DNA from: Procambarus clarkii
Lineage: Eukaryota > Arthropoda > Malacostraca > Decapoda > Cambaridae
Length of the DNA stretch: 64,000 nucleotides
Direction of reading: 5' to 3'
NCBI RefSeq assembly: GCF_040958095.1
Contig: NC_091228.1
Location: 13,993,399-14,057,398 of the forward strand
The position numbers and the translations under genes were made by a program. Below, one piece after another: positions 1 through 64,000 of the stretch (its first letter is position 1; each line of letters starts with the position of its first letter). Under the pieces are notes generated by a model. That model was not told the origin of the DNA and did not search any database. It saw only the letters and a list, made by a program, of their open reading frames with translations.

Positions 1-179
1 AGGATGCAGACTGAGAATAAATGAGCCTCCACATGCCTCTGGTGGTACCTCACTGTGTTCGGAATGCTTCAAATTATTATATACTTTTGAATTTTGTTAG
101 ATTTTCTACAAAGTTTATTAGTTTTGACATTTTGTTTATTCTGTCAAATAAAAGTAACATAGAACACTTTCCATGGCGT

Positions 180-532
180 TGACCACAAACGACCATTGGT
201 GACCCTCGCCCCACTGGCCCACTGACCAGCTACACACACCAGCTAAACCCACAAGCTGCACCCACCAGCCACACCCACCAGCTAAACCCACCAGCCACAC
301 CTACTAGCTACACCCACCACCCACACATACCAGCCACACACACAAGCCACACCCAACAGCTACACACACTAGCTACACCCACTAGCTACACCCAACAGCT
401 AGCTACATACATTAGCTAAACACAACAGCCACACCCACCAGCCACACCCACCGGCCACACCCACACTACCCACAACACCCCAGACACACCCACCAGCCAC
501 ACCCACACTACCCACAACACCCCAGGCACTCT
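180..532. repeat. ACACCC-rich minisatellite
   Basis: Degenerate tandem array with a unit of roughly 15-17 bases (variants of CACCAGCYACACCCAC and AGCTACACCCACT). Units drift but keep the CCAGC/TAGC-ACACCC pattern throughout. No coding potential. Confidence 0.8.
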
Positions 533-540
533 TCATTGTC

Positions 541-1400
541 TTCAAAATTTCATATTGTTTCCCCCAGGGAATGCGCCATACAATACCGAAATTGCCCTCG
601 TCTATTTATTGTCTCTGAGACAGGAGTTCATCAAAATTTACACTGATTATAAGAGTCTGATCCATCATGCTGTATTATGTAATTAATTAATCTGACTAAC
701 AATTAAGCTACTCACTTGACTGAGTGTATGTTTTTGACTGACTAGATGGATTGATTAGGATTAAGCCACCAATGAGATGACACGAAATAAATTTTATTTA
801 GTATTATGAGGTCGCAGCTATCATATATGGGGGATATTTCTTGTTCAGTTGTTGGACACTCTTTTTTTTTTTTTTTTTTTTTTTTTTTACCTGGACTTTG
901 TGACTTCAAGGTGGTTACTGCAAGATTGGGAGGAGTATTCACACGTTGGTTGCTTCAGGCAGAAGATCCATTCTCTTCCGGCGGGGTTTACCAATCCCCC
1001 ATTTTAATGAATGAATCTGTAACCATATTATATAACCAAACTGATATTTTCCCTATGGATTAATTCCTTTTGGGATTGCCGAGGACAAACCTTCTGTTAC
1101 TACTATCTCTGTTGTTGAATGAAAGATTCCGATGGTGATTTATTTCTACGTTGTTTTTCGTGTAGCTTTTGAGTCTGTTGTACTTTTAGTGACAGTACCT
1201 AACCAACCCTTCAATATTGAAATTGTTTCCAGTTTCCAATGGGATAATTATTATGAAAACACATTGATTTTTATAATTTGTATTAAAAACAACATTTTTC
1301 GTTGATCTTATATTTTAAGCCTGATTTAGGACTCATTGCATATATTTTGAGTTTGCGAATACTAATTTTTATACCAAAAATATTACAATTAGTGAAAACA
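541..1400. other. Intergenic sequence, nothing recognised
   Basis: AT-rich DNA with a long T-run around 861-888. The only open frames cross the homopolymer and encode poly-Lys or poly-Phe. No RNA gene or element ends are visible. Confidence 0.6.
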
Positions 1401-1401
1401 G

Positions 1402-3150
1402 GTTAAGTGATGGGACATACCAATAGACTATGTCTCTTCTTTCAAATACCTTGGAGTCTCTGTCCCTTGTACCTCAACTGCAGTCAATAAGTTGCATCAA
1501 CAATGTAGAGACAGACTCAAGGCTCTCAGAACTGTAGTGGGGTACAGCCCGAAATATGGTGTTAATATTAGAATAGCAAGAATGATGTATTTAGCGTATA
1601 AAGGTCTCTGATAGACTATCATGCACCAGCTTTGGTCCTGCAGAATGGCAAAAGTATTGATAGACTGGAAAAAATGCAAAATGAAGCACTCAGAATTATA
1701 CTTGGCTGTCCTATAACTACCAAAGTTCTCAACATGCGGAAAGAATTAAATATACTTAGCATTCGAGATAGAATATTTGAAATTAATCTTATGATGGGAC
1801 TAAAGCTGCTGCGTGATAACAAAAACAACATTGTGTCAGTTGCACTGTTAGAACACATACGAAATGGAACTAGCGAGTCTAAATGGATTCAAAGAACTGC
1901 CACTCATTAAAATGATGGGACTGCACGATGTATATACAGATGAAAGAGTACAGCACTTCCTTCCACCCTGGCAGATAGTACCTTTTGACATCCTGACCCC
2001 TGCATACCCCACCAAGAAACTAATCACAAGCAACCCTCATGCTCAGCTTGCTGCTAAATTAAGCACCATAGAACACATTCACAATATACAAGCTGAAAAC
2101 AACATTGCACAGACCATATACACTGACGGATCACTCAATACAGCTACAGGGAGGGCAGGAAGTGCTGTTATTGCTCATCAGCCCAATGGCAGCACAATTG
2201 AAAGAAATATCCGAATTAGTAACTGGGCGTCCACAATGCAAGCCGAGTTGGTAGCAATACTGGTAGCACTCGAAATTATTGACAACACTGAAGTAGACAG
2301 CTTAATTATTTCTGACTCCCTATCTTTACTACGAGCAATAAACAGTTTGCAATCAAGTAATAACGTGCTTGTCTTGGAAGCTAGATGTAGATATATAAGA
2401 ATACTTAGCAAGAGGGTAAATATAAAAATGTTGTGGATTCCTTCTCACATTGGCATGCAGGAACATGACAAAGTTGACGCCCTTGCTAAGGCTGCAGTAA
2501 ATAAAGACAGTATTGAACGGAATCTTGAGTTATCAAATAGGTCCCTTAAAAGTGTCATTAGACGAGAACTCCTGGATGGACCTGAAGAAAGTAGAACAGT
2601 GCAAACTGGAACTAGCAGGTCCATTGTTCATCACAATGAAATGTGTGAAGTAAAACATGTGTATGGGGCAAGTAACAAAGTCAGTAGACTAACAGATGTT
2701 GTCACAGCTCGTATAAGATTTGGCTACAAGTATCTCTGGCAGTTCGGCTTGTATAGGGATCTAGATGAAGTAAAGTGTAAAGTGTGTGGACATAGGCAGG
2801 GACACACACTCGAACACTATATCTTGGATGGTTGTAAAATTGAGCCTTTTAGAGATAAATCTAAGCTCACTCTGTATGATATGGCAACCTATCTTATTAC
2901 CATGGATAAATTACCTGAAATCCTTGCACTGTACCCACATTTTGCTTCCAGTAGATGAACGACATATGAGATTCAGAAACAAGTAGTGTATTGTGAGGAC
3001 TAATAATAAACAGAAGCTCCCCACTTTCTGATGAGGACTGATAAAGACCTTTTGTGACCTCTGTAATGCTTTTGCGCTACCGCTCACAGGATGAGTATGG
3101 GGTGCACAATAAACTAGCCGCCTTCGGCGGCAACAATCAAAAATCAAATC
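1402..3150 (+). mobile_element. 5'-truncated I-clade LINE (RT thumb plus RNase H)
   Basis: The 5' side starts inside the reverse-transcriptase thumb: the frame near 1410 reads DYVSSFKYLGVSV, typical of the region after the RT catalytic motifs. The frame is broken near 1610 and 1900, then runs open through an RNase H domain to 2958. The 3' UTR carries AATAAA-like sequence, a perfect CCGCC-TTC-GGCGG hairpin (3118-3130) and a short AATCAAA tail near 3150. RNase H at the end of ORF2 is characteristic of the I group of non-LTR retrotransposons. The 3' end lies within a few bases of the stop codon of the convergent zinc-finger frame. Confidence 0.85.
1864..2958 (+). pseudogene. C-terminal ORF2 fragment with RNase H domain, non-LTR retrotransposon
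   Basis: Open frame of 364 codons that is the tail of a LINE polyprotein, so the first Met is arbitrary. The RNase H fold is recognised from TIYTDGSL (first Asp), MQAELVAIL (Glu), IISDSLSLL (second Asp) and MLWIPSHIGMQEHDKVDALAK (His and last Asp), spaced as in I-element RNases H. RNase H would remove the RNA strand during second-strand synthesis. A Cys/His cluster near the C-terminus (CKVCGHRQGHTLEH) resembles the Cys-rich tail seen after RNase H in related elements. The RT part upstream is out of frame and truncated, so the copy is dead as an autonomous element. Confidence 0.85.
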
Positions 3151-3155
3151 ACAAT

Positions 3156-4170
3156 TTACCCAACATTGGACAGTGTATGTGTATGTCTATAATGGGAACC
3201 CCTGTAAGAGAACCTCTTGAAACACTTGTCACATTCAAAAGGCTTCTCCCCTGTATGTAGTCGACGGTGTTCTGTTAAGGCTTCTTTTCGCTTAAATGCT
3301 TTTGGGCAAATATCACATGTGAATCTGCGTTCGTCTGAATAATTGTATTTGTGTTGGGCAAGGAACGATTGTGCATTTAATACCCCCAAATGGCGAATCA
3401 GTGCCAACTTACATTTCAACTCTTCAATATATACAAAGGTTAGTTTTGGCGATGCTGATGGTTTAGATTTAAGGGAGAGATCGATCGGTTTTACATCATC
3501 AACCTCATTTCCATTTGCTCTCATTGCATGACCATTGTTAAGAGGAGGGTAGTAGGCTAAACCGGGGGGTGCCAACAGGGACGGGTAAAACGACGAGTCA
3601 ATGCTTACAACCTTGGGATTAGCCTGAGTGTTGGATGGAGCTGACTGACCCTCACAATAGTCACTGAAACGTGGAGAACGAACCTTCTTTCCATTACTAG
3701 TGGTCTGGGCAGAATCTGTATCTCTTTCATCATCCCTACTCCCCAAAATGTTATGTTGAGGTGGTTGCTGTAGTTTTTGTTGTTGATGGGATTGTTCATC
3801 TAACCAGGCAAGAGTGTGTTGATGTGGGCATAACCAGGAGACGAGAGCCTCCCCCCCCCCTCACAGTGCCACATTCACACACTTTTTGTCCCTTCGTCTC
3901 GCCCATTGCCCCATCGTCCATGCCTTCATGGCCTCCACCAGCGACATCTTTGATGCGCCCTTGACTATGTTGGGACTGAGAAATGTTATGTTGAGTTGGT
4001 TGTTGTTGTCCATTGTCACTGCCCCGGGGCACAAACCCAGCCTCTAGACAACTGCCCGAGTGACAGTTTCTTTGTGGTGGGATTTTCTGGTCTGGGTTGG
4101 AAGAGGGCTGTGTGTCAGGTCCAACATGCGCCATGTTCAGATGATTGATGAGCCGCTTAGTACTAGGGTC
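3156..4170 (-). CDS. C2H2 zinc-finger protein, 3' exon(s), ZEB/zfh-1-like fingers with CtBP motif
   Basis: Seen: the minus-strand frame 3746-3156 is open further upstream to about 3850. It encodes a Ser/Pro-rich stretch, then PIDLSLK (a PxDLS motif, the known docking site for the corepressor CtBP), then two fingers: CDIC...EHRRLH, the TGEKPFE linker, and CDKC with RFSYRGSHYRH. The last finger resembles the terminal RFSHSGSY finger of ZEB/zfh-1 factors, which also carry PxDLS motifs. A second open stretch (4134-3796) has a good acceptor, TTTTCAG at 4173-4171. It begins with TKRLINHLNMAH, like the second half of a BED or C2H2 finger, so an upstream exon is expected. The two stretches are in different frames across a ten-G run with a near-repeated CAACATAACATTT, so the join is unresolved: intron, indel or pseudogene. 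The last finger is cut short only a few bases from a LINE 3' end. Likely role: nuclear DNA-binding repressor. Confidence 0.6.
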
Positions 4171-4174
4171 CTGA

Positions 4175-4730
4175 AAATTTTTTAGGGATAAAGGTTGTTA
4201 CATCAGACCATTATTAAATTAGTCTATAAACATCCAAACTATAAAAAAGAAAAAAAATTGAATCCTATGATCATTGAGAAACAATATTCATTGCTGGTAA
4301 ATTTTACATTGTAATTTTTACATCCCTAGGCATTCCATAAAATTCAATTTTAGACAATTATTGATCACAAAAATTACAAAAATTACACACACAAAAAAAA
4401 TAAAAAAAAATAATACTCTAACCCTTAAGAAGGAACGACGAGAATACGACTTCACTCACTATACTGAATGGATTTCTTCAAGGGTTTAAACACATGTTGT
4501 CACTGGGTGTGAACTACGAGGTAGACTCAGGGAGTAAGGAGCTATCACATCCTTTTTATTCCTTGAGGACAATCTAGTGGCCAGCGACGAAGAGCTCAGG
4601 TCTCGAAGCTCCGGCGAGTATTATGTTATCCGATACTCGTATATAATATTTGGCCCAATGGACTTCAGGGAGCCGTTGAGTTAACACACCATAACGCCAA
4701 CACCAATATTTATGGGAAATGTCATTACTT
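4175..4730. other. AT-rich non-coding, possibly intron of the zinc-finger gene
   Basis: Lies between a good minus-strand donor (GTAAGTAA, 4732-4725) and the acceptor at 4171, so it would fit a single intron of about 560 bases. No coding frame or repeat is recognised. Confidence 0.4.
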
Positions 4731-4732
4731 AC

Positions 4733-5002
4733 TTGATCAATGAGAGGAGCCCCTCGTCAGAGGATTCCGAGGAGGAATCTTCATTCCTCAGATGAATCTT
4801 CGTCGTCACGGTTCACTCCAAACCCACTTCGGCTGGCAATATTTGAAAGGTTAAAAATACTTTTGAATATTATCTTATAGACCTGATGCTTCATATCCTT
4901 CTTCTCCCTATCCTTCTGCCAATCCTTCTTCTGCCAATTCTTATTTCTTTTCTTGGAGGGTGGGTTAAGATCATTATCATCTGATGAGGTCTTTTTGATC
5001 AA
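4733..5002 (-). CDS. Possible upstream exon: Lys-rich then acidic Ser-rich segment
   Basis: Minus-strand frame of 73 codons with a strongly basic stretch (SKKRNKNWQKKDWQKDREKK, nuclear-localisation-like), then DDEDSSEE. Past its stop, another frame continues with the same acidic style (NEDSSSESSDEG) up to a strong donor GTAAGT at 4732-4727. This suggests either one indel or an exon start different from the one taken. With the alternative acceptor after CCCTAG just inside 4170, the reading frame into TKRLINHL would be kept. Whether this exon belongs to the zinc-finger gene is inference. Confidence 0.3.
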
Positions 5003-5047
5003 TGGTTGAATTGAAAAAATGTGTCAGTTTTGGAACTGTGAATGGGT

Positions 5048-5281
5048 TTACAAGATGGAGGGAAGGTGATTTTTTTTGGGGGGGGAAAGGTCTGGGGTAG
5101 ATTGAGTTAAGCGAAACTCATCTGAGTCAATTTTGTTCAGAGTGAACAATGACATGCTAATTTGGGGAAGGGAATTATCCATACGGATACCATTCCATAT
5201 GTTTAATATGTGAAGGGGATCGGGGTCTTTGCCACATACAGTTTTGACAAGCATGCATTCACCTTGTACAATGGAGGACAT
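5048..5281 (-). CDS. Possible first coding exon, unknown protein
   Basis: A 77-codon minus-strand frame starting MSSIVQGECMLVK, directly downstream (on the minus strand) of a promoter-like CCAAT-rich stretch. No family is recognised. It may be the first exon of the zinc-finger gene or a chance frame. A run of eight G (5081-5088) near its end lowers confidence. Confidence 0.25.
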   Translation of the reverse strand: MSSIVQGECMLVKTVCGKDPDPLHILNIWNGIRMDNSLPQISMSLFTLNKIDSDEFRLTQSTPDLSPPKKNHLPSIL

Positions 5282-5334
5282 TTACTTACTAAAACCTTTG
5301 GGGTTAGTAGAATTAAAAAGGGGAATGGGACTGG

Positions 5335-5425
5335 AAATCCTCTCGTTGGCTCCGCCCACTTCACCCGTGATTGGTGCTCCATCAAGCCAATCACAGCAGA
5401 CCGGCCGCACAGCTACCACGACTCA
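5335..5425. promoter_or_regulatory. CCAAT-rich host promoter-like stretch
   Basis: Local GC-rich island between AT-rich neighbours. It has GGCTCCGCCCAC, GATTGGTG (inverted CCAAT) and AGCCAATCAC within about 60 bases, an arrangement common in animal promoters. It could drive the minus-strand frames at 5281 and below. No TATA box is seen. Confidence 0.35.
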
Positions 5426-5504
5426 CATACCAAACACTTAATTCTTTTAAAACAGTAAAGTTAACTCTTTTTTAATACTTATTTAAAACAGAAAGAATAG
5501 CTCG

Positions 5505-6584
5505 ATGACAGAATTGATGATAAAAGAAATTGACCATGGTCTTCAGCCTTTTATTCACATCACCCAAAGTTTGGTTGATGAAAATAAATCTTTTTTAAAT
5601 ACAAATAAGAATCTGACAGATTTGACAGAAAACATTAAATTGTCAAATCTTCATCACCCAGCCAAATCTTTTATTTATTCTATCAATGAAAACCTAAATT
5701 TTAAATCCCAAAATGATTTTAATAAAATTATGAAAAACATTTTGCATGGTGATGTAGAATCCCCTATTCTAAATATTATAGAAAACAAAGCTCTTAAACA
5801 ACATATGTTAAAAAAATACCCATTTAAACTCTATGAAGAACACATTAACAATGTAAATAAACTTGCCCAAGATCTTGGGTTTGAAAACGAAACTCAATTT
5901 CTTGAATATTTAGAAAGTAATCCTTCACCAACTGATTCCAAATTAACTAAAATTTTTAACACTATGACCAAATGGGCTGGTAAACATAAATGTTTGATAT
6001 TGAAATCTGCGATATTATTAGGTGTAGGTGTTGCTTTTCTTGAATATTTGAACAAATACAATCGGAAGAACAGTGGTTGTTTTAGATACCATGTTGGAAA
6101 AGGACATTCCCTAAAAAAAGAAGTATATTTGACCAGATTTTGTAAATTCCCTATCAATCGGGTTGATTATATTAACTATGACATACTAAATGATAATACT
6201 CATCCATTGTTCAATAAAAAAGTCTGGAACTGTCAATTTGATATTCCAAATTCTGCAGAAACCCAAAACATATTAAATTTGGGCTGTAAGGGAATATGTT
6301 GTCCCCATAACTGCAATTATCTTTCACAATTTGTCCAGGGTTATGAACCTATTTCTAATTTAGGAAATAAAGAAATATTTTATATATATAAATGTGAACA
6401 GGGAACAATTTTAAGAAATATTGCCAAAATTTTAGGAGATGGTATTGGCGAAGTGATTCAAGGCATTGGGCAATCTGATATATGGCAGTTTATATTGAAA
6501 TCAATTAAAAATATTGGCTGGGTTATACTTTTAATTTTATTATTAATAATAATGTTAGGCCCATTGATAATGGTGATCAAATAG
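5505..6584 (+). CDS. pif-5: PIF-5 / ODV-E56-like viral envelope protein (fossil, looks whole)
   Basis: A 359-residue frame, close to the usual ODV-E56 length. Order of parts matches the family: a polar N-terminal half, an internal short hydrophobic segment (about residues 165-182) followed by a basic patch, a Cys-rich ectodomain-like part (about 190-305), a conserved ILRNIAKILGDGIGEVI-type stretch, and a C-terminal membrane anchor (about 335-358). In baculoviruses PIF-5 sits in the virion envelope as part of the entry complex used for oral infection of gut cells. The identification rests on part order and remembered family motifs, not on a search. It looks whole as an open frame. Confidence 0.65.
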   Translation: MTELMIKEIDHGLQPFIHITQSLVDENKSFLNTNKNLTDLTENIKLSNLHHPAKSFIYSINENLNFKSQNDFNKIMKNILHGDVESPILNIIENKALKQHMLKKYPFKLYEEHINNVNKLAQDLGFENETQFLEYLESNPSPTDSKLTKIFNTMTKWAGKHKCLILKSAILLGVGVAFLEYLNKYNRKNSGCFRYHVGKGHSLKKEVYLTRFCKFPINRVDYINYDILNDNTHPLFNKKVWNCQFDIPNSAETQNILNLGCKGICCPHNCNYLSQFVQGYEPISNLGNKEIFYIYKCEQGTILRNIAKILGDGIGEVIQGIGQSDIWQFILKSIKNIGWVILLILLLIIMLGPLIMVIK

Positions 6585-6680
6585 CGACATATGAGTACAC
6601 TAATGGGTGGTGTGGTGTATGGTGCATTGATGTAATAATATACAATATTTACTTACTGAGCTTATTTGCCAAGAAAATGT

Positions 6681-7220
6681 TTAACTACCATTGCAACATT
6701 CATTAACATATTTCATAAATAATTCTCGAGGTAACCCACCATATTCATATGCAATGTATAAGAAGGATATACCCCAGGGGACCTCTGTTATATGTCCATC
6801 AATATTTCGTAAAATTTTCCATGATTTTAAATTTTCTTTTTCCTTTTCTAAATAGGAAATTTCATATTGAACTTCAACACTGGAATGGGAATAAATTTCT
6901 GATGATTGTGGTAGTGGTGGTTGTTGTTGTGGTGGTGGTAGTGGTGGTGGCGGTGGTGGTGGTGGTAATTGATAAAAATATTTTGAAGGAAAATCAGAAA
7001 CGTAACATGAAGAAGGTGGAATTACATAAATTGAATGTGGCACTGAAGTCATATAATAAGGTACAATCATATATTGAGTTGTTTGCAATGGTATTTGTGG
7101 AATGGTTGGTTGATAATAATAATCATTTCGATGACACCCATATTCTTCACCACCACCACCACTATTCCAACTTTCAGCATCACCATTTACTCCAGCTTCC
7201 ACCATGATTCCTCTCAGCAT
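6681..7220 (-). CDS. Unknown viral-block protein with poly-Pro tract
   Basis: A 179-residue frame on the strand opposite its neighbours. The N-terminal half is Tyr/Pro-rich. The middle holds a run of prolines broken by Gln and Leu (about residues 88-104), followed by a charged helix-prone segment (YLEKEKENLKSWK) and a folded-looking C-terminus (ITEVPWGISFLYIAYEYGG). No family recognised. It lies between the PIF-5 and PIF-0 homologues, so a viral origin is likely by position and base composition. Looks whole. Confidence 0.5.
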   Translation of the reverse strand: MLRGIMVEAGVNGDAESWNSGGGGEEYGCHRNDYYYQPTIPQIPLQTTQYMIVPYYMTSVPHSIYVIPPSSCYVSDFPSKYFYQLPPPPPPPPLPPPQQQPPLPQSSEIYSHSSVEVQYEISYLEKEKENLKSWKILRNIDGHITEVPWGISFLYIAYEYGGLPRELFMKYVNECCNGS

Positions 7221-7300
7221 TCTGGTAAATGAATCCTCAAATTTCTTTATTATATTGATGAATATTAAAAAAATAAATAAATACTCTTAACAATTTCATA

Positions 7301-9325
7301 ATGAAAACTGTTACTGTCTCTGATATTGCAATTGCAACTTACATAGTACATCGTATATCACAACGAAAAACAATGGAGATTCTTCAACAAAGAAATGGAA
7401 GTAAGTATTTTAAAAATATTATCATTCAGAATATACCATGGAAAAATATTCCTCCCAATTTCCCCAAAACTTTCTTAGATGAAAATCCTAACGACTTTGA
7501 AGTTAAATTCACAACGCTAGGTTGTAACATGCTAAAATGTTATTATGATGTAAAAACTGCTTGTCAGCCCGGATCTGGATCAGCTATTTTAATAAACGAA
7601 CGTGAATATGCCTGTAGTGAAGCATGTTATGCTGTTTATAATGAGGTCCTTGAATTTCTTCAAGAAAGATTTGGTAATGATTTAAAATCTATTCTAAACA
7701 ATACAGAAACAGACAATCATTATTTCTCGAAACCTATTCCCGTTGAAACTTGGTCGATTAATGTCAAGGAATCTATCGAAAATTATTGTGGTGTACAGTT
7801 GTCTGCCCTTAAAACATTGGCTCCAAGACCTTCAAGTTGATGGAGTCCTTCTAATGAAAACGATTTACAATCTTATCAAAAGAACCCCATTGCCTATGCC
7901 AAGAATACAAATACATATCAACTGAGAAAAGCTGTTGCTGGCTTAATCGATGCTCCACCATTGACATGGAATATTCAGCAACAGAATATAAACTTTAACT
8001 CCATCTATTGCAAATTCTTTCATAAATACTATGATAGCCAGTCAGTCAATGCCATAGCCATGTCCACCGCCAGATATTAGGTTTTATATTTGGCAATCAA
8101 GTTATCAACCAATTAACCGATGGTGAATTAGTGGACTTACTTAATCCGGCAGCAGGAATGAGTATGATTCTTATGGATAAATTGAACAAACAAAATTATA
8201 TGGATGTTGACCGAGGTTATATTGAAACAGTTGTTCCAGTCAATACTCGAAAAATAACAATTTGTTGACGAAGCGGATATAGTAGTATCCTCCGAAAATG
8301 TATCATTTATTAAACATTATACTACTACTAATTTTATAGATGTTATAATAACACGTTTAGAATCTGAGTTTTCCGATTTATTATCATTAATAAAAGATGA
8401 GGCTATTACTATAACCGAAATTGAAGTTACAACTCGAGTGCCTAAGATAATTTCAAGACTGTTAAAATATTTTTCCGAAAACATTCTCCATGATGCTCTT
8501 CAAGAATTATTATCTGTAATTATGGTAGAAGCTTCTTTTCAACAAATGATTATTCAACTTTTGGCGATAATCATTCGATCATCTATGGTTGAAATGAGAA
8601 TTCAATTTTCAATACGGCTTTTATCCGTTTTATCTTCGTCTTTATCCCTTGTTTTATCTGTAGGATTAGTGTTGTTACCATTAGAATTATATTTATCAAT
8701 AGGTAATATTGGTGGGTACAATAATGAAATAACTCATGCTGCATTAGAAAACCTTCGCCATAAAATAATTAATCAATTGTTAGAACAAGATATAAACTTT
8801 GGACAATATATTAAATTGGGGCCTCCACAGTCTATAACCACACCACAAATAACACCAGATATGATATATTTATCTGCCATAAATGAAATAATACGCATTT
8901 ATCCCCAATGTATAAACATAATTGGTATGGATGGAACTACCACAAATTCTTTAGAAGAGAACAAGATGATTTTAAGCCTGCTTAGTCAGTTTGATGTAAA
9001 CAGCCTTGGTCAAGCAATTACTCACAAGATTAATTCTAAAACCTGTGATAGAGATTCTAAAGTGATAGATATGAGTAATTATATAATTAATGAAGCCAAA
9101 TATAAACATTATCCCATTCAAACTGCAGATTTGGAATTACAAGAAGTAGAAAATTTAATTTCAAATTCTAAAAGGGATATATTAATTTTATGTTTAGCTT
9201 TGATATTTTTAACTGTCACTCTGTTCCTCTTTCTCTTCAAGAAGCAACTTTATTCTTTTTATACACTAGGCATAAGTAATTGTTTTTATATATATTGGTC
9301 TCTTTCTACAGCTTGGTTAAATTAA
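7301..9325 (+). pseudogene. pif-0: PIF-0 (P74)-like viral envelope protein, broken fossil
   Basis: The N-terminal part has the P74 signature region: a PPNFP-type lead, then LGCNMLKCYYD, matching the conserved RGCESMSCYPF-like motif of P74, and a later Cys-rich stretch. The C-terminal part carries the long hydrophobic region and final membrane anchor expected of P74. Overall span (about 2 kb) agrees with the family's usual 600-700 residues. P74 binds midgut cells and is part of the PIF entry complex. The copy is broken, with about two or three breaks. Homology is by recalled motifs; a profile search was not possible here. Confidence 0.65.
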
Positions 9326-9344
9326 AGATACATAATAAATATTG

Positions 9345-9540
9345 TATGAGTGTGTATGTGTATGTGTGTGCTGGTGAGTGTGAGCATGTGCACTCACCTA
9401 TCTGTGTTTGTGGGGGCTGAGCCACGGCTCCTTGGTCCCGCTCTGAACGGTCAATCAACCGGTACATAGACTCATGATCACCGATCATCCCACCAGACTC
9501 CATCATACTCTCCCAGCCCGAAGCCGTGCACCATGGTATG
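9345..9540 (-). repeat. LINE 3'-tail repeat inserted in the viral block
   Basis: Contains CTCACCTATCTGTGTTTGTGGGGGCTGAGCC-type sequence. Read on the minus strand it matches the tail of the CR1-like LINE at 19225-19330 (GATTGACGGTT...GGGACCAA.GAGCC...GGTGAGTAC) and the end of the copy at 26106-26230. A short TG microsatellite adjoins it. This is host repeat DNA that entered the viral block after integration. Confidence 0.7.
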
Positions 9541-10207
9541 TTGAACAAATATATTCCTCCTCTTCCTCTCCATCATCATCAATCTCTTCCACTACCTCCT
9601 CCATCTCTTGATCCACTTGATCTTCCAATGCCTGATCCACTTCATCCTCCACATCCTCCAAACCTCCCTCCTCCATCTCATCCAACGCCTTCCTCTTTTT
9701 AATAATAATACCATTTATATTAATATAATAATTTTTGTACTGATTGTGCCAAATAGATTTATAAACGCTTTGTTGTGGAAGGTAAGCTATCACTTTAGTT
9801 ATTTGATAATCAGGTAAAAGTTGTAAATTAAATTTTGCAAGTCTTGGTATTGATATAATATTTTTATTTTGTGTAATAATAGTAAATTCTTGCAATAACT
9901 CACAATGCATATGCCATTCAGTGGATATTGATATATGTTTTCTTTCTGACCAATTTTTATCTTTTTCAAAATATCTTATAAGATGCTCAATGATAAGCTC
10001 ATCATATTTAATCACATCATCAATACAAATGTACATATCAATAGTTTTAAGAGTTTTTTTATTTACTTCTAATGCTTTTTGATAATTTATACAATTATTA
10101 ATAATATACTCCCTTAATGAACTTTGTTTTAAACTTTGGGTAATATCTCTTACCCCATCTAAAAGAAACAACATTAAATAAACAACCTCGTTGATAAAAA
10201 GTATCAT
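9503..10207 (-). CDS. Unknown viral-block protein with acidic C-terminus
   Basis: Frame of 234 residues. The N-terminus is hydrophobic (MILFINEVVYLMLFLL), the middle is Ile/Lys/Tyr-rich, and there is a basic IIIKKRK patch followed by a long Glu/Asp-rich tail of repeated EEGGLEDVEDEVDQ-like units. The last dozen residues come from the inserted host repeat rather than the original gene. No family recognised. Base composition and packing agree with the neighbouring viral frames. Confidence 0.45.
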   Translation of the reverse strand: MILFINEVVYLMLFLLDGVRDITQSLKQSSLREYIINNCINYQKALEVNKKTLKTIDMYICIDDVIKYDELIIEHLIRYFEKDKNWSERKHISISTEWHMHCELLQEFTIITQNKNIISIPRLAKFNLQLLPDYQITKVIAYLPQQSVYKSIWHNQYKNYYININGIIIKKRKALDEMEEGGLEDVEDEVDQALEDQVDQEMEEVVEEIDDDGEEEEEYICSTYHGARLRAGRV

Positions 10208-10258
10208 TTTGTTTTTGTCTAATTTAAAAGGGGAATGAGTTCTAGAATAAACTGAAAG

Positions 10259-10600
10259 TTAAAAATCCTGATCATCGTCTTCATATACAATATTTTGATT
10301 ATGAATTTGCGTGAAAAATCTTTCGTACCAGACAAATTTATTATCAGCTGTTAGTCCTGACATGTCATAAATTTTTTGATATATTAATTGTCTTCTGCTA
10401 AGATTGTTTGGATAAGTAAAAGTAATATGAGAATCATCGATATTATTATTATAATATAATTTATCAGCTATAAATAATTGTCTTGTTAGATTAAATCTCA
10501 GGGGAAAATAATATAATCCAGGGTTTTTTTTAATGTTAAACTTCTCATTATTTATATGTTCGATTTGTATGTTAATTGAAAGTTTATCCTTTTTATTCAT
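10259..10600 (-). CDS. Unknown small viral-block protein
   Basis: A frame starting at MNKKDKLSIN (an earlier Met lies in the AC repeat and is unlikely to be the start). About 113 residues, rich in Asn/Ile/Tyr, with an acidic end (EDDDQDF). No motif recognised. It is the last frame before the AC minisatellite and is co-directional with the 10207-9503 gene. Confidence 0.45.
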   Translation of the reverse strand: MNKKDKLSINIQIEHINNEKFNIKKNPGLYYFPLRFNLTRQLFIADKLYYNNNIDDSHITFTYPNNLSRRQLIYQKIYDMSGLTADNKFVWYERFFTQIHNQNIVYEDDDQDF

Positions 10601-10617
10601 CTTTTTTATACAAAAAC

Positions 10618-10717
10618 ATATACACACACAAACTCACACTCAAACACAGAAAAACACACACCCAAAACACACAAAGACACACACACACACACAAAGACAC
10701 ACACACTTACACACAAA

Positions 10718-10805
<88 letters not shown>

Positions 10806-10822
10806 GACACACACACACAATG
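10618..10822. repeat. AC-rich minisatellite (ACACAAAGACAC units), segment 1
   Basis: Mixed units of ACACAAAGACAC and pure AC dinucleotides. The same unit types return at 15735-16320 and 19325-19742, so the three segments look like one array split by two later insertions. Confidence 0.9.
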
Positions 10823-10829
10823 TGAGGGA

Positions 10830-13800
10830 TCTAGATCCCTCAGCTAGTTTTCCTAGGTTCTAGAGTAGGCTAGACACTCTAGAAACTGAAGCTTTCAAAT
10901 TAACATATGCTTGTTGGGTGTTGAATGAAAGCTTATGTCAAGAACTATCACTTGAGAGTAGCTAGAAGTCTGTGATTGCTCTGTAGAGAGAATTACAGAG
11001 ATTTTCCTGTTTCTGTGAAGTAGGATGTGAGTTACTTGGACTAAAACCATTACAGGGGGAGGGGAGAGAGAGTGGAGTGAACGTTGCCCCCCCCCCCCCA
11101 CATGGGAGACAATAAGCCACTGTCTAGGCCTCCCCTCCTTGTGACGTCACAGGACGCGCACGGCGAGGCCATCGGTGATTGGTTTAGGCACCATGAGGAA
11201 CAGTGCGGGCTTCAAGCTGATTGGTCTAGGTATTGTTGGGAGAAGGTACGGGCATCCAGAGTTCCCTTAGCCCGCGAAATCTTTAGTTTGAATTGGGCGG
11301 CCAGGGAAACGAGACGTGTTTGGGTGCAGGTGGCACCACCCGGCCACCTCCACCCCCTGTTGATCGCTTCTGTCGTCCAAATTACTCGATTGATGGCACT
11401 CCTGCCATCAGGGGTTGTGTCAAGGCCAAATTAAAAGAATTGGGGCCAGGGATTTACGGAAGAAACAGTAAAAAGCTAAGAGACAGTTGACTGTGTGAAC
11501 GCATGAGGCAGGCTGGCAGAGCCTCATGGTGTAACAGGTGTGAGAGTATCCTGTCTAGTGGCAAGGGACAATTGATGTTGGGCAGTGTACGCGTATGTGA
11601 TATTACAGGCCCATGTTGGACTTTGCATTCCGCCAGGCTGCGTCAGTAAGGGGGACGCCGCCGGCCATGGTCACCACAGGATAGAGCAAGGCAGGCTCAG
11701 CCGCGTGGGTACTCCTGTGGGCGGCACCCATGTGCGCGCCCACCCGCGGGTGGAGGGCACCCACCACCCTGCCTGCCAGCCCGGCCAGTGGGGTGGTATG
11801 ACGTCATGCGCCACTCAAGCCACCCAGGCCACCTACCCGAGGCCACCCAACCCCCCTCTCTCAGCTCGGGAGGGGCGCTGTGGCCACCTGCCTTGGCCAC
11901 ATGCCTTGGCCACTTTCCTGGGACAGCCTAGGGCCACATCTTGTCGACGCATGAGGAGCAAGCAGCTAAGTGTGTCAGCTAGTGTGGTAGTAACTTTGGT
12001 AATGAGGAAAAATAAGGGAAAGTAGAAAGGAGTAGAAATGAGTACTATTACACTGTGATGAGTACCGGTGGATATTCCCGGTAAGAGTTATCTCAGAGCC
12101 TCGCCAGGCTAGGAAAACAGCTGAGGGGCAGCTGTCAGTGGAACCCAGGTGTCGGATAGGGGCGGTACCTGGAGATAGAGATTATACACGGGACCACGCT
12201 GTATGTTAATATGTTAGTAGACTGACTAGAGGATGTAACCAGTCAGTGTAGAGATTTACCATATAAGTGTTCCAGCCTGTCGATTCTATATAATCGTTCA
12301 GGCTGGATTAATGCCATAGAGTACCGTAAAATTATAATCATTAGAGGTAGACTATTTGGTGATATAATTTTTCATTGATTATGTGAATGCCATTTCTATG
12401 TGTTCATTTGCATGTCTATGTACTGTGTTGTGTGGTAAGTCAGTAGAGGTGATTGCTGACTGATTGCCTAATGTTGTCATTAGCATGGGAGGCATGCTGA
12501 CGGCATCATTATGTTGCAGGTTTGTGCAGTGTTGTTATCAGTTTATACAATATTATTGCCCCAGGAACTGTGTTGAGGGTTTAAGGGACCTCTAGGATTA
12601 TTCAGGGGAATTCTCAGTACTTAATGAGAGCAGGCAATTGATGGGTTAATTGCCTGGCTGAGGTATGTGTGTGTTCACAGTATTCCTTTGCAATCAGGTG
12701 CAAGAAGTAAAAGAGGGAGAGGGGCAGTAATATTAGTACACTTGTGTGTGTTGCACAACCGTGTGTTTTGTTGTGTGGGCACAGTAATTAGCGAGTTGCA
12801 GTAGCTGCAACCATATGTGGGCAGTGCTGATATGATGTTGCATGCCATTATAGTGTGACCTATGTAACGCTGGGGTTACTTTGTTTCTTTAACACATCAC
12901 TCGGTACCCCCAGACATCACTCGGTACCCCTACTTAAATCTCTGAATATGTTAGACATTAAGTCACTGCACATTCTCTCATGTGTATTATACATATATAA
13001 AACGCTAAACTATAATGCCAATCCTGATCTCAAAAGCTTCATAGAAGGTTGTATCAGAACCCATGAGCATCACACCAGAAATAAATACAGTTTTGATATT
13101 CCTAGAGTACGACTTAATCAAACTAGAAATGCTCTACAAATCAAGGGGCCCAGAATGTGGAATGACCTTCCCAACCATGTTAAAGACTGTACCTCTCTCA
13201 ACCAGTTTAAGTTAAAAGCGAAGCTATACCTAATAAATTCCCTGTAACCTACCTTACCCTTCTATTGTCAACCAATGTCTGTTTTTTTCTTTAAAGAGCG
13301 CTGTTTGTCGACATAATTGTATTTGTGCTGCTTTTTCATCTATGTTTTCATTTCTTGTTTTCATTCTACTCATTATGCTCAATTAGTATTAAGCTTGTCA
13401 TTTAAGTTTATCATGCCCGAAACGCTTTGCGTAATAGTGGCTTTAGGCATTGTATGTACTAGCTCTACCTATAAGTCAACCAATCCTTGTAAAAATTTAT
13501 TGTATGTATGTACCTTACCTAAATAAAATTGTATTGTATTGTATTGTATTGTATTAAGTTATGTTGAGGACTTAAGGATTCAGTGAGTTAATTAAGGGGT
13601 AATTAACTGGATAAGGGGTGCACACTTAGTATTGTGGAGTGAGTGAGGGCTGTTATAAGAGAAACAGTGTTAAGCGAGAATGAGATACGTCTCGGGAGCA
13701 ATTAATTGTCCATGTGACAATTAATTGACCACTCTAGCTAATTATGTAATTAGCCTTCTCATCATGAAGTCACGTAGTGGGAGAGGTTCTGTCAGAGTCT

Positions 13801-15730
13801 GTCAGTATTTGTGTTAACGTAATATGCTCGAGACTAATTACCTTTCAGGGGTATAGCAATTAGTGGCTCATGTTAATTAGTGGAGTAATTAGCATTGGAG
13901 AGCTCCGGTGACTCGGTAAAGCGAGGTCATGGAGCTAGCATAAATCGTTGTATTAATCATATCCTGTCTGAGGACAGTGGATTATTGGCACATCTTGTTA
14001 ATTAGTGTAATTAACTCCTTTCCCGTGAATTCACAGTGTTTGATGAGACCTGCTTAGGCAGTGCGGAGTGAGACGTATTTATGGGTGATTAATTATCGGT
14101 CCTGGTGACAGTTAATTAATGGCTTAGTAATTAGTGGGTTAATTAGGGTAATTAACACTCACTCGTAATTTTTTGACACAGACTGTGGAGAAGCTACCAA
14201 GTTAGGGTAGGCTTAGTTAACGTAACTCAATGGGGATGTAATTAGTGGTCCGTTTGACCTTAATTGAGAATTACTCACTGAATACTTGCAAGGAGTCAAG
14301 TGTGGTGTAATATGTTGAGTTATTGTTAACAAGAGAGAGACAAGTGTTAAAGATTAAAGTAGGGACGTGTAAAAGCAACAGTCACAGTGAAATTCACGCA
14401 GTGGAGGGATCGTCAAGTGAAGACTAACGTAGTGTTAACGATTTAACGAGCCGTCGTTAATTGAGTAATTAATGTAAGGGGTTGACGGTCTGCTGTGATC
14501 GGAGTCAATTGCGCTGTAATTAAGCTTCCGTAATTCGTTGGACTGATCAGCTCTGTCTCTGACAGAGTGATTAAGCACTCGTAGCTAATTAAAGATAATT
14601 AGTAATCGCCAGTGAATTCACCAGGTGTTGATGTTGTTGTTTACACGGAGTATTTGAACATTGTGATTACCGTAGTACTTTGTTGCTGACTGCTGCGATC
14701 AGTCAATTAACGTAATTAATCACTTCAGGCAATTTCTTTTGGTTGTCGTCTGGTGACGAGAGTAGAGTCATCTAGGGATCTGTGGAGCTGTGTCCCAGAA
14801 TCCCGCCTTGCCTGTCTGTGTATCGGGTTACAATTGGGCAACTTCTTAGTGGGAGTTGCAAAGAGTGTTCACACTGGGTTGTGATAGGGGGGAGTCACTG
14901 TTAGACTTCCGCCTAGTTACGTGGGTCTCTCCTGGGGGGCGGGAGGACCCCTAAGTTTGTGATTATAGTAGCTGTCAGGAAACCGGGACACTATTGATTG
15001 CCTGCTTGTGTCTTTGTTTCAGTGGATCCTTCATTTGTTCAGTTAGTTCATGTTGTCAGCCCGAAGTGTCAGCAAGATGGAGCCTGCTGTCACTTCTCGA
15101 GGGGCTGTTGAATAGCTGTGTTGCAAATGCCACTTGATGTACAATAACGTAACCATTCGCTGTGGTGTAACTTAGTCTGTGATATTTTTCCTGGATTTGC
15201 AATATTGCATCATCAGTGGGCACACCTGTGTTCAGGTTAGTTCAGTATGCAGCCTCACAGCAAGGGTTGCTATTTAGCTGTTTGTTATCGTGCCACTGGA
15301 TTGACATTAACGTAATGTAAACTCGGTAATGTAGTAGTTAGTCTCTTGTTATTAATAAATTGTTATGTTATAGAAAACAGTCTTTGATGTCAACCCTTCA
15401 ACCATATTATTCCACCATATTTCTGCATATTATTAAATGTTGATGTGATCTTGATAAGGCGGCTGTTCTTGGGAATTCGAATTCCAATTCATAGCGCCAC
15501 TTCAAATATAAATATTTGATTGTGAGAACCCGTCGGTTACCCTTTATTAGTTTTAACGTCCTGTTTAACTAGGAGGAGCCAGCGGCCTATTGTGGACAGG
15601 TTTTCACCCTTGGTGGTGGAGGCCTGGCGGTTTGCTCCCGCTTTTCCTTTTTCTACTGGACTCATGCTTAACGGCCTTGAGCAGACTTTAAACTTGTAGT
15701 CCACCTCCTAAGGGAGGTAGGCGTAGAGAA
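10830..15730 (+). mobile_element. Non-coding TAACGTAA-rich repeat element, copy 1
   Basis: No convincing coding frame in ~4.9 kb. The first ~1 kb is GC-rich with CCAAT-type boxes (GGTGATTGG, GCTGATTGG). After that the DNA is rich in TTAATTA and TAACGTAA (for example 13817, 14220, 14423, 14712, 15145, 15309). Homology with the inverted copy at 28.2-32.0 kb is seen directly: 15233-15295 (GTTAGTTCAGTATGCAGCC...TAGCTGT) aligns with the reverse complement of 28683-28745, and 15335-15400 with that of 28590-28650, in the same order. The copy sits inside the AC minisatellite and is itself interrupted by a truncated LINE (12.88-13.56 kb). Exact ends and class are unknown; it could be non-coding LTR-type or other DNA. 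Confidence 0.5.
12882..13557 (+). mobile_element. 5'-truncated CR1/L2-like LINE 3' end
   Basis: The frame 12855-13247 encodes the last ~115 residues of the same ORF2 that is complete at 60760-63741 (shared SVPLLKSLNMLDIKSLHIL and GPRMWNDLP). It is nearly identical at the protein level. The 3' UTR holds the GCCCGAAACGC...TAGTGGCTTTAGG tail and ends in (ATTGT)n repeats at about 13528-13556. The 5' truncation point shows a short duplication (ACATCACTCGGTACCCC twice). The truncated insertion lies inside the TAACGTAA-rich element. Confidence 0.9.
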
Positions 15731-15734
15731 AAAT

Positions 15735-15758
15735 CTCACACACAAAGACACACACAAA

Positions 15759-15804
<46 letters not shown>

Positions 15805-16092
15805 GATACACTTAAACGCACACATACACAAAGACACACACACACACACACAAAGACACACTTACACACACACCCAAAGACACTTACATACACACAAAGA
15901 CACACACACTTACACACACAAAGACACACACACACACTTACACACAAAGAAACACACACAAAGACACACACACACAAAGACACACACACACAAAGACACA
16001 CACACAAAGACACACTTACACACACACAAAGACACACTTACACACACACAAAGACACACTTACACACACACAAAGACACACACACACACAAA

Positions 16093-16182
<90 letters not shown>

Positions 16183-16186
16183 GACA

Positions 16187-16218
<32 letters not shown>

Positions 16219-16320
16219 TTCTGACACACAAAACGCATTCTCACACAGGAATCATACAGACATTCTCACAAACACACATACACAAAGACACACACACACA
16301 CACACATTCTGACACACACA
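15735..16320. repeat. AC-rich minisatellite, segment 2
   Basis: Same ACACAAAGACAC and CTTACACACACAAAGACAC units as segments 1 and 3. Its right end contains an ~80-base block (16219-16300, starting ATTCTGACACACAAAACGC) that recurs almost exactly at 19441-19520, on the other side of the LINE. Confidence 0.9.
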
Positions 16321-16812
16321 TGTCTGCTGGTAAGAAAAGGCTGGGATTTTGAGGAGATGGATATTCAGGGCTGTGAAGGTTTCAGTGACTACATAGCAGG
16401 TACTGTAACAAATGGAGGGAAAAAAATTATAGTCGTAGTCATATATAATCCACCACCAAATGACAGAAGACCTAGACAGGAATATGATAGAAACAACATG
16501 GCCACCATTAACATAATAGAAAGAGCAGCTTCTGTTGCTAGCAGGAATGGATCTGGACTACTAATTATGGGAGACTTCAACCATGGGAAGAGAGATTGGA
16601 AGAACAGAGACCCGCATGGAGGACCAGAAACATGGAGAGCTTAGCTGCTGGACGAGGAAACAAGAAACTTTCTAAGCCAGCACACCAAAGAACCAACAAG
16701 AATGAGAGGAGAAGATGAACCAGCAATGCTTGATTTGATATTCACCCTTAATGAATGGGATATAAGGGAAGTTAAGATGGAAGCGCCCTTGGGAATGAGT
16801 GACCATCAGCAG

Positions 16813-17090
16813 TCTCCGTGGTGTAGTGGTAAGACACTCGCCTGGCATTCCGCGAGCGCTATGTCATGGGTTCGTATCCTGGCCGGGGAGGATTTACTGG
16901 GCGCAATTCCTTAACTGTAGCCTCTGTTTAACGCAACAGTAAAATGTGTACTTGGATGAAAAAACGATTCTTCGCGGCAGGGGATCGTATTCCAGGGACC
17001 ATAGGATTAAGGACTTGCCCGAAACGCTACGCGTACTAGTGGCTGTACAAGAATGTAACAACTCTTGTATATATCTCAAAAAAAAAAAGT
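16813..17090 (+). mobile_element. tRNA-derived SINE with LINE-type tail
   Basis: The head carries both Pol III internal promoter boxes: box A TGGTGTAGTGG (16819-16829) and box B GGTTCGTATCC (16869-16879, one mismatch to consensus). The body has no frame. The 3' part contains GCCCGAAACGCTACGCG and TAGTGGCT, the same tail as the LINE ends at 13410 and 63955, and then an A-run. A 3' tail shared with a LINE is the known way SINEs borrow the LINE reverse transcriptase. I do not see a clear target-site duplication. Confidence 0.85.
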
Positions 17091-17093
17091 GTA

Positions 17094-19225
17094 TTGAACT
17101 TTGAGTACCTGGTAGAGCTAGGACTTATCTTCCCCCCAAAAGAACTAGGAATCAAAAGGCTGGCATACCGAAAGGGGAATTATGAACAGATGAGAAGTTT
17201 CCTAAGTGAAATACCTTGGGACACAGACCTCAGAGACAAGTCTGTACAGGGTATGATGGATTATGTTACCCAAAAGTGTCAGGAGGCAGTAAACAGGTTC
17301 ATCCCGGCCCAAAGGGAAAAATCCGAGAAGCAACAGAAGAATCCATGGTATAATAGGGCATGTATGGAAGCGAAGAAACTGAACAAAAAGGCGTGGAGGA
17401 ACTTCCGGAATAACAGAACACCAGAAAGCAGAGAGAGATACCAGAGAACCAGGAATGAGTACGTCAGGGTGAGAAGAGAAGCAGAGAAAAATTTTAAAAA
17501 TGATATAGCAAACAAAGCCAAGACCGAACCAAAGCTACTCCACAGTCACATCAGAAGGAAAACAACAGTGAAAGAACAGATATTGAAACTTAGAACAGGC
17601 GAGGACAGGTATACAGAGAATGACAGAGAGGTGTGTGAGGAACTCAACAAGAGGTTCCAGGAGGTCTTCACAATAGAACAGGGTGAGGTCACTGTGCTAG
17701 GAAAAAGGGAGGTAAACCAGGCGGCCTTGGAAGAGTTTGAAATTACGAGAGAGGAGGTCAAGAGACACCTGCTGGATCTGGATGTTAGAAAGGCTGTTGG
17801 TCCAGATGGGATCTCACCATGGTACTGAAAGAGTGTGGAGAGGCACTTTGCTTGCCACTCTCCATAGTGTATAGTAAGTCACTAGAAACGGGAGACCTAC
17901 CAGAAATATGGAAGACGACGAATGTGGTCCCAATATACAAAAAGGGCGACAGACAAGAGGCACTGAACTACTGGCCAGTGTCCTTGACTTGTATACCATG
18001 CAAGGTGATGGAGAAGATCGTGAGAAAAGACCTGGTAACACATCTGGAGAGAAGGGACTTCGTGACAAATCGCCAACATGGGTTCAGGGAGGGTAAATCT
18101 TGCCTTGCAGGCTTGATAGAATTCTACGATCAGGTGACACAGATTAAGCAAGAAAGAGAGGGCTGGGCGGACTGCATTTTCTTGGATTGTCGGAAAGCCC
18201 TTGACACAGTACCGCATAAGAGGCTGGTACATAAGCTGGAGAGACAGGCAGGGGTAGCTGGTAAGGTGCTCCAGTGGATAAGGGAGTATCTAAGTAATAG
18301 GAAGCAGAGAGTTACGGTGAGGGGTGAGACCTCCGATTGGCGTGAAGTCACCAGTGGAGTCACACAGGGCTCTGTACTCGGTCCTATCTTGTTTCTGATA
18401 TATGTAAATGATCTCCCGGAGGGTATCGATTCATTTCTCTCAATGTTTGCAGACGATGCTAAAATTATGAGAAGGATTAAAACAGAAGAAGACTGTTTGA
18501 GGCTTGAAGAAGACCTAGACAAGCTGAAGGAATGGTCGAACAAATGGTTGTTAGAGTTTAACCCAACCAAATGTAATGTAATGAAGATAGGTGTAGGGAG
18601 CAGGAGGCCAGATACAAGGTATCATCTGGGAGAGGAAATTCTTCAGGAGTCAGAGAAGGAAAAAGACTTGGGGGTTGATATCACGCCAGACCTGTCTCCT
18701 GCAGCACATATCAAGCGGATAACATCAGCGACATATGCCAGGCTGGCCAGCATACGAACGGCATTCAGAAACTTGTGTAAAGAATCATTCAGAACTTTGT
18801 ATACAATCCTGGAGTATGCAGCCCCAGCATGGAGTCCATATCTAGACAAGGATAAGACTAAACTGGAAAAGGTTCAAAGGTTTGCCACCAGACTAGTACC
18901 CGAGCTGAGAGGTATGAGCTACGAGGAGAGACTACGGGAATTAAACCTCACTTCGCTGGAAGACAGAAGAGTTAGGGGGGACATGATCACCACATTCAAG
19001 ATTCTGAAGGGAATTGATAGGGTAGATAAAGACAGTCTATTTAACACAAGGGGAACATGCACAAGGGGACACAGGTGGAAACTGAGTGCCCAAATGAGCC
19101 ACAGAGATATTAGAAAGAACTTTTTTAATGTCAGAGTGGTTGACAAATGGAATGCATTAGGGGGTGATGTGGTGAAGGATGACTCCATACACAGTTTCAA
19201 ATGTAGATATGACAGAGCCCGATAG
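17094..19225 (+). pseudogene. CR1-like LINE ORF2, RT part
   Basis: Two overlapping frames (17094-17828 and 17819-19225) give the linker and complete RT domain. Motifs seen: KAVGPDGISPW, VVPIYKKGDR, QHGFREGKSC, IFLDCRKALDTV (the usual Phe of KAFD replaced by Leu), GVTQGSVLGPILFLIYVNDLP and the catalytic FADD at about 18450. After RT comes the usual CR1-type Cys/His-poor thumb and C-terminal domain. A single frameshift near 17820 separates the halves, so ORF2 cannot be made as one protein. Confidence 0.9.
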
Positions 19226-19324
19226 GCTCAGGAATCTGTACTCCTGTTGATTGACGGTTGAGAGGCGGGACCAAAGAGCCAGAGCTCAACCCCCGCAAAC
19301 ACAACTAGGTGAGTACAACTAGGT

Positions 19325-19742
19325 GAGTACACACAAAGACACACACACAAAGACACACTTACACACACACAAAGACACACTTACACACACACAAAGACAC
19401 ACTTACACACACACAAAGACACACACACACACACACACACATTCTGACACACAAAACGCATTCTCACACAGGAATCATACAGACATTCTCACAAACACAC
19501 ATACACAAAGACACACACACATACACATTCTGACACACACACACACACACACACATTCTGACACACAAAACGCATTCTCACACAGGAATCACACACATAT
19601 TCTGACACACAAAACGCATTCTCACACAGGAATCACACACACATTCTCACAAACACACACAAAAACACACACACACACACACACACACATTCCTACACAC
19701 ACACACACACACACACAAAGACACACGCACACACAGACACAG
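19325..19742. repeat. AC-rich minisatellite, segment 3
   Basis: ACACAAAGACAC units plus repeated ATTCTGACACACAAAACGC and CATTCTCACACAGGAATC blocks (at least three times). Continues directly from the LINE tail. Confidence 0.9.
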
Positions 19743-19935
19743 GAATCCAAAAAGTTCACCAAAACTATTATTATATTCACTTTACATTTTTTCTTAAAAA
19801 GGTTGGGAGAGGTACAGTCTTTGATATGATTGGGAAGGGCATTCAACATTTTAAAACCCTTGGTTTGACGAGCAGCATTTCTGGTTTGATTAAGTCGAAC
19901 CCTTGGGAACCGAATGATGTCTAGGGGCAGCGTTA
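19743..19935 (-). mobile_element. Divergent LINE 3' fragment related to the 60.76-kb element
   Basis: Read on the minus strand it encodes RLNQTRNAA..., then LPNHIKDCTSPNLFKKK, matching the C-terminus of the 60760-63741 ORF2 (RLNQTRNAL, LPHHVKDCTSLNQFK) at lower identity than the 12.9-kb copy. It is short and lacks the 3' tail. Confidence 0.75.
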
Positions 19936-19939
19936 CTTA

Positions 19940-20630
19940 TTGTTATAACAGCACATCATTCGTTTTTTTTTTTTTATTAGAGATGGTATCTCATCCATAA
20001 AAAATATTTTGTGGAAACAAATGGGGTTGACCACCAGCCCGTGGTCAGTGGGGACCCTGTGGTGGACCATCAGCCGGTGGTGGACAATTCATTGGCTTAT
20101 TAGGCAAATCGGATCTTGAATAGTTTGCCAAATAAGACATCAAATTTTATTTATAACTCCAAATTTTGTATTGGTTATTTTTTAATTAAGGCAAAAAAAT
20201 GAAGAGAATCAATTAATTCTTTTATGGATTTATATATTTTACCAAATTTTATTAAAAAATAAAACTTATAAACATTCCTATATAATATAAAATTTTTGAT
20301 GTTTAAGTTTTGATAATTTTATAAACATAATTTTATTTATCACACATATTAAATATATAATATTGTTAATTTTATGTATAATTTTTTATTTATATTTAAA
20401 ATAAAAAAAACAAAATATACATTTTGATTAAAATATTCATAGTTACTTTATAATTTGAGATAAAATTAAAGAAAACAGAAATAACATTTTTCCTTTTATA
20501 GTTAAATTCGATATTTTATATAAAAATAAAACAAACAAAGTCACTCAAAGCCATTTTATATATTATTTATTTATTTTATAAACATTTATTTTAAATAAAA
20601 TTAAAAAAAACTGAAAAAATATATATATTT
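19940..20630. other. AT-rich non-coding stretch before viral block B
   Basis: Very AT-rich, with many T and A runs and no open frame of note. A short imperfect repeat (ACCACCAGCCCGTGGT, ACCATCAGCCGGTGGT) lies at 20028-20085. It may include viral intergenic DNA. Confidence 0.4.
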
Positions 20631-20638
20631 TCTTTTTA

Positions 20639-21619
20639 TTAAACAAATATTTCATCACTACTTTCATAATCACTACTTCCATATTCTTTGTAGTCGTTAC
20701 TCGCCTCTGTATCATAATTATAATCTATATTATCACTATTTTCATCATTAATCCATTTGAAGAACGAACAATACATGGCAACTTCAAAATCCCTAAATAC
20801 AAAATAATAATAATGACTTACAAATGCTAATAACATTATGGGAGTAATAACTTTGCGAATACCAATTTGGATATAATAATATTCATCAAATAATTTAAAC
20901 CAAGAAGTTGGTAAAATGTTTCCATAAACATCTAAAAATTGTACTTGCATACAACATTTTTCCTGATCATAAAGAATATTCATTGAACCTCGTTCTTTGA
21001 AACATCGAAATTTTAAATTTGATATAACAATATGATATTGATTATTTTCCTTATTTGTTATGTTTAAAAAGTATGGTTTATCTCCATATATAAAATGAAC
21101 TGCATCTTCAATTTTTGATTGTAACATCTCCTTAGGTTTGAAGCTTTTCTTCAGAACAGATAAAATATAATTCCATCGGTAATTTTCATTACAAAAACAT
21201 TTCCCATATAAATTACATAAGGGATACTCATCATCACTTAATGCACAATAGAGATAGTAGGCAGCCATTGCTACAAAATTATTACTTTTGCTTATACTCT
21301 GAAACAACTCACGTCCTGTATTATCAAAATATTGAACTGAGGGAGGATTGTTTGAAACAATTTTTAGCGATCCAGTATGGTAAGACGAAGGTATACCATC
21401 TCCTATTATTTCTTTCTTACACCCATTACAAAATTTCACGTTTAAGATTCTCAAAACCATAACGGACTCTTCCGGTGTTGTTGTGTGTACTGACAGAGAC
21501 CATAACGGGTGTTTTAAATTGTCTCTCCCATATATTCTTTCAAGAAAAGTGGTTACATTTCCTACTGTAAAAAAGGAAAATTTGAATTTTTGTTTAGTCA
21601 TTTGTTCAAAATAATCCAT
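20639..21619 (-). CDS. Unknown viral-block protein, 326 residues
   Basis: The largest uninterrupted frame of block B. It has many aromatic residues and several Cys (CNGCKKE near residue 63, CNLYGKCFC near 138, KCCMQ near 224), a hydrophobic stretch near residues 263-275 (ITPIMLLAFVSHYYYFVF), and an acidic Asp/Glu/Ser/Tyr-rich C-terminal tail. No family recognised. It is the last of a minus-strand run of frames starting at 23595. Looks whole. Confidence 0.5.
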   Translation of the reverse strand: MDYFEQMTKQKFKFSFFTVGNVTTFLERIYGRDNLKHPLWSLSVHTTTPEESVMVLRILNVKFCNGCKKEIIGDGIPSSYHTGSLKIVSNNPPSVQYFDNTGRELFQSISKSNNFVAMAAYYLYCALSDDEYPLCNLYGKCFCNENYRWNYILSVLKKSFKPKEMLQSKIEDAVHFIYGDKPYFLNITNKENNQYHIVISNLKFRCFKERGSMNILYDQEKCCMQVQFLDVYGNILPTSWFKLFDEYYYIQIGIRKVITPIMLLAFVSHYYYFVFRDFEVAMYCSFFKWINDENSDNIDYNYDTEASNDYKEYGSSDYESSDEIFV

Positions 21620-21690
21620 TCGAAAATTTGTATTACAGAGACATTTAATGCCATAATTTTCAAAACAAGTTGTAACATTATCATATAACT

Positions 21691-22176
21691 TTATTTTTTC
21701 TGTGAGGATTTGTATTTTGAAGACATATATTCTTCCACTAGCTGAGTAATTTTATGAGTGTTGGATACAACTCGTAATATTCGTTTATGTAATGGCTCAT
21801 CTTTTTTAATATCAGAGAAAAAGAAAATTGGAATATTAATAAATAAAATGTTAATTTTACCACTCCCACTCCCATTTTCTAAGAACTGTGCAACATTATT
21901 TATATTGGGAGAGTAATCACAGACTGAATGGGAATCCAATTTCATAATAAATTTCCTTTTCAATTTTATGAGTAAGTATTGTACGAATAATTGTAAGTCT
22001 TCTACACTATTATTTTCAAAGGTAACATCATCATTCTTATCAACATTATTAATATTATGATGATGATAGTTGGATAGCACAATTGTTCCTAAAGGTAAAG
22101 CAGGAGGATAAAAGTGTAATTTTTTTAAATAAGATAATGGGATTTCTATACTACCATCTGAGTTACATGCAAACAT
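21691..22176 (-). CDS. Unknown viral-block protein, 161 residues
   Basis: Starts MFACNSDGSIEIPLSYL and overlaps the end of the PIF-2 frame by one base, an arrangement typical of compact viral genomes. Ends in a Lys/Ser-rich tail. One hydrophobic segment (INILFINIPIFFF). No family recognised. Looks whole. Confidence 0.5.
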   Translation of the reverse strand: MFACNSDGSIEIPLSYLKKLHFYPPALPLGTIVLSNYHHHNINNVDKNDDVTFENNSVEDLQLFVQYLLIKLKRKFIMKLDSHSVCDYSPNINNVAQFLENGSGSGKINILFINIPIFFFSDIKKDEPLHKRILRVVSNTHKITQLVEEYMSSKYKSSQKK

Positions 22177-23293
22177 TATTTAGTTTTGTTTTTAATATTG
22201 AGTGAATTCATAAATCGATTAAAAAAAATGTCGGTATTTTCGTAATCAATCAAATCAATCTTGGATACAAATTTTGCCTTTATAATTACCTTTGTACATC
22301 CATGTTTAATATCTTCAAAATTTGAACATGGATATGTTCCTTTATGTATTTCAATATTATTTTTATCAATCTTACACTTCATCCAAATAGATAATTCTTG
22401 TTTTTCCTCATCAAAATGGGGATCCGGATACACTGTACACGGAAAATGTTTATTGTCATGTAAGTTAGTATACATAGGACCGCAGTCACATAGACCATTA
22501 GAATAACCTGGAGCTGTAATTACACCAGATGGTAAATGTACCAGACAAGGATCGTGGAAACAGGCTGAACGTGAGATATCTGGATTAGAAATATATCCAG
22601 GGGAACATCGACATATATATTTTTCTTCTTCATTTAATGGTATAAAAAAGTCTTGGGGTGTCATTTGAGTAAGGTCCACTACTTCATCCTGCCCATTGGT
22701 AATTTTAACCAAAGTTCCTCCTGGTTCACATCCAGTTAATCTATTTGTAGTTGCGTTATAAAGACCTGGTAGGTAGGATTTACACTTTCATTGATCTTCT
22801 TCAAATGAATACTGTAAAAAACCCCATACTGGGTCACAAAATTTTTCTTCTGGTTGTTTCCAAAGACAGTATGTGCATCCTGGTTTGAGGATTCCACCTC
22901 CATAATAATATTTTATATTGTTAGTAGAAGATGATATAGGTATTACGACCTTTTCTAAATAACGTCCACATTTACGGCCCCCAAGTTTTTGACAAATTTG
23001 ATTGTCATGAGACTGAGAACTAGGTACTTTTAAAATCATTCCCTTACATTTATTGATTTTAATGTCATTGTTATTATCATATTCATTATAATTTAGCCAA
23101 CCTTGTAGATCAATAAATTCGTGTCTTTCTTCAAATGCAATTTCTTCATCTTCAAGTCCCTCTTTAATACTTTGACGTAAAAAACTATGAATGTAAAAAC
23201 GATCAGTAATATAAAGAAAATTAAAAAATATAAAAAAAGTACGAAAATGATAACAGGAATTTGAAGAAAATACTGGTGTGTCGAAGAAATCAT
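22176..23293 (-). pseudogene. pif-2: PIF-2-like viral envelope protein, broken fossil
   Basis: N-terminal membrane anchor (FVLFLYFLIFFILLIVFTFIV), then a Cys-rich ectodomain whose spacing follows baculovirus PIF-2: a KCGRYL region, a GG...GCTYC...FCDP segment, then RCSPGYISNP...CFHDPC and GLCDCG, matching the family's CNPLNPLEC/GECDCG area. Span of about 370 codons equals the usual PIF-2 length. PIF-2 is a core component of the entry complex for oral infection. Broken, with about one or two breaks. PIF-1 was the main alternative, but the order of Cys motifs fits PIF-2 better. Confidence 0.65.
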
Positions 23294-23595
23294 TTTTGGT
23301 TTTTATTTAAGAGAAATTTTAGGAGTTTCTTAGTTGAAACTTTTTTATTACAGTTTGTGGAATAACAGTGAAAACGATGACGATGAATATAAAGTCTACC
23401 TGAAGGTGTACGAGATTTACCACGAACTTCATGAAAAGGATAAAAAATATTACATTGCCATTTTTGGTTCATTGCTGAGAGTTCGTTATATGGCTCCTTA
23501 CATAATAATTCAGCACATTTTTGTGTAATTATCTCTTGTTTTTTTTTTTTAAATTGTTCAATTTTTGGTTGATGCAGCGATCGTTTTAAAACCAA
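23290..23595 (-). CDS. Unknown small viral-block protein, 101 residues
   Basis: Highly basic frame upstream of PIF-2, overlapping it by four bases. Contains YIHRHRFHCYSTNC, a possible His/Cys metal site, and a Lys-rich end. No family recognised. Looks whole. Confidence 0.45.
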   Translation of the reverse strand: MVLKRSLHQPKIEQFKKKKQEIITQKCAELLCKEPYNELSAMNQKWQCNIFYPFHEVRGKSRTPSGRLYIHRHRFHCYSTNCNKKVSTKKLLKFLLNKNQK

Positions 23596-23744
23596 CCTAG
23601 GACGACTAATTACATTTCCTCCTCCTAAATTATTATCATTATTATTATTATTATTAATTATTTAAAAAATATTATTTCTAGTGGATAAGTGTCCCTGTTT
23701 AATTTCATTGATACTAGTAAATTCTATTGAAGTCTCAATACATC

Positions 23745-23910
23745 GATATATGAATGAAACACTCGCCATATTGGTACATGATCCTTATTACTAAACAATA
23801 GAGTGAGAGAAAAGCTTACAAGATAATATAAAGGATATTGTAGAATCAGAGAACCTAAGATATATATAGCTGTACTGTCAGAAGTAAAATATTTTTTTAA
23901 GAAAAGTAAT
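23745..23910 (+). pseudogene. Degenerate duplicate of the 24.2-kb viral-block gene
   Basis: The DNA here (CTTATTACTAAA, GAGAGAAAAGCTTACA, ATATTGTAGAATCAGAGAAC, TAGCTGTACTGTCAGAAGTAAAA) aligns in order with the start of the gene at 24196. It is a partial tandem duplicate, about 430 bases upstream, decayed. Confidence 0.65.
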
Positions 23911-24195
23911 TAATTTTCTCACGGGACACACATATTCAAAGTAAGGGTTAGCAGGTTCTTGTTATCGTGTAAATATGATCGGCGCACGACACTGAATTCT
24001 GCCAGGCCAACTACAACAGTATTTTCTTGAAATTCTTGTTACCAATTTTCATATTTTTTTTTAATATTCTATAATTTTCTTTATATTGCTGATCCTTTGT
24101 ACATACATAAGTCTTGAAGAGGGACTGGAAGCTGAATCCTCCTATTATTATTATTATTATTATTATTATTGTTATTATTATTGAAACTTGACATA

Positions 24196-24570
24196 ATGGA
24201 TGACGAGCCTTATTACCAAAAGAGAGTAAGACAAAAGTTTACAGATATTATAAAGTATATTGAAGAATCAGAGAACTTAATTATAGCTGTACCATCAGAA
24301 GTAAAACAATTTGAAAAGCTGTTAAATTCTTGGGTATTATATTTACCTAATCTCCAAAATGTTGTGGTAAAGAGAGGAAATTGTAATACTGTAAGTGTTG
24401 GTACCAAAGTGAGAATAAAAAAACACTCACTATTTTTAGGTCACCTTTCGAAATAATTATTAAGCAAAATGATATAAAAGTTAGCTCTTCATTTCTTATG
24501 AAAGATGTAATATTATTATTAGTAGAAGCTATTCAAAAAGAAAAGAGAAATATCAAAGTATATTGGGATT
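24196..24570 (+). pseudogene. Unknown small viral-block gene, broken
   Basis: Likely start MDDEPYYQKRVRQKF (an upstream Met lies in a TAT-repeat and is less likely). A charged, helix-rich protein with no recognised family. It is on the strand opposite most of block B and has a partial duplicate upstream. Broken, about one break. Confidence 0.45.
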
Positions 24571-24633
24571 AATTAATAACAAATATGATAAATTTATATA
24601 CATTTTTTATAAACATGAAATTTAATTTAAATT

Positions 24634-24891
24634 TCAAATAACATTAAGTATTATATCAAATTTTGGAATATAAAAACCATTAACTAATTTCAAATATATT
24701 TCATTGGAAAATATTTCACATTCATTATTATAGAATAAATTTAGAATATTGTTATATGTTACATTTGAATTTTTATGTTTATTTATAATATCCCAAACTT
24801 TTAAAATATGAAATTCCGTCTTATCAATATATAACGGATCTATTTGTAGATAAAAATCAATTTCTTCAGTATTTTCGAGGAATTCACTCAT
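24634..24891 (-). CDS. Unknown small viral-block protein
   Basis: Frame starting MSEFLENTEEIDFYL, about 85 residues, rich in Ile/Asn/Tyr. No family recognised. Convergent with the 24196 gene. Looks whole. It marks the right edge of recognisable viral-type frames. Confidence 0.4.
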   Translation of the reverse strand: MSEFLENTEEIDFYLQIDPLYIDKTEFHILKVWDIINKHKNSNVTYNNILNLFYNNECEIFSNEIYLKLVNGFYIPKFDIILNVI

Positions 24892-24949
24892 TTTTTTAAT
24901 ATTTATTAAAAAAGAAATGATCATTCAGTGCTATTCCAAGAAGTACAAC

Positions 24950-26100
24950 TTCAACCAAGTTAATGTGAAACATCAACCTCTTCAGGCTTGTGGACCTCGT
25001 AACTGACTGAAACCACTCTCCTGACTGATCATCATTAGTTATAATATAAAAAAAACACTGCCTAAAATAATAGAAGTAGCACAAACAAACAAGAGATATT
25101 TAAATCAAATAAGGGGAACAAACTTAAACTAAAATTTAAAATGATGTGAAGTGACTTACTTATATATATATTTATATATTAACATTCAGTGATTATTTAA
25201 GACACCAGCTAGCTCTAGTAGCCAATGTGATGAACCAATTGGCTTCTAATGTCAGGTGTGAATAATTTCCTATAAAAATTTGTAAAAATACACTTATATA
25301 TGTCGATTGAAAAATTTGCTTTAACAACCCAAAAATTTGCCAAAACAACCCAATCAGCTTTTGTTTTCTATGGAAAACATATCTATGATTTTCCATAGAA
25401 TCTATTGAAGGAGAGTCGAGGTGGATGGGAGGTAAAGAGGGGAGAAAGGTAAGAAATGGGAAAAGATTTGGGAAAGGAGGGATAGAGATAGGGAGGGTGG
25501 ATGGGAGGAGAGAACAGAATGGGAAGAGGATACCGGGTACACCTCTACCATATTCAAATGGTAATGTCTGTCTGTCTGTTTGTCAGACAGACAGACAGAC
25601 ACTGTCTGTCTAGCCTCCTCTCAGTTGGAGGCTAGACACCTGAAACAAGTTTCCCCAAACTTTTCAGACTAATTACCGTTGGTTACATGCCCAACATGGG
25701 GGGTCGCGATCGCTGTTCAAAATACAGTGCCAAGTGACAATGCCATAGTCACCCTCACGAAAACCTCGCAATGCTAAATAACTCGACTCTGAATTATTAT
25801 TATTAATATTATTATTATTAAGGAAAGCAGAAGGTTAAGGGTCATGAAATGGGTGTGGTACAAAGTCCGATCTCCTGAAGTCTAACAGGATAGTTAAAAC
25901 TGAAGGAAGAAACAAGAAAATACCACATCTACTAACCTATTTAAATGAACACAATATTGGTATTGTTAAGGTAAATTTTGAGGTATTTCGTGGTACAAGA
26001 GGTACAAGTTTTTGTTCAAGAGGTAGTTGCCCAACGTGCCTGAGTTAATCGCCCTGGAGACTCCGAGGCGTGTTGACGTGTCGCTCTCATTGGTCAGAGA
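24950..26100. other. Intergenic sequence with a G-rich tract and two hairpins
   Basis: No coding frame. A purine-rich tract (GGGAGG-type) covers 25400-25530. At 25565-25600 TGTCTGTCTGTCTG faces CAGACAGACAGACA; directly after, 25608-25637 forms GTCTAGCCTCC/GGAGGCTAGAC. A TTA/ATT microsatellite lies near 25790-25820. Confidence 0.6.
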
Positions 26101-26105
26101 TGAGG

Positions 26106-28190
26106 GTTACTACTCACCTAGTTGTGCTTGTGGGGGATTGAGCTTTGGCTCTTCGGTCCCACCTCTCAACCGCCAATCAACTGATGTACAGATTCTTGAG
26201 CCTACTGGGTTCTATCATATCTACATTTAAAACTGTGTATGGAGTGCATTTCATTTACTAACTACTCTGATAAAAAAAAATTATAAGTCTCTTTGGCTCA
26301 CTTAGGTACTCAGCTTCCACCTGTGTTCCTTTATGCGTGTATTACCCATGTTAAATAGTCCATCCTTGTCTACCTTGTCAATTCCCTTGAGAATTTTGTA
26401 TGTGGTCATCATGTCTCCCCGAGCTCTTCTGTCTTCCACCGACGTGAGGTGCAGTTCACGCAGCCTTTCCTAATAACTCATGACTCTTAGTCCTGGGACT
26501 AGCCTAGTGGCATATCTCTGAACTTTTTCCTGCTTGGTCTTGTGCTTGATAACGTGTGGACTCCATGCTGGGCTGCATACTCCAGGATTGGCCTTACGTA
26601 TGTGGTATACAAGGTTCTGAAGGATTCCTTACACAGGTTTCTGAAGGCTGTTCTGATGTTAGCCAGCCTCGCATTGGCCGTTGATGTTATTATTTTTATG
26701 TGGGCTTCAGGAGACAGGGTTGGCGTGATATCAACTCCTAGATCTTTCTCTCAGCCCGTTTCCTGAAAGACTTCATCTCCCATTCGGTATCCAGTGTCTG
26801 GCCTCCTATTTCCTATTCCTAGTTTCATTACCTTACATTTATGTGGGTTTAAGTTTAGAAGCTATTTGTAGGACCATTCCTTCAGTTTGTCTAGATCATC
26901 TTGTAGCCTTACACTATCTTCCAGTCTTAATCCTCCTCATAATTTTTGCATCATCAGCAAACAATGAGAGGAACGACTCCATTCCCTCTGGGAGATTATT
27001 TACATATATCAGAAATAGTATAGGTCGAAGGATTGAACCCTGTGGGACTCCAGTGGTGACACTTCGTCGATCTGAGATCTCGCCCCTCACAGTGACTCGC
27101 TGCCTTCTGTTGCTAACCCTTATCCAATGTTGTACTTTCCCTTACACTCCTGCCTGCATTTTCAGCTTGCACACTAATTTCTTGTGTGGTACTGTGTCAA
27201 AGGCTTTCTTGCAGTCCAAAAATTCACAGTCTGCCCACCCTTCTTTTCCTTGCCTGATTTTTGCTGCCTGGTCGTAGAATTCAATTAATCCTTTGAGGCA
27301 TGACTTGCCATCGTTGAACCATGCTGTTGTTATGTTACAAAGTTATTTTGCTCCAGATGTTCCATTAGCTTTTTTTTGCACAATTTTCACCATCAACCTG
27401 TATGATAGGCAAGTTAGTGACACTGGCCTGAAGTTTAGTGCCTCCTGCCTATCCCACTTTTTGTATATCGGGACTACATTAGCAGTCTTCCAAATTTGGC
27501 AGCTCTCCTGTTACCAGTGATTCGTTATACACTATGGAAAGTGGTAGGGACAGTGCCTCTGCACCTTCCTTTAGTATCCAAGGGGAGATTCCTTTAGGGC
27601 CTATAGCCTTCGTCATACCCAACTGAAGTAAAAGCTTCCTCACCTCCCCATTGGTAATCCCAAACTCCTCTAGCGGTGCCTGGTTATCTATTCCCTCTCT
27701 TATCTCTGGAACTTCTCCTTGTTCTAATGTGAGGACCTCCTCTAATTTCTTATTGACTTCCTCAGACACTTCCTTGGCGTTTGTAGTGAATCTGTCTGCC
27801 CCCATACTCAGTTTCATTACCTGTTCCTTCGCTGTTGTTTTCCTCCTGATGTGGCTGTGCAACAACTTAGGTTGAGTCCTTGCTTTGCTTGCTATGGCAT
27901 TTTTACATTGCCTTTCCGCCTCTCTTCTCACGCTGACGTATTCATTCCTAGTGCTCTGGTACCTTTCTCTGTGCTCCCTAGTGTCCTATTATTTCCATAG
28001 TTTCTTTATGCCCTTGAACTTAGTTGCTATGCTAGCTTGCATATCTGATTAAACCATAGGTTTTTCATCTGTTTTTTTTTTTTTGGGGGGGGGGAGGTGC
28101 CTTGGATGAACATGCCTGTTGCCTCCTTACACTTCCGTGTGATGAAGTCCATCGTGTCTTGTGTGAGAGTTTTAAGTTGGAATACAATGA
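26106..28190 (-). mobile_element. CR1-like LINE copy, 5'-truncated, heavily decayed
   Basis: Same family as 16325-19325, opposite strand. The 3' tail is at 26106-26230, then decayed RT (GVSTGVTTGVP-type and FADDAKI region near 26945 on the reverse strand), and an open piece at 27931-27479 matching the linker and RT start (SHIRRKTTAKEQ, AIGPKGISPW). Several frameshifts and stops. The 5' end stops near 28190, next to the inverted TTACGTTA-rich element. Confidence 0.85.
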
Positions 28191-28199
28191 AATTGGTAT

Positions 28200-31100
28200 A
28201 AGGAATTGAGCTCGGAAAATTTCTAAGAATTTTCTTTAATCTTTAACCTTTATTCCTGTCGTGATATTCAATTAGGTCGCCTGAGGAAGAACTTGCTTAG
28301 CTAACACACCAGTGTAGTAAGCAGCTCATTCCTCACTTTGGGACCATGTATGAACAATTGACTAGGCGCGAGCAAACGCCGAGACCCCAATGAAAATTGA
28401 AATCCCCTCCACTTGGGCCGACGACTTTCGCCATTCGCCAAGGCGAATCTAACGAGTAGGTCTTGGGCTCTCACAACAATAATTTATTATTGTGTGGTGC
28501 CGTATATTTGGTCCAAAACTCAGAATCAGTCTCAATTTTATTAGTCGAGTGTGAAGAACACTTGCATAACAATTATAATGTGTGGGGTGTAACGAAAAGA
28601 CAGTGTTAACCATAACAACTTTGTTTATTCAATAAAGTACTAACTACTACAACAAAACAAAAAGAAATGTCAATGACGTTACTCGAAATCCTTCCTGTGA
28701 CACTATCAATGACAGCTAGACACCAGCCCCTCGGACTGCATAATGAACTAACTCGAACATAAGCGTGACCACAGAGGAATCAACAAGAAACAAGAACTAA
28801 CAGATCTATAATCACAATTACAACAAATTACACAGTGGGTTCTGAAACACGTTTCCAGTAACCTCCTAACTGTTCTACGCCTCAGTGCAGTCTACACCTG
28901 CAATGGCGGTGCAATGCAATCAAATCAGTAGTCTTTCAATGACAACAATAACTAATGGGTTCACTGGCAACTCTAGCACCCTTCCTCAAATTACTCCTTA
29001 CGTTAACACTCAGTCCCATGGACGATCAACAATCAATAACAATTGATTTACGTTAATAACACAATAACATTTACGTTAAATTAATAACTCTTACAACTGT
29101 CACTAGTAACGCGGAAATTACACAACGCTCTACCCGTCGAGCATTCAGTGAGAAAATCCCATTAATCCCTGTACTCACAGACAGCTGATTAATCTCTTTA
29201 CTAGTTACGTTAATTTACGTTAATCGGTTACTAATCACTCAGCGATGGTAAACTCTGATTTACAATGTCCAAAGTGCTAAGAGAACGGTAATCACTCGTG
29301 ATTACCTTTTGAGTAATTAATTACTATCCTCAAGATCAATAATTAAACAATTAAAATACGCAACCTTTCACACTGGCTCAGCAATTTACATTAAGGTATG
29401 AATTCCGTCTAAGCCTTCCATACTCAGACCAATTCAGGTGGCTAATAACAGTAATTAGCCCCACGTTTACGTTATTCTAAAATGACGTTACTCCTCCCAC
29501 GAGTCAATTAAGTGCCGGTACTTCCGGGCAGATAAATAACGACGTTACGTTAATGGAACAATGGAGCCTTTGTGTGAGTCGATCAAACAAGGATCGAGGT
29601 TAATTACTTTGACTTCCTGCAACACGTCAATTACCCGGCCCACTGACCGTTAATTACGATAGACAATACTCTAATTCTTATCTGGCTGATGGCTAGGCTC
29701 CTTGAGACTACCGTAGCTGCTTGCAGGAAAGTAAATTAACCCAAACGTATTATACGTTACTCAAATTGTCAAAGAACAAATTCTCTTAAAGCAATGGGCG
29801 TTTCCTTGGTTACGTTATATTAATTGCCTCACAATCACCTCACTGAATATTCGATATCCTACCAGATAACCAGGAGAATATATGTGTACCCAAGTACTCG
29901 TCTACAGCCGAGTTCACCCACGACAATGACAAATCACAGTGATTTACGTTACAATCCGGTTGCTATGACAATACTGCAGAACCTAGTAAAATAACATACA
30001 GGACATGAACCCTCTAGAACACTGCCCCACAATGACTTTACTGAACTGCAATCACATACGGTGATGCTCAACACTAGCGACAATCACCATCAAATAACAA
30101 CACCTTTGCAATAACACACAAGGCAAGTACTATAATTTCCAAGTATTAGAATACTTCACACACCTACTTACTTACTGTTGCAAATGACCCCAGTGCTCTC
30201 AATAACCCCTAGAACATAGGTCCCAAATTTGCAATCACCATACAGTAAATAACACAATAACACTACGCACCATGACACTACGCTTATATATATATATAAT
30301 TACTGCTGACACATGTAGCCTACAGCTATCAAATGTTATTGGGAACACTAAGGAGATCTCGCACTCCTAAATCACATGGGTGAGTGATTTATCGATCACG
30401 CATGCCGATAAACACTCTCGAGAGTTACGTTACTCGACAGAGCGATGGAGGTCTCTCCAGACAGCCTCGTCACTCACCAAATTCTACCAAAATTACGTTA
30501 ATACTGCAACCACAATACATATATATATAAATCACACTTGTCACGGCCCTAGGAACAATACAAGAAATTAAGACCACATTGTGGTACACTCCACAATAAT
30601 CATTGCCAGGAATCACTGACGTTACACACACACTAACCTGAGCGCTCAGTGTTGGAATTCCACACCTGCAAGACTACACATGGAAATGATATCACTCCGT
30701 CCCATGGACGATCAAAAATGATTAATTACCACAATGGAATAATATAATTATTACATGGACATCCTCTCAGTCCTTGGCTAATCTATGTATACTCTGTTCC
30801 CGTGTGTACCCACACACACACACACACTGTACGTCTGTGTACACAAGACGTAAGTCCCTCTGGACTGACAAGATGACAATAAAGGGTGATTATCGCCTCG
30901 TCCACACTTCACTTCACCTCACAGGTGCTAGCGTGACAATGTGACGGTACACTTGACCTCGAATTCAAGCTTTTAGAGACTAATTGATCACCAGAAATAC
31001 ACACATAGGTACTTACTCATTCATACTGCCAGCTTGCACACCATTCCCATACATCAGGCACCCCGCTACAGGTGGCTGGCTCACTCACGGAAGTAGTAGG

Positions 31101-32035
31101 TGGCGTAGGCGGTGGTAGTACCTCACGTGGTATTTTACGTACAATTGGCGCGCACTCGAACCCCTCCCACTCACAACACGGCTTGGTTCGCAACCTCGAA
31201 CCACCGGTGAAGTGAAGCGTTCGTACCCAGGTGACGCGCAGAACGATAGCGTCTTACACAAACATAGGAAATCTGCTTTAAAACACTGACACGAATTTCC
31301 CCGTTCCCATCGACTGTTACAGAGCACTAGCAAGTCTAATCATCACTGGTATGGGATCTACGAGTCTGTTACTGCTTGTATGCACATTACCCCACGATCC
31401 CAGATCACAAGATCTTCTCTACCCACTGTACACAATGTATTTCTCCCCTCCAAGCGACGACTTCGGCCGGATTCTGTGACGACCGCTGTCGTTGGTGAAG
31501 CAGGAGGTGAAGCAGTTGAGTAGTCAAGCCACCACGACGCCCTATACTCAATTTGGTCGAATTGAGTACAGAGATCGTCTTGACAAAGTGGCATCTGGGT
31601 TCAGAATGACACTTACACACGTGATTCCTGCATTCTCCTCGAAATAACCAATGAGAGGAAGGCATACAGCGGCCTACCCCTCTCAACCAATCAGCGACGG
31701 TGTAGCACAGCCCCTAGGGCAACTCCAAGATGGCCGACCTACATGGCGGCTCAAGATGTTTACTAATGATGGCGGCTGTTTCCATGACGACGACTCAAGT
31801 GGCCAGCGCGGGAAGCCCACAGCTCACCCCATGCCTGCGGCCTAGCTGTTCCCACGCAAAGTTGAGTCTCGCTTCAAGCCATACAATGAGATGATGCTAT
31901 CGGCATATCTCTGTCCACAGACGTGCTAGCCCGGCCAGGGTAACATTTCTGGACTGTTGATGACTGGGGCTTTCACATGAGCCTAAACACTAGATGTTTC
32001 GGTTGCTGGTTACCAAACTTAAGTCCGCCCTCTTA
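28200..32035 (-). mobile_element. Non-coding TTACGTTA-rich repeat element, copy 2 (inverted)
   Basis: Reverse-orientation relative of 10830-15730. ACGTTA occurs at least fourteen times between 28.67 and 30.63 kb (e.g. 29045-29075, 29205-29220, 29484, 29543-29551, 29810, 30425, 30490), far above chance for a six-mer. The right part (31.1-31.9 kb) is GC-rich with CCAATGAG and CCAATCAG, mirroring the GC-rich start of copy 1. No convincing coding frame. It lies between two pieces of the CR1-like LINE. Confidence 0.5.
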
Positions 32036-32044
32036 ACAAGTGCA

Positions 32045-32850
32045 CTTAACAAGTGCACTTAACAAGTGTACTGGCTCCCACAGGCATAAGAGCACTATTG
32101 TAAGTGAGCTGGTTAACCATCTCCTTACATCTTGGGCCATCTTTCCTCCGTGTTCTTCCTATCAAGTTATATCTGAACAATTTTCTTATCTCCTCATAGT
32201 TTCCATTTCGGAATTCCAGCCTTTTGTTCTCTGGGCCTTTCCTTGAATACATTAACCCTTCTTCGACCAAATACTCAAACATCAATATACTATGATCACT
32301 CATTCCCACAGGGGCTTCGAAACCGATTTCCCTTACGTCGGATTCATTTATTGTGAAGACTACGTCGAGTCTCGCTGGTTCATCATTGGCACTTCTTCTT
32401 AAGGATCCCCTTACACGCTGACCTGAAATGTTTCTTGTCGCTACTTCCAGCAGTATAGCTTTCCATGGTTCCCCACCTCCATGTGGTTCCTTGTTTTCCC
32501 ACACTATTCTTCCATGATTGAAGTACCCCATGATTGGCAGATATCCAATCTGCTCATCATGAGGAGCTTCAATCATGGGGAGGAGGGGATTTCAATCAAT
32601 GGGGGACTTCAATCATATAGGGACTTCAATCATGGAGGGGACGTCAATCTATTTCTACAGGCATCACTGGCTACTCTCTCAATTATAGTGTTCACTGCCA
32701 TGTTGTTTCTGTCATACTCTTGTCTGGGTCGTCTGTTGGAGGGTTATATATCATTGCTACCTCTACTCTTGGTCCTCCTATTATCATGTTACCTGTAAAG
32801 TAGTCTCAGAACCCCTCACAGCCTGGGATAACCATCTCCTCGAAACTCTA
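32045..32850 (-). mobile_element. CR1-like LINE endonuclease fragment
   Basis: A 176-codon minus-strand frame (32576-32046) encodes the endonuclease C-terminal half (MGYFNHG in place of MGDFNHG, LDVVFTINE, GMSDHSILMFEYLVEEG), matching the 16.3-kb copy before its SINE. Further 5' the sequence decays through ERVAS and YNPP motifs up to about 32850. Tandem micro-duplications of the GDFNHG-coding stretch lie at 32520-32650. Confidence 0.8.
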
Positions 32851-32984
32851 TTTTCCATTTCTCTGACCATTTCTGCAACCTGTTCAAGTCCTGAACGTAA
32901 GGTGCAATATGACCGTGTGATTTTATACCGTGTGAACAAGCATATTGAAGGAGAGGATATGTTTACTTTGATAAAGGTGATAAT

Positions 32985-33620
32985 AACGCTGAAATAATTA
33001 AGATTGATGAATTATGGCTGAGGACGGGGAATTGTGGGAGTTGTTAAGGTGGGGGATTGGACCTGGAGTTTGGTAATTGGTTTGATCTATTTTAATACGT
33101 ACAAAATACAAATGTTTTAAATTTCAGGGAAATTGCTTGGGTAATAATAAAGATATGAGAGAAGGTTAAGGCAGAGAACGGAGGCTAGAGATTGGTAATT
33201 GCGTTTTCTTTACTTATAATGTTTGAAGTATGACTGCTTTAAATTTCAGGGGGGATTGGTTAAGTATTAAAGAAGACACGAGAGAAAACTACGGTGGGGG
33301 GACAGGAGCTGAAACTCAATAACTTTGTTTTCTTTACTTCCTCAGCTAGCGCAATGTCTGCTTTAAATTTCGGGGAAATTGCCCTAGGACTAAAGAACTT
33401 GTACAAATGAACTAAGGTGAGGGACGAGAGTTGGAGCTCGGTAATTATTTGGATCTATTTTACTATATCTGAAATACAGCAGGTTTGAATTTTAGGGAAA
33501 ATTGTTCAGGTGTTAACGAAGATAACGAAGTTAAGGCAGGGACATGAGCAAGAACTCACTAATTGTTTGGATTAAATGCACTATGTTTGAAATATGACTG
33601 TTTAAAATTGGGCTATTCAT
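32985..33620. repeat. Tandem repeat, unit about 120-126 bases
   Basis: The marker TTTAAATTTCAGGG(G/A)AAATTG and its variants fall at about 33113, 33235, 33358, 33484 and 33600, and each unit carries TTGGTAATT...TTTACTT between markers. About four to five units with roughly 70-80% similarity by eye. No coding potential. Confidence 0.75.
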
Positions 33621-33639
33621 AGCAAAAATGGACCTATTA

Positions 33640-33800
33640 ATGCAGTCCTTGACTAATTTCGGTCTTTAACTTTACTCTAACGAATTTTGGTCTCAAAGTG
33701 GACTGTTAAATTTAGGTCTCAAACTGGAGTCCGATAATTTCAGTCTCAAAGTGAATTCTCTCTTATATTGGTCTCAAAGCAGACTCTTATATTGGTATCG
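33640..33800. repeat. Short tandem repeat (GGTCTCAAAGTGGACT units)
   Basis: GGTCTCAAA or CAGTCTCAAA recurs five or more times with a spacing of about 30-35 bases. Directly follows the 123-bp array. Confidence 0.65.
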
Positions 33801-34546
33801 AAGCGGTCCCCAAGTGGGCATTTGAAGGCATAAATAACGTTGGTCTCTTTTAATGTGTTCTGCTTTGTGTCTGGAGAGTTTCTCATGAGTAGGTTGGCCG
33901 TTTTTTTGGTTTTATAGTAAATCGTCAATTGTATCTTCTGATTTTTGTCTGTAGGGATAACGTTCCTATTACCAATATCTTTCAGGACCCTTTCCTCCGT
34001 TTTATGAGCTGTGGAAAAGAAGTTCCTGTACAATAGTCTAATAGGGGGTACAGATGTTGTGTTAGTTGTCTCTTCAGAGGTTGCATGGCGTTTCACCTTC
34101 CTTCTTATGATGTCTTCAACAAAACCATTGGAGAAGCCGTTGTTGACTAGGACCTGCCTTACCCTACAGAGTTCTTCATCGACTTGCTTCCGTCCTGAGC
34201 TGTGGCTGAGAGCATGACTGACATAAGCGTTAACAACACTCCTCTTGTACCTGTCTGGGCAGTCACTGTTGGCATTGAGGCACATTTCTATGTTTGTTTC
34301 CTTAGTGTAGACTGCAGTGTGGAAACCTCCGCTCCTTTCCATGACTGTTACATCTAGAAAGGGCAGCTTGCCATCCTTCTTCATCTCGTAAGTGAAACGC
34401 AATACAGAATTCCGCTCAAATGCCTCTCGCAGCTCCTGCAGATGCATGACATCAGGTACCTGTGTTAGAATGGCGTCAACATACCTGCAGTATATGGCCG
34501 GTTTCAAGTTCATGTCGACTAAGACCTTCTGTTCGATGGTACCCAT
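33746..34546 (-). pseudogene. Penelope-like element, C-terminal RT fragment
   Basis: A 266-codon frame with Penelope-type RT motifs: IYCRYVDAILTQ (catalytic YVDD altered to YVDA), LPFLDVTV, and CPDRYKRSVVNAYVSHALSH, followed by KCPLGDRFDT at the start of the expected GIY-YIG linker, where it ends. The second catalytic Asp is replaced and the GIY-YIG nuclease is missing, so it is inactive. The 5' side is cut by a plus-strand LINE starting near 34560. Confidence 0.85.
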
Positions 34547-34559
34547 GTAGAAGTTAGCT

Positions 34560-36300
34560 GTATGAGAATATGTTTAGCACTCAGATACACAGCATGAAAG
34601 TCGAAAATCCGGAAAACTTCTTTATGTGTGATATCCAAACCCCTATAAATATAACTGATATCAACACGAGCATGGCAGATTTTGAAAGAGAATTTTACAA
34701 TATGCCCATGCACTCAGCCCCGGGTCCATACTCATGGAATTCAATATTTATAAAGAAATGCAAAGTGACAGTAGCACAGGCACTCAGTATAGTGAGTAGG
34801 AAGAGATTGGACATGGGGAGATAACAGATGTGCTGAAAGCAGCAGACATAGCCCCTCTACACAGGGGAGGGATCAAAGCATTGTCAAAGAATTATAGACC
34901 AGTTGCACTAACGTCCCACATAATAAAAGTATTTGAGATATTGATCAGGAGTCAGGTCACTAGTTTCATGGAAACAAATGATCTCCACAATCCAGGCGAA
35001 CATGGATTTAGAGCGGGAAGCTCATGCCTCTCACAGCTACTTGACCATTACAGCCAAATCACTGAGGCATTAGAAGAAAAAGGGAATGCAAATGTGGTAT
35101 ACACAGATTTTGCAAAGGCATTCGATAAATTTGACCATGGAGTGATAGCACACAAAATGAGGTCAATGGGAATAACTGGTAAAATAGGACGCTGGATACT
35201 CAGTTTTCTGTCAAACAGAACACAAAGAGTAACAGTCAACCAAATAAAATCGAGTCCAAGAGCAGTTAAAAGCTCTGTACCTCAAGATACAGTCCTTGCA
35301 CCATTGCTTTCCCTTATTCTCATATCAGATATAGACTCACATACAAGGCATATTATCCTTTGCAGATGACACAAAATTCAGCATAAAAATGACCTCTGCT
35401 GAAGATATTGAAAAACTACAAGCAGATACTGTATTATTTAATAAAGTTTACGACTGGGCAGCAGAAAATAACATGATGTTTAACAGTGACAAAATCCAGG
35501 TACTCAGATATGGTAAAGATGAGAACCTTAAACATAATACAGGGTACAAAACACAATAAAATTTCTCCATAGTAGGAAAGCAACATGTAAAGGATTTGGG
35601 AATAATAATGTCTGATGAACTAAAGTTTAGGAAGCATAACCAAGCAAATATTGCGGCAGCCAGAAAAATGATAGGATGGAATACGAGAACTTTAAAATCC
35701 AGGGATACCATCACAATGGTTGTACTCTTCAAGTCACTTGTGTTGTCCCGTCTTGAGTACTGCTCAGTACTCACTTCCCACTTCAGAGCAGGTAAATATT
35801 GCTGAAATAGAGGGAATACAAAGAACATATAAGGCATGCATAGACTCGATAAAGCACCTAAATTACTGGGATCGTCTCAAAGCTCTCCAAATATACTCAC
35901 TAGAAAGGAGACAAGAGAGATACCAAATAATATACACATGGAAAATACTGGAGGGCCAGGTCCCAAATCTACACAGTAAAATAACAACATACTGAAGTGA
36001 ACGATATGGAAGAAAATGCAGAATATAACCAGTGAAGACCAGGGGTGCCATAGACACAATCAGAGAGCACGGAATAAACATCAGAGGTCTGCGGTTTTTC
36101 AACATACTCCTAGCAAGCATAAGAAATATTGCCGGAACCCCCGTGGACTTCAAGAGAAAACTAGATAGTTTTCTCAAAGGAGTACCGGGCTGTGGTGGGT
36201 ATGTGGGCCTGCAGGCTACTCCAAGCAACAGCCTGGCAGACCAAACTCTCACAAGTCAAGCCTGGCCTACTGCCAGGCTTGGTGAGTAAAATATCTCCCA
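34560..36300 (+). mobile_element. Decayed LINE (second CR1/jockey-like family), copy 1
   Basis: Pieces in several frames: 34570-34824 (SAPGPYSWNSIF), 34830-35369 (DIAPLHRGG, NYRPVALTS, GEHGFRAGSSC, VVYTDFAKAFDKF, SFLSNRTQRVTV), FADDTKF after a frameshift near 35360, and a 3' part ending LDSFLKGVPGC. At least four frameshifts or stops. Confidence 0.85.
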
Positions 36301-36304
36301 GAAC

Positions 36305-37180
36305 CCCATCAAGCAGGTATTGATTGCACTTTAAATACTTAGTATAAGCAAAGATATTTAATATCTGATGAAGGATGGAGGGTAGGCAATCCAAGAGTGG
36401 AGATGCATACTCTAGATGCAAGCAAACTTAAATAATACTTAATACAATATTCTAAATTGGAATTTTAGGTAATAATCTACAATCTTTGGATGAAAAAAAC
36501 ACACATCAGAAAATGATGTTGCAATGATCCTTACGGCTGTCTGGGAAAATTATCAAGTTGTGTAATGAATGTTTTGGTGAATCATTTGCTAATTATAGTC
36601 TGAGGTAAATGGATACTATGTAGCATGCAAGACTGCTTCATACACTTTTTCTGGCCTGAAAATTATGATAATTTGGGCTATCATAGAGTATGCAATATGA
36701 TTAAAATATAGTATCGTGATAAAGGAAACCTAATCCTAATTATAATGAAACTTACTTGGATTATTGGAATCCATTGTTGCAATGTTCTCTCAGATATTCA
36801 ACTGCATGAGAAACAATATCACTGGCTGAAATTGATGTTGGACTGCTGTAAAATTTACCTAAAAAGTACAAAATTATTTAATACCAGGCATAAAATAGAA
36901 TCAGTTTAGATTAATTATATAAAGCAACAAGAACAAGGTAGGATGCATACTTGTACCACCATCCAAAAACTGCAAATGAGAGTTGTGACACGCAAATCTC
37001 ATAAGCACTTTTTTGTTTACATATTAACTTCTTGGCATTTTTCCAGTAATTAAACTGAGATAAAAATAAAATTAATACGTGTGAAAATACAAGCAAAATA
37101 TAACTGAAATTTGAACAATGAAACTTTACAGATGATACAGAAGACACATGAAAATTGGCACTGTAGGAGACCTTTAAAAA
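36305..37180. other. Intergenic AT-rich sequence, nothing recognised
   Basis: No coherent frame or repeat signature on either strand. Confidence 0.5.
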
Positions 37181-37184
37181 ACAG

Positions 37185-37830
37185 AAATAACATAATGTTT
37201 AACAGTGATAAGTTACAGGTGCTGAAGTATGGTGGAAACGAGGAAATTAAATGAAACAAGGAGTACAGGACAGAATCAGACTTACTCTAAGAAGGAAAAA
37301 ACATACAAGAGATCTGAGAATTACGACGTCTGACGACCTCACATTTTGTGAACATAACCGAACAAATACAGTGGCAGCCAGAAAAATAATGGGATGGTTT
37401 ATGAGAACGTTAAAATTCAGACACCCCACCCACAGCAATGCTAATACTATTTAAATAACTGGTGCTGTCCCATCTTGAGTATTGCTCGGTACTGACTTCC
37501 CTTTTCTGAACAGGAGAGATCTCCGAATTAGAGGGAATACAGACACCATAAACAGCAAGCATAGAAATGATAAAACATCTAAATAATTGAGACCGTCTCA
37601 AAGCTCTCAAAATGTACTCTCTGGACAGGAGACAAGAAAGGTATCAAATAATACATATATGGAAGATACTGGAGGGCCAGGTCCCAAATTTGCACAGCAT
37701 AATATAACAACATACTGGAGCTAAATATACAGAAGAAAATTAATAATAGAAACAATGAGGAGTAGAGGTGTCATAGGTACAATCAGAGAGCAGAGTCTTA
37801 ACAGTAGGGGTCAAGGGCTGTTTGCTAGGC
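37185..37830 (+). mobile_element. Decayed LINE of the same family as 34.56 kb, copy 2
   Basis: DNA-level match to 35460-36090 (AACATAATGTTTAACAGTGA; AGACCGTCTCAAAGCTCTC; ATACTGGAGGGCCAGGTCCC). Truncated at both ends and full of stops. Confidence 0.8.
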
Positions 37831-37964
37831 TAGGCAAGGGTAGACTGCGCTTGGCAGTGTGGGCTAGGTTATGCTAGGAAGAAGTAGGCTAGGCTGATTT
37901 ACTCCACCAGTAATTGGGAGGGAGAGGAAGGGGGGAACCTCAATATAAGCCTAACTTGTAGCTT

Positions 37965-38275
37965 CCTGTTCCCTGACACAATGATTTAATTTATGTCAGG
38001 CTTTCAGCACAGCCGCATAAAAAACCTTGGTTATTTATTTATTTATATACAAGAAGGTACACTGGGGGTTAAGAGAACATAGGAATCATGATGATTTTAC
38101 AATCTTGCCTGAAACGCTATGCTTACTAGTGGCTTTAAGTATTATATGTACTACCTCTATCTATAAATCAAACAATGTTTGTACTGTAACTCTGCATCTA
38201 TGTATGTACTTTTCCTAAATAAATAAATTATTATCATTGTAAAGCCACTAGCACGCATAGCGTTTCGGGCAAAAA
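37965..38275. repeat. Two LINE/SINE 3' tails back to back
   Basis: Plus strand: 38104-38232 with TGCCTGAAACGCTATGC, TAGTGGCTTTAAG and an AATAAATAAAT end. Minus strand: 38238-38272, the reverse complement of the same core (GCCCGAAACGCTATGCG). The two tails meet with only about five bases between them. Confidence 0.75.
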
Positions 38276-38279
38276 TCCC

Positions 38280-39245
38280 TTGATCTGATAGCTACCCAGA
38301 AGCTGGGTAGCTTTTGTTGCCCTGTGACTACTCTTCTGACATTCCCTAACTTTTTGCAATATTGTTAAACTAATAACAATTAACAGTAGTTAAATATTAC
38401 ATGAATAATCGAACTGATGTGGCCATACCTTGTTGTTGTGGAGCCCGGTCGTTCCGTTCGTATACAGCATACAAAGGTTACGAAGGTTAATCTAACCTAA
38501 AACAACAGAGCCTATAAATGACTAACCTGCACTAAGAAATCCTAAGCTATAAATAATTACAACAATACACTGGTTGTTTTTGTTGATTTAGGGACGATGA
38601 AATAAGTAAACTGGTTATGTTGTGTTGATTTAGGGGCAACGAACTGGTTATTAGACCATGTTTTGTACATAAACAACAATAAGGTGTAATTATTTTAATT
38701 ATAATAATAATAACGACAAAAACTTAATAAGTTTTACTTCTTAAGCAAAAGTCGCAAAATCTTAGTTTTCTTTAGAAAAAAAAAAACTTAAAAGACATTT
38801 GGAAAGAGATATGCAGACTGTCCTACATTTTATTCCGTTATTTACACTAAAAGAACAATTAAACATTACTTAACAGTGGCCAATTACTTATATCTGATAT
38901 AAACGTTGCAAAAGAAGTTTAGGATGAAATTTAGGATATTACACATTAAAAAAAGGAATACATTAATACCTAAACAGTTTGTAATTACAGTGATAAGTTG
39001 TGCCAAACATTACACAATATTATTTACTAAGAAGCGTACGATAACTCCAAACGGCATGATTTCAACAGGATTTTTTATAGTTGTCAAAAAACTCTGATTT
39101 TAATTTCCAAGTATTTGTCACAATGTATTTTATATAATTATGAGGCAGTGGAACCACCAAATTGTTCTGTATTATAAATGCATAATGCTAAATTTCTATA
39201 TACATAACAGTAAAATAATAACCACCTACATTTAAGGATAACTAG
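38280..39245. other. AT-rich intergenic sequence
   Basis: No recognised gene or element. A few chance frames below 70 codons. Confidence 0.5.
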
Positions 39246-39247
39246 GA

Positions 39248-42200
39248 AGTAATTATCAAAAGAAGGCACCAAACCGGGAAGGCTGTGTAACACCATCAAA
39301 TGTGCGGAATAATCAGAGGGTGCTAAATATTACCAAGGATGCCAATATGAGAACAAAAACGCATAAGGCAAACGATATCAAAAGTATCTGAGTCACCAAG
39401 AATTCTATCGAGGGACAGGTGACCACGAGGGGTGGTCGGAAAGCAAGACACACGCTCCTCCTGGAAGTCAGGATATTCAAGAAGGACATGCACGACCGTA
39501 AAAGGGACAATGCAATTAGAACAATAAGGAGCAGGGCGGCGCTCCATCAAGTGACCATGGGTTAAGCGAGTATGGCCAATATGCAATCATGCCAGAGCCG
39601 TTTCCCATCGCCGGTTACGGTGGTTGGAGGACGGCCACAAGGAAACACAACATTTAAGAGTACGTAGGGTGTTACCAGTAACAGACGATCAAGAAGCCTG
39701 CCAACGGGTAAGAATAGAGGAATGGATAACCGGGTAAAAGTCGGAATAAGGAATACCTTTACGAGAGATGAGACAAGAGGGGACAGCTTCCCTGGCGGCA
39801 GCATCCGCACGCTCATTTAAAGACACACCAATATGGCTGGGAACCCAACAAAACTCAACCGACTGAAATTTACTGTGAACAAGAAACAGCAAATGCTGGA
39901 TCTCGACAACAACTGGATGAACCGGATTAAGGGACCCGAGAGCCATGAGGGCACTATGAGAGTTAACAACAACAACAAAGGAAGACTGACAACGAGAGAG
40001 CAGGAGACGAAGAGCATAGAGAATGCCATAAAGCTCCACTGTGAAGATGCTAGTCTCCGGAGGTAAGCAACACAAGTGTGATCAGGAAAAACAACAGAGT
40101 AGCCAACACCCTCCGCAGACTTAGACCCATCGGTGAAGACGGAAACGGAGTGAGAGTGAGAAGAAATGTGCTCAAGGAAAAAGCGTTTTAGAACCGAAGG
40201 AGGGCTAAAAGCTTTCGGGATGCGGGTCAAGGATGTACAAAACTGCGGAAGGGGGACTCCACGGGGGCAAAGAAGGAACAACACGAGGAGAAATATTTGA
40301 AATACGAATGGAAAGAGAATCCTGTTAGCGAGACAAACGGACAGAAGTAGGGAGGTGCTGTAGAGGAACAGGAACCGCAGGAGTAGTAAAAGTTAAAGCA
40401 CAGCAGAGGCGAGAGGAAGGATATTGCAAGGATCGCACAAGATAGCGAAGACAGTAGCGATCACGGCAGTCCTGGAGAAATAGGAAGCCAGCGTCAATAT
40501 GCACACTGAGGACGGGAGTCCAACGAAAGGCACCAGAACCGAGGCGCAACCCAGTATGGTGCAAAGCATCAAGACGGCAAGAGTAGAAGGAGAAGCAGAC
40601 GAGTAAGCAAGGCAACCATAATCGAGCCTAGACAGGACGAGAGAGGAATGTAAAGCAAGGAGTGCGCGCCTATCCGCTACCCAAGAAGAATGGAACAATA
40701 CCCAAAGGAGGGTAAGGGCTTTAGAGCACTCAACATAGAGGTAAGAGATATGGGGCGACCGAGACAAACGAGTGTCAAAGAATAATCCCCAAATCTTTGC
40801 GGAATCTTTGTATTCAAGGGGATGACCATAAAGTGACAGAGGGACGAAGAACGACCCGTTTTCGAGAAAAAGTCATGGCACAAGTCTTAGTTGTAGAGAA
40901 CTTGAAGCCATGATCGGTGGCCCAAGACGACACGGCATCAATTGCAAGTTGAAGCCGGCATTGAAGGAGAGGCGAATCATCACCCTAACAGCAAAGGGTA
41001 AGATCATCGACAGAGAGCGGAGAAGACGCCTGAAGGAAGAGAGGAAAAAGGACCATTGAGGGCAACCAGAAAATGAGTAGTGCTCAGAAACGAGCACTAC
41101 TCAGAAACGAACACTACTACCCTGGGGCACACCTTCGTATTCCTAAAAAGAGGCAGAGAGAGTGGTATCAAGCCTCTCCCGAAAGGAACGACGAGAGGGG
41201 AAGCTGCGTTGAAAGAGAGGGAGATGACCACGATGGCCAAAAGAATGAATCTGGGATAGAATATGATATCGCCAAGTGGTGTCGTAAGCCTTTTCCAGGT
41301 AAAAAAGTACGGCAACAACGGAGGTCTTCGCCGCAAAAGCAGTACGAATATAGACCTCCAAGTTTACCAGGACATCTGTTGTGCTGCGGCACTTGCGGAA
41401 ACCAAATTGAGAAGGGGAGAGGAGGCGATTGTGTTCCAGGAACTACATCAGACGAACGTTAACCATACGTTCAAAGAGATTGCAGACAACTTGTAAAGGC
41501 AATGGGGCGAAATTCTTTAGGGGATGTTCCCAGAGACTCTGGTTTACGAACAGGGAGGACAACGGCATCGAGCCAGTCCTCAGGGACTGACGACGACTCC
41601 CAGATCCGATGATACAGACTCAGTAAATACTGAGACGTGCACGGAGAGAGATGGTGAAGCATCTCATAATTAATGCCATCGGAGCCCGCCGCCGTAGAAC
41701 CGCAGAGGGCCATGGCAGAACGAAGTTCAGAGAGAGAGACAAGGGATCGTTATAGGGAAGTCTAAGACGAGTGCAGAAATTTAAAGGATGAGATTCAAGA
41801 ACAGGTTTATGAAGAAGGAAAGATTAGAGAAGATGAAGACCAGAGCTAACAGAAGATAAGTGGGAACCCAGTTCGGTAGTGACTTACAATGGATCCGCCA
41901 CAAGAGAACCACGTAGGTGAAAGACCAGTGAAACATCAGGAACGAACTTACCCGCTATCTTGCGGATACGCTTCCAGATCTGTGGCAGAGGAGTTTCGGA
42001 CGTAATGGTGTTGACATAAGAAGCCCAACATTCACGTTCAGTCGTATGGATGGCTCTACGGGCCACCGCACTCGCCTTCGGAAAAAAAAAATCGGCCGAC
42101 GGCGGTATCTCTTCCAGGCTGCACGCTTACAGCAGACAGCCCGAGCACAATCTGCATTCCACCAGGGAACGCACTTCCGTGGACCCCGAGAGGAAGAGCG

Positions 42201-43508
42201 AGGAATAGAGCGGAGGGCAGCGTTGAAGACAGTGTCATGAAAAAGGAGGAGAGCACGAGAGAGAGGCAGAAGGAAGAGGTCAGGGAGAGCAGCACTGAGG
42301 GCAAATAGGGTCCAGTCCGCCTTAGCAAACTGCCACCTAGGGAAAGAGAGGGAAGGGTGAAAAGAGAAAAAGATAACTAGGATGGGGAAATGGTCACTGC
42401 CCTGGAGGTCATCAAGAACCTGCCACGTGAAATCTAAGTAAAGAGAAATCGAGCAAAGAGAAAGATGAAGACTGGAAAGGGTGTGAGTATGGGAGTCCAA
42501 ATGCGTGGGATCACCAGAATACAGAAGAGACAGGGAAGAAGAGAGGATAAACGGCCCAAGAAGGCGACCTCGGGTGTTCGTCAGAACATCACCCCAAAGG
42601 GAATGATGACAATTGAAATTACCCAGCAGGAGCACAGGCTCCGGCAAGGAGTATAGTAGGTGTTTCAGATCAGGAAAAGAAAGCAGGACACTCGGGGAGG
42701 AGAAATGGATCAAACGGTGTACCATTTCCCCACAAAGATACGAACAGCAGAACAATGGAGAGGCGAAGGAAAAAGTAAAGGGACAAAGGGAACATCAGAG
42801 CTAATCAAGAGAGCGGAATTGGGAGCCCCAGCAACAGCCGAGGATGGGGGGGGGGGGAAGAGAGAGAAAGGAATAGCCACGAAAGCAACCAGGACGAGCA
42901 CCAAGCATCGGCTCCTGTAGATAGACACAAAGGGGCGAAAACAGAAGTTGGAGTTCAAGGAAATTGGCGTAATAACCCCGAAGGTTCCATTGCAGAATAG
43001 ACATCGAATAAAAGAGAAAGGACAACAGAAAACAATTAAGAAACAAAGGCGAAAGAGCAACATAGCACGTGAAAGATGATCAGGGTCGGGATCAGGGTCA
43101 GCAAAGTCAGGGTTAGAGGGCATGGGTAAACTGAGCAAAGACGGTAAGCGGAAGAACAGACCAGAGGTGGATGGGCGGGGTCCGGAGGAGGAGACAACGG
43201 AGAGGAGCAGTCAAGGACAGCAGCAGGAAGAGGGGGAGTAGAAAGAGGGGAGCGCACCTCAGCAAGAGCAGCAACCGAAAGGTAAGCAGGGGCCAAAGAA
43301 ACCTCCATAGCAGGAACAGGGAGTGCAATCACTGAAACGGGAGGGGAAGGAGCAACAGAGCCAGAAGTAGGGGCTGAGGAAGAAAGCGAAGCCTTCTTAC
43401 CCGCCAGGGAGGAGGAAGGAGAGGAGCCAGGCTTACGCTTCTGACTTAGAGAGACCGGTGTCCTAGCAAGTACGTACCAGGCAACAGATTCCAGTGTCTC
43501 AACAGGAG
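39248..43508 (-). mobile_element. I-clade LINE, copy 1 (5'-truncated in ORF1)
   Basis: Element orientation is minus. The 5' end at about 43508 falls inside ORF1. ORF2 pieces: endonuclease 42755-41955 (LLGNFNCHHSLWG, catalytic GDFN altered to GNFN; GSDHFPI), RT pieces 41713-40325 (GSDGINYEML, DWLDAVVLPVRKPE, VEKAYDTTW-type), RNase H 40284-39689 (VFTDGSK, VELYGILYAL, VNSHSALMAL, CWVPSHIGVSLNERADAAA). The 3' end at 39250 has the same sequence as copy 2's 3' end at 43515. Many frameshifts. Confidence 0.9.
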
Positions 43509-43588
43509 AAGTAAGTAATTATCAAAAGAAGGCACCAAACTGGGAAGGCTATGTAGCACCATCAAATGTGCAGAATAATCAGAGGGCG

Positions 43589-46500
43589 CTAAATATCACC
43601 AAGGATGCCAATACGGGAACAAAAACGCATAAGGCGAACGATATCAAAAGTATCCGAGTCACCAAGAATTCTATTGAGGGACAGGTGACCGCGAGGGGCG
43701 GTCGGAAAGCAAGACACGCTCGTCCTGGCAGTCAGGACATTCAAGAAGGACATGCACGACCGTAAGAGGGACAATGCAACTAGGACAATAAGGAGCAGGG
43801 CGGCACTCCATCAAGTGACCATGGGTTAAGCGAGTATGGCCAATACGCAACCTCGCCAGAGCCGTTTCCCAACGCCGGTTACGGTAGTAGGAGGACGGCC
43901 ACGAGGAAACAACATTTCAGAGTACGTAGTTTGTTACCAGTAACAGACGACCAAGAAGCCTGCCAACGGGTAAGGACAGAGGATTGGATAACCGGGTAAA
44001 AGTCGGAATATGGAATACCTTTACGAGAGATGGGTCAAGAGCGGACAGCTTCCTTGGCGGCAGCATCCGCACGCCCATTTAAAGACACACCAATATGGCT
44101 GGGAACACAACAAAACTCAACAGACTTAAATTTACTGTGAACAAGAAACAGCCAATGCTGGATCTCGACAACTACTTAATGAACCGGATTAAAGGACCCG
44201 AGAGCCATGAGGGCACTACGAGAGTCAACAACTACAAAGGAAGATTGACAATGAAAAAGCAGGAGACGAAGAGCATAGAGAATAGCATAAAGCTCCGCTG
44301 TAAAGATGCTAGTCTCCGGAGGTAAGTGACACATAAGTGCGATCAGGAAAAACAACAGAGTAGCCAACACCATCCGCAGACTTAGACCCATCGGTGAAGA
44401 CAGAAACGGAACGGGAGTGAGAAGAAAAGTGCCCGAGGAAAAGGCGTTTTAGAACCGTAGGAGGGGTAAAAGCTTTAGTGATACGGGTCAAGGATATAGA
44501 AAACTGCGGAAGAGGGACTCTCCACGGGGGCAAAGAAGGAACAACACGAGGAGAAACATCAGAAATACGAACGGAAAGAGAATCCTGTAGGCGAGATAAC
44601 CGGACAGAAAGAGGGAGGTGGTGAAGAGGAACAGGAACCACAGGAGGGGTAAAAGTTAAAGTACGACAGAGGCGAGAGGAAGGATGTTGCAAGGACCGCG
44701 CAAGATAGCTAAGACAGTAGCGAACACGGCGGTCCTGGAGAGACAGGAAGCCAGTGTCAACATACAAGCTAAGGATGGGAGTCGAATGAAAGGCACTAGA
44801 ACTGAGGCGCAACCCAGTATGGTGCAAAGCATTAAGACGGCGAAGAGTAGAAGGAGAAGCAGACGAGTAAGCAGGGCAACCATAATCGAGCTTAGACAGG
44901 ATGAGAGAGCAATGTAAAGCAAGGAGAGTGCGCCTATCCCCCCAAGAAGTATGGGACAAGACCCGAAGGAGGGTAAGGGCCTTAGAGCACTCAACACGGA
45001 GGTAAGAGATATGGGGAGACCAAGACAAACGAGTGTCAAGGAATAACCCCAAAAGCTTCGCGAAATCTTTGTATTCAAGGGGATGACCATAAAGTGACAA
45101 AGAGGGACGAAGAACGACCCGTTTCCGCGTAAAAGTCATGGCACAAGTCTTAGAAGTAGAGAACTTGAAGCCATGATCGGTGGCCCAAGACGACACGGCA
45201 TCAATTGCAAGTTGAAGCCGGCGTTGAAGGAAAGGCGAATCATCACCCTGACAGCAAAAGGTAAGATCATCGACAAATAGGGCGGAGAAGACATCAGAAG
45301 GAAGAGAGGAAAGAAGACCATTGAGGGCAACCAGAAAAAGAGTAGTGCTCAGAACACTACCCTGGGGCACACCTTCGTATTGCTTAAAAGAGGCAGAGAG
45401 AGCGGTACCAAGGCGCACCCGAAAGGAACGACGAGAGAGGAAGCTGCGGAGAAAGAGAGGGAGATGACCACGAAGGCCAAAAGAATGAAGTTGAGATATA
45501 ATATGATATCGCCAAGTGGTGTCGTAAGCCTTTTCCAGGTCAAAAAGAACGGCAACAACGGAGGTCTTCGCATCAAAAACAGTATGAATATAGACCTCCA
45601 AGTTCACCAGGACATCTGTCGTGCTGCGGCACTTGAGGAAACCAAATTGAGAAGGGGAGAGGTGGTGATGGTGTTCCAGGAACCACATCAGACGAACGTT
45701 AACCATACGTTCAAAGAGTTTGCAGACAACTTGTGAGAGCAATAGAGCGAAAGTCCTTAGGGGAAGTACCCAGAGACCCCGGTTTGCGAACCGGGAGGAC
45801 AACGGCATCGAGCCAGTCCTCAGGGACTGACGACGACTCCCAGATCCGATTATACAGACTCAGTAAATACCGAGACGTGCTCGGAGGGAGATGGCGAAGC
45901 ATCTCATAATGAATACCATCGGAGCCCGCCGCCGTAGAACCGCAGAGGGCCAGGGCAGAACGAAGTTCAGAGAGAGAGAGAAGGGATCATTATAGGGAAG
46001 CTGAAGACGAGTGCAGAAATCTAAAGGACGAGACTCAAGGACAGGTTTACGAAGAAGGAAAGATTGGGGAAGATGAAGACTAGAGCTAACAGAAGAAAAG
46101 TGGGAACCCAGTTCGGAAGCGACCTGCAACGGGTCCGCCACAGGAGTATCATGGAGGTGAAGGACCGGTGAAAGATCGGGAACGAACTTACCCGCTATCT
46201 TGCGGATACGCTTCCAGATCTGGGCCAGAGGGGTTTCGGACGTAATTGTCGAGGCATAAGATGCCCAACATTCACGTTCAGCCGTACGGATGGCCCTACG
46301 GGCCACCGCACTCGCTTTCCAAAAGAAAAGAAAAGAATCGGTCGTCTGCATACGGCGGTGCCTCTTCCAGGCTGCACGCTTACAGCAGACAGCCCGGGCA
46401 GTCTGCATTCCACCAGGGAACGCACTTCCGTGGACCCCGAGAGGAAGAGCGAGGAATAGAGCGGAGGGCAGCGTTGAAGACAGTCATGAAAAAGGAGGAG

Positions 46501-47299
46501 AGTGCGAGAGAGGCAGAAGGAAGAGGTCAGGGAGAGCAGCACTGACGGTAAATAGGGTCCAGTCCGCCTTAGCAAACTGCCACCTAGGGAAAGAGAGGGA
46601 AGGGTGAAAAGAGAAAAAGGAAACAAGGATGGGGAAATGATCACTTCCATGGAGGTCATCAAGAACCTGCCACGTGAAATCTAAGTAAAGAGAAGAGCAG
46701 AAAGATCAAGACAAGAAAGGGTGCGAGTCCGAGAGTCCAAATGAGTGGGCTCACCAGAATTCAGAAGAGACAGGGAAGAAGAGAGGAGAAACGGCTCAAG
46801 AAGGCGACCCCGGGTATTCGTCAGAACCTCACCCCAAAGAGAACGACGACAATTGAAGTCACCCAGCAGGAGCACAGGCTCCGGCAAGGAGTCTAGGAGG
46901 CGTTTCAAATTAGGAAGAGAGCGGGACACTCAGGAGATAAATGGAACATACTGTGTACCATTTCCCCACAGATACGAGCAGCAGAACAATGGAGAGGCGA
47001 AGGAAAAAGTAAAGGAACAAAGGGAACATCAGTACGAATCAAGAGCAGAAGAATTAGTAGCCCCAGCAACGGCTGGGGGGGGGGGGGGGGGAGAGAAAGG
47101 AATAGCCACGAAAACGACCAGGACGAGCACCAAGCATCGGCTCCTGGAGACAGACACAAAGGTGCGAAAACCGCGAAATCAGAAGTTGGAGTTCGAGGAA
47201 ATGGGCATAATAACCTTGAACGTTCCATTGAAGAATGGACAACGACGAGAAGAGAAAGGACAAAAACAGAACAAGGAAGAAACAAAGGCGAAAGAGCAA
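43589..47299 (-). pseudogene. I-clade LINE ORF2: endonuclease, RT, RNase H
   Basis: Endonuclease: LQWNVQGYYAHF, CLQEPML, LLGDFNCRRSLWG, GEPTHLDSR. RT in the open frame 45808-44309: DLEKAYDTTW, GVPQGSVLS, ALFVDDLTFCC (FVDD box), KLLGLFLDTRLSW. RNase H: VFTDGSKSADGVGY, ETSIFTAELYAILYAL, VVDSRSALMAL, in overlapping frames to 44176. A C-terminal HCC-like stretch lies near 43800-43590. Several frameshifts divide it, so it is not functional as it stands. Confidence 0.9.
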
Positions 47300-47308
47300 C
47301 AGAGCACG

Positions 47309-49188
47309 TTAAAGAATATCAGGGTCGGGATCAGGGTCAGCAAAGTCAGGGTTAGAGGGCATGGGTAAACTGAGCAAAGACTGAGGGAAGGAAACGGGAG
47401 AACAGATCAGAGGTGGGCGGGCGGGGTCCGGAGGAGGAGGAAGAGGAGGAGACAACGGAGAGGAGCAGTCAAGGACAGCAGCAGGAAGAGGGGGAGTAGA
47501 AAGAGGGGAGCGCACCCCAGCAAGAGCAGCAACCGAAAGGGAAGCAGGGGCCAAAGAAACCTCCATAGGAGGAACAGGGGGTGCAATCACTGAAACGGGA
47601 GGGGAAGGAGCAACAGAGCCAGAAGTAGGAGCTGAGGAAGAAAGCTGAGCCTTCTTACCCGCCGGGGAGGAGGAAGGAGAGGAGCCAGGCTTACGGTTCT
47701 GACAGACTGGTGTCCCAGCAACTACGTACCGGGCAACGGATTCTAGTGTCTCAACAGAAGCTGAACGAGAGCACACACGACGGCCGTTAGGAGAGCGATG
47801 GACATCCGCCTGCACCGACAGGCGGCGGGGAGAGCCGATAGATGGAGGAAGAGGGGAAGGAGGATCGGAGGGGGACGAGGAAGAAGACACAGGAGACATG
47901 ACAGATCGGGTAGAAAGAAGGGGAACCCCAGACAGAGGACCAGGAGGGGGACCCCTCGGCACAGAACACAAAGGGACAGGAGGGGGCAGTGGGCGTACCA
48001 GGGTCCAAGGCCCGGAAACTTGCGAGTCTGAGGAAAGGGGGGAAGGACGAGGAGAGGAAGAGCGCAAAACGCGAGCATAAGAGATGTTAGTATAAGGCGG
48101 GAGCCGGCGAACCTGGCGCCTCGCCTCAGGAAAAGATAAACGGTCCCGGTGCTTCAGGTTGAGGACGGCTGCCTCAAGCTTGTAATGGACACAGGCACAG
48201 GAGAAGGTAGGATGGGCCTCACCGCAGTGAGCTTGGGGAGAAGTGCACTCCGACTTAGAGTGACCTTCACCTCCACACAAAGGACAGAGTACCAGAGCAG
48301 CGGAGGGCCACCATGCCTAAACCTCTAGCACTGGTTACAAAGTCGAGGGGAAGGAATACACTCTTGGACAGAGCATCTAGCACCAGCAAGAATGACCGAG
48401 GATGGAAGGGTCCTACCTTCAAAGGCGATCTTCAAAACGCGAAGGGGTTGACGGCGACGACCACGAGGGGGACGAGTAAACGAATCAACCTGGAGGACAG
48501 AATGGCCTTGGGCATCAAGGATATGCCGAATATCATCGTGGCAATCCTGCATTTTCCGAACACCGGTTGCAACATGGGGTGGGAGGAGAATAGTGCCAAC
48601 ACTGGCATTCATCTGAACGTTCTTTGAGACCCGAACAGGGATCTCGCCAAGGCAAGATAAGGCAGCCAACCGGGAAGCTGCATCCTGAGAAGGAGCAGCA
48701 ACGACACGTGTACCGAGACGAGTGGGGTTGAAAGTAACATACGCATCCACGTTATCTACAAGATACCGATGGAGGGAGAAATCGTCAGGAGGCGCAGAAT
48801 CAAGAGGGAGGAGATCAAAGTTTTTGGCCCATGAAGCAGGACCAAACAAGGCCTGATACGCATCAGCACGGGAAGGAATCGAGCGAGTGCGGCTGGGGCG
48901 CGAACGGCGTTGAGAACCCCTAGAGGGGTCAAAAGGGGGCTGGAGGCTCGACCCAACCACAGAGGAGGGAGGGGAGCTGGGGGAAGAAGTCAGGACGGTC
49001 AAAGGAGGAGCAAGGTCGGGGCCAAACGCAGCGAGAGCTACAGAGCCTGGTCTTCCAATACAGTCCGACTCGGGGGCTTGGTCGCCCACCCCACGAGCCT
49101 GAGAGGGTACAAGGGAACATTCAGCAACAAACACGAAAAAAAAACTTAAACGCACGAATGTGCCCCCAAACCCACCATGGAGCCACAA
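47309..49188 (-). pseudogene. I-clade LINE ORF1 (gag-like, CCHC zinc knuckle)
   Basis: Two frames with one shift near 48300. The N-terminal part is Pro/Ser-rich, with LFGPASWAKNFDL, then a folded domain (DDFSLHRYLVDNVDAYV...LPPHVATGVRKMQ). The second part opens with CGGEGHSKSECTSPQAHC, a zinc knuckle, then LKHRDRLSFPEARRQVRR and a long Pro/Ser-rich tail. ORF1 proteins of this type bind element RNA. The copy at 56.9-58.6 kb preserves the same knuckle. Confidence 0.85.
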
Positions 49189-49589
49189 TTAGAGGCAAGA
49201 CGCCCAACAAGAAGCGAGCGCTGATCAAGGCGGGGGCACCCCCCCCCCCCCAACCCTAGTGTTGCATTGCGAGTATACGCCCCACAAACACCACCTTAAA
49301 AACCGTCAGTCCGTCGAGATCGGGTTCAGTGACGAAAGGGGGATTGGCAATAAAAGGCTCCCCTCGCTCTCTACGTTGGGTACTACAGTTCTACGAGTGC
49401 AAGTAGATGCCTCCTCAAGCACCCGGGCATCAAAATAGAGGAAGTAAAGGAATAACCAAAACAAGCAAAAGGTCGGCAGGAAACGACAAGCAGATAGGAG
49501 AGGGGGGGGGGGGGGGGAGAGAAAAAAAAAAAAAAAAAAAAAAAAATGAAAAGATATAGTTGTTCAGCACAGAGAGAACAGCAGCAGGA

Positions 49590-50030
49590 ACACTAGGCCA
49601 CAAAAAGGACAGAGGACCGTCCCAAATATCATCACACTCCGGCAGCCGCCCACCAAGGCCCCCCTCACGGCATCAACGAGCTGAACTTTGAGAGGGGGGG
49701 GGGGGGGGGAAGAGATGGTCAAAAGAGTGATCAAAACAGGCTTAAGCCCGTTTTGATCACTCGAGGTGGCCAAAGAGGCCACCTCGTCTCCGGGCACGGT
49801 TCAGTCTAGTTGTGACTACTGCACCTTTTAACCCCTCTGTCTCTGGGGGTTCTCAAGAAAAGTCTTTCACAATTGGTAAAGACAGCAGCATATGGCTGCA
49901 AAAGGACAGGACTGACCCGTGGAGCATCACACTCCAGCAGCCGACCACTATGTCGCCGCCGCCCCCCCCCCCCTCACGGCAACAAAGGGCCAAACAGGGA
50001 GAAGGGGGAAGAGCGTAGAATGTTACAGTG
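49590..50030. repeat. Rearranged LINE 5'-UTR pieces with hairpins
   Basis: Two minus-strand copies of the same 5'-UTR segment (49600-49680 and 49895-49990; AAAAGGACAG...ATCACACTCC.GCAGCCG) flank a plus-strand ORF1 scrap (49780-49860, matching 57588-57670: CACCTCGTC..CGGCACGG). Between them are two hairpins: 49728-49765 (GTGATCAAAAC/GTTTTGATCAC) and 49764-49788 (CGAGGTGGCC/GGCCACCTCG). Long G and C runs are nearby. Confidence 0.7.
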
Positions 50031-50039
50031 AGAAGGCCA

Positions 50040-50620
50040 CCGTCGACATGACAGTCTAACGGTTATGTTAAAATTTCCTCCCACTGCCAGCGACATCACA
50101 GAAGCCCATACTTTACCCAATCACATGCAGGGTGATTGGATGAAGCACATCCATTTACCACCCGACTATTTAGAAAGGAGGTATTGCCTCCTGTGTTACA
50201 TTGCCTAATAGGAGTAAAAATGTGATTACTGCATTTGGGGAAGACAGCCACTTCTTTAAACAGCCTAGTGAGAACAGGTTGTCTTACAGTCTAGTCAGCA
50301 CTAGACTGCCGACCTTTCCAGCGGGTAGATGTCGGCAGCCTACCTTTGTCTATCAAACCAGACTAGAGTTTACAACCTTGAAGGTCTCCACATTGACACT
50401 CTCCCTTTGCCTAACACTCCTGTATACCACACAAAACGTGTTTGTGTAAGATGGTCACTATTGACAAACTTCTTCAGAGAAAGAAAACGACTTTGTGCAT
50501 TTATAGCATTGATATTCCTACACTTAATTTTTATACAGTATGATTTTTATATTAATTAATAGGGTTAGAAGCTCACCACCATTAGTTACAACATTACAAT
50601 AATGAGAACAATTCATAGAG
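50040..50620. other. Intergenic sequence downstream of the lectin gene
   Basis: No gene recognised. Holds a CCAATCACATGCAGGGTGATTGG inverted pair (50119-50141). No canonical AATAAA is obvious for the lectin transcript within the first 100 bases after its stop. Confidence 0.4.
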
Positions 50621-50625
50621 AATAA

Positions 50626-51647
50626 CTATTGAGCGTAGAAGCGTGGAGCCTCACAGATGACGCGCCTCAGGTGGAAACACGAGGAATCGTGCCAAGTGAC
50701 TCCATCGTTATAATGGTTGTTTAACACCGCCAGACAGTCCTCGTTGCCTTCATCGTTGTCTGGTTGTGGCAGTCCTCGCCTGGGGAAGAGTAGTGGTAGT
50801 CAAGGCCATGATCATTACCAGTCAACACCAATAGAGTTGTTTACCATCAACAAACTAGTTCTCACCTGCCAGTGCTAGACCAATTAGAGTAAGGAGAGGA
50901 AGTGCCAGATAACCACGACCAAGACCTCGAGTTACGCTTGTTGCCGCTCGTCCAGATGTCGCTGATGTAGTCTGAAATATAACATTTCATTACGTCCAAG
51001 TAAGTCACGCAAGGCCAAGTTAAACACCAAGACCAGCTTGTCAACTTACGTGCAATCATGAACCTGGAAATTAACTCTTGCTTCCTGTTACTTTCAATAC
51101 TGACGGCCTGGAAGCCGTTGCCAAGGCCAGAGCAGTAATAGGTAGCTTGCTCCCAGGTGTAGAGTCGACCAGAGTCGTGACACCATGAGAAGTGATACGC
51201 TCTGCCATCTTCTACCTCGTCAACCTGACAATTAGGAATATACATTATGTGGAGGCTCATGTTAAGTACCATTTAACCTTAAAACTGCTATATCTAAGGA
51301 TAAAACCTTACCAGGGGTTTAGCAGCATGGTTGCACAGAGATGAAGTTGGGCGGAAGGTAAAGGGAGGTAGTAGTGGAGATACTTTCTGATCCTGAGGAA
51401 TGAAGACCTCAGGCTGGCTTGGTAGTTGTGGCTGAACAAACACCGGTTGTTGGGGTGGTAGTTGTGGGAAGGGTTGATGTGGTTGGATGGGGCTGCCTTC
51501 AGATACGAAGACGTTTCCAGTTGAGGTAACGAATGGCCTGTCAATAGTGACTCCCAAGATGGCGGGAGCAGCGTCGTTCCTAATGAAGTACTGGGCCCAG
51601 GATGGCATCACTGCCGCTGCCATTACCAGAAATATTATGGCAGTCAT
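50626..51647 (-). CDS. Secreted C-type lectin, complete, four coding exons
   Basis: Minus-strand exons 51647-51312, 51224-51050, 50971-50866 and 50779-50626 join with GT/AG sites (GTAAGG, GTAAGT, GTGAGA donors; TGTCAG, TTTCAG, CCCCAG acceptors) into 256 codons with no stop until TAG. Residues 1-18 are a signal peptide (cleavage after PSWA). Residues 50-100 are a Pro/Gln-rich linker. From about 106 there is a long-form C-type lectin domain: C106/C127, WEQATYYC (C143), IWTSGN (176-181), C221, C240, C248. QPD (211-213) is the sugar- and calcium-binding motif linked to galactose-type binding; WHD (235-237) stands where WND is usual, a form known in the arthropod family with FSW...QPDN...CLAVLNN. 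Expected role: extracellular recognition, possibly immune or cuticular. Start chosen at the ATG directly after the CAG acceptor (51650-51648). Confidence 0.92.
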
Positions 51648-51650
51648 CTG

Positions 51651-51829
51651 TAATTCGAGTAACATTCGAATTTTTTTTTAATAAACGCAGTTATAACAAT
51701 AGTAGCTGTGAAGGGGAAGTTCAGTGGGGCCGAGCAGTTTAAAACCGACAACTAACGTTACCTTATGTTAATTTATGATTTCACTTGGGGAAGAAGAAGA
51801 AGTAACATTACAAAAGTTAAAGCAATATA

Positions 51830-51868
<39 letters not shown>

Positions 51869-53862
51869 GTATGCTTCTTTAAATCTAGTCTAAATATATT
51901 AAACTAGTTAAAGATTTGAGCAGTAAAGTTCCATAAAGAAAACATTGCTCGACATAGCTATCTAATGTTCACAGTAATCAATCATGTTTAAGAGATTCAA
52001 CTTTTCCAGCTAGAAGTTTTCATTGACTTTTGCACTATTGTCAGAAATCTATGTTATAGACCTGATCTCTGGCCCAGGAAATTACAAGAGCACGTTCAAA
52101 GCAAAATTTCAGCGCCAATGGGTCTGATCCCATCAGCTTGATCACTAAAATGCATGCAATGAGAATCTAATTAAAAATATTTACCTGCCCCTCTCCCCAG
52201 CCTCTTGTATTTAAGTTAACATGTCTAATGTTAAGCCTTGAATACTATAGGCGAGGTTTGGTTCTCTGTCTGGGTATACGCTTGGTTGGACAAGTTACTG
52301 TACATCATGACGAGTGTCTTGTTAGTTTAATACAATCACGTGCTATTTGCATAAACTTTCGGTAGAGGGCAAAGTTGCCGATCTTTCATAACCCTAGAAA
52401 GCTTCAACGGATATGGAGAGACTAATTCCATGCATATCACTTTCCAGTAAGCACGCTCGTCCATACGTAACAGTGAATCATTGCTGAATTCAGGGTGCCC
52501 ATATCGTTGGGCCCAAGAACATTTGAAGCTTTACGAATCATTTTGAGCGAAGTGAAATGAGTACACTTTCAATCTAAGCTTCATTTCATGGATCAGTTTT
52601 CTGCAATGTCTGTCTTTCAGGTAAGCACAGATATATTTATAAAATGTTTGGGGTGTGCCGGGTGATAAAGCCATGGTTCAGTAGTTTCATGTAATAGTCG
52701 TTACACCATCCTAATCATAACCCCCCCCCCCCAAAAGTAAATTTAAAGCTTTAATATAGCAACTTTCAGAAACTGCGATGATATCCGTTTCATGCAGCAG
52801 GAACCACCAGCAGGTAAATTTTTATTAGTTATGTCCGTACATAAACACTAGTGTAGCGTTTCAAGCACTACAATCTTTAAGACGGACAAGTATTTAATAT
52901 CAAGTCAAAGTTAGACGGATGCAAGAGCGAAATTGTGTATACTTAACATGTATAGCATTAGCAAATACTGTCTACTTGCAGCCACTCTAGATATAAGGGT
53001 AGCCATCTTCATTCTGATAGACAAGAGGATTGGAGGAGGGGGGGGGGGACGAGTTTGACAAGTCATTCTGTAATTTAAATTCAATTTGTTTTAAATTAAG
53101 TAACCGTTTATGCAACTTAAGTGAAATAAGGAGTCATACCTCACAGCGCAGAGGGTATGTTGAATTACAAACTTTCTTGCAACACCCGTCACGTTAACTG
53201 CTCTGCAATTTAGTTAATTTGGAGGGTCCTCAAAAAGATTTAACTGCTCAGGCCAGCACTTGGCATGTAATGAATTTGAGCCAAGCGATTAATTCAGCTT
53301 TAAAGTCATGACCGATTAGATTTTTTCCTGTACAAGGAACAGCATTTTAATAGCAGGTTCCCATGCGACACATTTTACGTACCGCTTACTCAAGCAACTT
53401 AAAGCTTGCTGTGTTGAGAGGGTAAATACCAACTAAAAGTTTAGTTGCCATTCAAGAACCACTTCGATTCAAATAGAGCATTTAGGAATTTTATTACAGT
53501 TATAGAAGAGATTAAAAGATCTTACTCGGATTTTTCACAGACTTAACACTAATGGTAGTTTAAATGAATTTAAGACACGATATTTTAATAGAAAAGAAAT
53601 TAAGTAAGGATATCAAATAGCTAGCGATTGTTTAATTTATAACGGTTTGACTTCTCAGGACGTTACCAGTTTGGTCATGATGGCAATAAAAAATTTGTTT
53701 TTTACATTAACTATTATGGAATACGTTTATCAATACAAAATCTAACATAATACTTGTTATGTTACTTAAAAAAGAATAATCCAAATGAACATAAAACATA
53801 ACTCATACTACAACAAAACTTTACATAATAATACAAACCTTCGCTATAATACAACGTCTTAC
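51651..53862 (-). other. Intron 1 (5' UTR) of the C-type lectin gene
   Basis: AT-rich, no coding frames. Bounded by donor GTAAGA at 53862-53857 and acceptor TTACAG ending at 51648. Holds an A-run at about 51832-51866 and short C or G runs (52720, 53037). No element recognised. Confidence 0.6.
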
Positions 53863-53940
53863 TGTGAAGGTGAGGATGTAACTGACACACCACGTTGCCA
53901 GCTCCCACTTTTATACTCACCACACTGCTTCTCATTGGTT
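53863..53940 (-). promoter_or_regulatory. Core promoter and 5' UTR exon of the C-type lectin gene
   Basis: On the minus strand: CCAAT (about 53938-53934), TATAAAAG (53915-53908), and TCAGTT (53885-53880), which fits the arthropod initiator TCAKTY. The TATA start to initiator A distance is 32 bases, the expected value. A 21-base non-coding exon (53883-53863) follows and ends at a GTAAGA donor. Confidence 0.75.
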
Positions 53941-54029
53941 AATAATGTCTGCTGCAACAGTTCCTTCTTGGCATGTAATTGGCTACTCCTCAACAGGGGT
54001 CCAAAACGATAGTTACTCTTGCTGCTACG

Positions 54030-54110
54030 ACCATAAGATGTAAGTTGTTAGTTGCCGCTGCCAGAAGTGGCCAGTTGCTGCTGCCAGAAGAGGCCATTAA
54101 CAATATCAAC
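54030..54110. repeat. Short direct repeat
   Basis: TTGCCGCTGCCAGAAGTGGCCAG and TTGCTGCTGCCAGAAGAGGCCA lie side by side at about 54053-54097. No further structure. Confidence 0.5.
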
Positions 54111-54379
54111 AATGCAGGCAAGGGCCACTTAACCCCATAACTAACCGAACATTACTTGATCTCCTTCACTGTTATGTAGATTTTGTTTATATATTTATTA
54201 TTTATAATCAATTACCTTATTGTTAATTACAACATAGATATGAAGAAGAGAGGGATGAGAGGAAGACTTGCGCTCTTAAGACAGACAGACACTCACAGAG
54301 TGCTCACTTGGCTCTGGGCGGAGGCGGACGTGTCGCCTGTGAGTTCCTGGTTTACTGACCCGTGGTAGTTCGTGTTCGT

Positions 54380-56375
54380 GAGCAGACCCTTGGGGCCGTG
54401 GCGGCTGGAGGGATGGCAGCCCCCTGGCGGACCCCCTCCCCTCTGTGAAGCGAAAGGGGTACCATTGGCCTAGAATTTACTGGCCCAGCATCTTACCCGG
54501 CAGTTGAAGTGGTCATGTTGCAATATGTTGCGGGTGGATGTGGCATCTGTGTGCGGCGTTCAACTTGTATCCGGGCATCGAGTTGTTGTGAAATTCTGCT
54601 CCACGGCTGTGTATCGTGACTTTGTGGATCGCTATGACAGGAGGATGTTTACTCTGCCTGAGGGTTGTGATTCAGTAGAAGTGTCGGACAGGTGCAGTGA
54701 GACTACCTATGTGGCAGCCCATGGTGCTCCCTTTGAGTTCCCGGACTCCCATCTCCAGCGACACTTTACCCAGTATGGGCGGGTCTTGAGTGTCCCGATG
54801 AGTGCAGTCTCCTTCAGGCAGTGGAAGGGTATCCCGAATTGGACCCGCACTGTGGCGCTGCACTTGAACACCCCATCCCTTCATCTTTCCTACTTCTGGG
54901 CTTCATGGTACACGTATTCTATGGGTGTTAGCCCCAGACTTGTTTCCGGTGCAGACTGTCAGGCGATCAGGCTGCGGGTTGTGATGCAAGCTGGGTCGGG
55001 CCTTCAGGGAGGAGGACTTTTCCCCGTTGGCAGTCCTGGACTTGTCAGGAGGTGTTGCTGTGATGAGTGCTACTTCCCATTCGTCTGTTGACCCATTGCC
55101 GGTCTCTGATGCCAGCCTCGATGTGACTGGGGGTGTATGCATCGGGGTGATAGATAGTGCATCCCCGGCTCCCGCACCTCAGCCACCTTCCTGCCCTGTC
55201 TCATGTCCCGTCTCCAGTCGAGTCTCCAGTTGTGTCTCCTGTGGTGTGTGGTCTCGTGTCCCCGGTCATCCAGCCTGCGCCCCGGCCTGTCCAAGCGATC
55301 GCTGAGAGCGTTGAGTCTATCTCCACCTCGTGGTGAGGCCTGGGACGACGTCCGGGATTTTGGGGACTCCGGAAGCTTGTCTTCTGTGGATGGTGATGTG
55401 GAGGACGATGTTGGAGTGCCTGCTCCTCCTGTGGGCCGTGTTGCAATGGTGATTGGTGGTGGGACTATTACCTAGCCCTGGTTCTGTGTCTTCTCCAGCT
55501 GCCTCTGCTTCTCCGGCTGTTGGTTCCCTGGGTTGGAAGGGTGTGGCAGGAGAGGGTGGGGACTTGGTGCTGGTTCTTAAGAAAGATTCTGTTCTGGCGG
55601 CCCCCGTGTCTCTGGCGTTCATATCTGTAACCTTCCGCGCATCTGCCCTCGATGATGCCGACTGCTGCACAGCTGCCATCTGCTCAGTCGCCTTATGTTA
55701 CTCCGCCCCCCTGTGGTGTCGGCCCCCTGCACCACAGGGGAGTGGTGCAGGGTTGGTTGTGTGCAGGGTGTAGTTGTCTCCCCTGCGACTCTGGCTGCTA
55801 TGTTGCCGCCCTCTGTTCGATCGGCCCCTGTGCTCCAGCCCCTTATGGTTCCACCGTCTGCGCCGACGAGCTCTGTGCGACCTCTTCCCGTCACCTCCGC
55901 TCTCGTGGTGGAAGGCGCCGAGCTGGATGTTCCTGACTTAATGCATCGACCTCGAGGATCACGTAGTCACGTTAACGTGTCTGCAGAATTGTGGGCTTGG
56001 TGGGATACATATACGAAGAAGTACCCGCGGCGTCTATATCATATATATGAGGATGATTAACTGTGTGTGTGATTCTTGTTTTGTGTTCCTTTATTTCTTT
56101 ATTTGTTTTGATGTGCTCTGGGCTACGGGTTATTTTTTGTGTTTCTTGCCTGGTTCTTGTTGGGCTATAGTGCTCTGCTGTTTTTGCTTTTCTGACTGTA
56201 TTTCATTGTAACATATGTTTATGTTACCAATTTGTGTTTTGTACAACTTTTGTCTGTGAATATTCCTGTTGTAACGTTTGTTCCTGTGTTTCTTGCCTTG
56301 ACAATGTGATTGATGATGTTGATGTTTTTCTATTGTTGTATTTGCGTTTTCCCAAATAAAACGAAAAAAAATGTC
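54380..56375 (+). mobile_element. ORF1-only (gag-like) retroelement with poly(A) end
   Basis: A GC-rich 5' leader, a broken gag-like ORF (54504-56060 in at least three frames) and a ~300-base 3' UTR ending AATAAAACGAAAAAAAA at 56354-56370. The N-terminal domain (HGAPFEFPDSHLQRHFTQYGRVL) resembles the RNA-binding region of L1/Tx1-type ORF1 proteins. The C-terminal frame ends LWAWWDTYTKKYPRR...YEDD. There is no endonuclease or RT between the ORF and the poly(A). It may be a non-autonomous ORF1-only derivative or a retrocopy. Confidence 0.55.
54504..55091 (+). pseudogene. Gag-like ORF1, N-terminal part
   Basis: 195 codons open, then the frame passes to others (55027-55305, 55453-55773, 55695-56060), so at least two shifts. 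The likely true C-terminus is the TAA at 56058. The APFEFPDSHLQRHF...VALHLNT segment (residues about 75-125) looks like an RRM-type nucleic-acid-binding fold. I see no CCHC knuckle in frame. Confidence in the family is limited. Confidence 0.5.
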
Positions 56376-56439
56376 TTTGGCCCAAAGGAATGACCTTTCT
56401 GGAACCCAGGTCACAAGTTCACTATTGTAGCTACTATTT

Positions 56440-58635
56440 GTGATAGAACAGACTCATGCGTCTATACTAGCCAGTTTATTAGATATCTACCCCCTCACTG
56501 TCTGGCCCTTTGCCGCTGTGAGGGGGCTTGGTGGGCAGCTGCCAGAGTGTGATGCTCCGTGGGTCAGTCCTCTGTCCTTTTGCAGCCTTATGCTCCTGCT
56601 GCTGCCTTTACCAATTTTGCCAGACCCCTTTTCCTTTTCCTCGTGTTTCATTGTTCTCCTCCCTCTTCTCCTATCAAATTGTCATTTCCTGCTGACCTTT
56701 TGCCTGTTTTGATTATTCTTTCAATATTCTTTTGTTTTGATGCCCGGGTGTTTGAGGAGGCATACTCTTGCACCCGTAGAACTGTAGTACCCAACGTCTC
56801 GAGCGAGGGGACCCTTTTATTGTCAACCCTCCTTTTGTCACTGAACCCGCTCTCGACGAACTCACGGTTCTTAAGGTGGCATTTGTGGGGCGTATACTCA
56901 TGGCGCACCCCTGGGGGGGCCCCGGCAAGATTGGCGGTAGCTTCTTGTTGGGTGTCCTGCCTCTAATTGTGGCTCCATGGTGGGTGTGGTGGGGCACATT
57001 CGTGAATGAAAGCTTTTCCTCATTTACATGACAGATAATGTTTCAATTGTACCTTCTCAGGCTCGTTGGGTGGGCGACCAAGCCCCCGAGTCGGACTGTG
57101 TTGGAAGACCAGGTCCTGTAGCCCCCGTTGCATTGGGCCCCGACGACCTGACTAATTCCCTCAGCTCCCCTCCCTCCTCTGCGGTCAACCCGTTCTCGCA
57201 AATTCGTAAAGTCAATATTGACTTATTAACTACGTGCATAGGTGATATACTAAACATAATAGATACCCCTAAAAAGATTCATAGAAAACACCGACCTTAC
57301 CTAACCTTGTTAGTATCTTAAGATAAGCATCTTATTGCTTCGTAATTACAATTATTCCTTAACCTATACCTATTATAGGTTAGGTAATAATTGTAATTAC
57401 GAAGCAATAAGATGCTTATCTTAAGATACTAACAAGGTTAGGTAAGGTCGGTGTTTTCTATGAATCTTTTTAAGGGTATCTATTATGTTAAGTATGTCAC
57501 CTATGCACATATTTAATAAGTCAATATTGACTTATTAAATTTGCGAGAACGGGTTGCTGCGGTAGGGTCGAGTCCCCAGCCCCAAGTGGTAACCACCTCG
57601 TCCCCTGGCACGGCTTCGTCTCTCATTGTGACTACTGGGCCTTTTATCCCCATCTCTCTCTGGGGGTTCTCAACGCCGTCCCCGCCACGGCGCACTCGCA
57701 CGATCCCTTCCCGTAATAACACTTACAACGCCTTGTTTGGTCCCGCTACGTGGGCTAAATGCTTTGATCTCCACCATCTGGATTCTACTCCTCCTGACGA
57801 TTTCTCCCTCCATAAACACCTTGTTAATTCCGTAGAATCCTCTGTTACTTGTAACTCCACCAGTTACGGTATGCATGTCGTCGCTGCTCCTTCTTAGGAT
57901 GCAGCTACTTGCTTAAGCACTTTGTCCTGTATTGGAGAGATCCTTGTTCTTGTCTCCAAAAACGCTCAGTTAAATGCCAGTGTTGGCAATGTTCTCCTTC
58001 CACACCATGTTGCAACTGGTGTTCGGGATCTCAAAGATTGCCATGAGGATATTAAACATATCCTTTAAGTCCAAGGCCATTCCTCCAGGAGGACACGTTT
58101 ATTCGACCCTTTCGTGTTCGCCGCCGTCAGCCCCTTCGAGTTGTAAAAATCGCCTTTGATAGTAGGTCCCTTCTGCCCTCTATTATTCTTGCTGGTGCCA
58201 GATGCTCCGTTCAGGACTGAATTCCCTCTCCTAAACTTTGCAATAAGTGTTGGAAGTTTGGGCACGGTGTCCACAAATGCACCAATACTGTGTATCTGTG
58301 CCCCATGTGTGGGGACGATAGTCATTCTAAGTCCGAGTGTACTTCTCCCCAGGCTCGCTGCCTCAATTGCGGTGATGCCCACCCTACCTTCTCACGCCCC
58401 ATGTATGCACTAAAACTCGAGGAAGCCGTCCTCAACTTGAAGCACCGTGATCGTCTGTCTTTTCCTGAAGCGAAACGTCAAGTTCGTTGTCTCAGCCCTT
58501 TCGCGGGCGTCTCCAATGCTCGCGTGTTGCGTTCTACCTCTCCTCGTCCTTCCCATCTTCCTCAGTCTCATAACCGTTTCCAGGCCTTAAACCCGACCAC
58601 ACCCACCACCTCCTTGAGGTTACCTTGAGGTTACC
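56440..58635 (+). mobile_element. I-clade LINE, copy 3 (5' UTR plus ORF1, 3'-truncated)
   Basis: 5' UTR 56500-57000 matches the reverse complement of 49690-49200 (CTTGCACCCGTAGAACTGTAGTACCC). ORF1 pieces: 57028-57200 (PSQARWVGDQAPESDC), 57541-57895 (ALFGPATWAKCFDL, DDFSLHKHLVNSV), 58290-58628 with CPMCGDDSHSKSEC and CLNCGDAHPTF knuckles. Interrupted at 57186-57556 by a foldback element. A stop lies near 57896. ORF2 is absent: the copy ends where the GAGGTTACC repeat begins. Confidence 0.85.
57179..57563. mobile_element. 371-bp foldback (MITE-like) element with 7-bp target duplication
   Basis: Element 57186-57556 is an almost complete inverted repeat. Both ends read CAACCCGTTCTCGCAAATT when read inwards. 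Arms of about 165-180 bases are roughly 95% identical (shared AGTCAATATTGACTTATTAA, GATTCATAGAAAACACCG and CTTACCTAACCTTGTTAG stretches). The centre, near 57362-57382, is itself palindromic (ACCTATAATAGGT-like). CTGCGGT flanks both sides (57179-57185 and 57557-57563) and fits a target-site duplication. No coding capacity. Confidence 0.85.
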
Positions 58636-58775
58636 TTGAGGTGCTTCTGGGGCTTAGCGTCCCCGCGGCCCGGTCGTCGACCAGGCCTCCTGGTTGCTGG
58701 ACTGATCAACCAGGCTGTTGGACGCGGCTGCTCGCAGCCTGACGTATGAGTCACAGCCCAACCTGTCCTCTTAAA
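58608..58775. repeat. Abundant dispersed repeat with GAGGTTACCTT units
   Basis: Three CTTGAGGTTAC/CTTGAGGTGC units, then the GC-rich GGCTTAGCGTCCCCGCGGCC and CCTCCTGGTTGCTGGACTG stretch and a GCGGCTGCTCGCAGCC partial palindrome. I recall this as a very common repeat in crayfish and lobster DNA (memory, not a search). Confidence 0.6.
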
Positions 58776-58789
58776 AAGAACGTCAACAT

Positions 58790-60050
58790 TTGCCGTTTGA
58801 CTCTACGGCTGTGTTTGGACGTTATTTTGTGTAAAACTACGTCTATTTTCGCTTCCATGGACTATCTCTTGTTATACAATGAAATACCACACTCTTATTA
58901 TTCTATAACTCACTGACTATGCTCTGATATTTGTTCTTCAAGTAAAAATATATATATTTTTGCCTTAATTAGGCCATAATCCAGAAAATTCCAGCCTATC
59001 GATCTTTATATTTAGGAAAACATCTAATAAATTTGGAAATGAATTTTTCGTTCGCCGACAGTTGCCTGTTACTATTTAACCCTCCATGCTTTAATGTCGC
59101 TGGTCATTGTGACTTTCCCAGGATTTATATAGGTTTTGTAGTAGCATTTAGTCACACTACAGTAATTTAACTAATGGGAAACCTCTATAGTTGTCGTAAA
59201 TTAATAATAATCATTTATCAAATAATAAATTAGCAAACATATGCAACATTTTATGTTACGACTTTTCGGGTAGGCCGTTCTGTTTGTTTACAACCCCAAT
59301 GGTTCAAAATACACAATACTTTTAATATATAAGTGACTAAGTATGCTCTAATATATGGTCCTCAATGAAAATTATCGTTTTTTTTTGTTAATTTGTCCAT
59401 AATGAATAAGATTCCTTACTGTTGATCTTTATATTAAGAAAAACATCTAAACAAATTGGTATTGTGTTTTCGTTCAGCTAAAGTTTCCAGATACTATTTC
59501 CTAGTTATCAATTAATGTAGGTGGTTATTTTAATTCGCGGCTACCAGGGGCTTTCTCCCATTATACAATATAAATGTACTCACAAACTATTCTCTGGTAT
59601 CTGTTCTTCAAGTAAAATTACCTATTTTTTTTTGTTTAATTAGTCCATAATTCATAAAATTCCTTCAGGTCGATCTTTATATTTAGAAAAACATCTAATC
59701 AATTTGGAATTTAATTTTTCGTTCACCTGCAGTTACCAGCTACTATTTCATTGTTATATTTTATGTCGCTGGTCATTACAATTTTCCAAGAATTTAAACA
59801 GCTAAACAGCAAGTAGCATCTTGTTAGAGTACAGGAATTTACCTATGGAGAACCTCGATAGCTGCCGAAAATTATTAATGATTATATATGGAATTTAAAA
59901 TAATGAATTATATACCATTTCTTATGTTACGTCTTTGGCGGGTAGGCGGTTCTGCGGGTTTACAACCGAATTGTTTAAAAATCACACTATTTTAAATGTA
60001 TGTCACTAGTATGCTCTGATATATGTTCTGCAATGAAAATAAAGATTGTT
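58790..60050. repeat. Higher-order tandem repeat, period about 660 bases
   Basis: Two large units: 58.80-59.45 and 59.54-60.05 kb. Paired landmarks: TGTTCTTCAAGTAAAA at 58.935 and 59.60 kb; ATGTTACGACTTTTCGGGTAGGC at 59.255 and ATGTTACGTCTTTGGCGGGTAGGC at 59.925 kb. Within each unit a half-related block (TGCTCTAATATATGGTCCTCAATGAAAA, 59.345; TGCTCTGATATATGTTCTGCAATGAAAA, 60.01) recurs at an offset of about 420. Confidence 0.7.
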
Positions 60051-60745
60051 TTGTTGTTAATTACTCCATAAATGTGTAATGTGTTAATTCAGTCTAAAAT
60101 CTTTTTGCAACGTTTATATGCGATATACGTAGCGGGAAACTACCTAATATTTAAAAATAATAGTTACAACATTCTATTAATATATAATGTTGAAATAAAT
60201 ATCACACAAAGTCTGTATATCTGTTTTTAGATGTCTTATAAATCTTCTTTTAAAATAGTATTAATGATTTTTATGAATCTTGAGTAAAAATTATGTTAAT
60301 TATTATTAATCTAATTGTTATTATTTTAAGTAAAAGAATTGCAAGTATTCGCATAACCACGGGATCTCTGTTTGTGTATGAATGCACGGATTTGTTTTTG
60401 TTATGAGAGGGACGCCTTAGAAAGCATGGTGTAGGCCACCTGTGGCTCGCATCCGATCCCACGATCGTCGTCGCCCCTAAATCAACACAACAGGTATTTA
60501 GTATTTACGATTATAATAAGTAATATTTCTTTTATAATAATATTGCAGCAGGTGGTGTAGTGGTAGGACACTCATAATTGTTTTTTTTTTTTTTTTTTTT
60601 ACTTTTTTGGTCATCTATTGTTATTAATTATTCTAGTTAATTTTTTACATTCCTAGTTCCCATTAAGTTTTTTTTTTTCTTTTTACTTAAAATTACCATT
60701 AAGTTTATTTTACTTTAGAATTTTTAATCTGCTTTTTTCTTTGTT
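60050..60745. other. AT-rich sequence with a SINE-head scrap
   Basis: No gene recognised. GGTGGTGTAGTGGTAGGACACTC (60551-60573) equals the tRNA-like head (box A) of the SINE at 16.8 kb, but no box B follows. A T-run (60579-60600) leads into the LINE. Confidence 0.6.
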
Positions 60746-63700
60746 TTCTATTTTGTAATTTGCCATTCTTACCTTGTTTTCCTGCAATCAGCCTTTTTAT
60801 GCAGACAAGTATAGACCCAGAACTAAACCTCTTATCCACTATCTATGACAATCATCACTTCAATGATCAAAATTGCAGATATTTTACAGCAAATGATGTA
60901 AACAATGTATTATCAGATAATCTCAATATCTCTGTAATCAACTTGAACGTTAGATCCCTAGGTAAACACTTCGATGATGTTAGTGCCTTGATTGAAACTA
61001 TTGACAACAAATTCTCTTTTATTATACTTACTGAAACGTGGTTGAAAGAGGATAATACTCAACTCTTTAACATGCCTAACTACTCGGCAATTCACAACTG
61101 TCGTCAAATGCAGAGAGGTGGTGGTACTGCTCTTTACTACCACCAAGAACTAACATGCTTAAAAATAATTAGAACTAGAGACTGCTGTGGGGAGTATATT
61201 TTTGCCAGTTTCAGAGTCAAGGGTGCCGAGTCTGTCCTGTCTGTGGGTGCAGTCTATAGAATTCCTAACACTGATGTGTCTGAATTCAACTCAAACCTTA
61301 GAAATCTAATACTAGATAACAGATTGAACAAAAACCATCTAATTATCGCAGGGGACTTTAATATTGACCTCTGCGAGCCTGAACACCCTACTGCTGTTAG
61401 CTTCCTCAACTGTATGAATTCCTGCTTCCTCATACCCTTAATCACTAGACCAACTAGAATCACTGATAGTACTGCTACGACTCTAGATCACATCTGGACC
61501 AACATAACCTCTCCGCTTACTTCAGGTATAATCACCGATAGCACTACAGACCATTACCCCACATTTCTCTTAACTAACATTAGCAAACCACCTCTAGAGA
61601 CAAGGGAGTTAAGCTTTAGGCTGCACAATGAAACTGCTATAAACAATTTTATAACTGCTGCTGATAATGTCAACTGGGAGTCCGAGTTAGGTAACATAGG
61701 GGACATCAACCTAGCAGTGAAATCTTTTCTACAAACAACTCTTAGTCTTTATAACACCCACTGTCCTATGCTTACAAAACAAGTCACAAGCAAAAGACTT
61801 AACAATCCTTGGCTTACAAAGGGAATACTTAAATCCATTAACAAAAAACACGACCTTGAGAAGAAGTATAGGCTAGGAACAGTCTCCAAAGATTTCTCAA
61901 AGAATTACTCGTTATTGCTATCTAAAATAATTAGACGAGCCAAAACTAAATACTATGAAGATAAATTTACCCAAATAAAGAGCAACATTAAAAAAACTTG
62001 GAGCACAATTTCACAAATATTGGGATCAAAGAAGATTTTAAATAACAAACCAACACTCCTTTCCAATAACGTTGGTCAGCTTTCAGCCTCTGATTCTGCT
62101 ATTGAGTTCAATAGGTTCTTCTCTTCCATTGGGTCATCCCTTGCAAATGATATTCCATCTTCCTGTACTGATGTTAAGGACTATCTTACAGGTAACTATC
62201 CACAGTCTCTGTACCTAAAGCCTACTAGTTCCACTGATGTCAATGAAATAATCCTTTCCCTTAAAACCAAGTCTAGTGCCCTCGAGGAGATACCAACTTT
62301 AATTTACAAAAAAGCCTCCAGATCTCTAGCCCCTGCTATTGCATTGCTCTTCAACAAGTCACTTGAACTCCAAACCTTTCCTGACATTCTAAAAAAAGCA
62401 AGAGTAACCCCTGTCTACAAATGTGGTGATCTCACTGATGTTAACAACTATAGACCTATATCAATCCTGCCTAACTTGTCAAAAATATTCGAAAAGCTAA
62501 TCTACAAGCAGCTTTACTCTTTTCTAGCCAAACACAATATACTTAGCTCTTGTCAATATGGCTTCAGACCCAAAAAAAGCACTAACGATGCACTTATTAG
62601 TATGATTAACGTAATTCACGCAGCTCTTGATAAAAAGGAGTTTCCTGTTGGGTTATTTGTGGACCTGCGTAAGGCTTTTGACACTGTCAACCATCAAAAC
62701 CTTCTTCTTAAATTACATCATTATGGAGTCAGAGGACACTCCCTGCAATACCTCAAATCTTATCTTACTGACAGGCTCCAGTATGTTTCTGTGAATAATA
62801 CAATTTCTCCCACCCTACCCATCAACATTGGTGTTCCTCAGGGCAGCATACTTGGCCCTCTCCTCTTTCTCATCTACATTAATGACCTTCCAAATGCCTC
62901 CCAACACCTCAAACCAATTCTATTTGCTGACGACACAACCTTCATTTACTCCAGTCCTGACCCCCTTGCTCTAAATGCCACAGTAAATACTGAGCTAGAG
63001 AAAGTCCATCTTTGGCTAACTGCCAACAAACTCACCCTTAACATTGACAAAACGTTTTATATTCTGTTTGGCAATAAATCCTCTAATCAGATAAATCTCA
63101 AAATAAACAATACCCAAATTTGTAACAAATTAGATGGCAAATTCCTTGGCGTTCTCATCGACCACAAGCTGAATTTCCAGGGTCACATTCTAAATATATC
63201 AAAAAAAGTTTCAAAAACTGTTGGCATTCTTTCTAAGATCAGATATTATGTACCCCGCCCTGCTCTGGTTACTCTCTATTACTCCCTCATCTATCCATAC
63301 CTCAACTATGGTATTTGTGCTTGGGGTTCTACTACCCAAAATCATTTACGTCCTCTCATTACCCAACACAAAGCTGCTATTAGGACAATAACCAACTCTG
63401 GCCCCAGACATCACTCGGTACCCTTACTCAAATCTCTGAATATGTTAGATATTAAGTCACTGCACATTCTCTCTTGTGTATTATACATATATAAAACGCT
63501 GAACTGTAATGCCAATCCTGACCTCAAAAGCTTCATTGAAGGTTGTAACAGAACCCATGAGCACCACACCAGGAATAAATACAGTTTTGATATTCCTAGA
63601 GTACGACTTAATCAAACTAGAAATGCTCTACAAATCAAGGGACCCAGAATGTGGAATGACCTTCCCCACCATGTTAAAGACTGTACCTCTCTCAACCAGT

Positions 63701-64000
63701 TTAAGATAAAAACTAAACAATACCTAATAAATTCCCTGTAACCCACCTCACTCCTTTATTGTCAACCCATGTCTGTTATTTTATTTTATTAGTATTATAT
63801 TTTTTTTTAATCAACACTGTTTGTCAACCTATTGTATTTGTGCTGCTTTTTCAGTCATGTTCCCCCTTTTTTTATCTTTATTTGTATTTGTTTTCAACAC
63901 TTTTTATTCTTTATGCTCAATTAGTATTAAGTTCTAGATATTAATGTTTTTCTTGCCCGAAACGCATTGCGTAATAGTGGCTTTAGGCATTGTATGTACT
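60580..64000 (+). mobile_element. CR1/L2-like LINE, ORF2 open, runs to the window end
   Basis: The 5' end is uncertain (T-rich from 60580; no ORF1 seen). ORF2 60760-63741 is open. The 3' UTR has GCCCGAAACGCATTGCG and TAGTGGCTTTAGG at 63955-63988, as in the 13.4-kb copy, where the tail ends in (ATTGT)n. The last bases are beyond the window. Confidence 0.9.
60760..63741 (+). CDS. LINE ORF2: AP-type endonuclease and reverse transcriptase, 993 aa, open
   Basis: Endonuclease (residues about 55-275): NLNVRSL (N63), LTETWL (E92), GDFN (198-201), TTLDHIWTN and TDHYP near 265 are the conserved catalytic and scaffold motifs. RT (about 510-800): NYRPISILPNLSKIFEKL, CQYGFRPKKST, FVDLRKAFDTV, GVPQGSILGPLLFLIYINDLP and ILFADDTTF (FADD near 720) are all intact. 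The C-terminal part ends GPRMWNDLP. The protein nicks DNA and copies element RNA at the nick (target-primed reverse transcription). All catalytic motifs are present and there are no stops, so this may be a young copy. No ORF1 is seen upstream. Confidence 0.92.
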   Translation: MPFLPCFPAISLFMQTSIDPELNLLSTIYDNHHFNDQNCRYFTANDVNNVLSDNLNISVINLNVRSLGKHFDDVSALIETIDNKFSFIILTETWLKEDNTQLFNMPNYSAIHNCRQMQRGGGTALYYHQELTCLKIIRTRDCCGEYIFASFRVKGAESVLSVGAVYRIPNTDVSEFNSNLRNLILDNRLNKNHLIIAGDFNIDLCEPEHPTAVSFLNCMNSCFLIPLITRPTRITDSTATTLDHIWTNITSPLTSGIITDSTTDHYPTFLLTNISKPPLETRELSFRLHNETAINNFITAADNVNWESELGNIGDINLAVKSFLQTTLSLYNTHCPMLTKQVTSKRLNNPWLTKGILKSINKKHDLEKKYRLGTVSKDFSKNYSLLLSKIIRRAKTKYYEDKFTQIKSNIKKTWSTISQILGSKKILNNKPTLLSNNVGQLSASDSAIEFNRFFSSIGSSLANDIPSSCTDVKDYLTGNYPQSLYLKPTSSTDVNEIILSLKTKSSALEEIPTLIYKKASRSLAPAIALLFNKSLELQTFPDILKKARVTPVYKCGDLTDVNNYRPISILPNLSKIFEKLIYKQLYSFLAKHNILSSCQYGFRPKKSTNDALISMINVIHAALDKKEFPVGLFVDLRKAFDTVNHQNLLLKLHHYGVRGHSLQYLKSYLTDRLQYVSVNNTISPTLPINIGVPQGSILGPLLFLIYINDLPNASQHLKPILFADDTTFIYSSPDPLALNATVNTELEKVHLWLTANKLTLNIDKTFYILFGNKSSNQINLKINNTQICNKLDGKFLGVLIDHKLNFQGHILNISKKVSKTVGILSKIRYYVPRPALVTLYYSLIYPYLNYGICAWGSTTQNHLRPLITQHKAAIRTITNSGPRHHSVPLLKSLNMLDIKSLHILSCVLYIYKTLNCNANPDLKSFIEGCNRTHEHHTRNKYSFDIPRVRLNQTRNALQIKGPRMWNDLPHHVKDCTSLNQFKIKTKQYLINSL

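What the first reader, a model, noticed from the sequence alone, without database searches (positions are those of the whole stretch)
5440..24950. Naldaviricetes-like viral fossil with PIF-5, PIF-0 and PIF-2 in a decapod genome
Three frames in AT-rich, intron-free blocks carry the part order and Cys patterns of three per os infectivity factors, the entry machinery conserved across baculoviruses, nudiviruses and nimaviruses. They are mixed with at least eight frames I cannot place. This could be a lineage of crustacean nuclear virus known only, or mainly, as a fossil.
Basis: partly seen in the sequence, partly recalled or inferred. Interest (0 to 1): 0.88.

Follow-up and report, generated by a model that had tools for sequence, protein, structure and literature searches.

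The report
Multi-copy endogenous baculovirus-relative in crayfish genome
This stretch of what is most likely a crayfish chromosome holds a broken, rearranged piece of a large DNA virus related to baculoviruses, and the same genome carries about a hundred other, often unbroken copies of it, so the virus lineage appears to have multiplied inside its host's chromosomes recently rather than being only an ancient fossil.

Summary
The viral blocks are real. PIF-0 is confirmed: an unbroken 677-aa copy elsewhere in the same genome finds 18 proteins, and 14 of 19 aligned members match Pfam Baculo_p74. PIF-5 and PIF-2 have homologues and conserved linkage but no profile match; those names stay inferred. 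In the window PIF-0 and PIF-2 are broken, PIF-5 is open, and the PIF-5/PIF-0 block is inverted relative to 28 of 28 other copies compared. The bigger result lies outside the coordinates. The 4.03-Gb genome gave 114 PIF-0, 113 PIF-5 and 150 PIF-2 matches, linked to many of 93 DNA_pol_B matches (a few probably host), 68 LEF-9-like and 57 LEF-8-like RNA-polymerase genes; a P33-like gene lies beside polB in both neighbourhoods read. Full-length frames remain in 78 of 114 PIF-0 and 52 of 68 LEF-9-like matches, and differences show constraint. A linked viral RNA polymerase argues against a nimavirus. Best reading: a divergent Lefavirales-like naldavirus, over 165 kb, living as a high-copy endogenous element in a crayfish. 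Precedents: endogenous nimaviruses; filamentous-virus relatives in ants. No linked integrase or insertion site was found.

The parts
5505..6581 (+). PIF-5-like membrane protein frame, 359 aa, open; C-terminal membrane-like segment
   Evidence: homologues P0001-P0004 E 1e-233 to 8e-15; 113 matches in the genome; no Pfam match
7301..9322 (+). PIF-0 (P74) gene, broken here by a premature stop and frame changes; unbroken 677-aa copies exist elsewhere
   Evidence: tblastn with natural frame of L003; 18 homologues; 14 of 19 aligned members match PF04583, 11 of 19 PF08404; 114 genome matches
6684..7286 (-). Pro/Gln-rich frame on the opposite strand between PIF-5 and PIF-0, with a counterpart in another copy (L003:3570-4070+)
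   Evidence: no family over cut-off
9506..10335 (-). unplaced viral frame (277 aa in L036), in two frames here
   Evidence: no Pfam family
10280..10546 (-). unplaced viral frame (92 aa in L036)
   Evidence: no Pfam family
4784..5281 (-). remnant of an acidic 144-aa frame that lies beside PIF-0 in L003
3183..3929 (-). remnant of a C2H2 zinc-finger gene with repeated QPIDLSLKSK motifs that lies in the unit beside PIF-0 (open 343 aa in L033); a last short piece matches at 2536-2604
20684..21688 (-). unplaced viral frame (at least 336 aa in L041), open
   Evidence: no Pfam family over cut-off
21694..22176 (-). unplaced viral frame, 162 aa in L041, open
22179..23293 (-). PIF-2-like Cys-rich protein with N-terminal membrane-like segment, broken here; open copies exist elsewhere (372 aa in L041)
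   Evidence: no Pfam match
23332..23769 (-). frame with a weak CHC2-like zinc finger (169 aa in L041)
   Evidence: Zn_ribbon_DnaG E=0.005, below cut-off
24136..24453 (+). unplaced frame, also present beside PIF-2 in L041 (3430-3609+)
17040..19222 (+). non-LTR retrotransposon (RVT_1) between the two viral blocks; a piece of it (17647-18373) also lies in two of four PIF-5-side flanks of other copies, a shorter piece in a third
   Evidence: RVT_1 E=1.2e-29

Best explanation
The window holds a degraded, rearranged fragment of an endogenous large DNA virus of the Naldaviricetes kind with Lefavirales-type transcription genes. Shown: the genome carries on the order of 100 dispersed copies of the same virus, with PIF-2-like, PIF-5-like and PIF-0 genes within about 10 kb of each other in most paired sites; where both are found together, a B-family DNA polymerase usually lies some 66-122 kb away and a LEF-8-like gene another 43-67 kb beyond; LEF-9-like genes sit within 12 kb of the polymerase, and P33-like genes in the two neighbourhoods read. 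Many copies are open-framed and very alike (PIF-0 95-100%, LEF-9-like 97-100% to the query). Inferred: it behaves like a provirus or giant mobile element, replicating with its own DNA polymerase, transcribing late genes with its own RNA polymerase, keeping a PIF entry set for oral spread, and re-entering the germline genome; host LINEs, inversion and point mutation then wear single copies down. The window and its sister copy 0.35 Mb away (C79:14.35 Mb) represent a minor strain.
For: PIF-0: homology chain to Pfam Baculo_p74. Copies: 114 PIF-0, of which I count 78 full-length and uninterrupted in the table; 113 PIF-5; 150 PIF-2, partial ones included; 68 LEF-9-like, 52 of 68 without an inside stop; 57 sites I took as LEF-8-like among 110 Rpb2_6 matches. 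Linkage: PIF-2 within 40 kb of 89 of 114 PIF-0 sites, 83 of the 89 on the same strand and upstream; pol within 200 kb of PIF-2 in 32 of 93 (about 1.5% expected for uniform scatter), 20 of these 32 divergent at 66-122 kb; LEF-8-like within 200 kb of pol in 16 of 57 (0.9% expected), 11 of 16 on the same strand at 43-67 kb; LEF-9-like within 12 kb of pol, same strand, in 49 of 68. Families: DNA_pol_B 1e-29 with exonuclease domain, Evr1_Alr 1.3e-4, RNA_pol_Rpb1_2 7e-6 with a DFDGD motif; RNA_pol_Rpb2_6 2.7e-7. Selection: pN/pS 0.25 among 28 PIF-0 copies, 0.34 PIF-2 (10 copies), 0.33 pol core (12 copies); window versus one main-family copy pS 0.043, pN 0.009, while the two window-type copies differ near neutrally, 3 syn to 9 nonsyn.
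Against: PIF-2 and PIF-5 have no profile match. The Evr1_Alr score is below Pfam's cut-off. The LEF-8/LEF-9 naming rests on RNA-polymerase domains, size and linkage; no LEF-specific family was listed. Only 15 of 93 pol sites lie within 200 kb of a PIF-0 site, and 61 of 93 are not within 200 kb of a PIF-2 site, many on short contigs; 12 of 32 pol-PIF-2 pairs have other orientations. Uniform scatter is a generous null, since sites cluster. Copies used for pN/pS were best-scoring ones, which favours open frames; the PIF-2 test alone is not significant (p 0.06). No terminal repeats or target duplications were seen in the stretches read (ends of insertions were not reached), and 0 of 66 tyrosine-recombinase sites lie within 200 kb of a viral site. 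Activity is inferred from sequence alone.
Confidence: 0.8

Rival explanations
1. It is another endogenous nimavirus (WSSV relative), the giant-transposon-like kind already described from shrimps, crabs and isopods.
For: Same life style, comparable size class, GC and copy number; pif-0, DNA polymerase and p33 are shared by Nimaviridae.
Against: LEF-9-like and LEF-8-like RNA-polymerase genes are linked to polB and the PIF genes; the Naldaviricetes gene table gives Nimaviridae no lef-8 or lef-9. No linked tyrosine recombinase found.
Confidence: 0.08
2. A single old viral insertion was multiplied by host segmental or satellite-type duplication; the virus has been dead since.
For: The two window-type copies on C79 look like a local duplication with near-neutral differences; copies contain LINE pieces.
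Against: Constraint across copies (pN/pS 0.25-0.34, biased set), 11 LEF-9-like copies equal in score to the query's own, dispersal over 72 contigs for PIF-0.
Confidence: 0.08
3. Contamination of the assembly by an exogenous crayfish virus, partly mis-joined into chromosomes.
For: 26 of 114 PIF-0 and 34 of 93 pol sites are on contigs numbered C95 or higher, many of them short; runs of N lie in some copies.
Against: 88 of 114 PIF-0 sites lie on the largest contigs C1-C90; the window copy is decayed, inverted and embedded among host retrotransposons; LINE pieces lie beside PIF-5 in other copies.
Confidence: 0.04

Closest known systems
Endogenous nimaviruses (majaniviruses, pemoniviruses, clopoviruses, whispoviruses; PMC10871703, PMC7016691)
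   Same: Large dsDNA naldavirus genomes (about 200-580 kb) present in tens to hundreds of copies in crustacean genomes; authors note that structural and PIF genes are kept
   Different: Nimaviridae lack the viral RNA polymerase genes lef-8 and lef-9 (table) and the endogenous ones have virus-coded integrases and fixed insertion sites; here RNA-polymerase genes are present and no linked integrase or site was found. The text of PMC10871703 has no mention of crayfish.
AmFV/LGDV-like endogenous viruses in ants, chiefly Harpegnathos saltator (PMC10259472, PMC12548425)
   Same: Lefavirales-type viruses with PIFs and a gene annotated as RNA polymerase Rpb1 domain 2, endogenous in many paralogues (1,378 loci; 81-100% identity within clusters) in one genome
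   Different: Insect hosts; kinship to the present lineage is untested.
Crustacean nudiviruses (Nudiviridae; PMC8472649, seen in listing only)
   Same: PIF genes and viral RNA polymerase (family table), crustacean hosts
   Different: Free viruses; the present PIF-0 gives no direct Pfam Baculo_p74 match, so it is divergent; no tree with them could be made.
Unnamed PIF-0-like proteins P0006-P0022 (mostly ENA)
   Same: 30-36% identical to the crayfish PIF-0 over 64-100% of its length; 14 of the 19 aligned members match Baculo_p74
   Different: 16 of these 17 form the other side of a 100/100 branch from the window virus, P0005 and the long-branched P0007; hosts unknown.

Membership tests
Naldaviricetes | pif-0/p74 homologue | tested here: met
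   (through relatives; the query alone gives no Pfam hit)
Naldaviricetes | pif-2 and pif-5/odv-e56 homologues | tested here: inconclusive
   conserved linked frames of fitting size and membrane topology (fit recalled), but no profile match
Naldaviricetes | pif-1 and pif-3 homologues | not tested
   no candidate frame examined
Naldaviricetes | B-family DNA polymerase | tested here: met
   part of the copies linked to the PIF genes
Naldaviricetes | P33 sulfhydryl oxidase | tested here: inconclusive
   Evr1_Alr E=1.3e-4, 22.7 bits against cut-off 27.6, with CPQC motif; weak PDB match to an FAD-linked sulfhydryl oxidase E=0.012
Lefavirales | lef-9 (RNA polymerase, DFDGD-type motif) | tested here: met
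   RNA_pol_Rpb1_2 E=7e-6 over cut-off, HADFDGD, about 650 aa, 49 of 68 copies within 12 kb of pol; identity as LEF-9 rather than another Rpb1-type gene is inferred, no LEF-9-specific family listed
Lefavirales | lef-8 (RNA polymerase second subunit) | tested here: met
   RNA_pol_Rpb2_6 E=2.7e-7 over cut-off in one copy read; 57 sites, frames up to 1205 aa; identity as LEF-8 inferred, no LEF-8-specific family listed
Lefavirales | lef-4, lef-5, ac81 | not tested
Nimaviridae | no viral RNA polymerase genes (table in PMC10271883) | tested here: not met
   LEF-8-like and LEF-9-like genes linked to polB and PIFs
Nudiviridae, Hytrosaviridae, Filamentoviridae, AmFV group | placement in a concatenated core-gene tree | not testable with these tools
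   no reference sequences reached

The most novel reading that the evidence does not exclude
A previously undescribed deep lineage (family level or above) of Lefavirales-like naldaviruses lives in crayfish chiefly as a high-copy, still-moving giant endogenous element: complete virus gene sets with their own RNA polymerase and oral-entry genes, kept under selection by repeated replication and re-integration, present in at least two crayfish lineages.
Probability: 0.5. Interest if true: 0.85.

Novelty: new variant of a known kind. Interest (0 to 1): 0.72.

Why it matters
High-copy endogenous large DNA viruses in crustaceans were known as nimaviruses, which lack a viral RNA polymerase. A lineage with the baculovirus-type RNA polymerase doing the same would show that the giant-transposon life style arose in another branch of the class in crustaceans, as it seems to have in ants; it would give that branch a crustacean member far from those described, and would supply dozens of sequenced copies in one genome for dating and for asking how a virus stays alive inside chromosomes. 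It would also matter for virus surveys of farmed crayfish: DNA tests could detect endogenous copies in healthy animals (inference).

Tried and rejected
Direct Pfam search of window frames: no PIF hit. PIF-2 model PF04631 in the whole genome: nothing, and nothing rang in the controls, so uninformative. PDB sequence searches with PIF-5, PIF-2, PIF-0 and a PIF-0 alignment: nothing useful. IMG/VR scans: five gave no relative; the LEF-9-like query gave 54 loci matching only around the polymerase catalytic motif, which I took for phage-type polymerases without examining them. Chromosome-end preference: 12 of 96 merged loci within 2 Mb of an end against 8.4 expected, on 25 contigs of known length, not convincing. 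Virus-linked tyrosine recombinase: 0 of 66 sites within 200 kb of a viral site; Pfam may miss divergent ones. A short tandem pol element (pairs of pol 12-13 kb apart on C9 and C30) was considered; on C9 the pair is separated by a 500-base run of N, so I took it for a likely assembly join; C30 was not examined. Baculo_helicase search and LEF-8 protein search did not complete and dropped.
Full report
What is in the window. Two AT-rich blocks (about 5-11 kb and 20-25 kb) carry intron-free frames. Between and around them lie host-type repeats: a non-LTR retrotransposon RT at 17040-19222 and another at 60760-63741, an RNase H frame at 1864-2958, and CA microsatellites. None of the ten viral-block frames matched a Pfam family above its cut-off.

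PIF-0. A whole-genome search with the downstream open part of the PIF-0 candidate scored 114 of 419 first-look candidates, all at 95-100% identity; most lie in a 685-codon frame. By my count of that table 78 of 114 are full-length without an inside stop, 8 are full-length with a stop, 27 have shorter frames and one runs into N. The natural 677-aa frame of one copy (L003) found 18 proteins at E 5.1e-61 or better. That frame itself has no Pfam hit over cut-off, but 14 of the 19 aligned members match Baculo_p74 (best 3.8e-10) and 11 match Baculo_p74_N. In a tree of the 19 the crayfish sequence pairs with P0005 (79% identity, ENA) at 100/100; with the long-branched P0007 they stand apart from the 16 others.

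PIF-5 and PIF-2. The PIF-5-like frame has four homologues: a 98% match, TCON_2080 from the Astathelohania contejeani assembly (62%), and two more distant ones (40% and 27%). The PIF-2-like natural frame has three, one of them TCON_2077 on a contig of the same length, 16,306 bases, as that of TCON_2080. That assembly was made from crayfish Austropotamobius pallipes infected with the parasite (PMC7849709, passages seen), so I read the contig as crayfish or crayfish-virus DNA. Neither family has a Pfam match; the names rest on size, membrane-like segments, Cys content (19 Cys in PIF-2-like, 7 in PIF-5-like) and linkage to PIF-0, judged against recalled features of baculovirus PIFs.

Not a fragment but a virus. 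PIF-5 has 113 and PIF-2 150 matches, some partial; these lists are lower bounds. Of 114 PIF-0 sites, 89 have a PIF-2 site within 40 kb, 83 of these on the same strand and upstream. A DNA_pol_B search gave 93 matches, a few of them probably host genes and not sorted out; the 12 fetched are one family, 95.8-99.9% alike. Of the 93, 32 lie within 200 kb of a PIF-2 site and 20 of these 32 have the same divergent orientation at 66-122 kb; 61 of 93 have none so near. Two fetched neighbourhoods of pol (L063, L064; 98.6% alike over 7.2 kb) carry a 327-codon frame with an Erv1/Alr domain (P33-like), a 654-codon frame with RNA polymerase Rpb1 domain 2 and the motif HADFDGD (LEF-9-like), and, in L064, two 212-codon frames without family. 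The LEF-9-like frame recurs 68 times at 97-100% identity, 52 of 68 without an inside stop; 49 of 68 lie within 12 kb of pol, all on its strand. A search for Rpb2 domain 6 gave 110 matches. I read part as host genes and an array of host-like Rpb2 pseudogene pieces on C11, and 57 as a separate group with weak scores (E about 1e-4 to 6e-4) in frames of 320-1205 aa. One of the 57, read as a 1.2-kb piece, is a second-subunit polymerase (Rpb2_6 E=2.7e-7), LEF-8-like. The 57 lie within 200 kb of pol in 16 cases, 12 of 16 on the same strand. Chains LEF8-POL-PIF2 on C17 and C30 span about 165-167 kb, so the unit exceeds that.

Age and state. Among copies pN/pS is 0.25 for PIF-0 (28 copies), 0.34 for PIF-2 (10) and 0.33 for the pol core (12); against neutrality p is 0.003, 0.06 and 0.03. 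These were best-scoring copies, which biases toward open frames. The window copy differs from one main-family copy mainly at synonymous sites (pS 0.043, pN 0.009; p about 1e-5 from rounded counts of 18 and 14), whereas it differs from its sister at C79:14.35 Mb near neutrally (3 synonymous, 9 nonsynonymous). I infer two strains that diverged while functional, then decay of the minor strain after insertion. No absolute date is offered.

Rearrangement. The PIF-5/PIF-0 segment (window about 5335-9467) is inverted relative to its neighbours: in 28 of 28 other copies compared the PIF-0 side has the opposite relative orientation, as has the PIF-5 side in 4 of 4 flanks read; the sister copy L002 could not be judged on the first side. 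In the window PIF-0 and PIF-2 are broken by stops and frame changes; unbroken copies exist elsewhere.

What it is. PIF-0, DNA polB, a P33-like gene and two RNA-polymerase genes together fit Naldaviricetes and, through the polymerase genes, Lefavirales rather than Nimaviridae (gene table of PMC10271883, section read). Endogenous nimaviruses are the closest in life style: 27 genomes of about 200-580 kb, with 22 to 477 copies per haploid genome, called giant transposable elements by their authors (PMC10871703, abstract, two sections and passages; the words crayfish, Procambarus and Astacidea do not occur; PMC7016691, abstract and passages; PMC4506587, abstract). Ants hold a parallel of the Lefavirales kind: Harpegnathos saltator with 1,378 loci, 81-100% identity within clusters (PMC12548425, passages), and an AmFV gene annotated as RNA polymerase Rpb1 domain 2, the domain found here (PMC10259472, passages). 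I found no paper on such a virus in crayfish in searches, in a library of open-licence PubMed Central papers only and from the listings shown; [quoted passage not shown]

How it most likely works. Shown: many dispersed, very similar, often open copies with replication, transcription and entry genes. Inferred: the virus replicates as free DNA in some cells, re-enters germline DNA and is also passed on as an insertion. Not shown: transcripts, particles, integrase, ends of insertions. Tyrosine recombinases detectable by Pfam are not linked to it (0 of 66), so insertion may use a different enzyme or host repair.

Noticed in passing
L033:8-1039 (+); window 3183-3929 (-): A C2H2 zinc-finger gene with repeated QPIDLSLKSK motifs (recalled: similar to CtBP-binding PxDLS motifs) sits inside the proviral unit beside PIF-0; possibly a captured host transcription factor.
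   Followed up: partly
L041:2613-3122 (-); window 23332-23769 (-): A 169-aa frame with a weak CHC2-type (DnaG) zinc finger directly upstream of the PIF-2-like gene.
   Followed up: no
window ~5335-9467: The PIF-5/PIF-0 segment is inverted relative to its neighbours compared with 28 of 28 other copies; cause unknown.
   Followed up: partly
G000 contig C11, about 5.4-12 Mb (one also at C79:14190734): More than fifteen similar fragments matching RNA polymerase Rpb2 domain 6 with an inside stop: looks like an amplified host Rpb2 pseudogene.
   Followed up: no
window 60760-63741 (+): Long uninterrupted LINE frame (endonuclease and reverse transcriptase, 993 aa).
   Followed up: no
L037:2044-4543, L038:2987-5486, L063:2399-2898: Runs of N of exactly 2500 or 500 bases inside proviral copies, read as assembly gaps; not pursued.
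   Followed up: no
G000, 66 places such as C19:14619389 and C40:29556138: A dispersed set of tyrosine-recombinase frames, many of 335 aa, not linked to the virus.
   Followed up: partly
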